64,000 nucleotides of DNA from Ilex aquifolium (Eukaryota > Streptophyta > Magnoliopsida > Aquifoliales > Aquifoliaceae), in NCBI GenBank assembly GCA_951799425.1, contig OX637409.1, forward strand, positions 11,814,960-11,878,959, written 5' to 3'. Below, piece after piece: positions 1 through 64,000 of this stretch (positions are counted from its first letter, which is position 1; every line of letters starts with the position of its first letter). Below the pieces are notes generated by a model, which saw nothing but the letters and a program-made list of their open reading frames with translations, was not told the DNA's origin and made no database searches. Made by a program: the position numbers and the translations under genes.

Positions 1-398
1 GCAAACATTCGTAAGCTCCTAAAACTTAAAACATACACACTCTGAGGTGTAAACAGTGACTCGCTGACGATCACAATCACCGACGACTCAGTGTGCCGTC
101 AATCCGTCAATCCCAAGGATGACATCAAACCCGACATGTCCACGACCCTAAGGTCCATAGTGAGTAGAGTCCCCGAGATCTCAAACTCACAACCGTCATA
201 TCTGATCAATGTAGGCCCTAATCCCTAAGGTGGAATTCACCCCTGAGGACTCTTCTAGAGTTATAATATTTAAAACTGTACCATGCACAAAACATGAAAA
301 ATAACAGTATTTGACACGCTCAAGTCAAATAACATGTGTACCCATAAATAAGGAATAAGTGATGTACCGTGGGTCGCTGCCTGATCTCCCGACTCACT
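1..398 (-). pseudogene. Ty3/gypsy aspartic protease remnant, runs off left edge
   Basis: Reverse-strand translation gives a decayed retropepsin. Around 330-270 it reads like the LFD-(S/T)-G-AS active-site box, but the catalytic triplet has become DLS. Further on come the C-E-F-E-I-S and FDVILG-D-L blocks typical of plant chromovirus proteases, followed by a DCDRQRVTVYT block. One frameshift separates the MDLRVVDMSG block from FDVILG. It directly follows the gag-like ORF at 399-1169, so gag and protease are in the usual order on the minus strand, with RT expected beyond position 1. It cannot be functional because of the active-site change and the frameshift. Assignment to a chromovirus (Tekay/Del-like) rests on these motifs and the tRNA-iMet primer site upstream. 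Confidence 0.75.
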
Positions 399-1169
399 CT
401 ATGGTGCAACATCAAAGACCGTTTCCTGGGTCTCCAATGTTGTCGCTTCAGAGTCTTGTTCCTGGCCTTGGCCCATACCTTGGCTCATCCGGTCTGATTG
501 CGGAGTCTCCGCACGTGGCGTACTAGGGACTTGCACAACGCTCTGTAGTTGGGACTGATTTCCCTGGTCCTTAGTGGAATAGGGAAGAACAATATGTGCC
601 TGTGTGAGTCCCACCGACGACTGGGATTGAGAAGTCTCGGAACTCTGTGAGGTTTGCCTCAGGGGGCAATCCTTCTTCCTATGGCCCGGTTGTCGACAAT
701 AGAAACATGTCTTCTGGCCTCCTTGAAACGTTCCCTTGAATTTCTTCCCTCCTTGGGACAAAAGATTTTGGGTTTGAACCCGCTCCTGTGATCCATACCT
801 CCGAGGACAATCCCTCCTCTTATGACCCACTTGGCGACAATGATAACATGGCCCCTGCCCCGCTTGGCTGGGAACCCTGAAGTGCCCACTACTTTGGGAG
901 GTTTGCCCTTGGCCTTGGCCTTGATAGCCGCGGCCCTGCCCCGATGATTCTTGTGGGCTAGATGTCTTTTGCTTTTTCCGTGGCCGTTGATGGCCCATGG
1001 AACTTAAACTCCTTTGGATGGCTTGAGCCCCTTGGTTCAAATTGGCGCTTGCCTGTGCTAGGTTAGCAGCCATCGTACTCACAGCCTCCATATAGGCTTG
1101 TTGGTCCAAAGCCGGTAGTGGTTGGTTGTTCCGTCCACCGCCTAGACGTCCCCTTCCTCTATATGCCAT
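399..1169 (-). CDS. gag: short Gag-like protein with two CCHC zinc knuckles
   Basis: A 256-aa open frame on the minus strand. It begins with an Arg/Gly-rich N-terminus (MAYRGRGRLGGG), has a Gln/Ala segment, then a basic KKQK stretch and two CX2CX4HX4C knuckles: CYHCRQVGHKRRDC near residue 108 and CFYCRQPGHRKKDC near residue 155. The tail is Gln/Ser-rich. Gag packages element RNA, and the knuckles bind nucleic acid. The roughly 200-aa capsid core expected between the N-terminal segment and the first knuckle is absent, so this is an internally deleted gag that kept its frame. The start is the only Met with the usual N-terminus; the primer site lies about 350 bp upstream. The protease remnant follows. 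Confidence 0.75.
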   Translation of the reverse strand: MAYRGRGRLGGGRNNQPLPALDQQAYMEAVSTMAANLAQASANLNQGAQAIQRSLSSMGHQRPRKKQKTSSPQESSGQGRGYQGQGQGQTSQSSGHFRVPSQAGQGPCYHCRQVGHKRRDCPRRYGSQERVQTQNLLSQGGKKFKGTFQGGQKTCFYCRQPGHRKKDCPLRQTSQSSETSQSQSSVGLTQAHIVLPYSTKDQGNQSQLQSVVQVPSTPRAETPQSDRMSQGMGQGQEQDSEATTLETQETVFDVAP

Positions 1170-1520
1170 CTACACACATGTCAAATAGCAATAGAGTACT
1201 AACTTAATATCCCAAGGTAGGGATCAAGTTCAAAACATTGAGAATTCTCTCATCGTGTCCCTAGTAGAGCGAGTGTCTCACACTAGTAGACATTTAACCC
1301 ATGAACTATCCCGTTCATCCTTTTCCGAACCCCCAAGGTTATGTTTTCTAAACCTAGTGTTCCTCTTTTCCATATACATTTTACCATGTATATAATTTAA
1401 ACATAACACATAATCATGTAGCACATAGTCATGTAACAAATAAAACACATAACATGAATGCACATGGAATGCAATGGTGTAAACCCATTCCCCTCAAGCC
1501 CTAGGTAATCGTATACCTAT
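1170..1520 (-). other. 5' leader between primer site and gag
   Basis: Non-coding leader of the left-edge chromovirus remnant, between its primer-binding site and the gag start. It is AT-rich and I see no further motif. Confidence 0.5.
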
Positions 1521-1532
1521 GCTCTGATACCA
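1521..1532 (-). other. primer-binding site, tRNA-iMet type
   Basis: On the minus strand this reads TGGTATCAGAGC, the standard complement to the 3' end of plant initiator tRNA-Met used by chromoviruses. It lies three bases after the LTR terminus (GTCACA, ending at 1536), fixing the orientation and marking the neighbouring LTR as a 5' LTR. Confidence 0.9.
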
Positions 1533-1771
1533 AGCTGTGACGCCCCAAATTTCCGGGGGTCCTTTATTAACCGTTGACCATCCGTCAACCCGCGGAAATA
1601 CTCGTGATAGTCGTATAACCCGACACCACGTCACTCACATGCTTTTAATCGGATTTACCATCCACAAGGTCAATTATACCTTCATTTATGTCCATTTATG
1701 TCATAGAAACCAAAGAAAACAAAGCCCAAAAGCATGGCTAAGCATTTTGAGAATTTCAAGTTTTTGGAAAA

Positions 1772-2164
1772 ACCTTCCGGAAGGTAGATATACACCTACC
1801 GGAAGGTCGCTGAAGGAACTGTTACATGAAAAGGATCAATTTCAAGAACTTCCGGAAGGTCGACATCAGTAGCAAAAACCTTCCGGAAGGTCCATTCCAG
1901 TAGCCAAAACCTTCCGGAAGGTTCATTCCAGAAAACAAAACCTTCCGGAAGAACTCGGCAGTCAAAAAGAAACCCAAGGCAAAACCTTCCGGAAGGTTCA
2001 TTCCAGTAGACAAGTCCTTCCGGTAGGTTTTACTCCAGTAGCTAAAATCCTCCGGAAGGTTTATTCCAGTGGGCAAAACCTTCCGGAAGGTATTAGCCGT
2101 GAACAAGGCATCCAGGGTTTTTAGCAAAACCTTCCGGAAGGCCGACATACACCTTCCGGTAGGT
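1772..2164 (-). repeat. cluster of ACCTTCCGGAAGGT palindromes
   Basis: About twelve copies of the perfect or near-perfect palindrome ACCTTCCGGAAGGT (dyads near 1778, 1884, 1915, 1946 and so on). Three consecutive dyads are exactly 31 bp apart. The linkers repeat a TTCCAGTAGNCAAAA-like phrase. On the minus strand the cluster is followed by a TATA-like stretch (ATAAATGGACATAAATG, near 1700). Confidence 0.9.
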
Positions 2165-3877
2165 TTTCAGACTGTGAGCAAAAATAATGGATTTCTTTCC
2201 CCTCCAAACCATCCTTAAAGCTACCCCATACACTCCAAACTCATCCAACACATGTTTAATGAGATTTTCCATATAATACACAACTCATACGAGCTCTATC
2301 ACAATTCATTCCATATATTTACATCTCAAAATGGAATTCTTACAAAAACTTTACTAAATAACCATAAAAGCCACAAGTCGGCTTTCTTCAACTTTGGGGC
2401 TCGAATTGGGAGCCGTCCGCCGGCGTGAACCCCGCACCTGAAATGTTGTCCCACGAAGGGTGAGCCACGCTCAATAGGATATCCTCCTACAGAGGCTACT
2501 CCCCAACCTAAGTGCATATGAAATGCGCACATGCAACTAATCAACAAGCATCAACCAATCTAACAAGAATATACACCTCAATGTTAGAAAGCTACCATGC
2601 TATACTATGTCATGCCATGATATGAGATGGAACTCACTCATGCACCTTGTCCCGAGTCTTCCCCGACTCACACCACACAATGCAAAAGCCAATGTGTATG
2701 AACCCGTCTATTGACGGAAAAACCCTCCCAATGATCGTTTGAGATAAAAGTTATGTCTTTATAAAAAAATCAAATCATTGTTTGAGGCTACCCATTGGAT
2801 GGGTGTTTTTATATAACAAAATCTTGTGTCTTCCTGGGCAACGGATTTTGGAATCGCACCGCCGGCTCCGTGGGCCTATCTACACTTTTTGGACTTGCAC
2901 CGTCGGAGTGTATGAACCAGTGGTTCCGGGTTTTTCACCCGAGGGAGTGTCTAGCCCTACTTGCTTTACCCGACACAAGTTTTCCTTATGCAATGCAACC
3001 GTGCAACTCAGTCGGATCTTCGATCCCGACTTTCCCGAGTTCACATACCAACCACCAAGATTTGGTGTTTGATCCGCAACACATGCACACACCCACACTC
3101 ATGCCTATGACCCATGAATGCGATGTCAACTCACCCACACATACTCATGTCTTATAACCATGAATGTGATGTACCCATGTGAATGCAATGTAATGTACCA
3201 ATTGCACTCTAACCACATGTTCGATATGTATGAGTGCCATATGAACAATGTCAAGATAAATCTACATATTCATGGTACTTCATATCATAAGCACATAAAT
3301 ACCATAATTCAACACATTATCAATATATAGCAAGCATGCCTATATCAACATTTCATCCAATAACCATTTTCAAACATGTTATCACATAAGCATGCAATTA
3401 ACATAGCAAACTCATCAATACATCATTCTAGGCATTTAATCAAGGAAGTGATCTAAGTCATTTCTCTAATTATTTTGTAAGTGTTAAGGCTCTAACACCC
3501 TTCTTTTCCATACCAACATCTCATATAAGCAACTAAGGTGAGGAATAATCCCAAATAGGAAGAATCCTACACGTCATCATGTATCACAAGAAATTACTCT
3601 AAGTAATTTCTACACCACCATTTCAAGATAGAATATATTGTATCCACTTTCAACATCCATCTAATCATGTCACCAACAACAGGTAAAAGCCCCATTTAAT
3701 CAAGTCACCACCCATAGGTAAGAGTCCTATACAAGGTCTCCTACATCAACCCCTTTTTACATAAACATCATAGCATGAAATAAGCCCAAGACAGCCCATA
3801 AGTTTAACCCAAAACAGTCCGCAATTTCAGCCTCAAGGCAACCACAATTTCAGTCCCCAAACAACCATAAAAAAAAA

Positions 3878-3969
3878 CAGTCCACTAATTAGCCACAAAA
3901 CAATCCACTAATTAGCCACAAAACGTTCCACTAATTAACCACAAAACAGTCCCCAAATTAAGCTACATA
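3878..3969. repeat. 23-bp tandem repeat in LTR-A
   Basis: Four units beginning CAGTCCAC or CAATCCAC at 3878, 3901, 3924 and 3947 (period 23), the last one diverged. A related AACAGTCCATA-type array is in the LTR-A fragment at 37526-37710. Confidence 0.8.
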
Positions 3970-4987
3970 GCAGCCCCGAAATAGGCTATAAACCAGTCCA
4001 CTATTTCATTCACTTCCACAAAGATATACAAGTAACTTCCATATATCAATTGTAAGCTAGAATTTAGCTTAAGTTATTCCTATAATCAATTCTTCATTTC
4101 CTTAAAAACATACAATTCCAATTGTGAATCACACCACCCAAACATGTTATTCCACTTTCGTTCAAATAACAACTTTTATCCTTTAAGGCATTTCATCAAA
4201 CGTCATATAAGCATAATGTCATGTAACCACAAGGTATAGCCCACACACATCAATTATCATCATCAAACTCATGAAATCATGTCTAGTGATTTCTACATAA
4301 CTATACCAAGATAGAATTTATTCTATCCATTTCTTAATATCCACATATCATAATCTCCCAAGAGAATTATAAAGCAACCACCTCTAAATGTCAATTCCAT
4401 TTAGTATTTCACGTAACCAATTTTCCCATATCCATTTTCTACACTTCAAGTTCCTTTATGAAATTTACCCAACAAGTAAATATATACACCCATTTCATAC
4501 CAACCTTGCTTAGCACATTTGGTACCCATTTCCCACACATAAAATGCATTAGTGGTACATTAAACTAGAGAATGTGATTTAAATCATACCAACCATTCTC
4601 AATACCCATTTCACCCAATTAACCACAATAGGCAAGTGATACATATATATGTACACCTACCCATTCCATATAACCTTCCTAGGTTGGAAATAAACCTAAG
4701 TAGGAAGAAACCCTACCTCTTGTAGCGTGTAGAATCGCCGTGGGAAGCTCCTAGAACTCAAAGCAAGCTTGAATCCTTCACTTCCAAATTTTTGGCCCTC
4801 CAACGTTCGGTGAAAACCGTCGTTTTTGGTACCCACGCGTAGCCCTCGACGCGTAGAGCAACTCTTGTTCTTGGCCCGAGTCGATTTGAGCGCTAGAACG
4901 GAGTAGATCGTAGAGAGAAGGTGGAGTTTTCTCTCATTTTCCCTCTCTTCTTTTCTCTCGGCTGAAACCGGCTGAAGTGTGAAGGAG

Positions 4988-5024
4988 AAGTCTGATTTTT
5001 CAGACTTTAGGCCCCTATTTATAT
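4988..5024 (-). promoter_or_regulatory. LTR-A core promoter: TATA box plus inverted repeat
   Basis: On the minus strand a TATA box (ATATAAATAG, 5015-5024) is followed by AAGTCTGA-aaaa-TCAGACTT (arms 4988-4995 and 5000-5007). Equivalent inverted repeats with different arm sequences follow the TATA box in other LTR-A copies. Confidence 0.75.
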
Positions 5025-5412
5025 TTTTAGGATACTTGGCCCACAATTGGCCACACGTCCCTTTTAATTCCGGGTCCGTTTTAATCCCGAAACGATTAAA
5101 TTTCGCTCCGGTTTGAGTTCAAAATATTTTTATTTTAACTTGCCTCTAATATTTCCCCAAACTTTAAAATTTTATAAAAATTTCGTGTACGGGGTCACCC
5201 GAGGCCCGTTCGTCTCGTAAAACGCGAAAAATCCGACTATCTCGGAATTCAACGAAATTTGACGTGGTAACTAGATTTCGCGAGACGAATCCAACGGTGA
5301 AATCCGTTTCGTCATTCGAGATCTAGAAAAATTCAGTTTTTCAACTAGTCCCGAAGTGGCAATTCACCTATTGCCCTTGTTCGTCAAAGTTTAAATTTTC
5401 CGGGGTTTCACA

Positions 5413-6623
5413 TTATAATTATTGATGATGTTCGTAACACGATGCAGCAGAGTGATAAATACACGGTGCACTGAGTAGTTCAGCCTGAGCTCTAAGGCTC
5501 TTGTGAATAGGATCGAGGGAATGGAATTATCACGCAGAAGATATATAGTGTTTCACCAGCTCAGGAGCTCGGCTAATCCACTCTCAAATGAGTCTCTTAC
5601 TCCTGGGGAATATATTAATAATGGGGGGTTTTACAGAGAGTATATGAGTGAGACTACAATTGCTTCTTGTTTATGTTGAGGGTTTTGCCTCTTATTTATA
5701 GTTGCCTCTGGGCCTAGCCTGATTTATGGTGAGATCCTTGCTTTTTTCTCGTAATGGTTGCTTGTATTGTGCAACGGCTATGGTGAGTGTTGGGGTAGTT
5801 ACAAACCTTCTGCCTGGATAAGCGATTGCCCTTATCGTGGTGATGCTTAGTGGGGGCCAGCTGTCTTTTATGATGCCTTTCCTGAGATGCAATGCAGATG
5901 CAGATGCAGAGAGCTCGAGGTCTGAAACTAAGGTCTATGGGCAACTTAGATTAACTGAGCTCTCGACTTAAGAGATCATGACTTGTGTTACCGAACTCAA
6001 CCTTAAGGTACCATCAGTTGCCCCCCAGTCCCTAGTTAGGCAGGGTAGTATGAGCTGGGACTGAGCTATGTCTTCGGTGAGTGAGGTTGCCTTGGGATGA
6101 ACTCGAGATGCGCATGATGGGACATTTTTCAATTGTTATGGTGGACATGCACTCATTTTCTCCTCATTTCTCACGCATGTACCCTAGCTTAAGGCTCCAC
6201 GTGTCCATCCGTACGCTTAGCTTTAAATACATCATCAGGTAAAACCACCTCCTTTATTGTCTTTGAACTCTCTTCGTCTTCTCTCTTTCCAAATTTTTCT
6301 TTCCTCTCTCTCGATTTCATCTTCTCCAATTCACTTGAGATCCATGGTTTTGTAGAAAATTTCCTGAATTTACTCCGAAGGTTCTACGTGGCCGGCTTAA
6401 TTCATTCCTTGGATTTATCCTGGGTTCTTGATTTAACTTCTGGACTTTTCGCTTTTGTTATTTTAAGAATCGAGGTTGGTCCTTGTCTTTCCTTCCTCTT
6501 TTCTTCGACCTTTATTCTACTGCTAGAATTTTTCTCTTTAGTCGTTGGTGCCTTGACCCTTTGGCTCTCAGGGATTGCCTTACTCATGTTCCCTGCCTCT
6601 ATACTTCTTTCAATCTTCCTTTC
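5413..6623. other. unassigned sequence between two retroelements
   Basis: About 1.2 kb flanked by the LTR-A end (5412) and the outer end of LTR-D (6624). No convincing coding frame. Around 6190-6380 it looks like a plant promoter and 5' UTR on the plus strand: a CACGTG core near 6200, TTTAAATACAT near 6230, then a CT-rich stretch. On the minus strand a TATA-like TATAAATAAG lies near 5695. It could be an LTR of an unrecognised family or host flanking DNA. Confidence 0.35.
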
Positions 6624-7664
6624 TGACTTGATCCAAAATGTGTACACCCAAGTGCAGACGGTCAAGTTGTAGTTATAATCCGGTTAAGTCCGGAGTCGAA
6701 TCCACATGGAACTACTGTTAGTGTTTTGAAGTAATTAGTGACAGAGACCAAAGTGACTGGAACCTTTGAGATTTGAAGTTATGATGATTATAGAGTTTCC
6801 TGGTTAGAATATAAGATTCTTTCAAATAAAAGAGTCACCTTTTAGCTCGAGGATCTGAACATGTAGTCAATCACCCGTTGTTCTATTTGTGTTTGAGAAC
6901 TCAATTAACCCCTATGTCAACAACAAGTTAATTGGAGGATAAAGATAGACTGTGAGAATTAAGAGTACGGTTCCGATGTCTTTGTAGAGATTTACAAGAA
7001 TTGTTAGTACCGGGACTCAACCCGTCTACAAACAAGCAAGTAATTCTACAAGTCATCCAACCTCTGTGATGTTATTCCATTCTTAGTTAAAACACAATAA
7101 TAGTGAATATTGAAATGTTGTCATGAAGATCTATCTTGAGTACTTGCAAAGAACCAATGAGTCTTCCTATGCCAAGAGTTAACTTGTCTTAGAAAGGACT
7201 CATGATTGTACAAAGTACCTTAACTTTGCTAGATGCATTCAATCCTTCAATAAGCAATCAAAAGATAAAACATTAAACATAAATGAAATGCACAAATATA
7301 ACTTCCGAATAATTTATACATGTCCATCACCTCTTACTAAAGAGTGAATGCGAAACTACTCACTCTTCATAGCTTTGAGAAAGCTAGAAAAGTGAGTGAT
7401 TCTCATCCCTCTAAGTAGAGGAGTTACAAGATAAAATACACTACACAATAAGCCTATCTTCAATGAAGAATGAGTGAATCACTACCCACCCTTCAAGGCT
7501 ACAAGAAAGCTAGAAAGGTGAGAGAGTTTCACTCCTCTAAGTGAAGAAATAAGCTTTTATAATGGAAGCTAATAAAACTAATAATGAAAGTAAAAGAAAG
7601 CTAGTTACTTTTTGGAGGGTTTCTTCCTCTTCCAAAGATTGTCTTTTACAAGTCCCAAAAGGAG

Positions 7665-7870
7665 TTACTTATAGGCGAGAAGGAGGTAAAAGTTTAGACC
7701 CAAGTGTTTAAAGTCCAAGTGAATGCCACAAAATCCAGATGGAAATCCAATCATTCTGTAGCCTGTTTGGGGAATACGTTCGAACGTTGTATGGCGTTCG
7801 AACATGGAGTCCTGTCTTCTGTGATGATTGTTCGAACGCTGACTGGAGTTTGAACGTAATACTCAAGTGG
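7665..7870 (-). promoter_or_regulatory. LTR-D promoter: TATA box with GTTCGAAC palindromes
   Basis: Minus-strand TATA-like CCTATAAGTAA (7665-7674). Upstream lie CGTTCGAACG-type palindromes from about 7777, the first two dyads 18 bp apart, then more to about 7865. One further copy, at about 10201-10210, was separated from the rest by the LTR-B insertion. Confidence 0.8.
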
Positions 7871-7894
7871 CTTTTGTCCTTCTCATGGAATAGC

Positions 7895-10143
7895 TGCAAT
7901 GTAACACCCCGCATTTTCTTTTTTTATATATGTATATAGATATATAGTAAATAATTGTTGTAAAAATGTGGATATATGTAATGATGTAAGAATAAACTAT
8001 ATAGATTGTAATAGTAGGAGAAATGCTAGAGATGCATATGGATTGGGAAGTTAGAGTTTTCAAGACGTTTAAACTTGGAAAGGGTGATTAGATGAATTTC
8101 TAAATATTTTTAGGTCAAAATAAGGTGTCCATTGAATCCGGAAGGTCGCACAACCTTGGGAGAGGTAATATGAGGTGTATTGGAAGTTAGGAAGTATTCC
8201 GGAGTGAAAACACACTTAGAGAAAATTTGGGTAAAAAAGAGTTGGGACACCTTCTAGTATTTTGGTCATAAATTTTTATACTTATATCCAATTGATCTGA
8301 AATTTTGACAGTAGATAGTAGACATCTAGGGCTATAAAAGTGTATCTCATGAAAATTTTCCAATTCGACCTCTAAATGGGTCAAAAATGCCCTAGAAGTC
8401 GACGTAGCCGAAGTGTACCGGTACACAGTACCGGTACGGTACCGTACCGGTACGACTACTCCAGTAGCTTTACCGTACCGATACCGCGTACTGGTACCAT
8501 ACCGTACCGGTACCGTGTACTGGTACGATTGGTCTGATGCTCACCGAACAATAAAAATCGGGATTTGACCATTTAAAACACCCATTTCCACTACATTCTA
8601 CCCCATTCTTACATTTCACTCTCACCCTAAACATTTTAGAACCCTAGGAGAAGATAAAGGAAAGAAGAAAGAGGAGAAAAGAGATCTCTAGATTGGGCTT
8701 TGGATTTTAACTTTGGAATCTTTGATTCAAGGTAGGGGATTTCTTCTCTTTCTCTTACATTGATGTTAGGGTTAATAAATATGTATGTTTTGATTCTTAA
8801 TGATATGTATTTGCTACGACTTCATTGTTTCTTGGTTCTTTTGCAATTGTTAACATGTTTTACACAAAGTTAGGGTTGAATACCCATGAAATCCCTCTTT
8901 TATTTGAAAAACCCTAGTTTTCAAGAGTGATGGGTTTTCCTCTTGAACTCTTCCTTTATTCTTGATTTCAAAATCATAGTGTTTTGTGTTGAGTAATAAA
9001 ATGATATTGTTGTGATCTCTTGCATTTTTCTTGGTTGGTTATTGAAAATGTCACATGCTTAATTTGGGGATTTTGAGATATACTTGTAAATTGTGAAATT
9101 GGGTTTGGTATTGTATCTCTTATGAGTGTGGGATGACCATGGGTGGCCTTTGACGAGATATCGTAGAGTGGGTAGACGTGTTGCTTGCTCCGTGTGGGTT
9201 GGCATGTTTCCTACCACTCGTAGTGGGGTTAGTGCTTTGGTAAGACTAAACTGCTATTGCTCACGGGTGCCGTGTCAGAGGGTTAGTATACTAATACCTG
9301 GGTTGGATACGTCACTGCCATTGGTGTGGCATACGCCCTTCCTAAAGGATGGATATATTTGATAAGATTTGTGTGGGTGTGTGTGGGTTAGATATTACTC
9401 AATGTGTCGATTCATGGGGTGTGCCTTACATCATGTTTGAGATACATATACATATTGATGGATTGTTGTATTATTGTGGAAAATGGTTTCCTACAAGGAC
9501 TTGTGGGAGTATGGGATTCCACAAGGTTTTGTGGGAAAATGGTTTATATTTTGGAAAATGGATATGTATTGGATCTTGGTTTCTTTTACTGTTTATTTAA
9601 ATTACTATTGCTACTTAAAGTTGAGATCCATTTTAAAATGTCCCTGTTTTACTTCAAAGATTATGTATGCTATTTGTAAAATGAGACCGACCATTTTATA
9701 TGTTTTTATAAACCTTGTTCGAGTTTGGAAGGAATGTTGCTACGGAGCTTAGTGCTCACCCCCTACAAATTACATTTTTCAGATACGGTGCTAGAGGAGA
9801 ACCTCGGAGTTGACGAGCAGGGGTATTGGGAGGCCCCATTCGAGGGAAATCTAGATCCTGAGGTGGACATATAGAGATATAACTTCTTTTGCACTAGACT
9901 AGAGAATTTATTTTGAGATCATGTATTGTCTAGTATTCTGTTTATTCCGCTGCTAAGTTTAAGTATAATTCTTTTGGAATGTAATTGCCATAGCTTGGCT
10001 TATTCTTTTGGGATAATATTGTAAATTCTATGGATGATGAATGGAAAAATTTTCTTATTGATGGATTATATTAGTGCTCTCATTATGTAAATGGTTTTAG
10101 AATGTAATGCCGTCTAGAGTGTGTTTTGGGGTGTTACATGCAA
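7895..10143 (+). mobile_element. solo LTR, family B, with 5-bp target duplication
   Basis: LTR 7900-10138 (2239 bp) starts TGTAACACCCC and ends GGGGTGTTACA. TGCAA flanks it on both sides (7895-7899 and 10139-10143), a clean 5-bp target-site duplication inside LTR-D. No internal region remains, so it arose by LTR-LTR recombination. It carries TACCGGTA palindromes at 8415-8525. Open frames inside it (such as those near 9130-9700) have no recognisable domain and I do not call them genes. Confidence 0.92.
8415..8525. repeat. cluster of GTACCGGTAC palindromes in LTR-B
   Basis: Perfect GTACCGGTAC at 8415-8424, 8428-8437 and 8444-8453 (first two dyads 13 bp apart), then a CTCCAGTAG-like linker and further TACCGTACCG/TACCGGTA copies to about 8525. 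A TATA-like CAATAAAAATC lies about 25 bp downstream on the plus strand. Confidence 0.9.
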
Positions 10144-10397
10144 AATGCCTCGTGCCATCACCCTAGCAATCTCCTGGGGGTCCTCAAATAATTCAAGATG
10201 GCGTTCGAACGTGGATGCTTTGCTTCCTCTTCCTCCAATTCTTTTCCAAAACACGTGGGTGTTGCATGAAAGTTTGATGTTTATTGACTTTAGGCCCTTG
10301 TACAATCTTTTTCCTTGAAATGTTATCATTGAAACTCTATCAAAGCATAATTAGTCTTATAAAAGCATAGTAACTTGCTAATTTTAACTATTCATCA

Positions 10398-11852
10398 CAC
10401 CCCCAACCTAAATATTGCTAGTCCCTTAGTAATACAACAACAATTGAATGGAAAATTATTTACAATGCCATTTTTTAGGTCATCCGGTTGCATTTAGCAT
10501 ATGCAACAAGCTGTTTAAACCCCTAGATTTCCCATAGCAGACAAGTGTTGTCTCGTGGGGGTTTCCAATGAAGCTACCCAGAAACTTCAGTTGAACAAAT
10601 ATGTATGTATAAGATTTTTTGTCAGAGTGAGTTAGCACTATGATTGTTGAGACACTCAACCCTCAATTTTCGACTTGTTTCCCAAACACTTCTCTTTCAT
10701 AGGTACGTACTCTGTGCGAAAATAAACACTTTTTACATTGGTATTTTGAAATTCCCTATGTAGTAAGAATAATCATTCTAGTGACAAGAATTATTATATA
10801 ACAAACATTCTTCTTTATAACCTTCCATGGAAAGCTTTGATTCCACAAACCTTTCTTAGAATGCTCTCAACAAAAATTCCCTCCAATTATAGTGACTTTT
10901 CTCTTAAGAGACATGTGATTAGAAGAAGGTTAATTGTAAATTCACATGCACAACAATTACGGGAGTGAAATCCAAGGAAACAGACTAATCATGTTTGGCA
11001 TAATCTCATGGAAGAATATTGATACAAATAAAGTAATCCTATTTAATATACCCCAAACTTTTGATTGACGACCTACACATGCATCAGACTTGAGATCAAT
11101 TAGGGTTTTTCCCAGGTTGTAATGTGGCCAGGGGTAAGTGGTTAACGAAATGACGGATAGGAAGAGTTCAAAAATGGGTTATCCAATTTGGTTATAGTCC
11201 CGCACATTTTCTCCTTTTCTTCATCTTGTCTTTGGAAAAATCACTCCTACTTCTCTCTTTGGTCATTTTTCATTTTATTCCCTTTTTCTTTCAAATCACC
11301 ATTCTTTGGCTAGATTGACTCATTTTTTTTCTTTGCTCATTTCATTCTACCTTTTTGGTTGCCCTTTTTCTTCTCTTCTCTCTTTTCATACCCAGGAAGC
11401 CCGCCTTTTAGAAAACGTGTAGTAAAATTAGATAACTCGAGTAGGGATTCAGAATTCCTTTGGCTTGGTCAAAGTCATGGTTGTACCGAAAAGAATTATC
11501 ATTTTGAGGCTCAATCATTGCTGACAAGGGATTATGTATCAAAAGATATAGATAAAGCTAAAAAATTCAATAAATGGCCTAAAATCCTTTCTCAAGCATG
11601 TGCACATGTATTTTTCGTATGAACAGATTCTTTATGGGATACATCAATAGACTGCTCTATTTGCATGAATCAAAACAATAATAATGAGATTATTCAAGGA
11701 TAGAAGGTGAAAAATCTTACTTGAGTAAGTATTGATTTTCTCTCAAAAGTATTGCAAGGCTAAAAAAACTTACCATGGTATTCTTCGTTATCTCTACTGG
11801 TTATGTCAGGTTTTCAAAGAATGTCGGTTATATACCAATTCCATTTTCAAGT
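10398..11852 (-). other. non-coding 3' internal region of element D, with purine tract
   Basis: Begins with the minus-strand polypurine tract next to the LTR (plus strand CACCCCCAACCT, 10398-10409). The rest is AT-rich non-coding sequence with pyrimidine-rich blocks (about 11210-11400). Homologous copies are at 45081-46130 and, more distantly, 48420-49330. No coding frame supported. Confidence 0.65.
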
Positions 11853-11857
11853 CTGAG

Positions 11858-12122
11858 TGATTAGTACAAAATATTACACATCATGTATATATTTGCATTC
11901 CTTTTATACTTGCTTTTTGTGGTGAAAATGGGAGAAAATCCAATTAATCTAACATTTAATGAAGTTTCTGTGTGATTGTAGGTAAAGAGTAGAAAATGGC
12001 TTGAGTTAAGCACCCATCATAGTGCTTAAAGACAATGGAGATGAAGGGGAGACTTAACGGGTGGTTTGGAAGGTGAAAAGATCAAGAAAAGAGCAAATCA
12101 AGTGAAAACCTACCGGTAGGAT
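11858..12122 (+). repeat. truncated 5' LTR-E of element E1
   Basis: Starts TGATTAGTACAAAATATTAC and matches the first part of the 3' LTR at 13067. It breaks off in the palindrome region at ACCTACCGGTAGG (about 12111-12123), after which a GGACGTGGGAAGAGGATGG phrase is repeated several times to about 12195. Confidence 0.85.
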
Positions 12123-12216
12123 GGACGTGGGAAGAGGATGGACGTGGGAAAACCTACATCTCCACACATTTATGACTGGGAAGAGGATGGACGCGGCTTT
12201 GTTGATCTAGGAGTTC

Positions 12217-12735
12217 ATGAAGGAGTTCGCTCAGGCTAGAAAGCCGAATGTGAATCTCCCATTCGCCAATCTAGTCACGAGGATGTGCTATTATAATAAG
12301 GTGAAGACCTATGTCTCGGATGTGCTACTACCCCCTGAATTTGGCGCTATCGGGAAAGCGAGTAGTAGTAAAAGGAAGGCAATGAGTAGGGGGGAGAGAG
12401 CTAGAGCCCCGAGACCTGAGCCATCCTCTACTGGGCCATCTATTTCTGGGTCTTCCACCTCTGTCCCGGTCCGTACAGTTTCACAGTGTTTAGATGCTTT
12501 GGAGGGGATGATGCATTGGATGACCTTGATGATGACTAGGATCTTCGAGCATACTTTTTCGGGCGAGACGATTCCCAGTGTACCTCTGCCTCCTCCGGCC
12601 GGATCTTTTACCTCTGCACCTATGGCTTCTATTGTTGTCGAGGTGGAGGCTTCCGACGATGATGACTCTGGTGACGAAGAGGAGAGCGAGTATGAGAGTG
12701 ATGATGATGAGGCTATGGATGAGGACGAGGAGTAG
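12217..12735 (+). pseudogene. accessory ORF, C-terminal part (element E1)
   Basis: 172-aa plus-strand frame matching the C-terminal half of the accessory ORF of element E (24899-26176): the shared block runs NLPFANLVTRMCYYNKVK, a LLPPE-GTIGK-like block, then a basic Ser/Lys/Arg segment, a Pro/Ser-rich linker, a helix with a Leu/Met pattern (SQCLDALEGMM), and a very acidic tail (DDDDSGDEEESEYESDDDEA). The N-terminal half is deleted. The frame is open to its stop next to the 3' purine tract. The full family looks like the plant retrotransposon accessory proteins usually labelled 'putative plant transposon protein'; its biochemical role is unknown to me. Confidence 0.7.
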
Positions 12736-13053
12736 GATGTTTTTGTTTTTTTTTTGTCCTTTTTGTTTTAGTTTGTACACAGATAGGATTAGAATTGTCG
12801 GCCTAGTAGAAGAGTCTCTAGGATTTTTTTGGCGGTTTTGTTTTGGAATTCTAAATCCTTGTACTAACCTTTTGGAAATGATTAATGAAAAGAACCACAG
12901 TTGTTTCGTTTTAGCTTGCAAGTCCTTTTTTTTTTAATTGCATTGTATTTTTGCATTTTGATTGTTTGCTGATTTACGTGCGCAAATGGATTGTTGTGGT
13001 TTTATATACTTTATGGTTTGGAAATAAAGTTGCTAGGTACTAGCAAAAATCAA

Positions 13054-13066
13054 GTTGGGGGGATGT
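13054..13066 (+). other. polypurine tract of element E1
   Basis: AAGTTGGGGGGAT immediately before the 3' LTR start TGATTAGC at 13067; primer for plus-strand DNA synthesis. Confidence 0.8.
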
Positions 13067-14686
13067 GATTAGCGCAAAATATTGCACATCATGTATATAT
13101 TTGCACCCCTTTTATACTTGCTTTTGTGGTGAAAATGGGAGGAAATGCAATTAATCTAATATTTAATGAATTTTATGTGTGATTGTAGGTAAAGATTAGG
13201 AAAAGGCTTGAGTTATGCCCCTATCATAGTGCTTAAATACAATGGAGATGAAGGGGAGGCTTAACGGGTGGTTTGGAAGGTGAAGATATCAAGAAAAGAA
13301 CAAATCAAGGGGAAACCTACTGGAAGTTTTGCTCACTGGAAGAAAACCTACCGGTAGGTTTTGTCATCGACCTATCGGTAGTTTTTGTCATCGACCTATC
13401 GATAGGTTTTGCTGACACACACCAGAACCTACAACTCAGACTTTAACTGCTTGGGGGGCCCACCTCTGCTTCTCCCACACATCCCCTGACATATTCTACA
13501 TACAAGCATGCCTCCCTACACCTAGGATTGGACTTTGGAAGAAAAAGTATAGAAAAGGAAGAGAGAGAAAGAGAGAGGCATGGTGGGTTGTAGGTTAGGC
13601 TTGTCCTAGCCTGTGCAAGTGTCAAATCACTTCCTATGGATGGGAAGTCTGCTCTCACAGACCATAGGGGGGCTGATGGATGAAAATGAATCATCCTTAC
13701 ACCATTATTCAGCTAGAGAAGCTTTTAGAGAGAGAAGCTCCAAGGAGGAAGACATAGTTTTAGAGAGAGAAGTTTGATTTTTGCATATTCTCACCCATTT
13801 CACTTGTAGTAAGCTGTAATACTCTTGTAATCTTCATTTCTTGGACTTTAATCTCATTTATTTCAAGTGTATTTCAAGTTTAGTTATATATTCTTGAATC
13901 TACCATGTTTACATTTGAGTTTTTCATTTCAAGCTTTTTAGTTGGGTATGAAATGAACTTATCTTTGTAGTTTAACTTTTCTTTGCATTAATACAAGTTT
14001 TAATCTTCATTTCTTTACCATGTCTCATTACATTGTGTATGTCTTTACATCCATTATGAGTAGCTAAGTTTTTAGTTGGCTAATCCAAGAGAGATTTCCT
14101 CTTGGGTATGCTAAATCAACTCTCATTCATTCCCTCTCATAGTGTAAGGTGTTTGGTTTGACATGTTGAGTGCGGACGTGGTTGTGAGCTCTTGATACAC
14201 CGTAGACTTGTCACAGGGTGCTTGAGCCTACATCTTCACATTAGTCCATCACTTCCTACAAATTAATCAAGCACTGAGACACCATTGGAAGAATGTTTTG
14301 AGTTGATTTGACATTCTCATTGAAATGACCTCTTCGGATTAGCCAACCTTGTTTTTATTGCATTTTTATCAAAAACTCCACTCACCAAAACACACAACTA
14401 CAAGATTTTACACTTTTTCATTTCTTTACAAAATCACCTTCACCACAATTCAACATTCCTTCCCTGAGGAGACGACATTGGAATACTCATTCCAAGTAAA
14501 ACACAACACTTGAAAGTCTCTCTTTGCTTGGAGAGCACTTTTGTACACACACATATTTTCATTCACACACACGTTTTCCCCATTTCTAGCATTAAACCCA
14601 AGTGAGAGTGACACTCGCCTACACACATAAGCCATATACACATTCAAGGATTCGTGTTCAGAGATTAGGGTGAACGCAATCAAGCA
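13067..14686 (+). repeat. 3' LTR-E of element E1
   Basis: Complete 1620-bp LTR, TGATTAGC...CAATCAAGCA, close in length to the copies at 22975-24589 (1615 bp) and 58197-59810 (1614 bp). Palindromes of the CTACCGGTAG class lie at about 13318-13410, with dyads 24 bp apart and a repeated GTTTTTGTCATCGAC-like linker. Other LTR-E copies carry a different palindrome at the same place. Confidence 0.9.
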
Positions 14687-14691
14687 CTGAG

Positions 14692-15038
14692 TATTCTGCA
14701 TTTTAAGAATAACAAATACCAATGTACATTTGACATTTAAGCATAGAGAAAATACCATTTTTTTAAGGAAAGGTGGTTTTAAATCTAGATTGTTAGGTTA
14801 GGTGTCAGACTAATCATGTGCTTAGTCACTTTAGCAAGCAATCTCAATATTTACATTGATCCCATCAATCATTAACAAATAACAATGTAATGCTAAATCT
14901 AACACATGCATTTAAGAAGATAAATATAATAAAACTAAATAATTCATTTCACAATATATCATAGTTCAAAACAAAATAACTTAGATTATCTAAAAAAAAA
15001 CAACAGACAGTCATCAATCCCAAGTACAGAAATCAATT
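14692..15038 (-). other. non-coding sequence after accessory ORF of element D
   Basis: AT-rich continuation of the element D internal region after the nested E1 element. No coding frame or repeat recognised. Confidence 0.5.
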
Positions 15039-16719
15039 TCACTCTCTCGCCTCTCTAGAGCCTGAGGGTCTGCCAGCTCCACCTCGCAAAAGATGGAGAA
15101 TCTCCTCTTGCTGACGGAGAATCTCATCTTGCTTTGCATCAATGCCGAGCATGATCTCCCGTAACGTCTGTCGGTCGCTGGTCTCTGTATGGGACTCTGC
15201 ATGGGCCTGCTTAACCTTTATCTCCTCCTCAGTGTCCAAGGCATCTTGAACTTCATCGGTGCCCTGAGCTGGTGGCACATTTTTCCTTGCCGTTGACCCT
15301 CCGCTATGACTTTGGCTTCTTCTAAACGATACTTTATTCAAAAATCTCGTCAGCTTGAGCACCTCCATCTCTGGCCTGACCTGCACTCCCCAATCCATGC
15401 ATATCTCCATCACTAGTGTGCCGAAGGGGAGTGAATTCCTCTTAGCATCGCATCCCTTAATAATTTTAGACAATATCAAAGATGGGAGGTCTATGCTATG
15501 GTTTTTCCCTAGTGCGTATAGCAATCGAGCCATGTCAGGGAGTATCTCATTCTTTCGTCCAATGGGGGCAAAGTTGGAGACGATAATCAAGTTAAGCATC
15601 TTATACTTGTCCGTCACCTCCCCTTGCTTAATGAACGCCTTCCTCCCCATGCAAATGTCAACAAACCCGCTAACTCAACCCCTACCATGTCCAACTCCAC
15701 ATTCTTCCTCGAGGGGTAGCTAGGCCTTGGTACTCGTGGTACGACCCTCAACTCCAAAATAAGATCCTCATCCACGTTGATGTGAGCCCCCCTTACAAGT
15801 TCTTTCACCACATCACCACCATTTCTCAAGTAGCCTCCATGTTAGCCAAAATACTCAATTCCGCAAAATCTGACAATACTACAGTTCGTTCACACTAGGG
15901 GTGCAACTTGGGTTGGGCAACTCGATTTCAACCCGAGCCCAACCCGAAAAAATTAGGGCTTGGGCTAGGGTTTTTAATACTTGGGTTGGGCTTGGGTAAA
16001 AAAACCTCAACCCGAATTCAATTTGGGCCGGGCTCGGGTTGAGGCATCGACAACCCGATTTAAACCCGAACCCGACAAATTAAAAAATAATTTTATATAT
16101 ATAAAGCATTAGCACTTTATTTTTATTTTTACTCCATCGTCCTCTGTTTCTTGTTGCTTGCTATTATGTTATGCATGATTAGTGGTGATTGTGTGATTTT
16201 TTAAGTTTAATGTTTTTATGGGTCTAATTTCTATGTTTTCTGGGATTGTGCTTTGAGATCACTAGTTTTTGGTGTGAAAGCAGATGATCAATAATCGTGC
16301 ACTGTTATGAATGGAATATATGGATTGTTTTATGAATTTGTAATTATTCCCCCCCTCTCTGTCTTTCTTGTAGTGAATCCGAATTCAACCCGAGCCCGCC
16401 CGAATTAAACTCGGGCAGTGCTCGGGTTGAGTTCCTCAACCCGAGGTAGGGTTAGGGTTAGGGTTAGGGTTGAAGATTATATACCTAGGGTTGGGCTAGG
16501 GTTGACTGTCTAACCCGCCCAACCCGCCCAAGTTGTACCCCTAGTTCACACACAATGGCTTGATTTTGAAAAAAAATTTCGTACCTATTAGCTTTGAGAG
16601 CACTGGGCAAGCGAGTGCGATTGTATCTTTGGACCAATGGAGGCCTTCCCTCCCTTTGCTCGATCACCTCCTCCACAAAGTTAGGTTCTTGATTGGGCCG
16701 CCTTTCGCCTAGCGAGCAT
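15039..16719 (-). pseudogene. accessory ORF of element D, interrupted by a MITE
   Basis: Minus-strand frame starting at a basic N-terminus (MLARRKAA, 16719). It has an early stop after 12 residues and then continues FVEEVIEQREGRPPLV up to the MITE at 16543. It resumes after 15888, shifts frame near 15640, and runs MGRKAFIKQGEVTDKY... to a stop at 15039. The C-terminus has an amphipathic heptad-like segment (REIMLGIDAKQDEILRQQEE) that is also in the D2 copy and could form a coiled coil. It shares LPFGTLVMEI-like and MARLLYAL-like blocks with the E accessory ORF but lacks the acidic tail. It sits after pol, where Athila-like elements often have an extra (env-position) gene. Dead because of stop, frameshift and insertion. 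Confidence 0.7.
15888..16551. mobile_element. hAT-like MITE with 8-bp target duplication
   Basis: Element 15896-16543 (648 bp) has inverted ends TAGGGGTGCAACTTGGG / CCCAAGTTGTACCCCTA and is flanked by GTTCACAC at 15888-15895 and 16544-16551. Eight-bp duplications and a TAGGGGTG terminus fit non-autonomous hAT elements of plants. Subterminal regions are rich in CAACCCGA/TCGGGTT repeats. No transposase frame. It splits the accessory ORF of element D. Confidence 0.9.
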
Positions 16720-16947
16720 TTTCATCCTTGGAGGTATTTTTGAATTTTTGGGGTTTTGAGGGCAAGAAAAACTTGGGAATTCTTTGTTAAAATGTAAGAA
16801 ATGAGAAGGAAATGTGGTTTGGATGATTGATTTTGGGTAGAAAGTGAAAGGGGATGGGGTTTGGAGGCTTGGGTAGTGAAGAGGCGAGCTAGGGTTTGAA
16901 GAACTTGAAGGGTTTTAGGCGTTGTGATCTGGAGAAGACGAACCAGG

Positions 16948-17262
16948 TATTTATACCCAAGCAGCCAACGTTCGAACATTATTGATGTTCGAATGATGAT
17001 AGAAGGAATTTTAAAAGAAGGTTTGAACGTTAAACTGTCATTTGAACGAAAGTTGCTCCCAGTACTTTTGATGTCCTGCAGAAATCAAAGTACTGTAAGC
17101 TCCTCTAGTTCGAACATGAAAATGGCGTTCGAATGTGGGATCCTAGTTCAAACGTTGATCAGGCGTTCGAACTTGACGTGCTCTCAGTATTTTGGTGTTG
17201 GTGCAGAGATCAAAAAGTACTATGAGCTCCTACCGTTCGAACGTTATATGGCATTCGAACAC
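16948..17262 (-). promoter_or_regulatory. candidate promoter of accessory ORF D with GTTCGAAC palindromes
   Basis: Minus-strand TATA box (GGTATAAATACC, core 16948-16955). GTTCGAAC at 16970-16977 is 15 bp upstream of it, followed by more GTTCGAA(C/T) copies at about 16988, 17109, 17127, 17165 and 17233-17262; several pairs have dyads 17-19 bp apart. Between them lie CAGTACTTTTG...CAAAGTACTG inverted repeats (about 17058-17097). The ORF start is about 230 bp downstream. The palindrome is the same class as in this element's own LTR. Confidence 0.75.
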
Positions 17263-17702
17263 CAAAATAAAAATCAAAATTTATACACATTTATATACAC
17301 ATATTAAGAGAAGACTATATGCACCAATTGAACTTGGAGAATCATGGCGTCTCTGGATAAGTCCTTACCTACGCTACAACTTCGTTGGTATTTTAGGACA
17401 TTCCTTACTTAGCCCACATCTTTATTTCAACTAAAAAGACTTTGTTCATCTACTAAAAAGGAATATTTACACTTTTACAAAATGAGTTCGGACCATTGGC
17501 TTTCATCTTAAAAACATTCTTTTTTTTTTTTTTCAGTTTTGTCAAAATAAAAATAAAAATTATAATCCGAGTCTTGCCTTGTCTCCATGTCATTTGAACT
17601 ATCAGAGACTCTTCCAATTTCTTGTCGCACATAACGTGTAAGTACAAGACTAGAATGGCGTCTCAAGAAAATCCTTACTTTGCCATACACTATCCAGGCT
17701 AA
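17263..17702 (-). other. non-coding internal sequence of element D
   Basis: AT-rich stretch between the small zinc ORF and the accessory-ORF promoter. The phrase ATGGCGTCTC is repeated near 17344 and 17655, each followed by a CCTTAC-like stretch; the same region in D2 (about 54551) is similar. No gene seen. Confidence 0.45.
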
Positions 17703-17966
17703 TCAATCGAGTGCGCGACCGAAAATTGGTTCAGAACACTGATTGTAGTCATTCATGTGAAAGATCCTGCCACATTGTTTACATGCATCCAGTCTTTTGG
17801 CACGATGACGTTTAGCAAAAATACTTCTGCCACACAGTGGTTTCGCTTGCTCTTCTCGGATTTTAGTTTTTCTCAACAATCTTGATTTTCTCATTATCAC
17901 AGAATGCACATCAGATGGAAATGTGCGTAAAATGCCTAAACTGAAACAAAAAATCTTACTATCCAT
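17703..17966 (-). CDS. small accessory ORF with CCHC-like motif (element D)
   Basis: 87-aa minus-strand frame starting MDSKIFCFSLGILRTF. It is basic in the middle (RKSRLLRKTKIREEQAK), has LCGRSIFAK, and ends with a zinc-knuckle-like CKQCGRIFHMNDYNQC (CX2CX4HX6C). Element D2 has an equivalent at 54591-54863 that begins at the same residue and keeps LRTF-D-HS, RK-(K/L)-I, QAK-LCG-S-F and CX2CGR-HM-YN-C, although the two elements are otherwise diverged. It lies between pol and the accessory ORF on the same strand. I know no named family for it; a nucleic-acid-binding role is a guess from the motif and charge. Confidence 0.6.
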   Translation of the reverse strand: MDSKIFCFSLGILRTFPSDVHSVIMRKSRLLRKTKIREEQAKPLCGRSIFAKRHRAKRLDACKQCGRIFHMNDYNQCSEPIFGRALD

Positions 17967-18158
17967 GCTTGCTAAGCTTAAGACACCCTATCTGGTTCTT
18001 TAACGTCTGTCAGTCACAAAGACGATTGAAGCTGCCTTAAAGACATGATCATCATTTCTTTATTTACTATAAAGACTGTATAAATATAAAATACAAGACA
18101 GAATACGCAATACGATCAAGAAAAACTTTTAAGAGCACAAAATATGAACTGCAGTTCT

Positions 18159-18196
18159 CACCCCCCAACCTAAACTCAACATTGCCCTCAATGTTT
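18159..18196 (-). other. purine-rich motif after pol (element D)
   Basis: Minus strand CATTGAGGGCAATGTTGAG then TTTAGGTTGGGGGGTGAG. The same phrase follows pol in element E (28491-28534) and is present in D2 (54965-54989 continuing at 62441). It resembles the 3' polypurine tract and may be a second priming site. Confidence 0.6.
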
Positions 18197-18301
18197 CGAA
18201 TTTACCAGTATACGCAAAGTGTAGTTAGGGTTGAAAGTAGAGATCTGTTCATCTGTCGATGCCTACAAACAAAATACATAATTTAATCATCTTTACAAAA
18301 A

Positions 18302-18430
18302 TCAGGGTTTCGGTTTAACATGGAAACCCTTTTGCGTAAGTGCAAGCAGAAGAAGGACACCCATGAGCAAATACATAATTAAAATGCAAAATATGAAAAA
18401 AAGGATTGTGTCTGTGGAGTGTGTGGCCAT
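18302..18430 (-). CDS. 42-aa transmembrane microprotein ORF (element D)
   Basis: Minus-strand ORF beginning MATHSTDT, then about 22 hydrophobic residues (ILFFIFCILIMYLLMGVLLL), then a basic tail ending HVKPKP. It is preceded by a CT/CTT-rich leader (GAA repeat on the plus strand, 18472-18494), a TTCAAACCCTAATCC phrase and a TATA-like TTTAAAAGG near 18530, and followed a few bases after its stop by a GTAAAG...TTTGTTTGTAG stretch that looks like an intron. It could be a captured host exon with its promoter, or an envelope-like remnant. Too short for family assignment, and coding status is not proven. Confidence 0.4.
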   Translation of the reverse strand: MATHSTDTILFFIFCILIMYLLMGVLLLLALTQKGFHVKPKP

Positions 18431-18471
18431 GGAGTTGCAGAGAGTGAATTGTTTGAAGAGAAAAGGGAAGT

Positions 18472-18494
18472 AGAAGAAGAAGAAGAAGAAGAAA
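18472..18494. repeat. GAA microsatellite
   Basis: Seven or so AGA/GAA units; forms the CTT-rich leader of the microprotein ORF on the minus strand. Confidence 0.9.
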
Positions 18495-18608
18495 AGCGGA
18501 GGATGGGAAAAGGATTAGGGTTTGAAGGCCTTTTAAAGGCGTCTATTCGGGTCGGGTTGGGTTGAATTTCTCCTGACCCGATCCTTTTCCGTGTCGGCAG
18601 CTGTGAAT

Positions 18609-19454
18609 CTATCCCAAATATTCGGGATCCATTAAAAACATGGATTCCACATCTTTAACAGACTCTTCGTAAAATGGTTTTAAATGTTATCCATTAACAG
18701 TAAAAATATTACCATTTGACGAATTCTCTACTTCTACTACTCCATGTCCAAACACTCGCCTTATAATGTAAGGTCCAGTCCATTTTGATCTCAACTTACC
18801 AGGAAACAGGCGGAGCCTTGAATTGAATAGGAGGACTTTCTGTGAAGAGGCAAAAAAAAATTTCACTATGTTTTTTTCATGAAAAACTTTCATCATTTCA
18901 TTTGCAATTTTAGCATTGTCATATGCCTCATTCCTTAACTCTTCTAACTCATTTATCTGAAGTTTTCTTGAAATTATAGCCTTGTCTAGGTCAAAGTTCT
19001 TGGTTTTAATGACCCAGTATGCTCTGTGTTCCAATTCCACAGGTAGGTGACAAGGCTTGCCATAAACTAATCGATAAGGAGACATGCCCAAAATTATTTT
19101 AAAGGCAGTGTGATATGCCCAGAGTGCATCAGTTAGTCTTAACGACCAATCTTTGCGATCCAGGTTTACCATTTTTTCTAAAATCAGTTTGATCTCTCGA
19201 TTAGCTAATTCAGCCTGTCCACTAGTCTATGGATGATAAGGGGTTACAATTTTATGAGAAATCAAGTACTTTTTCATCAAATTCCAAAAAGGACGATTGC
19301 AAAAATGAGCACCCCCATTACTTATAATGGATTTAGGAATTCCAAACCTAGACAAAATGTTTTCTTTTAAAAATTTGATCACTGTTTGGTGATCATTATT
19401 TCGGCATGGAATTGCTTCAACCCATTTGGACACATAATCAATAGCCACTAGAAT
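18609..19454 (-). pseudogene. integrase, core and C-terminal part (element D)
   Basis: Minus-strand Athila-type integrase after the nested LTR: the DYVSKWVEA block, then IISNGGAHF where the second catalytic Asp should be (now Asn, codon at 19317-19319), a stop just before [13 protein letters not shown] (which keeps the catalytic Glu), then the long C-terminal domain with a [16 protein letters not shown] block and GPYIIRRV. One further stop interrupts the C-terminus before the final LMDPEYLG and stop at 18609. Integrase joins the cDNA to host DNA. This copy is inactive through loss of a catalytic residue, two stops and a 2.4-kb insertion. Confidence 0.85.
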
Positions 19455-19848
19455 ATATATGTAAAACCCAGGTAAATTTGAACTTTGATGAAAAAGGGCA
19501 AAACGGTAAATTGCTATTCCGGTATAGGTTGAAAACCTATATTTTTCTAGAACTCGGATGACAAAACGGACCTCACTTTTGGATTCGTCTTGCGAAATCT
19601 AGTTACCTTGTCAAATTTCGTGGAATTCTGAGATAGTCGGATTTTTGGCGTTTTACGAGGCGGCCGGGCCTCGGGTAACCCAAAAACAAATTTTTTAATA
19701 AAATTTTAAAGTTTGGAAAATAAATGAAGGCAAGTTAAAATAAAAATATTTTAAACTTGAACCGGAGAGAAATTTAATCGTTTCGGGGCGAAAACGGACC
19801 CGAAAAAAGAGGGTCGTGTGGCGCATTGTGGACCAAGCAATTAAAGGG

Positions 19849-19881
19849 TATAAATAGGGGAGAAAATATGATTTTCTCCCC
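19849..19881 (+). promoter_or_regulatory. LTR-A core promoter: TATA box plus 11-bp inverted repeat
   Basis: TATAAATA (19849-19856), then GGGGAGAAAAT-ATG-ATTTTCTCCCC (19857-19881), a perfect inverted repeat that fills the space between the TATA box and the expected transcription start. Confidence 0.75.
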
Positions 19882-21473
19882 ATTTTCTTCAGACGGTTCC
19901 AACGTCAGAAAGAAGGGAGGGAAAAAGGCTTGAGTTCTCCACCTTCTCTCTACGATCTACGGTGATTGGTTGCTCGAATAAACTCAAGCCAAGAACAAAG
20001 ATTGTTCTACGCGTCGAGGGCTACAAAACCATACCAAAAAGGACGGATTTCACCGAAGTTCCAAAAACGAGCTTGGAGAAATCAAGGGTTTTGGGCGAGA
20101 TTGAGGTTCTTGAAGGCTTCTACCAAGTGGGTTTACGCTTCGAGAGGTAGGGTTCCCTCCTAATTAAGTTCACTTACAACCTAGAATGTTTGTATGAAAT
20201 GGGTAGGTGGTTGGATAATCTTAACACTTGCCTATTGTGATGAAATTGGTGAAATGGGTATGGAAAATAGGTAAAATAAAGTCCATTTCGAATTGGATAT
20301 ATGAGATTGACCTAATGTGATCCTTGAGTTATGTGATTTGTGGACATGTTGTGTGTTACATTATGCCTTGATGAATTTAGCATGTTGATAGCATGATTAT
20401 GTGATAACGTGCTTGGAAATTGTGTTGTCTGAAATGTTGATATATACATACTTGTGATATGTTGACATTGATGGATTATGAAAATTATATGCTTTAATAT
20501 AATTGCCCATGGAATGCGTTGAAATAGTTCATATGTCATTCATAGCATATTGAACATTGTGTCATTATTGCAATGAGGCATCATATTGCATATGCACGGA
20601 AACATCGCATTTTGTGGGTGTGTGTGCATGGTTGTTGTTAACACCACACTTGGTGGATGACGGGTGGGCTTGAGTAAGCTTGGTCGAAGACCTGGCCGAG
20701 TCTCACAGTTTGCATGGTTAGTAGGGTTGAAGTTAGCAAGAAGGGCTAGAAGATCCTTCGGGTGCAAGGCCCGGTGATTGTGATACGCACTCCCTTGGTT
20801 CGGCCCATGAAGTGTGTGGGTGTACGCGGAACCCTCGGTGGAAGTTCGTAAATTCCGTGTGGGTTGGGTGACCCTGGGTGTAAGTCCATGAACATCCACC
20901 CCTACAAAGACCCTAGATTGGTAAATGTCATTTGATGTGTAACATAGATGACGGATTCATACACATTGGCACTTGCATGTGTTGAGGAGCCGGGAAGGGC
21001 TCGGGTTGATGTGCGTGAGTGAGTCTCATCACATTTCATGGCATGGTACGGTAGATTTCAACATGGAATGCATATTCTAAATTGGAATGTTATGAGTTGT
21101 TGATTGTTGGCATGTGAACATTTCATATTCATCTAGGTTGGGGAGTAGCCTCTTTAGGAGATACTCTATTGAGCGTGGCTCACCCAACACGAGAAAAACA
21201 TTTCAGGTGCGGGATATACGCTGGTGGATGGCTCCCAATTCGAGCCTCGTGGATGAAGAAATCCGGAATGTGGATTTATTTTGAGTTTTTGTAAAATTAT
21301 TATGAAAACTTAGTTTTGGCATGTAAATATATGGAATTGCTTGAAATAGGTATTGTACATAGCATGTTTTATATGAAAAATTTCTTTAAACATGTATGAG
21401 ATGGTTTTGGAATGGAATTGATGGGATTGGAAATTGAAAACAGGTGAAACCGACAAAATTGGGTAAGGTGTAC

Positions 21474-21540
21474 CGGTAGAGCATACCGGTACAACGTGGT
21501 CCAGTAGGCACAACGTACCGGTACTCCATACCGGTACGCT
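21474..21540 (+). repeat. GTACCGGTAC palindromes in solo LTR-A
   Basis: Two pairs of TACCGGTA-type palindromes, each pair with dyads 13 bp apart, separated by GTCCAGTAGGCACAACG. A TATA-like GTTATAAATGG follows at about 21609. Confidence 0.88.
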
Positions 21541-21829
21541 TTCCAAAAAGCTGAAATTTTAAAACTGTTTTGCCAAGCTTTTGGGCTATGTGTTTCCTCC
21601 CTTCAAATGTTATAAATGGACAATAATAGACTACCAATGGTGGTATGTTGGACCTCGGACGGGTCAACCGATTAAAAGTTTATAGACTTTGTTTTTCTTT
21701 TATAATCCCGGTCAAGGGTATGCTATTGACGTGATGTCGGGTTGTGCGATAATCACGGGTACTTCCGCAGGTTGATGGGTTATCAATGGTTAATAAAGGA
21801 TCCCCCGGTTTTAGGGGCGTCACAATATA

Positions 21830-22086
21830 GATTGCCAAAGGAAGGGGAAATGGTCCCATGAAATCGATGCTCCAACAATCAAAAATTTCAATTACCAGAA
21901 TGGGGTTCAAGGGCATCATGTTTCTTTTAGAAATGCTTCCCAACCTTTGAAATCTATCATAGGTTAGACAGAAGGCATGGACATCTTTAAAAAGTATGGG
22001 CCAATAAAATTCACACTGCAAGATTTTTGCAGCGGTTTTTTTAGATGAAAAATGGCCATCACATGCTTTAGAATGACAAAAAGATA
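21830..22086 (-). pseudogene. integrase N-terminal part (element D)
   Basis: Minus-strand continuation upstream of the nested LTR: CEFYWPILFKDV, then FCLTYDRFQRLG where two zinc-finger cysteines have become Tyr and Phe, then [18 protein letters not shown] and SIDFMGPF containing the first catalytic Asp. A disturbance near 22021-22086 separates it from the RNase H frame. It joins the 18609-19454 part once the solo LTR is removed. Confidence 0.8.
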
Positions 22087-22690
22087 TTACCTGTCTGCTC
22101 TATCCTCCCAAAAGAAATTACGAACCTCCCTCAGAAATTTCTTCTTATCCATCATTGTAAATGAAGGAGGAAACGCACTAGTAGCAAGGAAGTTAGCAAT
22201 ATCAGCGTACCATGGTGTTTCCACGATTGTGAACAGTTGTCCATCAGGGACATTTTCATTGAATGGTAGCCCATCTTCATGAAATTCATATGTTAGCCTG
22301 GATAGATGATCTACCACCACATTCTCGACACCTTTCTTGTCCTTAATGATCAAATCAAACTCTTGTAATAAGAGTATCCATCTCAAGGTTCGTGGCTTGA
22401 CATCTTTCTTTGTGAGTAAGAACTTCAATGCTGCATGATCAGTAAACACAATGACAGATGAACCAACAAGGTAAGAACGAAATTTCTCGAGAGCAAAAAC
22501 CACAACAAACAATTCTTTTTCAGTTGTGGAGTAATTCATTTGAGCATCATTCAAAGTTTTGCTTGCATAGTAAATCACATATGATTTTTTCTCCTTTCTT
22601 TGACCTAACACTGCTCCAACATCACAGTCACTTGCATCACACATCAATTCAAATGGTAGAGTCCAGTCAGGAGGTTGCATTCCACTCCCC
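22087..22690 (-). pseudogene. RNase H and start of integrase (element D)
   Basis: 197-aa open frame with the retrotransposon RNase H: Asp in LMCDASD, Glu in TTEKELF, Asp in FTDHAALKF, then [15 protein letters not shown] and the integrase connection up to [11 protein letters not shown], which should precede it, is missing: at about 22690 the sequence changes into a gag N-terminus of an E-type element. The RNase H domain itself has no visible break, but the polyprotein is truncated. Confidence 0.85.
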
Positions 22691-22816
22691 TTTGGACATT
22701 AGCCTCCTCATTCTCAAAGTTATCACCGGCATCCTCGAGTGGGTCTTGGTCAATATTCATATTGGGGCCTAAAGGTCGCCTAACCAATCTATTTTGGTCA
22801 TCCCATCCCCACATAC
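22691..22816 (-). pseudogene. gag: gag N-terminal fragment, E type
   Basis: Minus-strand start MWGWDDQNRLVRRPLG continuing NIDQDPLEDAGDNFENEEA up to NVQ, then the abrupt junction to element D RNase H. It matches the gag start of element E (34008) nearly base for base and ends at the same nucleotide as the deletion there. Its leader and primer site (22817-22974) point to the LTR-E at 22975 as its 5' LTR. Confidence 0.8.
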
Positions 22817-22974
22817 AAAAGAAATATCTACAATTGAAAAGAAATGAAAATAAAAGTATACACAAGGAACAATGTACCTCAGCCCATGATGAGAATTCAT
22901 GGGACTTACCCCCGTCGTCCGAAAATCACCATCTCAATTCAACGCTTTGCTTTCTTCGTCAATGACGCCAAAAA
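22817..22974 (-). other. leader and decayed primer site of the gag fragment
   Basis: Matches the leader of element E at 34009-34168. The primer site next to the LTR reads GACGCCA on the plus strand, a mutated tRNA-Asp type site (GGCGCCA expected). Confidence 0.75.
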
Positions 22975-24589
22975 TGCTTGACTTTATTCCGTCGTTCCTA
23001 ATTTCTGAACATGAACCCTCAATGTGTATATGGCTTATGTGTGTGGGCGAGTGTCACTCTCACTCGGGTTCGCTGCAAGAAATGAGAAAACGGGTGTGAA
23101 TGAACAAAATGTGTGTGTGTGTACAAAAGTGCTCCCCAAGCGCATAGAGACTTTTGAGTGTCGTGTTTTACTTGGAAATCGTATTCCAAGGTCGTCTCCT
23201 CAGGGAAGGAGGTGAATCGTTTTAAAGGTGATTTTGGTGAAAAAGGGAAAATGTAAAAATCTTTGATGTTTGAGTTTAGTGATATGTGTTCTTAATAAAA
23301 AGGAAATGGAGCAAGTGTTGGCTAATCTGAAGAGGTCATTCCAATGGGAATGCCAAATCAACTCAAGACCTTCCTTCAATGGTGCCTAGATGTTTGATTG
23401 ATTCGTAGGAAGCGAGGGACTAAAATAGAGGTGAGGATTCAAGCATACCCCGTGACAAGTCTACAGTGTATCAAGAACTCACAACCACGTCCACACTCAA
23501 CCTAGTCAAACCAAATCATCGTACACTACGAGGAGGAATGAAAAAGAGTTGATTTAGCATACCCAAGAGGAGTTCTCCCTTGGATTAGCCAAATTAAAGC
23601 TTAACTACTCATACTTAATGTAAGAACATAAATGAAGTAAAGAGACATTGTAAAGCAATGAAGATTTGAACTTGAATTAATGCAAGAAAAGTCAAAATTG
23701 GAAGAAGTGCATTGAATACCAATATTAAAAGCTTGAAATGTAGAAGACTTACTACAACAATAATAGAATCCAAGATACTCAACTAAACTTGCAATGTACT
23801 TGAAGTAAATGACATTAAAGATAATAAATGAAGCTTACAAGAGTATTCAAGAAGATTACAAATGAAATGGATGGAAGAAATGCCAAAATCTAAACTTTCT
23901 CTCACTAAAACTATATCTTCTTCCTAGAGCTTCTCTCTCTATAATGTAATACAATTTGAATAATCTGTAATGAATGATGCATTTTCGTCCATGGAGCTCT
24001 CTCCAGGTGTGTGACAGGCTTCCCATCAAAAGGGGGTTAACTTGATGGCTTGGGCAGACTAGGACAAGCCTAGCCTGCAACTCCCTTCACTTGCCTCTTC
24101 TCTCTCTTCCTCTTCAATACTTGAGCCTCCAAAGTATAACATGAGGTGATGGGAGGCTTGTATGTGTGTAAGAGATGTCAGGGGACAAGTGGGAGAAGTG
24201 TAGGTGGGGTTCCCAAATGGCAGAACTTGAGTTGCAAGCTGTCTGGGCATTCTGGGCAAAACCTAACGGAAGGTCGATGCAAACCTTTCAGAAGGTTTTT
24301 GGCAGTGAATAGGTAGACCAAGTGTAAACCTTCCGGAAGGTTTTCATCCAAATTGCATTTTCCTTGGTTTCTTCACCCTCCAATCCATCCTTTAAGCTAT
24401 CCCCTCATCTTCATTGACTTTAAACATTACGATGGGAGCTTACTCAAGCCTTTTACAACATTTTCACCTACATTCATACAAAACTTCATTAAAGAGAAGA
24501 TTAAACGCAATTCTCCCCAAATTTACAACAAAAAACAAGTACAAATGGGCATAACAACATACAATATATGCAATGTTTTGTGCTAATCA
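22975..24589 (-). repeat. LTR-E shared by two elements
   Basis: Complete 1615-bp LTR (plus-strand view TGCTTGAC...GTGCTAATCA). To its right is the purine tract of element E, so it is E's 3' LTR. To its left are a primer site and gag leader, so it is also the 5' LTR of the gag fragment at 22691. It includes CTTCCGGAAG-class palindromes at 24256-24341. Confidence 0.88.
24256..24341 (-). repeat. CTTCCGGAAG-class palindromes in 3' LTR-E
   Basis: One decayed pair (CCTAACGGAAGG and CCTTTCAGAAGG, dyads 22 bp apart across GGTCGATGCAAA) and one perfect ACCTTCCGGAAGGT near 24328-24341. Confidence 0.85.
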
Positions 24590-24898
24590 CACACCCGCAA
24601 CTTGAGTTTTGCTAGTCCCTAGCAAACATTCACTTTAAACCCCAAAATATAAACTATACAAACATCCGTCCACAAAAGTAAACTACACAAGCATCACATT
24701 GCAATTAAAAATAGATTTGGGCAATGATAAAATGTAACAATTATGGTATTTTCGTTGATCATTCTCAAAAGTTCATTATAATGGGTTCGAGTTTCAAAAC
24801 AAAACAGCCCAAAACCTAAAGACACTTCTACTGGCCGACAAAAGTAACCCTAGCTATGTACAATCTGAACTCAAAAGAAACAAAACACAGAAACTATC
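24590..24898 (-). other. purine tract and 3' non-coding sequence of element E
   Basis: The minus-strand purine tract (plus CACACCCGCAAC) abuts the LTR at 24590. The rest, to the stop of the accessory ORF, is AT-rich with no recognised feature. Confidence 0.6.
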
Positions 24899-26176
24899 CT
24901 AATCATCGTCCTCATCAAAGGCATCCTCCTCCTCGGACTCAGTCTCCTCATCCTCGTCGTCGTCGTTGTCGTCCACCTCTACAGTAGTAGAAGGTATAGG
25001 AGCAGCGGCCGATGGTCCAGCTGGAGGCTGCGGAGGTCCATCGGGGATGGGCTCACCCGGGAATGTATGCTGGTATAGCCGCGTCACCATCACCGACAGC
25101 TCATGCATAGTGGACTCTAGTGCGTCCATACGCTGTGACATGGTACGGGCTGGGGAAGATGCAGGAGGTGCTGAAGTGGATGGCCCTGTTGGCTCTGGTT
25201 TTGATGCCCTGGATCTCTCTCCCCCAGTCCTGGAAGCCCTCTTGCTGCTGCTTGACTTCCCGATGGTTCCTGTCTCCGGGGGCAGCAGAGTATAGTAAGC
25301 ATAGGACTTCACCTTGGCATGGTTGCATAGATGGGTGACCAGACTGCCAAAGGGGAGATTCGCCTTTGGCTTTGCGGCCTTGGCGAATTTCCTCATCTCC
25401 TCAAAAATCAAATACGCTACATCGATTGCCACCCCCGTCATGAATACGTGGAGGAGGGCCAACTTCTCTATGTTCGGGCTCTTCTCCGAACCCCGAGGCA
25501 TCAAATTGTAATGTAACACCTTGTTTATAACCCCGTAAGCATGCTTGAGGCCCCCGACAATGGTTGTCCCCTTAAAGGTGGTCGGGTCCTTATAGGTGAG
25601 CCCCACATAGTCTGTGATAGTCCTACCCCCTTCCACGTTGTGTGGGTAGACCGGGGTAGTCGGGGGAGGCCTCTCATACCCCATCACTGTGGTAATCGTG
25701 TCAGGGGTCACCTCGAAGGTCTTCCCCCGCACGTTGGTCCTCAACCTACCCCCATCCTCACCAAACACAGTCAATTTCATGTAAAACTCTCTGCATAACC
25801 CCAGATTATAGCCCTTCACCTCGTGAAACCACAGACTCAACCCACGTGCCTCAATTACTTTCACAACTTCATCGTTCGGCCCAAGATAAATCCTATCCAC
25901 GTATCTCTTGCACGTGATATTTTTCTCCTCTATTCGTTGTCTCCGTGCATCATGCCTCACCTTAGTCCTCCCCTCCTCCCTATCTTGGCTACTTGGGCCC
26001 TCTCCGCCCCTTTTGCAGGAGCTCGTGCCCTTAGGTGGTGGGGAGTCCTGGCTTGTCCTCTTGGTGCGGGCCATGAGGGACAACAGTGCCCCAACACCGA
26101 GGATGGTCAAAATCCACATCATAACCCATTCGACGGGCTCAACCATGTCAAGAGATGCCTTTACCAATCGAGCCAT
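24899..26176 (-). CDS. accessory ORF of element E, intact
   Basis: 425 codons open on the minus strand; the likelier start is the second Met at 26074 (390 aa), because the first 34 residues look like leader and the second start gives a basic N-terminus, MARTKRTSQDS. Order: basic/Ser-rich N-terminus; a conserved domain (about residues 90-300 of the long form) with RYVDRIYLG, REFYMKLTVFG, MGYERPPPTTPVYPHNV, YNLMPRGSEKS and LPFGSLVTHLCNHAKVKSY; a Ser/Lys/Arg stretch; a Pro/Ala linker; a short predicted coiled coil (MDALESTMHELSVMVTRLY); and an Asp/Glu tail. It resembles plant 'putative plant transposon protein' ORFs. The basic N-terminus and acidic tail would suit a nuclear chromatin- or DNA-associated protein; that is inference. 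It is the only long undamaged gene of this element. Confidence 0.75.
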   Translation of the reverse strand: MARLVKASLDMVEPVEWVMMWILTILGVGALLSLMARTKRTSQDSPPPKGTSSCKRGGEGPSSQDREEGRTKVRHDARRQRIEEKNITCKRYVDRIYLGPNDEVVKVIEARGLSLWFHEVKGYNLGLCREFYMKLTVFGEDGGRLRTNVRGKTFEVTPDTITTVMGYERPPPTTPVYPHNVEGGRTITDYVGLTYKDPTTFKGTTIVGGLKHAYGVINKVLHYNLMPRGSEKSPNIEKLALLHVFMTGVAIDVAYLIFEEMRKFAKAAKPKANLPFGSLVTHLCNHAKVKSYAYYTLLPPETGTIGKSSSSKRASRTGGERSRASKPEPTGPSTSAPPASSPARTMSQRMDALESTMHELSVMVTRLYQHTFPGEPIPDGPPQPPAGPSAAAPIPSTTVEVDDNDDDEDEETESEEEDAFDEDDD

Positions 26177-26640
26177 AACAAGGGAGTTTAGAAATTTGAA
26201 GGGGATTAAAAAGGACTTGAGGATTTGGGGGAACTTGGAGACCTAGGGTTTCTTTGAAGAATACTCAAGATTTTTGGCAATAACCACTCAAAATCAAGAA
26301 AATATATGAGAATCTAGGGCTTTGGTGAAGCGCGTTTGATCTTGGAAGAAGTTTGAGGGGGAGCAGAGAGTTTGGAATCTTAAGATTGAGGGAAATGTGA
26401 AGGGTTTCTAAAAGAAATTGAACTTAAAACCCTTGTTTTTAGGCTTCTGGGCAAGACCTTCCAGAAGGTCAATCAAAACCTTCAGGAACGTTTTGCACAC
26501 TACTGAGGTACCACTGTCCAGTAGGCAAAACCTTTCGAAAGGTCGATCAAAACCTTTTGGAAGGTTTTGCACACTAGACAGAACCTTCCGGAAGGTTTAT
26601 AAACAAACCTTCCGGAAGGTTTTGCCTTTGCTGCAAAACA
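26177..26640 (-). promoter_or_regulatory. upstream region of accessory ORF E with CTTCCGGAAG palindromes
   Basis: Minus-strand region in front of the accessory ORF. Palindromes of the ACCTTCCGGAAGGT class lie at 26456-26625: three pairs, two with dyads 22 bp apart (linker GGTCAATCAAAA or GGTCGATCAAAA) and one 24 bp apart. GTCCAGTAGGCAAAACC separates the first two pairs. A weak TATA-like CCTAAAAAC lies just downstream near 26440. The palindrome class is the same as in this element's LTRs. The 26177-26440 part would be 5' UTR. Confidence 0.75.
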
Positions 26641-28490
26641 ATTCCTTTGTTCAAAAATTCACGTCCACTCCAACTTTCCTCAACTCCAAAACATTTCAAC
26701 ACTCTTTCTAGGACATCTAACCTACCAAAAAACTTGAACCACACATATGAACCACAATTGATTGATCATGCCCAAAGTCCTTTCCTAAATTGCAACATGA
26801 TTTAAAATTTTGATGTTTTCACAGTAAAATACATGGATTTCTAATTTAAGCTACCAAAATGAATACCCAAAATATAAAACATAGATTCAACTAACAAGGG
26901 CATTCCTGATTCTTATCAAATATCGAAAGTTGAGCATTATTCTCTTATCGTTTAAGCATAGGGCTACGAAAACACATCGTTCGAATGCCCGAACCAAGCA
27001 CACATGAGCAACACCATGACTTTAAGTGCTAGTTTAGAGTATGCACCTACACCTTCATTTTCAAACTCGTGTGTGTGTGCAATGGACATGTAATTTAAGA
27101 ATTTACACAACAAAATTCACATTCATTTTGGCTTTCCAAATTAAGCTTCGATGCAACCTCACCAAGGGTGTCTCTCAACAATGAATCACACTCTAGTTAT
27201 CCTGGCATACTCTCCATGTGTATATGTGAGATAGAATCTTGTGCACAAAACGAAGTATACTCAAATATAATCCAAAAATGAAGTATCATGCATGCAAATG
27301 AAACAATCTTGGCATAATCTCATGAAAGGAATGTCAGAGCATTAGATAGCAAAACAACTTCTCTTTTTCTTAAAAGTATGCATCTCCCATGCTTCTCTAG
27401 ATCATTTAGGACTTTCACGGGTTATAATAGGGCCTTGGGGTGATATTGAGGCAAATGAAATGAAGGATATATGACAACAAATAGGGTTGTTCCGAGTGAA
27501 TGACTTTTATTTCAAAAATATCTCCATTTTCATGGGATTTTTAGTCCAACACCATCACCACACTCTTTGTTTCTTTTCTTTCTTTTCCTTAACATTTTCC
27601 TTTTCTTTTTGATCAATCTTTCTTCTTTTCACCCCTTTTTTCTCCTTTCCTTGGATTTTCATTCTTTTTCATTCAACTCTTTGAGTTTCAACCTCATTCA
27701 TCCCTTTTGTTATAGTTTCCACACCATATCTCATTCTCTTTTATGATTACTCATATTCAACTCTAGGAACAACTAAGGTGAGGTTGATTTTCATCATTTT
27801 TCACTGGGTTGGTGAAATGTGTGGCATGAAAACAAATTTACCATTAAGGCTCAATCACGGCACTAGGGATAAGATTTTCACAAGAAAGAAGGTTAAGGCT
27901 CAAAGCAAAACAAGGATGGCCTAAGATCATTTCTAGATAGGCATGGGAGAGCATTGTACATATCAAGACAAAGTCAATCAACTACCCAAATGCACCTAAC
28001 CAAAACAAGCATAATGAGATTATTGAACACATTTGGAATTTGAAAAATTGTTCCTTGAGTAAATGTAAGTTCCCTCCAACAAGGATTGACACTAAAGCTC
28101 TCATGGGTCCTTACTCATCTCCACTATTTATGTCAAGCACTAAAATATGAACTCAATCCATAAATTGATGAAATTACACATTCAAGGTGTACATATTGGT
28201 GAGTTCAAAAGCAAACACATACGTGATACTCGAGCATAGGGTGGACTTCTATAATGTGCTCATGTATTCAAAATTCAACACAAAGATCAAAGATTCAACA
28301 AACCATACACTTAAAATAAGGGAATACAGATCAAATTTCAGATATTTTCACAAAAAATTTCAAATTTTTTCAAATAATTTGAAACTATTGTAAACAAAAA
28401 TCTATATGATATGTGAAAGGTGAATGTTCACCACAAAAATTGTTATATCAACAAAAATTTCCACAAACATTGGTGTATCATGCAATGGTG
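26641..28490 (-). other. non-coding region between pol and accessory ORF of element E
   Basis: About 1.8 kb of AT-rich sequence with pyrimidine-rich blocks (27570-27720). No credible coding frame on either strand. Parts resemble the non-coding 3' regions of elements D and D2 in composition and phrases such as GGCATAATCTCATG (27315). Confidence 0.55.
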
Positions 28491-28534
28491 CACCTCACCC
28501 CTCAACTTGAATCATGCATTGTCCTCAATGCAAC
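28491..28534 (-). other. purine-rich motif after pol (element E)
   Basis: Minus strand CATTGAGGACAATGCATGAT, then TCAAGTTGAGGGGTGAGGTG; counterpart of 18159-18196 in element D. About 200 bp separate it from the pol stop. Confidence 0.6.
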
Positions 28535-28730
28535 AAAAAAGATATGATATGCAATGAAGGACTGTAAAAAGATGAGTAGGGTTAGAGAACACCTCACACT
28601 TGAGCTTTTGACAAAAACACCAATATTTGCAACTAAGAAAAACAACACTATACGCAAAGATAAAGTAAGTAAACATAAACAGATAAAGTAAGTAAAAACG
28701 ACTGTATACTAGAGATCCTATGAACAGTTA

Positions 28731-29705
28731 TTACTCCAACAAGTCCGGGTAGACCGGATCCATCAAATCTTCCTGCACTCCTTGTCCTTCAAAACCTTTG
28801 AAAAATGGCTTAAGTCTTTGGCCATTGACCTTGAATGTCTTGCCATCTTCGGGGTTTGTGACTTCCCCAGCTCCATTGGGGTAGGCCACCTTGAGAAGAT
28901 AGGGGCCATCCCAACGGGATCGGAGTTTACCTTGAAAGATCGTGAGACGAGAATTATATAAGAGCACTTTTTGTCCAGTCTCAAATGATTTCCTTACAAT
29001 GGATTTATCATGAAAGATCTTAGCCATCTCTTTTAAAATTTTAGAGCTCTCATACGCATCTCTTCGAATCTCTTCCAATTCATTCATTTCAAGCTTCCTA
29101 TTCTCTCCGGCCATTCTCATGTTGAAGTTTATGGTCTTGATGGCCCAATAGGCCTTATGTTCCATTTCAACCGGCAAACGGCAAGCCTTTCCATAGACGA
29201 GCCGATAGGGAGACATGCCTATAATTGTCTTATAAGATGTGCGGTAAGCCCAAAGGGCATCAGTCAACCTAAATGACCAATCCTTCCTATTGGGATTCAC
29301 CATTTTCTCTAGGATATTTTTGATCTCCCTATTGGCCAACTCGGCTTGGCCATTTATTTGTGGGTGATATATGGTGGACACCTTGTGTGTGACACCATAT
29401 TTATGCATCAACGATGCAAATGATCTATTACAGAAATGCGACCCACCATCGCTTATCATTGCACGAGGCATCCCAAACCTCAAAAAAATGTTCTCCTTGA
29501 GAAACTTGACCACGACCTGGTGGTCATTGGTCTTGGTCGGAATAGCCTCCACCCATTTGGACACGTAGTCCACTGCTAGCAGAATGTATAGGTAGCCAAA
29601 TGACACGGGGAAGGGACCCATGAAGTCAATGCCCCAACAATCAAATATCTCGATAACAAGTACAAGGGAGATGGGCATCATGTTCCTTCGGGTCACACTA
29701 TCCAA
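28731..29705 (-). pseudogene. integrase core and C-terminus (element E)
   Basis: 324-aa open frame. It contains the D,D,E catalytic residues: Asp in [10 protein letters not shown], Asp in [10 protein letters not shown] and Glu in [11 protein letters not shown]. Then come the [21 protein letters not shown] block, a helical linker and the C-terminal [20 protein letters not shown] and [16 protein letters not shown] region, ending in [10 protein letters not shown]. No chromodomain, as expected for the Athila lineage. This part is undamaged, but the zinc-finger part just upstream is broken, so the whole protein is not made. Confidence 0.88.
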
Positions 29706-30042
29706 ACGTTAGCACCTATCACATTCTTTACAGAAAGAGATACAATCTTTTATCAAAGAGGGCTATCAAAGAGGGCCAATAAAAACCTGACTGTAGAATA
29801 TTTGCCGAAGTCTTCTTTGAAGAAAAATGGCCACCGTACACCTCCGAATGGAAAAATGCAAGGACTTCCCATTATTCATTTTTTGGTGCACATCTCCGCA
29901 TGCCTTGGTCAGGGTAGTACTTGAACAGGTACGGGTTGTTGAAGTAAAAGTACTTCACATGCGTCATGAACCTCCTTCTATCTTGTGAGCTCTAGTGCAA
30001 TGGTATCTGTCCTGTAGCAAGATAATTACATATGTCAGCATA
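29706..30042 (-). pseudogene. integrase zinc-finger region, broken (element E)
   Basis: Minus-strand remains of the connection and HHCC finger: FFHSEVYGGHFSSKKTSANI, FYWPSL, FCKECDRC followed by a stop. A 13-bp tandem duplication (TATCAAAGAGGGC at 29751-29763 and again at 29764-29776) shifts the frame inside the finger, and another stop lies near 29873. Confidence 0.8.
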
Positions 30043-31964
30043 CTAGGGACAAACATAATGAATCGAAAGTAAATGCTCATCAAGGAAAAAGTCAGGGATA
30101 ATAATGTGCTCATCGGCCTCTTGCACCACAAGTCGGGACGAATGATCCGCCACCACGTTTTCCACTCTCTTCTTGTCTTTGATTGTCAAGTTGCACTCTT
30201 GGAGTAGGAGGATCCACCTGATGAGTCTCGGTTTGGCATCCTGCTTAGACAACAAATATTTCAAAGCAGAGTGATCGGTATAGATACTATCAGTGAACCA
30301 ATGATGTAGGACCGAAATTTATCCAATGCAAATACTACCTCTAGCAACACCTTTTCTGTGGTGGTATAGTTCATTTGAGCTTCATTGAGTGTTTTGCTAG
30401 CGTAGTATATTACATAAGGTCCCTTGTCTTCCCTTTGATCGAGCATTGCGCCGACCATATAATCACTCGCGTCGCACATAAGCTCAAATGGTGAGTCCCA
30501 CTTGGGTGGTCGCATGATCGGAGGTGAAATGAGCATGTTCTTTAATTTTTTAAATGATGCCTCACAATCGTCCGACCAAATAAATGGCACATCTTTTGAA
30601 AGCAAGTTGGTAAAAGGTCGGGCCAATGCACTAAATTCTTTAATAAAACGACGATAAAAGCAGATATGGCCAAGAAAAGACCTGATATCTTTGATGACAT
30701 TCAGCGTGGGGAGGTTGGAAATTGCATCCACCTTTGATTTGTCCACTTCAATCCCCTTTGCCGAGACGATGTGCCCGAGCACAATTCCTTGTGTCACCAT
30801 GAAGTGGCACTTCTCCCAGTTGAGCACCAAGTTTTTCTCCTCACATCTTTCAAGAACTCTCTCTAAGTTCTCCAAACACCCATTGAATGAATCCCCAAAC
30901 ACCGAGAAGTCATCCATGAACACTTCCACGATCTTCTCCACCATATCACTGAAAATCCCCATCATGCAATGTTGAAAAGTCCCTGGGGCGTTGCATAACC
31001 CTAAAGGTATGTGTTGGTAGGCAAAAGTACCGTAGGGGCAAGTGAACGTGGTCTTTTCTTGATCCTCCAATGCGATCTCAATCTGGTTGTACCCGGAGTA
31101 GCCATCCAAGAAGCAGTAAAATAGGTGCCCAGCAACTCTTTCCAACACTTGGTCGAGGAATGGCAATGGGAAGTGGTCTTTTCTTGTGCACAAGTTGAGC
31201 TTTCGGTAATCAATGCACATTCTCCATTCGGTGATTACCTTTGTTGGAATGAGCTCGTTCTCCTCATTTGCAACAATCGTGACTCCCGATTTTTTGGGTA
31301 CTACTTGCGTGGGTCTAACCCACTTACTATCGGCAATCATAAAAATGATGCCCACGTCAAGTAATTTTAGCACCTCATCCCTCACTACATCTTTCATAGT
31401 TGGGTTCAACCTCCGTTGTGGTTGTCGGGATGGCTTTGAGTCTTCCTCAAGGTAGATGTGGTGTGTGCTAATGAGGGGGCTTATCCCCTTGATGTCGGCA
31501 ATTGTCCAACCAATCGCTCCCTTGTGCCACCTCAACACTTTTAAGAGATCCTCTTCTTGCTTCGCCTCTAAAGTCGAGCTAATCACCACCGAAAAGGTCT
31601 TGTCATCCCCGAGGTATGCATACTTGAGATTGGATGGTAAGGACTTCAACCCCAAGATGGGTTTTTGCATATCCGATGGAAAGATTTTCTTGTCTTGATG
31701 TGGAAGCTTCTCAAATATAGGGGTCCATTTTTCTACCCCGTTCAAGCTCTCCAACTCCTCTTGCTTATCAACCTCCTCTATATCAACATTCTCCTCCTCC
31801 CCCAACTTTAAGGTGCTCATTAGTTCCAAGTGATCCTCCACCAATGTGTCGATCCGGTTGATCTCATGTGCCTCTTCATCATCCCCCGATTGTTTAGACA
31901 AGTTGAAAACATTGAGGTCCAAGTCATGTTCCCAAATCCAAGCTTCATAAGATCGTTCCTGCAA
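30043..31964 (-). pseudogene. pol: reverse transcriptase and RNase H (element E)
   Basis: A long frame (31964-30261, 567 aa) with an acidic linker after protease, then RT: WRMCIDYRKLN, the first catalytic Asp in FLDGYSGYNQI, PYGTFAYQHIPLGLCNAP, and the FMDDFSVFG box with the two other Asp residues, then FLGHICFYRRFI and the RNase H start (Asp in MCDASDYMVG, Glu in TTEKVLLE). A frameshift just before 30261 moves the frame to 30264-30043, which carries [11 protein letters not shown] and [14 protein letters not shown] itself is open with all catalytic residues. The start is not a true one; it should be read through from protease, from which one frameshift near 31925 separates it. Confidence 0.9.
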
Positions 31965-32570
31965 TTAATCACAACATTAGATGTAGCAAGAAAAGGTCTA
32001 CCAAGTATAACAAGAATTTGGGAGCTAAGATTTGCAACCGGGTGAGTGTCAAGCACAATAAAATCAACAGGGAAGTAAAATTTATCAACTTGGACTAAAA
32101 CATCCTCAACTACTCCCCTCAGTGTTTTGACACTACGATCCGCCAACTGAAGAGTGATTGGAGTTGGCTTCAACTTTTCAAGTTGGAGTTGTTGATACAC
32201 CGAGTACGGTAGGAGGTTGGCACTTGCCCCTTGCCCCCAAGTCAAGGAGAGCTTGCTCCACTCAGTAATTTCCTATTGTGATGGCAATGGTAGGGCATCC
32301 GGGGTCCTTGAACTTTGGTGGGGTGTTAGTCCTCAAGATTGAGCTCACTTGCTCGGTGATGAATGCCTTCTTGTGCACATTTAGCCTCCTCTTCATGGTA
32401 CATAAATCCTTCAAAATCTTGGCGCATGAAGGGATTTGCTTTATGGCATCGAGGAGTGGGATGTTGATCTTAACCTGCTTGAACATCTCAATTATATCAG
32501 AATAGTTAGCCTCCTTGATGGGTGGCTTTAAATGATTTGGAAAAAGGGCCGGAATGATTGATGCATGCAC
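31925..32570 (-). pseudogene. protease and end of gag (element E)
   Basis: Minus-strand frames: gag/protease link (KQVKINIPLLDAIKQIPS, KFKDPGCPTIAITIGNY), then the Athila-type protease with a DLG active-site variant followed by ANLLPYSVYQQL, TLQLADRSVK, YFPVDFIVLD and VILGRPFLAT. A short repeat of GGGGCA at the active site (about 32225-32240) adds bases and breaks the frame exactly there. The DLG variant (rather than DTG) is common in this lineage. Counterpart of the fragment at 36419-37084. Confidence 0.82.
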
Positions 32571-34008
32571 ACTTTCATCAATAATTTTTTATTTTTCACT
32601 CACCTCACCCCCTTCAGAATCATCCTTAGTCTCTTTCTCTAATGGCAATGTGGCATTAGGTGAGACTTTTGGCAAAATGGTCTTATCAATTTGTTTGCCA
32701 CTTCGAAGGGTGGTGACCGCTTTGAGTTGCTCACAACTCTCACTAGTGGGTTCGGACGACTCAATGACATGTTGGCCTTTAGGGTTTTCTTGGGGTTAAG
32801 CGGAGAATTTTCCCTTCTCTTGTTGTGATGTTCCCATGGAATTGGTCAACTTTGTGAGTTGAGTCCGAATGTCATTAAAAGCTGTTGCATTTTGATTGTT
32901 GATGGCGGTTTGGTTTTGGATGAAATTATAAACCACTTCCTCTAAATTCCTCTTATGGGGAGGTTGGTATGTGGATGGGTTGGATGGTCCTTGTTGACCA
33001 TAACTTTGTGGAGGTGGACCTTGGGAAAAATTTTGTGGAGGCGGGTTTTGTGAATACCCTTGCGGATTAGACCGGGGGTATTGAGAGCTAGACGCTTACC
33101 CTTAACCTTGGTATTGATTTTGCTTAGGAGGCATGGGAGGTGAATAATGCATTAGACCCATGAGGAGTGAGATTCTCATTTCTCTAACTAAAGTTTAGGT
33201 GATTACTCCAACCCGAATTGTAAGTGTTTGAGTGCGGGGAGAATGATTGCCTAGTTTGGTTAAAGGCTTTGACTTACTCATAATACACTTCCTTAAGTGC
33301 CGGAATGTTAGGGCACTCTGAGATGGAATGCTCCACACTCTCACAAATTGAGCAACCCTCCTCAGTCTTTGAAATATTTGACACCTCGTGTCTCCTATTT
33401 CCTTCTAAACTTTCCACCTTTCGTAACAGCTTGGTGATTTTAGAGAGCAAATCTTCTCTGTCTCTCAAATCATACATTCCTCCCCCTTGTGCTTGATTAC
33501 TACCCGAAGAAGACCTCGGTACGTCGATGGGATCCGTGATATCCCAAGATTGTGCATTTTGTGCCAATGTACTAAAATAATCAAGGGCCTCATCAGGATC
33601 CATGTTCAAGAACTCCCTATTGCACATCATATCAATGAATTGTCGATGACCCGGTGTAATCCCTTCGTAGAAGAAACTCACCAATTTCCATGATTCAAAA
33701 TCATGATGTGGAATGGATTGTAGCAATTCCTTGTAGCGATCCCAACAGTTGTAAAATTGCTCATTGGGTTTTTCCAAAAAGTTTTGAATTTACTTTTTAA
33801 GAGCGGTGGTTCTAGGCACCGGAAAAAATTTGTTCAAAAAATCAGAAAGCATTTGTGCCCAAGAGGTGAGTGAAAAAGAAAGCATTTGGACATTAGCCTC
33901 CTCATTCTTAAGGTTATCACCGACATCCTTGGGTGGGTGTTGGTCAATATTCATGTTGGGGCCTAAAGGTCGCCTAACCAATCTATTTTGGTCGTCCTGT
34001 CCCTACAT
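32571..34008 (-). pseudogene. gag: gag of element E
   Basis: Starts at Met 34008, but codon 2 is a stop (TAG where the related fragment at 22816 has TGG). After the N-terminus (NRLVRRPLGPNMNIDQ) the frame reaches NVQ and then jumps to a capsid C-terminal part, so most of the capsid N-terminal domain is deleted (junction at 33884/33885). The capsid part (33777-33274) has QFYNCWDRYKELLQSIPHH and FFYEGITPGHRQFIDMM, followed by a zinc knuckle CSICESVEHSISECP. The region 32600-33260 is Gln/Pro/Asn-rich with several frameshifts. Confidence 0.8.
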
Positions 34009-34168
34009 ACAAAATAAATATCTACAATAGAAAAGAAAATAAAATAAAAGTATACGCAAGGAACAACATACCTTAGCCCGTGATGAGAATTCACGGGACT
34101 TACCTCCGTCGTCCGAAAATCACCTTCTCAATTCAACGCTTTCCCTTCCCTGGCAACGGCGCAAAAAA
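34009..34168 (-). other. leader and primer-binding site of element E
   Basis: Non-coding leader. The primer site next to the LTR reads CTGGCAACGGCGC on the plus strand (about 34150-34162), complementary in sense to tRNA-Asp primer use (TGGCGCCGTTGCC type) with one change. Confidence 0.8.
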
Positions 34169-35663
34169 TGCTTGACTTTATTCCATCGTTCCTAATTTCT
34201 GAACATGAACCCACAATGTGTATATGTATTATGTGCGTGGGTGAGTGTCACTCTCACTCAGGTTCGATGCAAGAAATGGGAAAACGGGTGTGAATGAACA
34301 AAATGTGTGTGTGTACAAAAGTGCTCCCCAAGCACAGAGAGACTTTTGAGTGTCATGTTTTACTTGGAAATCGTATTCCAATGTTGTCTCTATGGGAAGG
34401 AGGTGAATCGTTTTGAAGGTGATTTTGGTGAAAAAGGGAAAATGTAAAAATCTTTGATGTTTGAGTTCTTGATGAAAATGAAATGGAACAAGTGTTGTCT
34501 AATCCGAAGAGGTCATTCCAATGGGAATGCTAAATTAACTCAAGACCTTCCTCCAATGATGCCTAGATGTTTGATTGATTCGTCGGAAGCGAGGGACTAA
34601 AATGGAGGTGAGGATGGAAGTATACCCCGTGACAAGTCTACGGTGTATCAAGAACTCACAACCACATCCACACTCAACCTAATCAAACCAAATTATCATA
34701 CACTACGAGGAGGAATGAAAAAGAGTTGATTTAGCATACCCAAGAGGAGTTCTTCCTTGGATTTGCCAACTTAAGGGTTAGCTACTCATACTTAATGCAA
34801 GAACATAAGTGAAGTAAAGAGACAATGTAAAGCAATGAAGATTTGAACTTGAATTAATGCAAGAAAAGTCAAACTAGGAAGAAGTGCATTGAATACCCAT
34901 ATTAAAAGATTGAAATGTAGAAGACTTACTACAACAATGGTAGAATCTAAGATACTCAACTAAACTTGCAATGTACTTGAAGTAAATGACATTAAAGACA
35001 ATAAATGAGTATTCAAGAAGATTACAAGTGAAATGGATAGAAGAAATGCAAAAATCTAAGCTTTCTCTCACTAAAACTATATCTTCTTTTGAGAGCTTCT
35101 CTCTCTACAATGCAATACAATCTGAATAATCTATAATGAATGATGCATTTGTTTCTATGGAGCTCTCTCTAGGTGTGTGATAGGCTTCCCATCAAAAGGG
35201 GGCTGACTTGATGGCTTGGGCAGGCTAGGACAAGCCTAGCCTGCAACTCCCTTCACTTGCCTCTTCTCTCTCTTCCTCTTCAATGCTTGAGCCTCCAAAG
35301 TACAACATGAAGTGATGGGAGGCTTGTATGTGTAAGAGATGTCAGGGGAAAAGTGGGAGAAGTGTAGGTGGGGCCCCCAAATGGCAGAGCTTGAGTTGCA
35401 GGCTATTTGGGCATTCTAGGCAAAACCTTTCGGAAGGTCGATGCAAACCTTCCGGAAGGTTTGTGCAGGAACAGATGAAACCACATTCCAATGAGCAAAA
35501 ACTTCCGGAAGGTCGATGCAAACCTTCCGGAAGGTTCATTCCAATAGACAAAACCTTCCGGAAGGTTTTGGCAGTGAATAGGCAGACCAAGTGTAAACCT
35601 TCCGGAAGGTTTTGGCCAAACCTTCCGAAAATTTTTCATCCAAATTGTATTTTCCTTGGTTTT
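34169..35663 (-). repeat. 5' LTR-E of element E, outer end lost
   Basis: Begins TGCTTGAC at 34169 and is very close to the copy at 22975-24589. It stops about 30 bp beyond the palindrome cluster, at 35663, where LTR-D2 sequence starts, so about 240 bp of its outer end are missing. Confidence 0.88.
35417..35632 (-). repeat. CTTCCGGAAG-class palindromes in 5' LTR-E
   Basis: At least seven palindromes. Two pairs (dyads near 35434/35456 and 35508/35530) have a 22-bp spacing and the identical linker GGTCGATGCAAA. Further single copies occur at about 35558, 35604 and 35623. More copies than in the other LTR of the same element. Confidence 0.88.
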
Positions 35664-36420
35664 TGATTAACCCTAATTAGTGTGTAATCGAAAAAGATTA
35701 AGTAATCAACTTTGTAAGATAAAACAATTAAACATTATGAATTAGGGTTTGTGCGTAAATTAAAGTTTTAAATATTTTATGTTTGAATTTCAGGGTTTAA
35801 TACAGAAATACCGGAGAATATGAGGTAAACTTGTAAAGTTTGAAACAATGAAGGACCAAAGTGTAAAGCGACACATGGAAGCTCAAGAACGCGACACATG
35901 GAAGCTCCAGCATACGACACATGGCCCTACTGCAAGACACCACCGTCCGGATGCTGGTGTGGGCTTCCGGACGGCCAGCCTTGGTGGCTTGGCTTTATCT
36001 CTCCATCTCATGCTTCCTTTTTCCTATGAATAGGGGTGCCCTTCTTCATTTCAGCAAGGCCGGCCACCCAAGAGCCAAAGAGAGAAAGAAAAAGAGAAAG
36101 AAAGAGAAAAAGAAAGAAAGAAAGAAAAAGTGAAAGAGAAAGTCAAAGCCGGTCTTTTCTACACCGATATTTTGTATTTCTACATTTTTGTTTAGTTTTT
36201 CTATTCGGATAGTTGAACTACCGCCACTTTGTTGTTTTAATTAATAATAAAAGTGGTTATGTTTCAAGTGTTCCTTGTGAAAGAAGTTTTAGAGTTTGTG
36301 TTTTTATTTTAGTTATAATGGAGAATACTCGCACTCCTTGCTTGTCAATAGCGATGGGGTGTAAGTAGTCGTTTATATCCTTCGGTGAAGGGTGAACATA
36401 TGTATATTATCGGTTAGATT
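35664..36420 (+). repeat. LTR-D2 fragment, plus orientation
   Basis: Starts TGATTAACCCTAA and matches, in inverse orientation, the complete LTR-D2 at 46862-48358, ending in the shared GGTGAAGGGTGAA block near 36395. The rest of the LTR is missing; minus-strand protease sequence follows. It carries a GTCCGGA palindrome pair (about 35946-35978, dyads 20 bp apart) and a TATA-like CTATGAATAGG (36024-36034). Confidence 0.75.
36079..36150. repeat. GAAA-rich simple repeat
   Basis: AAAG/GAAA-rich tract in the leader part of the LTR-D2 fragment. Confidence 0.85.
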
Positions 36421-37080
36421 ATGGAATTATGAAATCCACAGAGAAGTAAAATTTATCAACCTGTACTAAAACATCATCCACTATACCCCTAGGTATTTTC
36501 ACAGATCGATCAGCTAATTGAAGTGTAACTGAAGTAGGTTTTAACTCCCCTAACCCTAATTGTTCATATACTGAATAAGGGAGCAAGTTCACACTAGCTC
36601 CTAAATCCAGTAAAGCTTGCTCAATTCGGTGGTTGCCTATAACACAAGAAATGGTGGGGCAACCTGGGTCTTTATACTTTGGTGGAGTCCTATGTTGTAT
36701 GATTGAGGATACTTGCTCAGTCAAAAATGCCTTCTTTTGCACAGTTAATTTCATTTTAACAGTACATAATTCTTTTAAAAATTTTGCATAAGAAGGTATT
36801 TGTTTGATGGCATCTAACAAAGGAATGTTGATTTTCACCTGCTTAAAAATCTCTAACATATCATTATGCATGTTTGGCTTGATAGAGGTAAGTAATCTCT
36901 GTGGGAATGGTGCAGGTACAACATACTTCTCAGGCTTATTGAATTCGGTTAGGTCAAGTTTATCACCACTCTCTGTAGGTTTTGAAATTTTTTTAGATTC
37001 TTGAACTGTAGTAGAAATAGTTTTATCAATTTCTTTCCCACTACGGAGTGTGGTGATAGACTTTACCTGCTCGTGAATAT
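36419..37080 (-). pseudogene. gag/protease fragment, Athila type
   Basis: Minus-strand open stretch: SITTLRSGKEIDKTI, YVVPAPFPQRL, FKQVKINIPLLDAIKQIPS, KYKDPGCPTIS, then protease LLDLGASVNLLPYSVYEQL (DLG active site intact), TLQLADRSVKIPRG and YFSVDFI, where it ends at the LTR-D2 junction. It is better preserved than the same part of element E. It duplicates the TLRSGK region already present in the gag at 38461-40168, so it comes from a different element copy. Confidence 0.8.
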
Positions 37081-38460
37081 TGTCAGTCGGATCTTAAACC
37101 CAACTTTCCCGAGCCCACCATCAACCACCAAGTATGGTGTTTGATTAAACCATGCACCCACACACCCACACACCCACACTCATGTATAAAGCCATGAATG
37201 TGATGCCTCCATGCATATGCAATGCAATGAACCATTGCACTACCAACGTCATGCTGCATATGTAATGAGTGCCATATGAGCAAATTTAACCACATATCAT
37301 GTCCCATATGTAATGAATGCCATGAACCAATTTAACCATACATTTCAACATGTATCATGGACAATTATATCATATACATATAATCTCCAAAAAACTTCAT
37401 CACAATGTCAATATATTAATACACATATATCAACATTTCATACTTAACACAATCACAAGCATGCTATTTCATAATTATGCCAATAACACACTTTATTACA
37501 AAGGCACATATAAGCACATAAAAGCCCCCATAACAGCCCAAAATAGCCCACATAACCGCCCCAAAACAGCCCCAAAACAGCTCATATAACAGTCCATAAA
37601 ACAGCCCCAAAACAGTCCATATAACAGCCCCAAAACAATCCATATAACAGTCCATAAAACAGTCCATATAAAAGTCCATAAAACAGCCCCAAAACAGTCC
37701 ATATAACAGCCCCCATTTCCTATGGACACCATATGATGGAAATAAACCGAAGTAGGAGGGAAGCCTACCTCTTGACACGTAAAACGAAAGGTAGAACCGT
37801 CAAGAACACCAACCACGACCCCAACTCTTGATTTCCCCAAAATCTTCCTGTTGGATATTCGGTGAAATCCTTTGTTCTTGGTACTTAAGCGTAGCCATCG
37901 TTGAGGAGATCAACTTTGATTCTTGGCTCGACGAATTTCGATCGACGGAACTCCGTGAATCGTCGAAAGAAAATTTAAAATCTCACTTTCTCTCCTCTCT
38001 TCCTCTCCAACGTGAGAAACCAGAACCCAGCAGAAATCTCTGCAAAAAATTAGATATTTTGCCATATTTATAATTTTAAAGACTTGACTCACGTCGCGCC
38101 ACGTGTCCCCCATTTGTTCGGGTCCGTTTTCGCCCCGAAACGATTTATTTGATCCCGGTTTAAGTTCAAATTAAATTTATTTGAACTTTTATTCAATTAT
38201 AAGGAAATTTTATAATTTCCATTTTTGGGGACCCTTGTGGGGTCATTCGACATAGTCGTCTCGTAAAACGTGTAAAATTTGACTATATTGGAATTCGACA
38301 AAATTTTACAGGGTAACTTAGTTTCACGATAAGAATCCAATGGCGAAGTCCGTTGAGTCATCCGACCTCTAGGGAAATACGTATTGTAATTCCGCATTAT
38401 AGTGGCAAATTACCATTTTGCCATTTTTCGGAAAAAGTTTAAATTTTCCCAGGTTTTACA
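37081..38460 (-). repeat. LTR-A fragment, minus orientation
   Basis: Starts (minus strand) TGTAAAACCTGGG at 38460 and contains a TATA-like TTATAAATATG near 38066 and the leader. It is cut at 37081, in the sequence corresponding to about 3010 of the left-edge LTR-A; the last third of the LTR is missing. No target duplication, because one side is deleted. A tandem AACAGTCCATATAACAGCCCC-like array (11- and 22-bp periods) lies at about 37526-37710. Confidence 0.85.
37526..37710. repeat. 11/22-bp tandem repeat in LTR-A fragment
   Basis: Alternating 11-mers of the type ACAGTCCATAT and ACAGCCCCAAA, about sixteen units; related to the array at 3878-3969. Confidence 0.8.
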
Positions 38461-40168
38461 ACTTCTGTTTGGTTTTGAGTCTATGAGGAAAAGGAGCAAG
38501 AATGGAACACGAAGGCTCTCTTTCAGAAGGTTCTGGCTCTTGCTCAATCATAGGCTCAGGTTCTACTTCAAGTTCAGTCTCAATTGGTTCAGGCTCAAAT
38601 GATGAGTTGACTGGGATTAACACAGGTTTTCGCTTTGGAATGAGCATGTCTCTGATGGTCTTGTCAATCACCTTGCCACTTCTTAGTGTAGTGACAACTT
38701 GGGCTTGGTCTTGTGGGTTTCCTGTGGTTGAAGGGTTCACCACATAAAATTGGCCTTGTGGTTGCTTTCGTTGGGCAGGGAACTTGCCCTTTTTGTGTGT
38801 GGCCATGGATTGGGTCAGCTTTTGGATGTGGCTTTTAAGATCCTCGAAAGATTGATTGGCCTGGGTTTTGAAATCCGTGAAAGCCTGTGTGGAATGTGTG
38901 TTGTAGTTCATTTGGGTTTCCATGAGCTGATTCAGTGTATCCTCAAGGCTCCTTTTTTGTGGTCGTTGGTATGGTTGATATACGAGAGGTCCTTGAGGTT
39001 GTGGGTATGAACCTTGTTGTTGGTTCATGGGCATTGGCTGTGTGTTCCTCCAACTAAAGTTTGGATGGTTCTGCCACCCTAGATTGTATGTTTCAGAGTA
39101 TGGGTTGGAGTAAGGCTTGTTAAAGTTGGAGATTGCATTTGTTTGTTCCAACAAGACCTCTTTGAATGCTAGGATGGTGGGACACTCCCCAGTAGGGTGT
39201 CATGTTAGCGCACAGATTCCACATACTTGTTCTGTGGAAGAGCTAACCTCAACTTGATAGACCTTCTTCATCTCTAAAGCTTCAAGCTTTCGAGACAACG
39301 TAGACATTTTCGCTCTCAGGTCATCATCATCTCTCAAGACATACTTACCTCCTTGGGAAGTAGATGGTCTGGCTTCTATAGTGGTAGGAGAGGTTGAGTC
39401 CTACATCTGAGAACTATCAGATATGATGTCAAAAAAAATGAATGCCTCCTCAGGACTTTTTCCCATAAATTCTCCTTGAGCCATCATTTCGACAAACTGA
39501 CGTAGTCTATAGGTTAAGGAGTCATAGAAAAATCCTACCAAATTCCAATTCTCAAAAGCGTGATATGGGCAGGATTGGAGCAGATCTTTGAATCTTTCCC
39601 AACTTTGGTAAAAAGTTTCTTCTTCTTTAACTGCAAAATTCATGATTTGCCTTTTTAGTGCATTTGTGCGGTGTAGAGGAAAAATTTTTCTGAAAAATTC
39701 ATTTTGTAATGCCTGCCAGTTAGGTATTGAAAAAGATTTTAGAGAATTTAGCCATTGTTTAGCTTTATCCCTTAAAGAGAAGGGAAAAAGTTTCATTTTG
39801 GCTAGTTTAGAATTGTCTTGAAATGTTCCACACACTTCCTGAAAATCTTTTATATGCAGATATGGATTTTCTGCATCCAATCCATGAAACACATGTAATA
39901 GCTGCACTGGCCCCGGCTTTACAGTAAATAGGGGAGCATTTTCAGGAAATATAAAATAAGAGGGGACACTATTTCTTGTGGGATTTAAGTAATCCCGCAA
40001 AGTTCGAATGTTAGGCACTTCCTCCTCTCTCATAGGGGCTTCTCCGTTTCTCTTATTATTTGTCATATTACTCTCACAAGAGTCTGCTACTGATCTAGGT
40101 GAATTCGGTTCAGGTTGATTCACAGACTCACAAGATTCTGCCGACAAATTTTGATTGTGAGGAGTGCC
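38461..40168 (-). pseudogene. gag: gag of an Athila-type element
   Basis: Minus-strand gag from MSEGTPHNQNL (40168; an upstream in-frame Met is at 40198). N-terminal acidic/Ser-rich part, capsid with LFPFSLRDKAKQWLNSL, FFRKIFPLHRTNALKRQI and ESFYQSW-like blocks, a stop at about 39402, then a Leu-rich helix (LRAKMSTLSRKLEALEMKK) and a zinc knuckle CGIC....HPTGECP interrupted by a second stop, a Pro/Gln/Asn-rich stretch, TTLRSGKVIDKTI and an acidic EPEPIE repeat, ending at the LTR-A fragment (38460). Its primer site and LTR-D are just upstream, giving the order LTR-D, primer site, gag. Inactivated by two stops and truncation. Confidence 0.85.
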
Positions 40169-40274
40169 CTCAGACATAAAGAAAATAAAACAAAACAAAG
40201 TTATTCACAGTAAACCAAAGAATATATACAAAAATTGAAGGTCTTTTTACCTTTTACCTTAAAACACCTTTTAT

Positions 40275-40295
40275 GGCTCCTCGGTAACGGCGCCA
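40275..40295 (-). other. primer-binding site, tRNA-Asp type
   Basis: The plus strand reads GGCTCCTCGGTAACGGCGCCA; its complement TGGCGCCGTTACCGAGG is the Athila-type tRNA-Asp primer site. Six bases separate it from the LTR-D end at 40302. Confidence 0.88.
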
Positions 40296-40628
40296 AAAAC
40301 TTGACTTGATCCGAAATGTGTACACCCAAGTGCAGGCGGTCAAGCTGTAGTAATAATCCGGTTTGAGTCCGGAGTTGAATCCACAGGGAAATCTTGTTGG
40401 TATTTTTGAGATAAGCAGTGGTGGAGACCTATTGATTGTAATCCTTGAGATTTGTGTGAGGTGTGAGATTTCCTGGACAGAATATAAGATTCTTTCCAAG
40501 AGAATTTTCTAAACAAAATATGAGATAAGCTCTAATGTAAAAGAGTCACTATTTAGTTCAAGGATTTGGACATGTAGTTAATTATCCGGTTTGTTATATT
40601 TGTGCTTGATAACTCAATTAACCCCCGT

Positions 40629-42357
40629 GTCAATGCTTGGTCAAAAACATTGTTGTTCCTAACCTCTTAATATCATCCCTTAATGTGCATATGATTTATA
40701 GTGTGTAGGGGAGTGTCACTCTCCCTTGGGATGATGTCAAAAGAAAGGCAACAAAATGGTTGTAATGAAAATGGAATGAAATGTACAAAATGTGTGTGTG
40801 GTGAACAAAAGTGCTCCTCAAGCGCAATGAGTCTTTTGAGTGTCGTGTTTTACTTGGAAAAGTATTCCAATGTCGTCTCCTCAGGGAAGGAAAGGTCAAG
40901 TGTGTGAAGGTGATTTTGTCAAAAAGGAAAAATGTAAAATCTTTTGTTTGAGTTTTGGTGTTTGAAGTTTGTGAATGAAAATACAATAAAAACAAGTGTT
41001 GGCTAATCCGAAGGGTTCATTCCAATGGGAATCCCAAATCAACTCGAAGCCTTCCTCGAATAGAGCTTAGATGAACGATTGATTCGTGGGAAGCTAGGGA
41101 CGAAATGGAGGTGAGGATCCAAGCATAACCCATGACCAAGCCTATGAGATATCAAAGACTCACAACCGCATCCACTCTCAACCCAGTCAAACTGAACCAT
41201 CGTACTCTGAGAGGAGGAAAGAAAATGAGTTGAAATGGCACACCCAAGAGGAGGTCTCCCTTGGATTAGCCAACTTAAAATCTAGCTACTCATAATAAAA
41301 GACAAGACATGCATAATGTAAAAAGACATGTAAAGGAAATGGAAATGAAAATAAGATGAAAATGAAACTTAGAACTTGTATTAATGCTAGGAAATGGTAA
41401 ACTACAAAGAGAAGTTCATGTAACACTAAAATGGAAAAGTAGCAGAGAAGACAATTGAAACCCATCAAAGATTATGGAAATGCAAGAACATTGAATTAAA
41501 CATGGTTACATTAGAATTAAAAGAGATTACAATGCAAGAAATAAAGATTACAGGAGAACTACAACTTACTGCAATGAAATGGGTGAAGAAAATGCAAAAA
41601 CATGAATTTTATCTCCCTAGCACTATTCATCATCTTCCGCCCTGAACTACTCCTAAGCTTAGGTAGCCACCCCCTTTATCCTGTGTGTATGTTGAATATC
41701 TTTTTTTTCTTGGACTTGGCTTTCCAAAAATGTGCTTGGAGAGGTGCCCTAGACTCCAGAAGTGACCTCCATCTGTAGGGGTGCAGGAGGAATGGGCTGG
41801 ATAGAGGGGTTGCAGAGCTTGTCTGCACACCCAGCTCCTCTTCTCTTCTCTCGCCTCATTGATTACCTAGGCTCCAAACTTGCAATCAAGGGTGTGAAAG
41901 GGGTGAATAGTGTTGTGGGCGTGTCAGGGGAGCATGGGAGGTCTGTTGGTGGGAACCTCAAAGCAGCAGACATGAGTTGCAGATCATTTGGGCAGATCAG
42001 GCAAAGCGTATCGGTACGCGTACCGGTTTGTCGAACTCCAGTGGCTTCAGCGTACCGGTACGCATACCGGTACGCTGAACTCTAGTATCCTTAGCGTACC
42101 GGTACGGTTTGGCTGACTTCCTGATTTTCTGATTTCCTCTTCTCCTGAGCTATCCCCAAGCTACATTTTCATCCTCATTTGTCTCAAATGGTTTGGGAAG
42201 GCCTTAAGAAGCCTCATTTAGCACCTTTTAACTGCAAACACCAAATATCATTGTTAAGAACTCAATTAACCCAACTTCCATCATTTAATCTCCAAAAACA
42301 ATTAAAATAAGATGATTAGCACATAAAAATATACAAAGTTTTGTGCTAATCAGTCAA
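40629..42357 (-). mobile_element. solo LTR-E with 5-bp target duplication
   Basis: LTR 40634-42352 (1719 bp; plus view TGCTTGG...GTGCTAATCA), flanked by GTCAA at 40629-40633 and 42353-42357. Its palindromes at 42003-42108 are of the GCGTACCGGTACGC class, with pairs 12 bp apart and CTCCAGTGGCTTCAGCG / CTCTAGTATCCTTAGCG linkers. Confidence 0.93.
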
Positions 42358-43294
42358 CAGTAGGTTAATCAGAAGATAAAGGTGGATTATGAGAATTAAG
42401 AACATGATTTCGATGTCTTTCTAGAAGTTTACAAGAATTTTCTGTGCCGAGACTTAACCCGTCTACAAACAAGCAATTGTTTCTACAAGATATTCAATCA
42501 TGACATTAATGTTCCATTTCCATTATTTAATTTAAGCACAATAATGGTGAAGATTGAAGGGTAGTCATGAAGATCTAGCCGGGGTACTTGCCTTGAACCA
42601 ACGAGTCTTTCTATACAAGAGTTATCTATGTTATAGAAAGAAATCTTGGTTATACAAAGTACTTTAGCTTTGCTAGATGTAATCAATCATTTAATAAGCA
42701 TGGGGAATATAAAGCATTAAGCATAATCGAAATTGCACAATTATAACATCCGGATAATTTATACATGCCCTTCTCCTCTTACTAAAGAGTGAATGAGAAA
42801 CTACTCACTCTTCATGGCTTTGGTAAAGCTAGAAAAGTGAGTGATGCTCATTCCTCCAAGTAGAGGGTTCACAAAACAAAGCGCAGTAAACAAGGAGTCG
42901 ATCTTCGACAAAGAATGAGTGAATCACGTTCCACCCTTCACGGCTTTGGCGAAGCTCTAGAAAAGTGGAAGAGTTTCACTCCTCTAAAGGAAGAAAGAAG
43001 CTCAAGCAATGGAAGTGAATGAAACACAAATTAAAGGTAGAAGAAAGATAGTCACTTTTGGAGGGTGATCCACAACCAAAGGTAAGCTATCTCCCTCTAT
43101 GCATGTAAGGGAAAGCATAAGCATAAAACTACTTTTATAACAAGCTAAGAGATGTTGGACTAATGCCAAACCAATCTCTAGAACAACTACTTCATACAAG
43201 GAAATATAAGATTACTCTACAACAATATTGGTGGGAGTCTAAGCCTCCATCAACCTCTCAACCAAGGCCCCCCAAAGCTCTCCAACAATGGGAG

Positions 43295-43752
43295 TATTTA
43301 TAGACAAGGAGGAGGAGACAAGAGGGGGTGAAAGAATAGTGTATGCCGCCCAAGTCCAAGTGAAAGCCAACTACTCTGCAGCCAGTTTATGGAGAACGTT
43401 CGAACGTGAGTTGGCGTTCGAACATTGCCTCTGTTTTTGTTTTATGGGCGTTCAAACGTTTCTTCTGTCTTTGCATTATGGGCGTTCGAACGCCAGATGT
43501 GGTCTGACCTTCTCACTTAAGTGGCCAGTGGTCATCTGTGAAGTTCATTTCCACACTCTATGCAGTATTCTGGTCCTCAATCAAGTGGACGTTCGAACGT
43601 GAGTTGGTGTTCGAACATGAGTTGGTGTTCGAACGTGGTACTCAAGTGTCTCAGAGTCTTATTTCTTGGCTGCAACACGCCTTTTCTCAGCAGTCAGGTC
43701 TACTCACAATTCAAGTGGACGTTCGAACGTGAGTTGGCGTTCGAACGTTCTT
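43295..43752 (-). promoter_or_regulatory. LTR-D promoter with GTTCGAAC palindromes
   Basis: Minus-strand TATA box TATAAATA (43295-43302). GTTCGAAC-type palindromes lie at about 43398-43425, 43444-43492, 43589-43636 and 43722-43750. Most adjacent dyads are 18 bp apart with the linker GTGAGTTGG or a close variant. Confidence 0.82.
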
Positions 43753-43942
43753 GCAGTGCTCCAAGCTTTTCCAATTTTGTTCCCTAATATGCTGGTGTTA
43801 CATTCAAGTGTGATACTTGTTGTTCTTGAGTCCTTGTTCATTTTAGGACCTGAAGTGACATCACTTAAACTCCATCAAAGTACAATTAGTCTCAAAAAGG
43901 CATAGTAAAATGCTAATTTTAAGTACTAATTAGAGGGTACAT

Positions 43943-45080
43943 TGTAGCATCCTAAATTTTTATAAAATAAGAATTCAAATTTGGGATTAAAATTTGAGAA
44001 TTAACGAGGATAGAACAATTAGAATTTTATGTGATCAACATAATTTATTTTTGTAAGACCTTGTACTAGAATTAAATAAGGATAATATATTAAGATTTCT
44101 CCTATGATGAATAAAATTAAGGTAGAAACTTCGAATAATTGTTGAAAGATTGATCATGAAGTTTGAGTTTTATGCACATTGACTTTCGGGTCAAATATAG
44201 TTTTGGAGGTGTCTAAGCTTGAGAATGGTTGCTAGGTAATTTTCTAAATGTTTTTAGGTCAAATAATGCTACCATTGAATTTGGAAGGTCGAAAAACATT
44301 GGGAGAGGTGATATGGGGTGTATTAAAGTTTTAAACTGGACAAAACTTGCGTCTGGACGCACGAGGCAGATATTTGTCCATCCCAGTCTTTGTTGAGTGT
44401 TTTTTCCATTTTTCCATTAAAATTACCCTAGGGTTGTGCTTTGAGAGTTCTTTACCTATTTTTCAACCCTAAGAAGCCTAGGAAAGTTGAAAAGGCGAAA
44501 AAGGAAGAGATTTGGATTCATCTTGAGGGTATTAACGTGTAAGCAATCACACAAAACGCCTTAGGACTAATTTTCTACAGATTAAGGTAGGAGTTCTTTC
44601 TCAAACCCATTCATTGAGATTAGGGCTATTTTATATCAGTAGGCAAGTTAATATCATTAAAGGTTAAGGGGTATCATGAATGGCCGATTCCTGCTTATGA
44701 GCTTTGGACAACTGGAAATTCTGGAGTGGATTCATCAGTGTTTTCTCTGGTGATGGTGAAGTACCGTCTCTGGATTGTCTCTTTGTACTCTTTTGCTTTC
44801 TTGGTACGAAGATCGTTGAAGGAATTCAACCACATTCCACTTTAAACTGTGAGGAAATAAATTATTTAATCCACTGACTTTCCATTCATTTTGAAAATTG
44901 TTAACCATAAAAGCATTCCAGATTTATATAATGTTGGAAAACTAATCCATAGTAATACAATAAAACACACAACCTCTTTCGTAGGTTTCACAATTGTTAG
45001 GGGAAGGGTCGTGGTTCCTCAGTCTGGATCTGAGAGAGAAAATTGTTAGGAAGTTCCATTGCTCCCGTTTTGCTATGTTT
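43943..45080 (+). pseudogene. chromovirus remnant: LTR-B fragment plus integrase scrap
   Basis: Starts TGTAGCATCC and follows LTR-B (7900 copy) to about 44640, including the TTTTTAGGTCAAA and GGGAGAGGTGATATG blocks. At the place of the palindrome cluster it has GCGTCTGGACGC (44351-44362). Then about 350 bp I cannot assign, then 44999-45077, which matches the region before the integrase zinc finger of element F (56786-56866: RGRVVVPQS and following) with a 2-bp deletion and a stop. After 45080, element-D-type non-coding sequence resumes. A heavily deleted LTR-B element. Confidence 0.7.
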
Positions 45081-46440
45081 CCGGTTGCATTTAGCTTATG
45101 CAACAAGCCGTTGAACCACTAGGTTTACCCTAGCGGGCGAGTGTTGTCTCGTGAGGGTTTTCAGTGAAGCTACCCACAAATTTCAGTCGAACAGATGTGT
45201 ATGTGAGGTTGCTGATTAAAGTAAATTAGCATCATGGTCATTGAAACACCGAACCCTCAATTTTGACTTATATCCCGCATGCCCCTCTTTCATAGGTATT
45301 TATTCTAAGCAAAAATCAACATCAGTCACATTGGCATACGGAATCCCCTGTGTAGTAGGAATGGCCATCCTAGAAACAAGAATTGTTATATAACACACAT
45401 TCCTCTTTATCACCTTCCATGGATAACTTCGATTTCACAAATCTTTCTTAGAGTGCTCTCAACAAAAATTCGCTCCGAATATAGTGACTTGTCTCTCAAG
45501 GGACATGTGATCAGAAGATGGCCAATCGAAAAATCACATGAACAATTTTAGTAAGGGAGTGAAGTTTAAGGAAACAAACTAATCATGTTTGGCATAATCT
45601 CATGGAAGAATATTGATACAATTTAAAGAAATACCATTTACCATACCCCACTTTTGGTTGACGACACATGCATGCAACAGACTTGAGATCAATTAGGGCT
45701 TTACATAGGTTGTAATGTGGCTAGAGTTCAGTGGCTAACGAAATGACGTCAATGATTTTCAAAAGCTATCCTTTCATTCTGTAATGTAGCACACTTTTTT
45801 CTAGCTTTTCGACATTTTGCCCAGAAACGATATTTCTTTATTTCATTTTTCTCATTTTTCACTTTCTTGGCAATTTCCTGCCTTTCTATTTCTTTTCTGT
45901 TTCAATTGTTCCCATCGATTTTTCTTGTCATTGAATAGTAGCCTCCATAGCCTTTTCCCTTTTCCTTGCATTCTGTGTCATATTGATTTATAAGAGGGTG
46001 CAAGAAAATTAGATAGCAAAGGTATGTCAAGTATGTTCTCTTGTGGCTCGGTTATCATATGGGTTTATTGAAGAAGAGATCATACATTGATGGCTCAAGC
46101 ATGGCTAACTAGGGATATAATTTTGTAAAAGAAATGGAATGGTACCTGTGGACAAATAGTCCGGTTACACGGGGTTCTCGTGAAATGGAATGGTACATGT
46201 GGACAAATAGTTAGATATATCTGCATACTAAGGTAGTAATAGTTAGTTTAACTGTCCAAAGTTCATAGAACAAAACAGTAAATGAATTCATTGTCCATCG
46301 TCATTGTCAAAATTCTACAAAACTAGACAGTAAACACCCCAAGTCTAAAAATAAACCAAGGGTTTTAGGTCTCCAAGTCATTACCTTTGTCCTAAACATT
46401 AAAGGTGCAACAAAAATCTTATTTATTTGTGGATTTCATT
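45081..46440 (-). other. non-coding internal region of a D-type element
   Basis: Parallels 10480-11850 in the same orientation (TTGCATTTAGC...ATGCAACAAGC, TTTGGCATAATCTCATGGAAG). The stretch GAAATGGAATGGTAC(A/C)TGTGGACAAATAG is repeated at about 46132 and 46186. No gene seen. Confidence 0.6.
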
Positions 46441-46502
46441 CATTCAAGGGTTTGCATTCTCATTGAAATACAAATCGAGAAATTCCTACTTCTGGTCATG
46501 GG

Positions 46503-46610
46503 GTGATCGAGATTGAAAACCCTAAGAATAGTAATGTGTTTAAGGTCAATGGTCAAAGACTTATACTGTTCTTAGAACACGACATTGACACGATCAACAT
46601 GTTTAACTAG
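46503..46610 (+). pseudogene. integrase C-terminal scrap, Athila type, plus strand
   Basis: Reads [23 protein letters not shown] and on to a stop at 46608-46610, the C-terminal end of an Athila integrase (compare the [18 protein letters not shown] region of element E). It is on the strand opposite to its neighbours and is only 36 codons long, so it marks a separate rearranged piece. Confidence 0.7.
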
Positions 46611-46861
46611 TAACTTCTGCAACTTACAATTCAAAACGAAATAGTATCTAGCAGCGGGATAATTAAATTAGCCTTCTCTGCAACCTCTCTCCTCCTTTTT
46701 TTCTCTTGCGAACCGGTCTCTGCTCTTGTCACTAAAATAAAGAAAAGAAAAATGTCTTTGATAATGATGCATATATAGTAGTTCTTTCCATACTATTAAA
46801 AGATGAGATTTGGAATTTTTTTTGTACTAATTAAAAGTCCTTTTCATCTTGGTAATTGATC
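46611..46861. other. short unassigned interval
   Basis: AT-rich sequence between the integrase scrap and LTR-D2; it may be the 3' non-coding part of the plus-strand piece. No feature seen. Confidence 0.4.
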
Positions 46862-48358
46862 TGACGTGATTTATGTCATACACCAAAGTTTAAGTGGTTA
46901 AATTGCAGTATTTGTCGGTTTAAGTCCGAGGTCGAACCCATAGGGAGCTAACTATCTGGATTCAAAGCAAAAATGGTGAAATTGTCGTGAATGTAGTGTG
47001 CAATGCGACAACTTGTGGTGTGAGCTTAGAACAATCAAATAAACACTTAATTAAACTTTGAAAGACAATAATAAAAAGTACTCCTCAGTTCGGAGATCCA
47101 ACATGTATTATATTTTTTAGTTATTGGAAATGCCACCTTACAACAATTAACTCCCATTTTGCTGAAAAGTTAATTGGTAGGTTCGATGTATATTGAACCA
47201 TAACACAACAACAGATTAGGTTAGCCAGAAGGTCTCTGTACCATGCATCAATCAAATAACCCTAATCAACTAGAAGGTGAACCATTCAGAAGGTTTACCA
47301 CAGTTATTCAATCGGCAGGTTGATGATTCAGTGATGACCGAGTTCCAGTTTATGCATTGACTATGACAAGATTTAACCTATCTATAACCAATCTCCCGAC
47401 TGTTACATAAAGCCCAACTACGTACATCACTGTATCATCCATGAAGTACGTAATAAGTATAGATAGTATGGTATATAGCATTAAGTACTGCTCGATGTTC
47501 ATAACCATGAGCATATTATAAATATAACAATCCATCAATTAAGGGAGGTATAAACATTAAAACATAAGTAAAACATCGGCATTTTCGTGACATAAACAAA
47601 ATTACACACGTATTCACCCTTCACCGAAGAGTATAAACGAAATACTCATGCCTCATTGCTATAGACGAGCAAAAGGAGTGATGTAATCTCATTACAATCG
47701 AAACAAAATACAAAACAAATCCTTCCCCAAGGAATAGCTAAAACACGACCACTCTTATCACCTGTTAAGGCACAAAAGTGGGAGAGGTTCAACCCTCCAA
47801 ACAGAAAGGATAAACAGAAATGTATAAGTGGAGACAATTCTGGCTGGAACTGATTCTGGAAGGGCCTTGCTCCTCCTTTCCTCTTTTTCTATCCTTCCCT
47901 CTATCATTGACTGAACTCTGGGCGAATCCCTTGAAAATGAAGCTGGGAGGGCTATTTATAGGCATTGGAGGGACCTATTAAGGTGGCAGACTCTTGGTTG
48001 ACCAATCAGATGAATTTGCAGCTTGTTTGGACCAATTGGAAGAGGAGAGAGAACTAAGGCGGTTTAGGACCGTCCGGGCACCACCACCACCATCTGGATG
48101 GTGGCTTTTATCTGGTTCTTGCATGGCTGGCTGCTCCTTGCTTTAATGTATTAACTTGATAATTGAACTTCCCTTCCCTTCCTCATTTAGCTTGTACACT
48201 TTATTCCTCTTGACTTCCCGTATTTTCGCGCAAAACCTTGCAAAATTTCAAACTTACGCATTAACCCTAATTCTTCATAACTAAATCATTTTAACCTAAT
48301 TCACGTGCACAATTAACTTTAAAACCTAATTCATTAACGCATTATTTAGGGTTAATCA
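46862..48358 (-). repeat. 3' LTR of element D2
   Basis: 1497 bp; on the minus strand starts TGATTAACCCTAA at 48358 and ends ...ATCACGTCA at 46862. Weakly similar to LTR-D at its 3' end. The purine tract (plus CACCCCCAATC) follows at 48359. Confidence 0.8.
47952..48112 (-). promoter_or_regulatory. LTR-D2 promoter with GTCCGGAC-class palindrome pair
   Basis: Minus-strand TATA box CTATAAATAG (47952-47961). About 110 bp upstream is the pair CCGTCCGGGC / CATCTGGATGG (48070-48107), dyads 20 bp apart with an ACCACCACCACC linker. Confidence 0.72.
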
Positions 48359-49368
48359 CACCCCCAATCAAACATTACTAGTCCATAGTAATAAAATAAA
48401 TAACAAAATAAAATCACTTTCATAGATTCCACGATTGCATTTAGAATATGCAACAAACCATTAAACCCCTAGGTGATCCCCAATAGACGAGTTTTTGTCT
48501 TGTGAAGGTTTCCAGTGAAGATACCTACAAACTTCAAAGGTTAGGATTCCATAATTCATATTTTTCATAGATAAAATTAAACCACCATTCCTCTTTATTG
48601 ATAGGATACTCTTCTTCCATGATCGCTGTAAGAGTAACACACATTAGTTGTAACACTATTTCATATATTTTCAAAAAAAATCGCGCGTGTGTGTGTGTGC
48701 GTGCATTGATTCCTTTATTTCAAAAATCACTTAAGAAATATCACCACCCTTCACTCTGCTATACAAGAATTAGCCTCGATGTCAATCCTTTCCTGGAAAT
48801 CACTCAGCAAAGAATACACTCACGTTTTAGTGACTAACTCTCAAAAATTACATGTGATAAGAATATTATTATCAAAGCAAGGTAGTAACACATGTAATAT
48901 ATCAAAAGAGACGTTATTTGAATAAAACAAGAATTTTGCATAATCTCATGAAAGGATATTAACACTACATTAGACACATTATCAACACTCTCCCTTTTTT
49001 GAATAGGTGGAAATAATACATATGCATGACTTCTAGAATTAAAAAGGAGTTTATTTGGTTATAATGTGGCCATGGGCATTGGGTTTAAGAAAAGACGTCA
49101 AAGGTATTCAAAAGCTATCCTTTTTTGATTAGTGTAGCACATTACTTCCCTATTTTAAAAAATTTTCACACATGGTATTTCCCATTTCTCTATTTTCAAT
49201 CTCACTTTTCACTTTCTTGGCTAATTTCTTTCTTTGCTTATTTGCTTTTTCTTTTTGCTTTCTTTTCAAATTCTTTTCTTTCCTTGAACTGTAGTCACCA
49301 TTTTCTTCTTTTCTCCCTTTTCCCGTATCATACTTACTTTAGGAGAGGGTGCAAGAAAATTAGATAGT
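48359..49368 (-). other. non-coding 3' region of element D2
   Basis: Purine tract at the LTR, then AT-rich non-coding sequence parallel to 10398-11850 (TTGCATTTAGAATATGCAAC near 48433). A GT repeat lies at about 48685-48703. No gene seen. Confidence 0.6.
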
Positions 49369-52145
49369 AAGGGTGTAAAACCCGGGAAAATTTGAACTTT
49401 TTCTAAAAAGGGCAAAATGGTAATTCTCCACCCTTATGCGTATTTGAAATAATCATGTTCTAGACCTCGGATGAGGAAACGGAGTTCGCCGTTGGATTCG
49501 TATCGCGAAATCGAGTCACCCTGTCAAATTTCGTCGAATCCGAGATAGTCGGATTTTTGCACGTCATTCGAGGCGACTGCGTGACGAATGACATTTTAAA
49601 GGTCCCCAAAAATATTTTTTATAAAATTTCATTAAAATTAAGTTAAAGTTCAAATAAATTTAATTTGAACTTAATCCGAGGTATAATGAATCGTTTCGGG
49701 ACGAAAAACGGACCCGAAAGTCGAAAATATGCGGTGCAATGTGGACCACACAATTAAAAGTATAAATAGGGGCTAAATATCTGAAAAATCAGATATTTCC
49801 ACCCCTTTAGCTGGCTGTGTTTAAACGTTGAAGGGAGAGAGGAGAAAAATTTGATTTCAAGCTTTCTTCTTCCGATTCCGGGAGTTCCGTCTGTCGGAAT
49901 TCGTCGATTCAAAAGGCAAAGTTCATCTACGCGACGAGGGCTACGCGTGGGTACCAAAAATAACAAGTTTCACCGAAGGTGAACGGGTGGGGGTGTACGA
50001 AAATCAAGATTCGAGTTGTATTTCTTTGCTCGGATTCCGTCGAGCTAGAAGGGAGAAGTGATCACGTCGATGAGGGCTACTCGTGGGTACCAAAAATGAA
50101 GATTTTCACCGAAGGTGAAAAATCGAGATTTGGAAAAATCAAGCTTCGAGTTGGGTTTTCGGGTCTTGGGATCTTCCTACGGGATTCTCACGCTACAAGA
50201 GGTAGGGGTTCTCCTACTTGGGTTGATTTCTTACCTAGAATGCCTATGATTATGGCTTGGTATATATATAGATATGTATACATATTTATATGTATATAGT
50301 TATGGAATAATGAAGAAAATGGGTAGGTTGTTAGAAAAATTACACTTGCATTTTTTGTGGAATTTAGGTAAAATAATTTTATCCTAAATTGTTATGTAGA
50401 AATTGTCTATTGAAATTTTTTGAATTATATGAAAGTTGGGCATGATATGTGCTACCATAATTGTTTGCCTTGAATGTGTTCAACAAAATGCCTAAGTTGG
50501 TGGAAATGATTATTTTAATAAAATTGAAATAACATACTTGAAATTGTGATAAAGTTAAGTTATATGTTTATGATATGAGCTACATGAAAATTTGTGATTG
50601 TTGATATATGATTTTAATATATATTAGCATGGTGAAAGATTGTGAGAATTACATGCTTATGATGTAAATTGTCATGGGATTTGATGAAATGAATTGGAGT
50701 AGTTCATGTGGCATACATTGCATATTGAATATTGAATTATTGATGTAATGATTCATTACATTGCATGGCACGGGAACATCGCATACATGGACATTGTGTC
50801 ATAGGGATGTTTGTGCATGGGTGTTTGTACCACAAGCTATGTGGTATTATGAGAGTCTAATATGGAGATAAATTGCTCATTGACATTCATGACATATTGG
50901 GCATAAGGTGATGTCACATTCATGGGAAACTTGCATGAGTGTGGGGGGGGGTAGTTGCATATATCAATCATCATGCTTGGTGGTTGGTGGATGGGCTCGA
51001 GAAAGTTGGATTGATTATTCAACTGAGTCGCATGGTTGCATGAAAAAGAAGAAAAAGATTGGGTCGGGGTTAGCAAGAAGGGGCAAGACGACCTCTCGGG
51101 TGCAAGGCCCGGTGTTTCGGATACGCACTTCCGTTGGTATAAGAGCCCATAAAGTGTGTTGGTGTACGCGGCACCGTTGGTGGAAAGAGTCCATAAATCC
51201 CGTGTCGGTTGGGTTCCGTTGGTGGAAGTCCATAAACGCCCACCCCAAAGAAAGACCCGGAGATTTTCTTAAATTAGTTATTGGGTGAGTAATACCAATG
51301 GCGGGGGCTTGAGAAGTCCGGTTTTTATACTCATGGCATTGCATGGGGGAAAGGAGCCGGGAAGGGCTCGGGTTGAGTACATGAGTCTCATCTCATTTCA
51401 TGGGGCTTAGGTAGCCCGGTTTAACATACATGGCATTGACATGTAAAGGGAGTCAGAGTGGACTCGGGTTGAGTGCACATGGGTGGGTCTCACCTCATTC
51501 ATGGCATGACATTATAGCATTACATCATTTAATTGTATATTATTTGATGGAATGGTTACGGATTTATGGATGTTGCATGTGAACATTTCATATGCATATA
51601 GGTTGAGGAGTAGCCTCTACAGGAAATACTCTACTGGGCGTTGGCTCACCCTATACGGGAACACATTTCAGGTGGGAGAGATACACCGGCGGATGACTCC
51701 ATTTTGGACCCTCATGCTTGAAGAAAGCCGCATGTGACTTTACTTAATGTTTTGTGTAATTACATGTTAGAAACTATATTTTGGGGCATGTAATGCGTAA
51801 AATAATTGTAATAGAACTTATAAAGACTATTGTTAGATTAGCCTTTCATGTTTTGATTTAAGTATGGTTAATTGGACCCAGTGTGGCCAATGTTTACTTA
51901 TACATGGACCCGGTGCGGCCTTTGCTTTATATTTGACCTCGGATGGGTCTGGTAATTGTGTATTGCACAGGTTGGGTATTGGGTAGAGCTCCCCATACAA
52001 AGAAGACTCTGCCCAAATTTCGTTAAGTTATGGACCCCGGTAAATGGGGCATAACAGTGTGATATCGAGATACTAGGTATCTACAGGTATTCCGCGGGTT
52101 GATGGGTAATCAATGGACCCCCGGATTTTGGGGTGTCACAAAGGG
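49369..52145 (+). mobile_element. solo LTR-A with 5-bp target duplication
   Basis: LTR 49374-52140 (2767 bp), TGTAAAACCCGG...GGGGTGTCACA, flanked by AAGGG at 49369-49373 and 52141-52145. It includes a TATA box (49761-49768) followed by the inverted repeat AAATATCTGA-aaaa-TCAGATATTT (49775-49798). Unlike two other LTR-A copies it has no palindrome cluster near its 3' end. Confidence 0.95.
49761..49798 (+). promoter_or_regulatory. LTR-A core promoter: TATA box plus 10-bp inverted repeat
   Basis: TATAAATA (49761-49768), then arms 49775-49784 and 49789-49798 with a 4-base loop, within an outer GGGG/CCCC pair. Confidence 0.75.
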
Positions 52146-52150
52146 TTGGT

Positions 52151-52192
<42 letters not shown>

Positions 52193-52928
52193 GGCTCGGT
52201 CAACTTGACGGGTTTAAGAAAAGAATTTATACTCTTAGGCTCAATCATGGCTTACTAGAGATATAATTTTGCAAAAGAAATGACTAAGGCACAAAATTAA
52301 ATCACAAATGACCAAAGATCATTTTTCAGAAATCATATACCTGCATAATTTCCAATTAAAAATTTAAGGAAAATGTTAACCATGTTATTCAATAACTACT
52401 AACCAAAACAAAACTAATGAGATTATTCAAATAAATTTTACCGCTGAATTGAAAATTCTTAATTGAGTAAATGTGAAATATCTCTCCAAGGAGGATTGGC
52501 TAAAAATCTGCAATAGGGTTTACATCTCCACCATATATATGAGCATAATAAAAGAGTGTAATATTTTAGAAGGTTTTCAAAATAAGAAATTTTTACGTGC
52601 CCAAAAGAATGAGTTTTTAAGAAAATATAGAAAGAGTGCACAATCAATGTATGAAAATTCTGCGCAATCGGGTTAGGGTTATCCCTACAAAGCATAAGAA
52701 TAATAATCTAATTCTTAACGTGAATCATATGAAATACGTATCCTAACACAACAAAATTTAATAGAACAATAAACTAACTATATTAATCAAAACCAATTCC
52801 AAAACCATTATACAAAACATAAAAACTGAAATTAAAGTGCATAAATAAAAATTTTAGTAAAAGTAGCAAAAGTGTGGAAATTTCAGAGTCTTGGGTCACT
52901 AGGCTGATGGGCCTCCACAATATTGTCC
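52146..52928 (-). other. non-coding sequence of element D2 with AT microsatellite
   Basis: Continues the D2 internal region after the solo LTR. (AT)n at 52154-52189. No coding frame; resembles 11400-11850 in element D (GACTCAATCATGGC-like phrases). Confidence 0.55.
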
Positions 52929-54009
52929 TCACAGTAGCCTCACAATCTCATTCTGGTTCTCATCGTAGCTAGTTATTCTTTGATCGAGCTGGGTGATGTT
53001 GGTCTCCAACCCTAACAGAATCTGACGGGTGGACCTGTCATCAATTGGAATGTATGGCTGCTCCTCTTGTTGTTGAGACTCTTCCGGTGGATGAAAATCT
53101 GCACCTCCCTGGAATGGATCTTCTTGTGGTGCCGGTGGTGCCTCCTGTTGCTCATCGAGCTGCCCTCCATGGCTCTTTATCAACGACGTCTTATCTAACG
53201 GTGCCAAATGCTCCACTATTAGCTATAAGGGATCTGCAATAACTCCTTTCTCCCTGCATAACTCAGATACTAACACGACAAATGGGAATGAGGGCTTCTT
53301 AAGTTTCATAGTCAGCATCATTTGGTTTGTGATCAAGTTGGGCAAATCGATGGTGTGTTCCATTCCAAAGGCATAAAAAAATTACGTTCTGTTAGTGTAA
53401 ATTTGATTTTTCTGGGATTGAGGCAAAAGATTATTCACTGTTATCAAGTTCAGGATTCTATACTTGTCAGTCAAGTCCCCTTGCTTAATATACTTGTTTG
53501 GCCTATACATATTCCGGGTTCCCAATCAATTCAATCCCAATAACAGTCATATCAGGCAATGCAATATAGGGATATTGTGGGTATTGATATCTGGATCGGA
53601 TTCAAAAAATTTGCGATGGTAGTCGATGTAACTTGGAACACCACCCCCCAACATAAACTCAAAACTGTATTGGCCCAGTTTCTTTAGCATTACAATAAAA
53701 TTCACGGACCAAACATTCATAAGCAGGACCAACCAATTTAACGTAATTAAGCCACCCTCGTACAACTAAATTCTGTCTCACCCCTATATGTTCGAAGTCC
53801 TCATATATAACAAATCGTTCAGCAATGATAGTTTTGGAATAACAATAACTGTCATACCAGACTTGCTGATCAATGTTCTCAAACATCACAACATCGAAGA
53901 CATTTTGTCTCTGAGGTTGTTCTTGCTGCTGTGGGGGTGCTTAAGATGGTGAAGTGGCTCCTTTCCATGCTCGGATCGATGAAGCTCTTGTTCTTTTCCT
54001 AGGATCCAT
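52929..54009 (-). pseudogene. accessory ORF of element D2
   Basis: Minus-strand frame starting MDPRKRTRASS (54009), a stop near 53941, then a Gln/Pro linker, FDVVMFENIDQQVWYDSYCY, RFVIYEDFEHIGVRQNLVVR and LVREFYCNAK, frameshifts between about 53240 and 53660, and a C-terminal part (53216-52929) with a Gln/Pro/Glu-rich linker and a heptad-like end (RQILLGLETNITQLDQRI). The C-terminus matches the accessory ORF of element D. The FYxN block in mid-protein and the basic start agree with the E copy. Function unknown; inactivated. Confidence 0.65.
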
Positions 54010-54220
54010 GAATTCTTTGATTTCATGCTAGAAAAGAGCTTTCAAGAAATTTCAATCGGTAGTAACCTGTAAAAGGTTATGGGTAAGTGTTTAATCAGAA
54101 TAGAATTCAAGAAAAGTGGATGGGTGAAACAAATATGAGGAGATAAGATAAAGAAGCTGCTAGATTTTCATATTTCTACTGCGAGAGAGATGCTGAAACT
54201 GTCCAGTTCACGCCTATCTA

Positions 54221-54275
54221 CTTTTATACTGGGTAGTACTGTCTGGATGCCACCACCACTGTCCGGAATTTCCTT
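54221..54275 (-). promoter_or_regulatory. candidate promoter of accessory ORF D2 with GTCCGGA palindrome pair
   Basis: Minus-strand TATA box AGTATAAAAG (54221-54230), directly preceded by the pair CTGTCTGGATG / CTGTCCGGAAT (54239-54270), dyads 20 bp apart with a CCACCACCA linker. Same class, spacing and linker as the LTR-D2 pair at 48070-48107. The ORF start is about 210 bp downstream. Confidence 0.72.
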
Positions 54276-54590
54276 GATGTTGCAGACGACTGTCTCCTGA
54301 TATTCTTCCTAGTTTCCAGCTTCAGTTTTCATCATGCAGTTACAACATCAGTTTAACTTCAAATAATTACACATTCTACTACTTAACTCCTAACTTATTA
54401 TACTAATTATCCTATAATTATTTAGAAAAATCCCAAAATTATTCATTTTTGATCATAATCATTTTTAATTAGAATCTTCTAAATCAAGGAAATCAGTGAA
54501 CCGATTAATATCTTGTCTCACATATCTTGCAAGCCCGGGACTGGAATAAGATGGTGTCTTAGGGTAATCTTTACTCTTCCAATTCTTAAT
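54276..54590 (-). other. non-coding sequence between small ORF and accessory ORF of D2
   Basis: AT-rich; similar to 17263-17702 of element D in its last part. Nothing else seen. Confidence 0.45.
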
Positions 54591-54863
54591 TTAGTCACGA
54601 CGATCTAACGCTTGACTTGAAATTAGTTTAGCACACTTATTGTATTCTCTCATATGCATTAAACGACCACACTTTACACAACCAACGAGTCAATTTGCCC
54701 ATCGGCATTTGACAAATGAACTTTTTCCACACAAATGTTTTGCTTGACTGCGAAGAATTTCTAATTTTCTCACAACCTTTGCTTTTGCTATGATCAAAGA
54801 ATGTATATCTTTCAGAAAAGTACGCAGCATACTCAAACTAAACCAAAACAATTTCTCATCCAT
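54591..54863 (-). pseudogene. small accessory ORF with CCHC-like motif (element D2)
   Basis: Counterpart of 17703-17966. It starts MDEKLFWFSLSMLRTF, continues KDIHSLII, a basic RKLEILRSQAKHLCGKS stretch and, after one in-frame stop (TGA), CVKCGRLMHMREYNKC and SSQALD. Ninety codons with the single stop. Start position, order of blocks and the CX2CX4HX6C pattern are shared with element D, while flanking non-coding DNA is much less alike. Confidence 0.6.
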
Positions 54864-54989
54864 TTTTTAAAATTTTTTGAAAATTGTGAATTTTTTTGAA
54901 AAAGACTCTCTATCCGGTTCTTTAACGTCTGCCGGTCACAAAGATGAATATGGATTGTTCCCTCCCCTAACTTAAATTTAGCATTGTCC

Positions 54990-56110
54990 TGTAAAACCCT
55001 GGTAAATGTGAACTTTTTATGAGAAAGGGCAAAACGATAATTTACCACTATGATGCGGGTTGAGAACCCTTATTTTTCTAGAGCTCGGATGAAGAAACGG
55101 ACCTCACCGTTGGATTCATCTCGCGAAATCTAGTTAATCAGACAAATTTCGTTGAATTCTGAGATAATCATATTTTTTGCGTTTTACGAGGTGGTCTGGT
55201 CTCGGGTGACCCCAAAAACGATTTTTTTAATAAAATTTTGAAATTTGGAAAATAATTTAAATAAAGTTCATATAAAATATTTTAAGCTTAAACTGGGATG
55301 AAATTTAATCGTTTCGAGACAAAAACGGACCTGAAAATAGGGAACGTACGGCGCAACGTGGACCGCACAATTAAAGGGTATAAATAGGGGAGAAATATCT
55401 GATTTCTCCCCATTTCTATCTGCTGGGTTCACTTTGAAGAGGAGAAGAGAGGGAAAAGAGAAAAGAAATCAAAAGCACCACCTTCTCTCTACGATCTACG
55501 GAGCGTCGTTAGTTGAATCGACTCAGACCAAGAGATAAAGTCGATCACCTCGACGAAGGCTACACAACCATAACAAGAATGAAGGATTTCACCGAATATC
55601 CAAAGACGAGATTTTGGGAAATCAAAGGTTTGAAGTTGGGGTTGTGTTCTTGAAGTTCTCTACACTTCGTTTTACGCTTCAAGAGGTAGGGTTCCCTCCT
55701 ACTTAGGTTTATTTCCAACCTAGGAATGTGATATGGAATGGGTAGGTTGTTAAATGTCTTTAGCACTTGCCTATTGTTGTTGATTTGGTGAAATGGGTAT
55801 TGGAAATGGGTAGAATAAATTCTATTTTAAATTTGGCATGTAGAAATTGGCAAATGTAGTTTCTTGATAAATGTGGAATTTTGGGTATGTTATGTGTTTA
55901 CATGAGTTATGCCTTGAAGGTGTTTGATAAAATGTCTTGAATGATTGAAGTTGTTTTGATGAAATTAAAATAACATGATTGGATGATGTGGGAAATTGAA
56001 ATCATATGCCTATGAGGTGATTTACATTTGAAAATGTAAATGTTGATATATGCTTGAAATATATTGGTATTGTGATGATTATGGAGATTATATGCTTGGA
56101 ACATAATTAT
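54990..56110 (+). repeat. 5' LTR-A of element F, truncated
   Basis: TGTAAAACCCTGG at 54990; matches 58158-58196 plus 59811-60895 closely. TATA box 55379-55386 and inverted repeat GGGGAGAAAT-ATCTG-ATTTCTCCCC (55387-55411). It ends at CATAATTATC, where pol sequence starts. Confidence 0.88.
55379..55411 (+). promoter_or_regulatory. LTR-A core promoter of element F (5' copy)
   Basis: TATAAATA followed directly by a perfect 10-bp inverted repeat with a 5-base loop; the 3' LTR has the same at 60164-60196. Confidence 0.75.
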
Positions 56111-58122
56111 CTTGTGAGAGGGCATTCCAAGAGTTGAAGGGGAGGCTTACTTTAGCTCCTATTCTGATAGTTCCGGAGAGGGGACAGAGGTACACAGTGT
56201 ACTGTGATGCCTCCAAGGACGGACTTGGGTGTGTTTTGATGTAGTCCGGGAGAGTGGTAGCTTATGGTTCTCGGCAGTTAAAGAACCACGAGCAGAATTA
56301 CCCTACGCATGATATGGAGTTGGCGGCCATTGTCTTTGTCTTGAAGGCTTGGCGCCACTATTTATACGGTGAGAAATTTGAGGTGTTTTTGGATCATAAG
56401 AGTCTGAAGTACATCTTCACACAGCGAGACCTCAACATGAGGCAACACAGGTGGATGAAGTATTTAGAGGACTATGACTTCACTTTGATTACCATCCCAG
56501 TAAAGCAAATGTGGTGGCTGATGCACTCAGCCGGAAGTCACGGGGAGTCTTGGCTAGTGTGGCTTCCCGAGAATGACAGATGCTCGAGACTGTGGGATAG
56601 TTCGGGTTACATTATAGGGGCCAGGCTCAGGGCACTTTGGGGATTTTGGTGGCTACACCTTCCCTACTGAACAGGGTGATTGAGTCCCAAGGACAGGACG
56701 CTGATATATTGTCCATCAGGGACCGGGTACAGGCAGGTATAGGTGACGAGGGCTAGGCCATTCATGCGGATGGTAGTCTTCGGTTTAGGGGAAGGGTTGT
56801 GGTTCCCCAGTCTGCGGATCTGAGAGAGAAGATCCTCAGGGAGTTTCATTGCTCCCGTTTCGCTGTGCATCCAGGTGGCACGAAGATGTACCATGATCTT
56901 CGTCGCCAGTACTACTGGAGTGGGAGGAAGAGGCATGTTGGAGATTTCGTTAGTCGATGTCTCACATGTCAGCAGGTCAAGGGTGAGCACCAGAGACCGG
57001 CGGGGTTGCTCCAGCCTTTGGAGGTGGCTGAGTGGAAGTGGGAACACGTCACGATGGATTTTGTGACCCAATTGCCACGGACATCTCGGGGACATGATGC
57101 AGTGTGGGTAATAGTGGACCGGCTTACTAAGTCGGCACACTTTTTGGCAGTGCAGATGACCTTCACACTGGAGGAGTTTTGCAGGCTGTATATACGGGAG
57201 ATTGTTCGGCTACATGGGATGCCCGTATCTATAGTATGAGATCGAGACCCCAGGTTCACGACTCATTTTTGGGAGAGTTTCCAGTGAGCCATGGAGACAC
57301 AGTTGATGATGAACACATCTTTTCATCCCCAGACGGACGGTCAGTCGGAGATGACCATCCAGACGCTAGAAGATATGTTATGGACATGCGTCCTAGACAT
57401 CAAGGGTAGCTAGGAAGAGCATTTACCCTTAGTGGAGTTCGCCTATAACAATAGTTATTAGGCGAGCATTCATATGACACCCTATGAGGCACTATATGGG
57501 AGGTCATGTCGTTCTCCAGTTTGTTGGAGAGAGACCCTCTACGGGTCCGGACCTGGTTAGGGACACCTCGAAGAAGGTGGACCTGATACGAAAATGTCTT
57601 CTTACGGCTCAGAGCTGACAGAAGAGCTACGCCGACAGATGGCGGCGACCTCTGGAGTTTGAGGTGGGAGATCATGTCTTCTTGAAGGTGATGCCTAAGA
57701 GAGGAGTGGTCAGATTTGGTAAGCGGGGAAAGTTGTCACCGAGGTTTATCGGGCCCTTCGAAGTACTCGAGAGGGTTGGTACAGTTGCTTACAGATTGGC
57801 GTTACCGCCGAATCTATCCGGTGTTCATGCGGTGTTCCATGTCTCTATGCTCCGGAAGTATACTCCAGATCCGACACATGTGGTGGATTGGGGTGAGTTG
57901 ACCGTTGATGCGGATGGGACCTTCGAGGAGGGACCGATGCGTATCATGGATAGCCGGGAGCAGGTTTTGCGAGGCAAGACCGTGAGGCTAGTGAACGTGT
58001 TGTGGCAGCACCGAGGTGCGGATGAGGCGACATGGGAGCGTGAGGACACCATACGTACCAGTTATCATTTCTTATTCAAGAATGGAGGTACACTCTTAAA
58101 GTACGTGTGTATGTGTGTGTGA
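56111..58122 (+). pseudogene. pol: pol: RNase H, integrase, chromodomain (element F)
   Basis: Plus-strand chromovirus pol from the end of RT. RNase H has Asp in VYCDASKDGLG, Glu in MELAAIVF and Asp in FLDHKSLKY; a TAG lies at 56242. After a frameshift near 56500 the integrase follows: zinc finger with HCSRFAVHPGGTKMYHD and CLTCQQVKGEHQRPAG, first Asp in TMDFVTQLP, second Asp in DRDPRFT, Glu in QTDGQSEMTIQTLEDML. Then KKGVVRF-like, GPFEVLERVGTVAYRL and VFHVSMLRKY blocks, and a C-terminal chromodomain-like segment (EGPMRIMDSREQVLRGK, VLWQHRGADEATWERED). Such chromodomains target insertion to marked chromatin. Several stops and frameshifts between 57236 and 57660 kill it; the last 152 codons are open. 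Confidence 0.9.
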
Positions 58123-58144
58123 ATTTCGGGGAAAAAATTCTTTT

Positions 58145-58157
58145 AAGGGGGGAAGAA
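58145..58157 (+). other. polypurine tract of element F
   Basis: AAGGGGGGAAGAA immediately before the 3' LTR start (TGTAAAACCC, 58158). Confidence 0.88.
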
Positions 58158-58191
58158 TGTAAAACCCAGGTAAATTTGAGCTTTTTATGAG

Positions 58192-59815
58192 AAAGGTGAT
58201 TAGCACACAACTTTGTATATTTTTAAGATGCTAATCAACTCATTTCACTTGCTTTTGAGCTTTAAATGATCTAAGTTATGATGATTGAAGTCTTAACATC
58301 AATTTGTTGTTTTTGTAGTTGAATGAAGCTAAATATGGCTCTCAAAGACCCTCCCATACCACTTGGGATGAAAGGAGTTGAAATGATAGTTTGAGGATAG
58401 ATCGGGAGCAAAGAAATCAAGAAATTCAGAAATGGATGCATAACAGTACCGGTACTCGGTACCGGTACCAAATGGTACCGGTACCCAGTACCGGTACTGA
58501 TTTCCTGAAGTGCCCAAATTCTGCAGATCTGCTCAGCTGTCTTGTGGACCCCTCCATGCTTTTCTCCTGCACGCCCACAACACTATTCATAGTGTTCACA
58601 CTCTCTCTTGTACTTTGATTGCATTGAGCATTAATGAGAGGAAAGAGAAGTGGAGTTGCTGGGTGTTGATGACTGCTCTGCCATACCCCTGTCTAGCCCA
58701 TCACCTGCAACCTATGGATGGAGATCACATCTCCAGGGCTACCCCTGTTCCCTTGGCACGTTTGGATGTAGAGGGTTCTCCATTGTAGAGAGGTAGTGTG
58801 TATTACATGGGAGAGTTTTTAGAGAGAGAAGCTCTGGGCGAGGAAGACAATGAATAGTAGTTTTAGAGAGAGAAAGTTGTGATTTTTGCATTTCTTTTGC
58901 TGCATTGTCTTGTAATCAATGGTAGGAACCTTTATATCTTGAATGAATGCCATTAATGTCATTTTCCCTTATGTCATTGCTAGTTTAATGCTCCCATTTA
59001 AGTTCTACCATTAATGCTTCAAAAGTTATTCATGTTCATAGCTATAAAATAGATTTTCATGCCATTCACTTCTAGTCTATGATTTCTTGTGCTTAGGTAC
59101 TTCAAAACTCCATATCCTTACAATGCATTATCTTTACATTGTCATTTCTAGTTTTAGTATGAGTAGCTAAACACTTGTTGTTGGCAAGACCAAGGGAATC
59201 CCCATTTGGGTATACCATTTCAACTCTTTCTACACCCTCCCTTTAGAGTCCCATGGTTCGGTTTGACCGGATTGAAGGTGGATGAATTGGTGAATCTTTG
59301 ATAATCCGTAGGCCTAGTCACGGTTTATTCTTAGGCATTCACCAACATCATCCTCGGCTTTCCGTGAATCAACCGTTCATTCTTGCTCAATCGGAGGAGT
59401 GATTTGAGTTGAGATAGTATACCCATTGGAGGGACCTCTTGGAATTGCCAACACTTGTTTTCTCATTCTAATTTCACCAAAACACACTTCACCAAATAAT
59501 TTCCAACAACAAGAATTTTACACTTTCTTTTCCCAAATCACTTTCAAATTGATTTACTTCCTTCCCCATGGAAACGACCTTGGAATACCACCAAGTAAAA
59601 GACGACCCACGAAAGTCTCCTTGCGATTGGGGAGCATTTTTGTGTATTCAACTATCACATTCCCACTGACTTATATCTTTCCCTATTGCCCTTTCTTTTC
59701 ACACTATCCCAAGGGAGCATGACCTCCCTTCCCGGCTGAGTAAACATCACACATACATTTTGGGGGATAGTGGTTAAAGGGTTAGGAATAGGCTTGTTTT
59801 TGCTCAATCAAAAGG
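58192..59815 (+). mobile_element. solo LTR-E with 5-bp target duplication
   Basis: LTR 58197-59810 (1614 bp), TGATTAGCACACAAC...GCTCAATCA, flanked by AAAGG at 58192-58196 and 59811-59815, inside the 3' LTR of element F. It carries four perfect GTACCGGTAC palindromes. Confidence 0.95.
58446..58497 (+). repeat. GTACCGGTAC palindrome cluster in solo LTR-E
   Basis: Dyads at 58450/51, 58463/64, 58479/80 and 58492/93: two pairs with 13-bp spacing. Downstream weak TATA-like CTATTCATAG near 58584. Confidence 0.9.
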
Positions 59816-61897
59816 GCAAAACGGTAATTTGCCACTACGGTGCGGGTTGAGAACCCTTATTTTTTAGAGCTCGGATGACGAAACGGACCTCACCGTTGGA
59901 TTCATCTCGCGAAATCTAGTTATCTAGACAAATTTCGTCAAATTCTGAGATAGTCGGATTTTTCGCGTTTTGCGAGGTGGTCAGGTCTCGGGTGACCCCA
60001 AAATTGATTTTTTAATAAAATTTTGAAATTTGAAAAATAATTTAAATAAAGTTCATATAAAATATTTTGAGCCTAAACTGAGACGAAATTTAATTATTTC
60101 GGGACAAAAACGGACCCGGAAATAGGGAACGTGCGGGGCGACGTGGATTGCACAATTAAATGGTATAAATAGGGGAGAAATATCTGATTTCTCCCCATTT
60201 CTATCTGCTGGGTTCACGTTGAAGAGGAGAAGAGAGGGAAAAGAGAAGAGAAATAAAAAACACCACCTTTTCTCTACGATCTACGGAGCTCCGTTGGTTG
60301 AATCGACTCAGACCAAAAGTTAAAGTCGATCACCTCGACGAGGGCTACACAACCATACCAATAACGAAGGATTTCACCGAAGATCCAAAGAGGAGATTTT
60401 GGGAAATCAAAGGTTTGAAGTTGGGGTAGTATTCTTGAAGTTCTCTATACTTCGTTTTACGCTTCAAGAGGTAGGGTTCCCTCCTACTTAGGTTTATTTC
60501 CAACCTAGGAATGTGATATGGAATGGGTAGGTTGTTAAATGTCTTTAGCACTTTCCTATTGTTGTTGATTTGGTGAAATGAGTATTGGAAATGGGTAGAA
60601 TAAATTCTATTTTAAATTTGGTATGTAGAAATTGGCAAATGTAATTTCTCCATAAATGTGGAATTTTGGGTATGTTATGTGTTTACTTGAGTTGTGCCTT
60701 GAAGGTGTTTGATAAAATGTCTTGAATGATTGAAGTTGTTGTTTTGATGAAATTGAAATAACATGCTTGGATGATGTGGTAAATTGAAATCATATGCCTA
60801 TGAGGTGATTTACATTTGGAAATGTAAATGTTGATATATGCTTGAAATATATTGGTATTGTAATGATTATGGAGATTATATGCTTATAACATAATTATCC
60901 ATAGTATGTGTTAAAATGTGGTAGAAATAATCCATATGACATTCATTATATATGAATATGATATTGATGTTGCAATTGCTCATTACATTGCATATGCACG
61001 GGGGCATCACATTCATGGGCATGAGGCACAAGTGTTGGTGTGTGTGCATGGTTGATCAAACACCATTCTTGGTGGTTGATAAGTGGACTCGGGAAGGTTG
61101 GATCGAAGATCCGGCTGAGTTGCATGGTTGCATGAAAAACTTGTGTCAGGTATAGCAAGAAGGGCTAGATACTCCCTCGGGTGCAAGACCCGGCTACTTG
61201 GTTCATACACTCCCTTGTGGTGAAATTCTGGAAAAGTGTAATGGTGTACAGAACCAGCGGTGCGATTCCAAAATCCGTTACCCAACAAAGACACATAATT
61301 TTGTTTTATAAAATGGTCATTTGATGTGTAACATCCAACAATGATTTGATTTTATAAACACATGACTTTTATTTCAAATGATCATTGGATGTATTTCATC
61401 AATGACGGATTTATCACACATTGACATTGCATTGTGTTGTGGGAGCCGGTGAGGGCTCGGGTTGAAGTTGCATGAGTGAGTCTCATCTCATTTCAGGCAT
61501 GACATGGAAATTCCTATCATTGGATTGCACTTTCTTGATTGGAATGGTTGTTGCATGTTGAATGTTGCATGTGAACATTTCATATACACTTAGGTTGGGG
61601 AGTAGCCTCTTTAGGAGATACCCTATTGAGCGTGACTCACCCTATATGCGAAAAAATTTCAGGTGGGGGAGTTCATGCCGGTGGAAGGCTCTCAATCGGG
61701 TCCTAAATGTTGAAAAAAAGCCGAAATGTGGCTTTAAATGATGTTTTTGTAAAACTAAACTTGTAATTTAGTTTTTGGCATGTAATGTATGTAAAAGATT
61801 TGTAATTTAAACTTGTATTAACTATGTTTGATACATAAATTCGATGGGTTTATAAGTAGTTGGGGTACATGTCACATTGGCACAATGGCACACGACA

Positions 61898-62065
61898 ATG
61901 TTACAGTCGTACACTATAATGTCACAGTGGTACACGACAATGTCACACTAATGTAAGTCAATGTCACATCGATAATAGCCTATGTCACATCGATAACAAC
62001 CTATGTCACACTGATACTAGTCAATGTCACACTGCTACAAACCAATGTCACACTGCATACATTGA
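61898..62065 (+). repeat. 21-bp tandem repeat in 3' LTR of element F
   Basis: ATGT(C/T)ACA recurs at 61898, 61919, 61940, 61961, 61982, 62003, 62024 and 62045, an exact 21-bp period over eight units. It lies between the LTR body and the first LTR terminus; other LTR-A copies lack it. Confidence 0.9.
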
Positions 62066-62440
62066 CATAGGACCCCCGGTTTTAGGGGCGTCACAAGTAT
62101 GGATAAATGGACCCGGTGTGGTCAATGTTGTATATTGGATCTCGGATGGGTCATGTGATTGTATGATTGCACAGGTTTTGTTTTGGGTAGAGCTCCCCGT
62201 ACAAAGGAGACTCTGCCCGAATTTTGTTAAATTATGGATCCCGGTAAATGGGGCATAACGGTGTGATATCGAGTTACATGGTATCCACAGGTATTCCGCG
62301 GGCTGATGGATGATCAACGGGTTGACAAAGGACTCCCGGTTTTTGGGCGTCACAGCTTAGTATAAGAGCGTACTGATATCTTTGTTTAATTCGAGTTAAT
62401 CATGGGTTAATTACGTACGCCTGAATTTTGGGGTGTCACA

Positions 62441-62609
62441 GTCCTCAATGTATAGCATGATGAAATAAAATTATAGCCAACTGCTAATAAGATCTAGAGG
62501 CAAGACGAATCCATAGTGCAAAACCCTAATCTATAAAACAAACAACAAACAAGAAACAATTAGTACTACTATTTATAATCAAACACTTATAAAGACTTTT
62601 CAAGGCACA
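62441..62609 (-). other. continuation of element D2 internal sequence
   Basis: Starts GTCCTCAATGTATAGC, the other half of the purine-rich motif interrupted at 54989, then AT-rich non-coding DNA up to the LTR-B. Confidence 0.65.
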
Positions 62610-64000
62610 TCTAACTCCCCAAAATCCACCTTGGACGGCATTACTATCTAAAACCATTCACATCATGAGATCAACTAATAAAATCCATAAATAAAGAAAA
62701 TTTCATTCATCATACATAATATCTACAACATCATCCAAAAGAATATGCCAAACCATGTCAATTACATCTTAAAAATCAAACTTAATCTTGCAGTGGAATA
62801 AACAGAATATCATCCATAAATTGTCTCAAAATGACACTCCTAGTCTAGGACATAAAGAGATCAACTCTAGACATCCCCCTCGGGATCCACGCTTCCATCC
62901 AATTGAGTTTCCCAATCTACCTGCTCATCAACTCCGAGCTCTTCCTCTAAACTGAAATCTGTAAATAAATATTGTTTGTAGGGGGTGAGCACTAAGTTCT
63001 GTAGGAAAATCCTCCCAAAATTGAACAAGGTTTAGAAAACATATAAACAGTTCGGTTTCACTTTACAAAATATCATATATACTTTGACATAAAACTGTGA
63101 CCATTTATCCGATCTCAAGTTTGTGCAGTAGCAATAAATTAAATGAAGAGTAAAACCAATTTCCAAACAATAAACCATTAGCAACAATTGTATCTTTCCA
63201 ATAATAAACCATTTCCAACAATTTCTTGTATGATTATCCCCAATTGCATAAACCATTTCAACCACATTTGTATCTGTATCTCAGGTAAATCAAAAATCCC
63301 CAAATCCACATGTATTCTTCCAATGGAGCAATTCAAGAAAAATATGCAAGAGATCATCAAAAATATAATTTTATTGTTCCATACAAATCACTAGAGATTT
63401 TAAATCAAGAACAATGGATATCAAGAGCAAAAATCTCAATTTCTTGAAAACTAGGGTTTTGGTATGAAGAACAAGAATTTTATGGCTATCACACCATAAC
63501 TTCCTTCAAAACATGGTAAGGTTTGCAAGAACATTAAGAAACAAGGATTCCATAACATATATCTAAGATTTAGAGTCAAAACATATATATATAAGTCCTA
63601 GCCTCAATGAACAAGAGTGAGAAGAAACCCCTACCTTACTTCCTTAGCTTTGTGTGAAGAACTAGAGATTTTGATTCGATCCAATGTACAAATACCCTTT
63701 AATCTTGTATTTTTTCCCTTCTTTCTTCCTCTCTAAGACTTTCTAGGGTTAGAAAAGTTGAAATAGGGCTAAGGGAGGAGTCCCTAAGTATTTATAGGAG
63801 GAGAACAAGTCCCCTGTGCGCGAATCTGATACTCAGGATTTTGACCTCACGTTCGAACGTCATTCGGCGTTCGAACGTCATTATGGCATTTGAACGTTAG
63901 TTGCTCCCAGTACTTTTACTTTTCATCAGATTTCTATTAGACACAAAAGTACTGCGAAGAACTATCGTTCGAACGTCTATTCACGTTTGAACGGAGTCCC
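62610..64000 (-). repeat. LTR-B, minus orientation, runs off right edge
   Basis: Plus-strand view starts TCTAACTCCCC near 62610 and follows the reverse complement of the solo LTR-B at 7900-10138: the GGACGGCATTAC block, a GGGGGTGAGCACTAAG block (62979), and the AACCCTAG-type leader at about 63640-63760. Minus-strand TATA box CCTATAAATAC (63788-63798). Beyond it, GTTCGAAC palindromes replace the TACCGGTA palindromes of the solo copy. The outer end is outside the window, and the part beyond about 63800 may not be original LTR-B. Confidence 0.78.
63788..63994 (-). promoter_or_regulatory. LTR-B promoter with GTTCGAAC palindromes
   Basis: TATA box (63788-63798, minus). Palindromes CGTTCGAACG at about 63851 and 63869 (dyads 18 bp apart), a decayed TTTGAACG near 63889, another CGTTCGAACG near 63967 and CGTTTGAACG near 63985. 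Between them CAGTACTTTT...AAAAGTACTG (about 63909-63955). Confidence 0.8.

Follow-up and report, generated by a model that had tools for sequence, protein, structure and literature searches.

Matching palindrome classes in the LTRs and before the accessory genes of Athila-type retrotransposons

Several retrotransposons in the window (the whole 64-kb stretch of DNA analysed here) carry arrays of paired palindromes both in their LTRs and in front of an accessory ORF, which raises the question of what reads the two sets of sites. The first-pass annotation had claimed that within each of three elements, E, D and D2, the class in the LTR is the class before the element's own accessory ORF, and this was borne out in all three, spacing included. 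Athila elements sit in centromeres in Arabidopsis.

Three palindromes are strongly enriched in the window relative to 200 dinucleotide shuffles: GTTCGAAC occurred 19 times (shuffle mean 0.6, maximum 3), CTTCCGGAAG 16 times (mean 0.03, maximum 1) and TACCGGTA 17 times (mean 0.3, maximum 2). These three classes were not mixed within clusters, and spacing was class-specific. The half-sites of the classes are small steps apart (GGAAGG, GGTAGG, GGTACG, GGACGG, GAACG). The arrays occupy promoter-like positions, and a TATA-like word was found within ~260 bp downstream in only 6 of the 14 window arrays tested.

Element E is a member of the Athila lineage (Ty3/gypsy), with gag-PR-RT-RH-IN, a sense accessory ORF and a 3'LTR. 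Its gag-type ORF (33777-33274), RT and RNase H (31964-30261) and IN (29705-28731) are followed by the PF20167 ORF (26176-24899), and the adjacent 3'LTR starts at ~24593.

24899..26176, minus strand: E accessory ORF, 425 aa, PF20167 (Transposase_32), acidic C-terminal tail
26438..26640, minus strand: E accessory promoter array, class E (CTTCCGGAAG), 2 exact and 4 decayed units
35405..35650, minus strand: E 5'LTR array, class E, 5 exact and 2 decayed units
24235..24350, minus strand: E 3'LTR array, class E, 1 exact and 2 decayed units

The CTTCCGGAAG sites expected in both LTRs and in the accessory promoter were all located. Exact copies lie at 26585 and 26609 in the promoter (6 units with ≤2 mismatches, spacings 24, 31, 22, 52 and 22), at five positions in the 5'LTR (35449-35599) and at 24330 in the 3'LTR.

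Element D is broken up by later insertions, and its sites belong to a different class.

15039..16724, minus strand: D accessory ORF, broken, PF20167 piece at 15039-15674
16960..17270, minus strand: D accessory promoter array, class F (GTTCGAAC), 4 exact and 6 decayed units
7770..10225, minus strand: D 3'LTR array, class F, parts at 7770-7890 and 10203, interrupted by solo LTR S8
43385..43755, minus strand: D-type 5'LTR array, class F, 8 exact units (43398-43739) and 1 decayed
11858..14686, plus strand: K12, a deleted Athila element (LTR start, C-part of the accessory ORF, LTR), target-site duplication (TSD) CTGAG

As claimed for D, exact GTTCGAAC is present both in the 3'LTR (7778, 7796, 7830, 10203) and in the accessory promoter (16970, 17108, 17165, 17235; 10 units in total when ≤2 mismatches are counted), and one pair unit is near-identical between the two places. 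TATAAATA lies immediately downstream of the promoter array, and TATAAAT lies ~80 bp downstream of the D-type 5'LTR array. The accessory ORF and 3'LTR of D, and likewise those of D2, each belong to one element, given the perfect TSDs of the sequences inserted between or within them (K12, CTGAG; S8, TGCAA; T49, AAGGG).

For D2 the earlier description held in part.

52902..54008, minus strand: D2 accessory ORF, broken, PF20167 matched by two pieces
54241..54267, minus strand: D2 accessory promoter pair, class G, TCCGGA-N15-CCAGAC
48072..48098, minus strand: D2 3'LTR pair, class G, TCCAGA-N15-CCGGAC
35946..35972, plus strand: D2-like LTR fragment, intact TCCGGA-N15-CCGGAC at the homologous LTR position

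Paired class G sites are present at both places, but the exact GTCCGGA reported for both occurs in D2 once only, in the promoter (54261), and is missing from its LTR. Each of the two D-type LTRs also has one copy of this heptamer (6688, 40367), others lie elsewhere in the window, and the word is not enriched (5 occurrences; mean 1.6, maximum 6 in 200 dinucleotide shuffles). The pattern TCCRGA-N15-CCRGAC, defined post hoc from the sites themselves, gave 4 hits when both strands were counted (mean in shuffles 0.01), at three places in the window only: the D2 LTR, the D2 promoter and the D2-like LTR fragment. The D2 match is based on one half-decayed pair and is a weaker case than E or D.

Further Athila LTRs in the window carry TACCGGTA arrays. 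The LTR of K12 has a class A2 array (CTACCGGTAG) at 13315-13415 with spacings of 31, 24 and 24, and there are two Athila-type solo LTRs.

40634..42352, minus strand: L42, solo LTR, TSD GTCAA, class A array (GTACCGGTAC) at ~41995-42115
58197..59810, plus strand: L58, solo LTR, TSD AAAGG, class A array at 58446-58497

A first look at the host genome gave 7,058 candidate PF20167 copies. When class was scored at both places in elements of this genome, 27 Athila elements were scorable, and in 26 of them LTR and accessory promoter matched (19 E/E, 6 F/F and 1 G/G). The sole exception has class A sites before its ORF and an LTR without an array. In a sample of 20 elements, four had a class E LTR and an upstream piece without an array, and five elements of a 10-element class F sample were not scorable. 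An apparent E/F mismatch (L098/L099) was left out of the count because its LTR is broken by a chromovirus LTR of the S8 family that has F sites. Also left out were L067, where an A2-class promoter precedes a truncated element that has no LTR, a second class A promoter element with a D-type LTR within its ORF, a locus where a D-type integrase is followed by an F array and an F LTR with no accessory ORF seen (L045/L046), and a locus with Athila pol and a class E LTR array, with neither an accessory ORF match nor a second array (L037). As for the suggestion that the two sets of sites change together, class follows ORF clade in the E, D and D2 clades, but one class A element has no LTR array; the exact permutation probability for three clades with three distinct labels is 1/6, a weak between-clade test because the clades involved number only three.

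Several chromovirus-type LTRs of the window carry the same classes; these, the D-type 5'LTR array and the TACCGGTA arrays all go beyond the sites named in the first-pass claim.

1537..5417, minus strand: T2, Tekay-type LTR, class E array at 1774-2160
19460..21824, plus strand: T21, Tekay-type solo LTR, TSD ATATA, class A array at 21471-21538
7900..10138, plus strand: S8, chromovirus-type solo LTR, TSD TGCAA, class A array at 8415-8526
62608..64000, minus strand: R63, S8-family LTR, class F array at 63851-63974, in a position matching that of S8

The repeats initially read as a new family turned out to be Tekay-type LTRs, and the primer site beside T2 is one that we take to be Met-type. S8 was assigned by its ends and its homology to R63, beyond which, just outside the window, lies a chromovirus-type integrase. 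Integrases akin to the SH3_Tf2-1 ORF of the window were found beside R63 and between two T21-like class A LTRs. A class A chromovirus with both LTRs present (L046/L047) gave no match in a search for the accessory ORF. The sites are therefore not private to elements with an accessory ORF.

The accessory ORFs of E, D and D2 are PF20167 (Transposase_32), the Athila 3'aORF; that of E matches at an E-value of 2.6e-26 over residues 110-289, and the D and D2 pieces score under Pfam's whole-protein cut-off. According to the available parts of the sources, PF20167 is related to PF03078, ATHILA ORF-1 (PMC11728184), and the Athila accessory ORF is usually termed env-like, with its function not shown (PMC7264820, PMC11728184). 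Among 7,996 protein-database candidates scored against the E accessory ORF none was significant, and a PDB sequence search gave a single non-significant match (E 1.9). Searches of viral contigs gave no relative and, in another case, no match; one further match came from a contig rich in TTCCGGAA and was regarded as chance. The AF2 model, built on a 4-row alignment, was too poor (mean pLDDT 41) for any DNA-binding fold to be recognised.

We favour, at a probability of about 0.45, a reading in which the arrays are paired-palindrome activating sites read by the PF20167 protein in an autoregulatory loop of two promoters. The arrays would be promoter-proximal activating sequences, and their reader a sequence-specific dimer or tetramer. 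The LTR copy would drive genomic RNA, and the second copy would serve the accessory gene, which may have a promoter of its own: the array before the ORF is accompanied, in sequence, by TATAAATA or CAAGGGTTTTAA. The PF20167 protein would then activate both promoters or keep them unsilenced. We infer any binding, PF20167 as the binder, the accessory gene's use of its own promoter, the loop and the sense of its effect. Binding specificity would drift by small half-site changes that both site sets are forced to follow, and chromovirus LTRs that captured Athila array modules would respond to the same factor. Our broader proposal, that PF20167 is a large plant family of sequence-specific activators or anti-silencers whose drift forces LTR and promoter alike and which chromoviruses parasitise via captured modules, is tentative and rather more apt to fail than to hold.

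The earlier view that one factor must recognise both sites fits the match in class and spacing and the 26/27 count, and is weakened by the same classes in chromovirus-type LTRs, by partial copying between the two arrays in E's family and by the class A element with sites at its promoter only; any such binding is putative. As candidate factor the PF20167 protein leads, at a little short of even odds, and a host factor is its main rival. The arrays might be read by host transcription factors that each prefer a different palindrome, so that genomic RNA and accessory gene are switched on together, and unrelated elements would share classes through dependence on the same factors. We consider this doubtful, yet a serious contender, since it accommodates the agreement of Athila with chromovirus-type LTRs in class and spacing as well as the class A chromovirus without an accessory-ORF match, and TCCGGA presumably resembles motifs of plant LOB-domain factors. 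A drifting binder fits better, however, with five classes small half-site steps apart, each with its own spacings and in arrays of one class, and we know of no single host family that covers TTCCGGAA, TACCGGTA and GTTCGAAC. Host factors do bind the U3 BII boxes of Tnt1, in the part of the source available (PMC3316501).

It is improbable, in our estimate, that the match reflects neutral inheritance. On that view each clade had a single copying event between an LTR array and the accessory promoter, in either direction, conversion or template switching then homogenised the two, and no factor is needed. The possibility that promoter arrays are copies of the LTR applies in part: in E's family, 12 of the 15 elements had more linker sequence in common between the two arrays than any shuffle, so matching there is partly inheritance by copying. 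At L032-L034 no trace of copying from the own LTR was seen; linker likeness between the two arrays was no higher than in shuffles, and the sites therefore appear to be kept as sites rather than as fresh copies. Very improbable is a role of the palindromes as nucleic-acid structures or methylation targets (CG, CCGG) instead of activator sites; CG is central in every class, and in several decayed units this CG carries a C-to-T or G-to-A change, but such a role does not need exact classes, class-specific spacing or a fixed distance to core promoters.

No matching prior report was found in searches of the open-access PMC literature, and the comparisons that follow hold for the available parts of the papers cited. 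In foamy viruses the factor Tas (Bel-1) acts on the LTR as well as on an internal promoter, forming a positive loop (PMC7390438, PMC4929722). The likeness lies in an internal promoter, here proposed from sequence, that serves an accessory gene close to the 3' end; Tas sites have little sequence relatedness between promoters (PMC7390438), whereas here both carry the same palindrome class. VANC proteins of VANDAL elements are similar in their short non-coding, family-specific motif arrays, which evolve by tandem-repeat turnover with a matching protein, as the arrays here may do, but VANC21 motifs are nine bases in a single orientation in DNA transposons (PMC5735166), against paired palindromes in LTR retrotransposons. 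Unlike those of VANC, the present sites occur also in families without the accessory gene and are known from sequence alone. The discussion of a sunflower paper already places VANC next to accessory ORFs of LTR retrotransposons (PMC12844716). Tnt1 is alike in that its BII boxes bind defence-induced factors and its LTR promoter is under silencing; it differs in that these are host factors, and the available text does not mention further boxes ahead of an accessory gene (PMC3316501). Grande gene23 and Retand TRP28 also lie between pol and the 3'LTR, the Grande gene having its own promoter and TRP28 being predicted to bind DNA; they differ in being antisense and of another domain, and matched LTR sites are not mentioned in the available parts (PMC7264820, PMC11963269).

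An Athila element whose PF20167 protein reads both its LTR and its accessory promoter would have a switch for activating itself. Through captured modules, unrelated retrotransposons would be wired into common regulatory classes. An array module common to two lineages shows that regulatory DNA passes between unrelated retrotransposon lineages of a single genome, and in this way one element could make use of the activator of another. One array module is near-identical in two lineages: over 437 bp, 93% of linker bases are common to one Athila LTR and one Tekay LTR, with unrelated flanks. This looks like a recent transfer between the lineages, its direction being putative.

A nest of LTR retrotransposons fills the window (host assembly, 800 Mb), and in three minus-strand Athila-type elements, E, D and D2, a sense accessory ORF precedes the 3'LTR:

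26176-24899, minus strand, accessory ORF of E: intact, 425 aa, matching PF20167 (Transposase_32)
16724-15039, minus strand, accessory ORF of D: broken, PF20167 match under the Pfam whole-protein cut-off
about 54008-52902, minus strand, accessory ORF of D2: broken, PF20167 match under the Pfam whole-protein cut-off

The LTR starts and primer sites, the latter of a form we take to be Asp-type, are consistent with the Athila lineage. A sunflower study describes PF20167 as a domain of the Athila 3'aORF and as related to ATHILA ORF1 (PMC11728184). The E accessory ORF adjoins its 3'LTR. K12 (a deleted Athila element), S8 (a chromovirus-type LTR) and T49 are insertions that either sit inside such a 3'LTR or separate it from its accessory ORF, and because all three have perfect 5-bp duplications, ORF and 3'LTR form one element in both D and D2. 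The CTGAG duplication of K12 is confirmed by an empty insertion site in another D-type element (G000:C2:28170801-28172001, about 220-245; L066). After the E 3'LTR come a primer-site-like stretch, a leader and a gag start, and then the RNase H of another Athila copy (22691-22970, minus strand); this is not a simple insertion but a tandem or recombined junction.

Of the 74 CG-centred palindromic 8-mers in the window (shuffle mean, 27), 52 are GTTCGAAC (19), TACCGGTA (17) or TTCCGGAA (16), against a top single-word count of 7 in 200 shuffles, and no cluster mixes the three. The classes differ from one another by small steps: read from the centre outward, the half-sites are GGAAGGT (E), GGTAGGT (A2), GGTACg (A) and GAACgt (F), and hybrid units that join an E half to an A2 half are present in K12 and in T2, a Tekay-type LTR. 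Class G consists of two TCCGGA-like sites set 21 bp apart; its word GTCCGGA is by itself not enriched over shuffles in the window, and is also found singly in D-type LTRs. The linker word YACTGGA was found again in E, A and A2 arrays, between palindromes of different classes (TACTGGA, 6 in arrays versus 2 elsewhere in the window; CACTGGA, 3 versus 3).

The first-pass annotation had proposed that the class in an LTR is also that before the element's own accessory ORF, and E, D and D2 all match (3/3; 1/6 when three distinct labels are permuted exactly, 0.008 when each is drawn independently from the five classes of Athila LTRs). With elements sampled from the host genome the match holds in 26 of 27 scorable elements, and label shuffling over 26 elements gave 2e-7, a value that ignores kinship and the selection of sites by class. 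That agreement upholds part of the further claim that the two sites change together; it covers three independent clades only, with no within-clade class switch scorable. Among 12 genome stretches picked for a class E site, the three with an accessory ORF (L032-L034) were all E/E (LTR/accessory promoter). Twenty accessory ORFs were taken at even spacing among 75 near-full matches of 99 scored, which were the most E-like of 7,058 candidates, so this sample comes from E's clade: 15 were E/E, some by one exact unit plus one-mismatch units, in four the LTR was class E but the upstream piece examined showed no array, and in one a chromovirus LTR bearing F sites interrupted the element's own LTR. Ten D-type promoters were selected by the F site; a D-type ORF lay downstream in 8, and the LTR start was findable in 5, all with F sites in the LTR (1 to 5 exact units each). 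Class-A promoters before the CAAGGGTTTTAA core were found twice in the genome versus 0 in the control; one of these elements showed no array in the first kilobase of its LTR, and the second was interrupted.

Smallest unit-centre spacing was likewise class-specific, at 22 (E), 12-13 (A) and 17-18 bp (F) over 12 window arrays, whichever of the three contexts they lay in, and 17 label permutations in 100,000 did equally well. The test took spacings <40 bp and left out class G, K12 and the lone unit at 10203; in L42, an Athila-type solo LTR, two 6-bp steps produced by an overlapping window out of frame were merged manually. The 13/16 steps recur in a genomic array with 16 exact class-A units (L036). 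Searching the genome for GTTCGAAC-N8..38-TATAAATA gave 271 matches versus 55 for the reversed control, and the gap was 14 nt, or 14 plus one 17-bp step, in 78 of 100 places listed, a manual count in which some places appear twice. Among E relatives, the core element CAAGGGTTTTAA (<=2 mismatches) was present in 14 of 20 upstream pieces and preceded by units in 13 of these, with a gap of 22 in ten and 44 in two; the value of -5 in one stems from a stray CAAGGGTTTTAA match. Of the 14 window arrays tested, 6 have a TATA-like word no more than about 260 bp downstream.

As read from sequence, the element layout is one of two putative promoters, each preceded by sites of one and the same class, in which the LTR promoter would give genomic RNA and the second would serve the accessory gene. 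The likeliest candidate reader of the sites is the PF20167 protein (probability about 0.45), which would act on both promoters by activation or anti-silencing. Host factors could read the sites instead, a tentative explanation that we place next. Neutral copying as the source of the match seems unlikely, and a role of the palindromes in structure or methylation more improbable still. The foamy virus Tas system is a two-promoter circuit of this kind (PMC7390438), but the Tas site sets of the two promoters are dissimilar, whereas here the same class stands at both. The VANC system shows that plant transposons can escape silencing through motif arrays and a matching protein (PMC5735166).

Arrays also occur in Tekay-type LTRs, with class E in T2 and class A in T21, and the S8/R63 family has class A and class F arrays at an equivalent LTR place. 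No palindrome array was present at that place in two other Tekay-type LTRs of the window. A Tekay-type LTR has a 21-bp non-palindromic tandem repeat (61890-62061) where T2 and T21 have palindromes, which makes the slot upstream of the core promoter a variable one. T2, T21, S8 and R63 are filed as probable chromoviruses by LTR ends, integrase kinship and primer-site form. The CCTTCCGGAAGGTCCA pattern has 1,690 exact matches in the genome and 0 reversed; in the first 30 places, all from contig C1 and often two per LTR, flanks were T2-like in 27 (16 LTR places) and of Athila LTRs in 3. Over 437 bp, the L032 Athila LTR module and the T2 module are identical at 221 of 237 linker bases, and the LTRs flanking them are unrelated to each other. 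At its upstream edge the T2 module looks like Athila LTR sequence, which makes a move from Athila to Tekay more likely than the reverse. A class-A chromovirus with both LTRs, right of the window, gave no accessory-ORF match. In L036 (G000:C1:25285000-25294999), a T21-like LTR with 16 exact GTACCGGTAC (7104-7407) is nested within a T2-like LTR with CTTCCGGAAG sites.

By eye, a strongly acidic tail ends the accessory proteins of both E (24902-24982, minus strand) and K12 (12637-12732, plus strand) and could be an activation domain; the C-part of the D protein, unlike these, ends in a coiled-coil-like stretch. If translation of the E accessory ORF is taken from its second candidate start (26071-25900, minus strand), the first residues are MARTKRT, which resembles the histone H3 tail ARTKQT.
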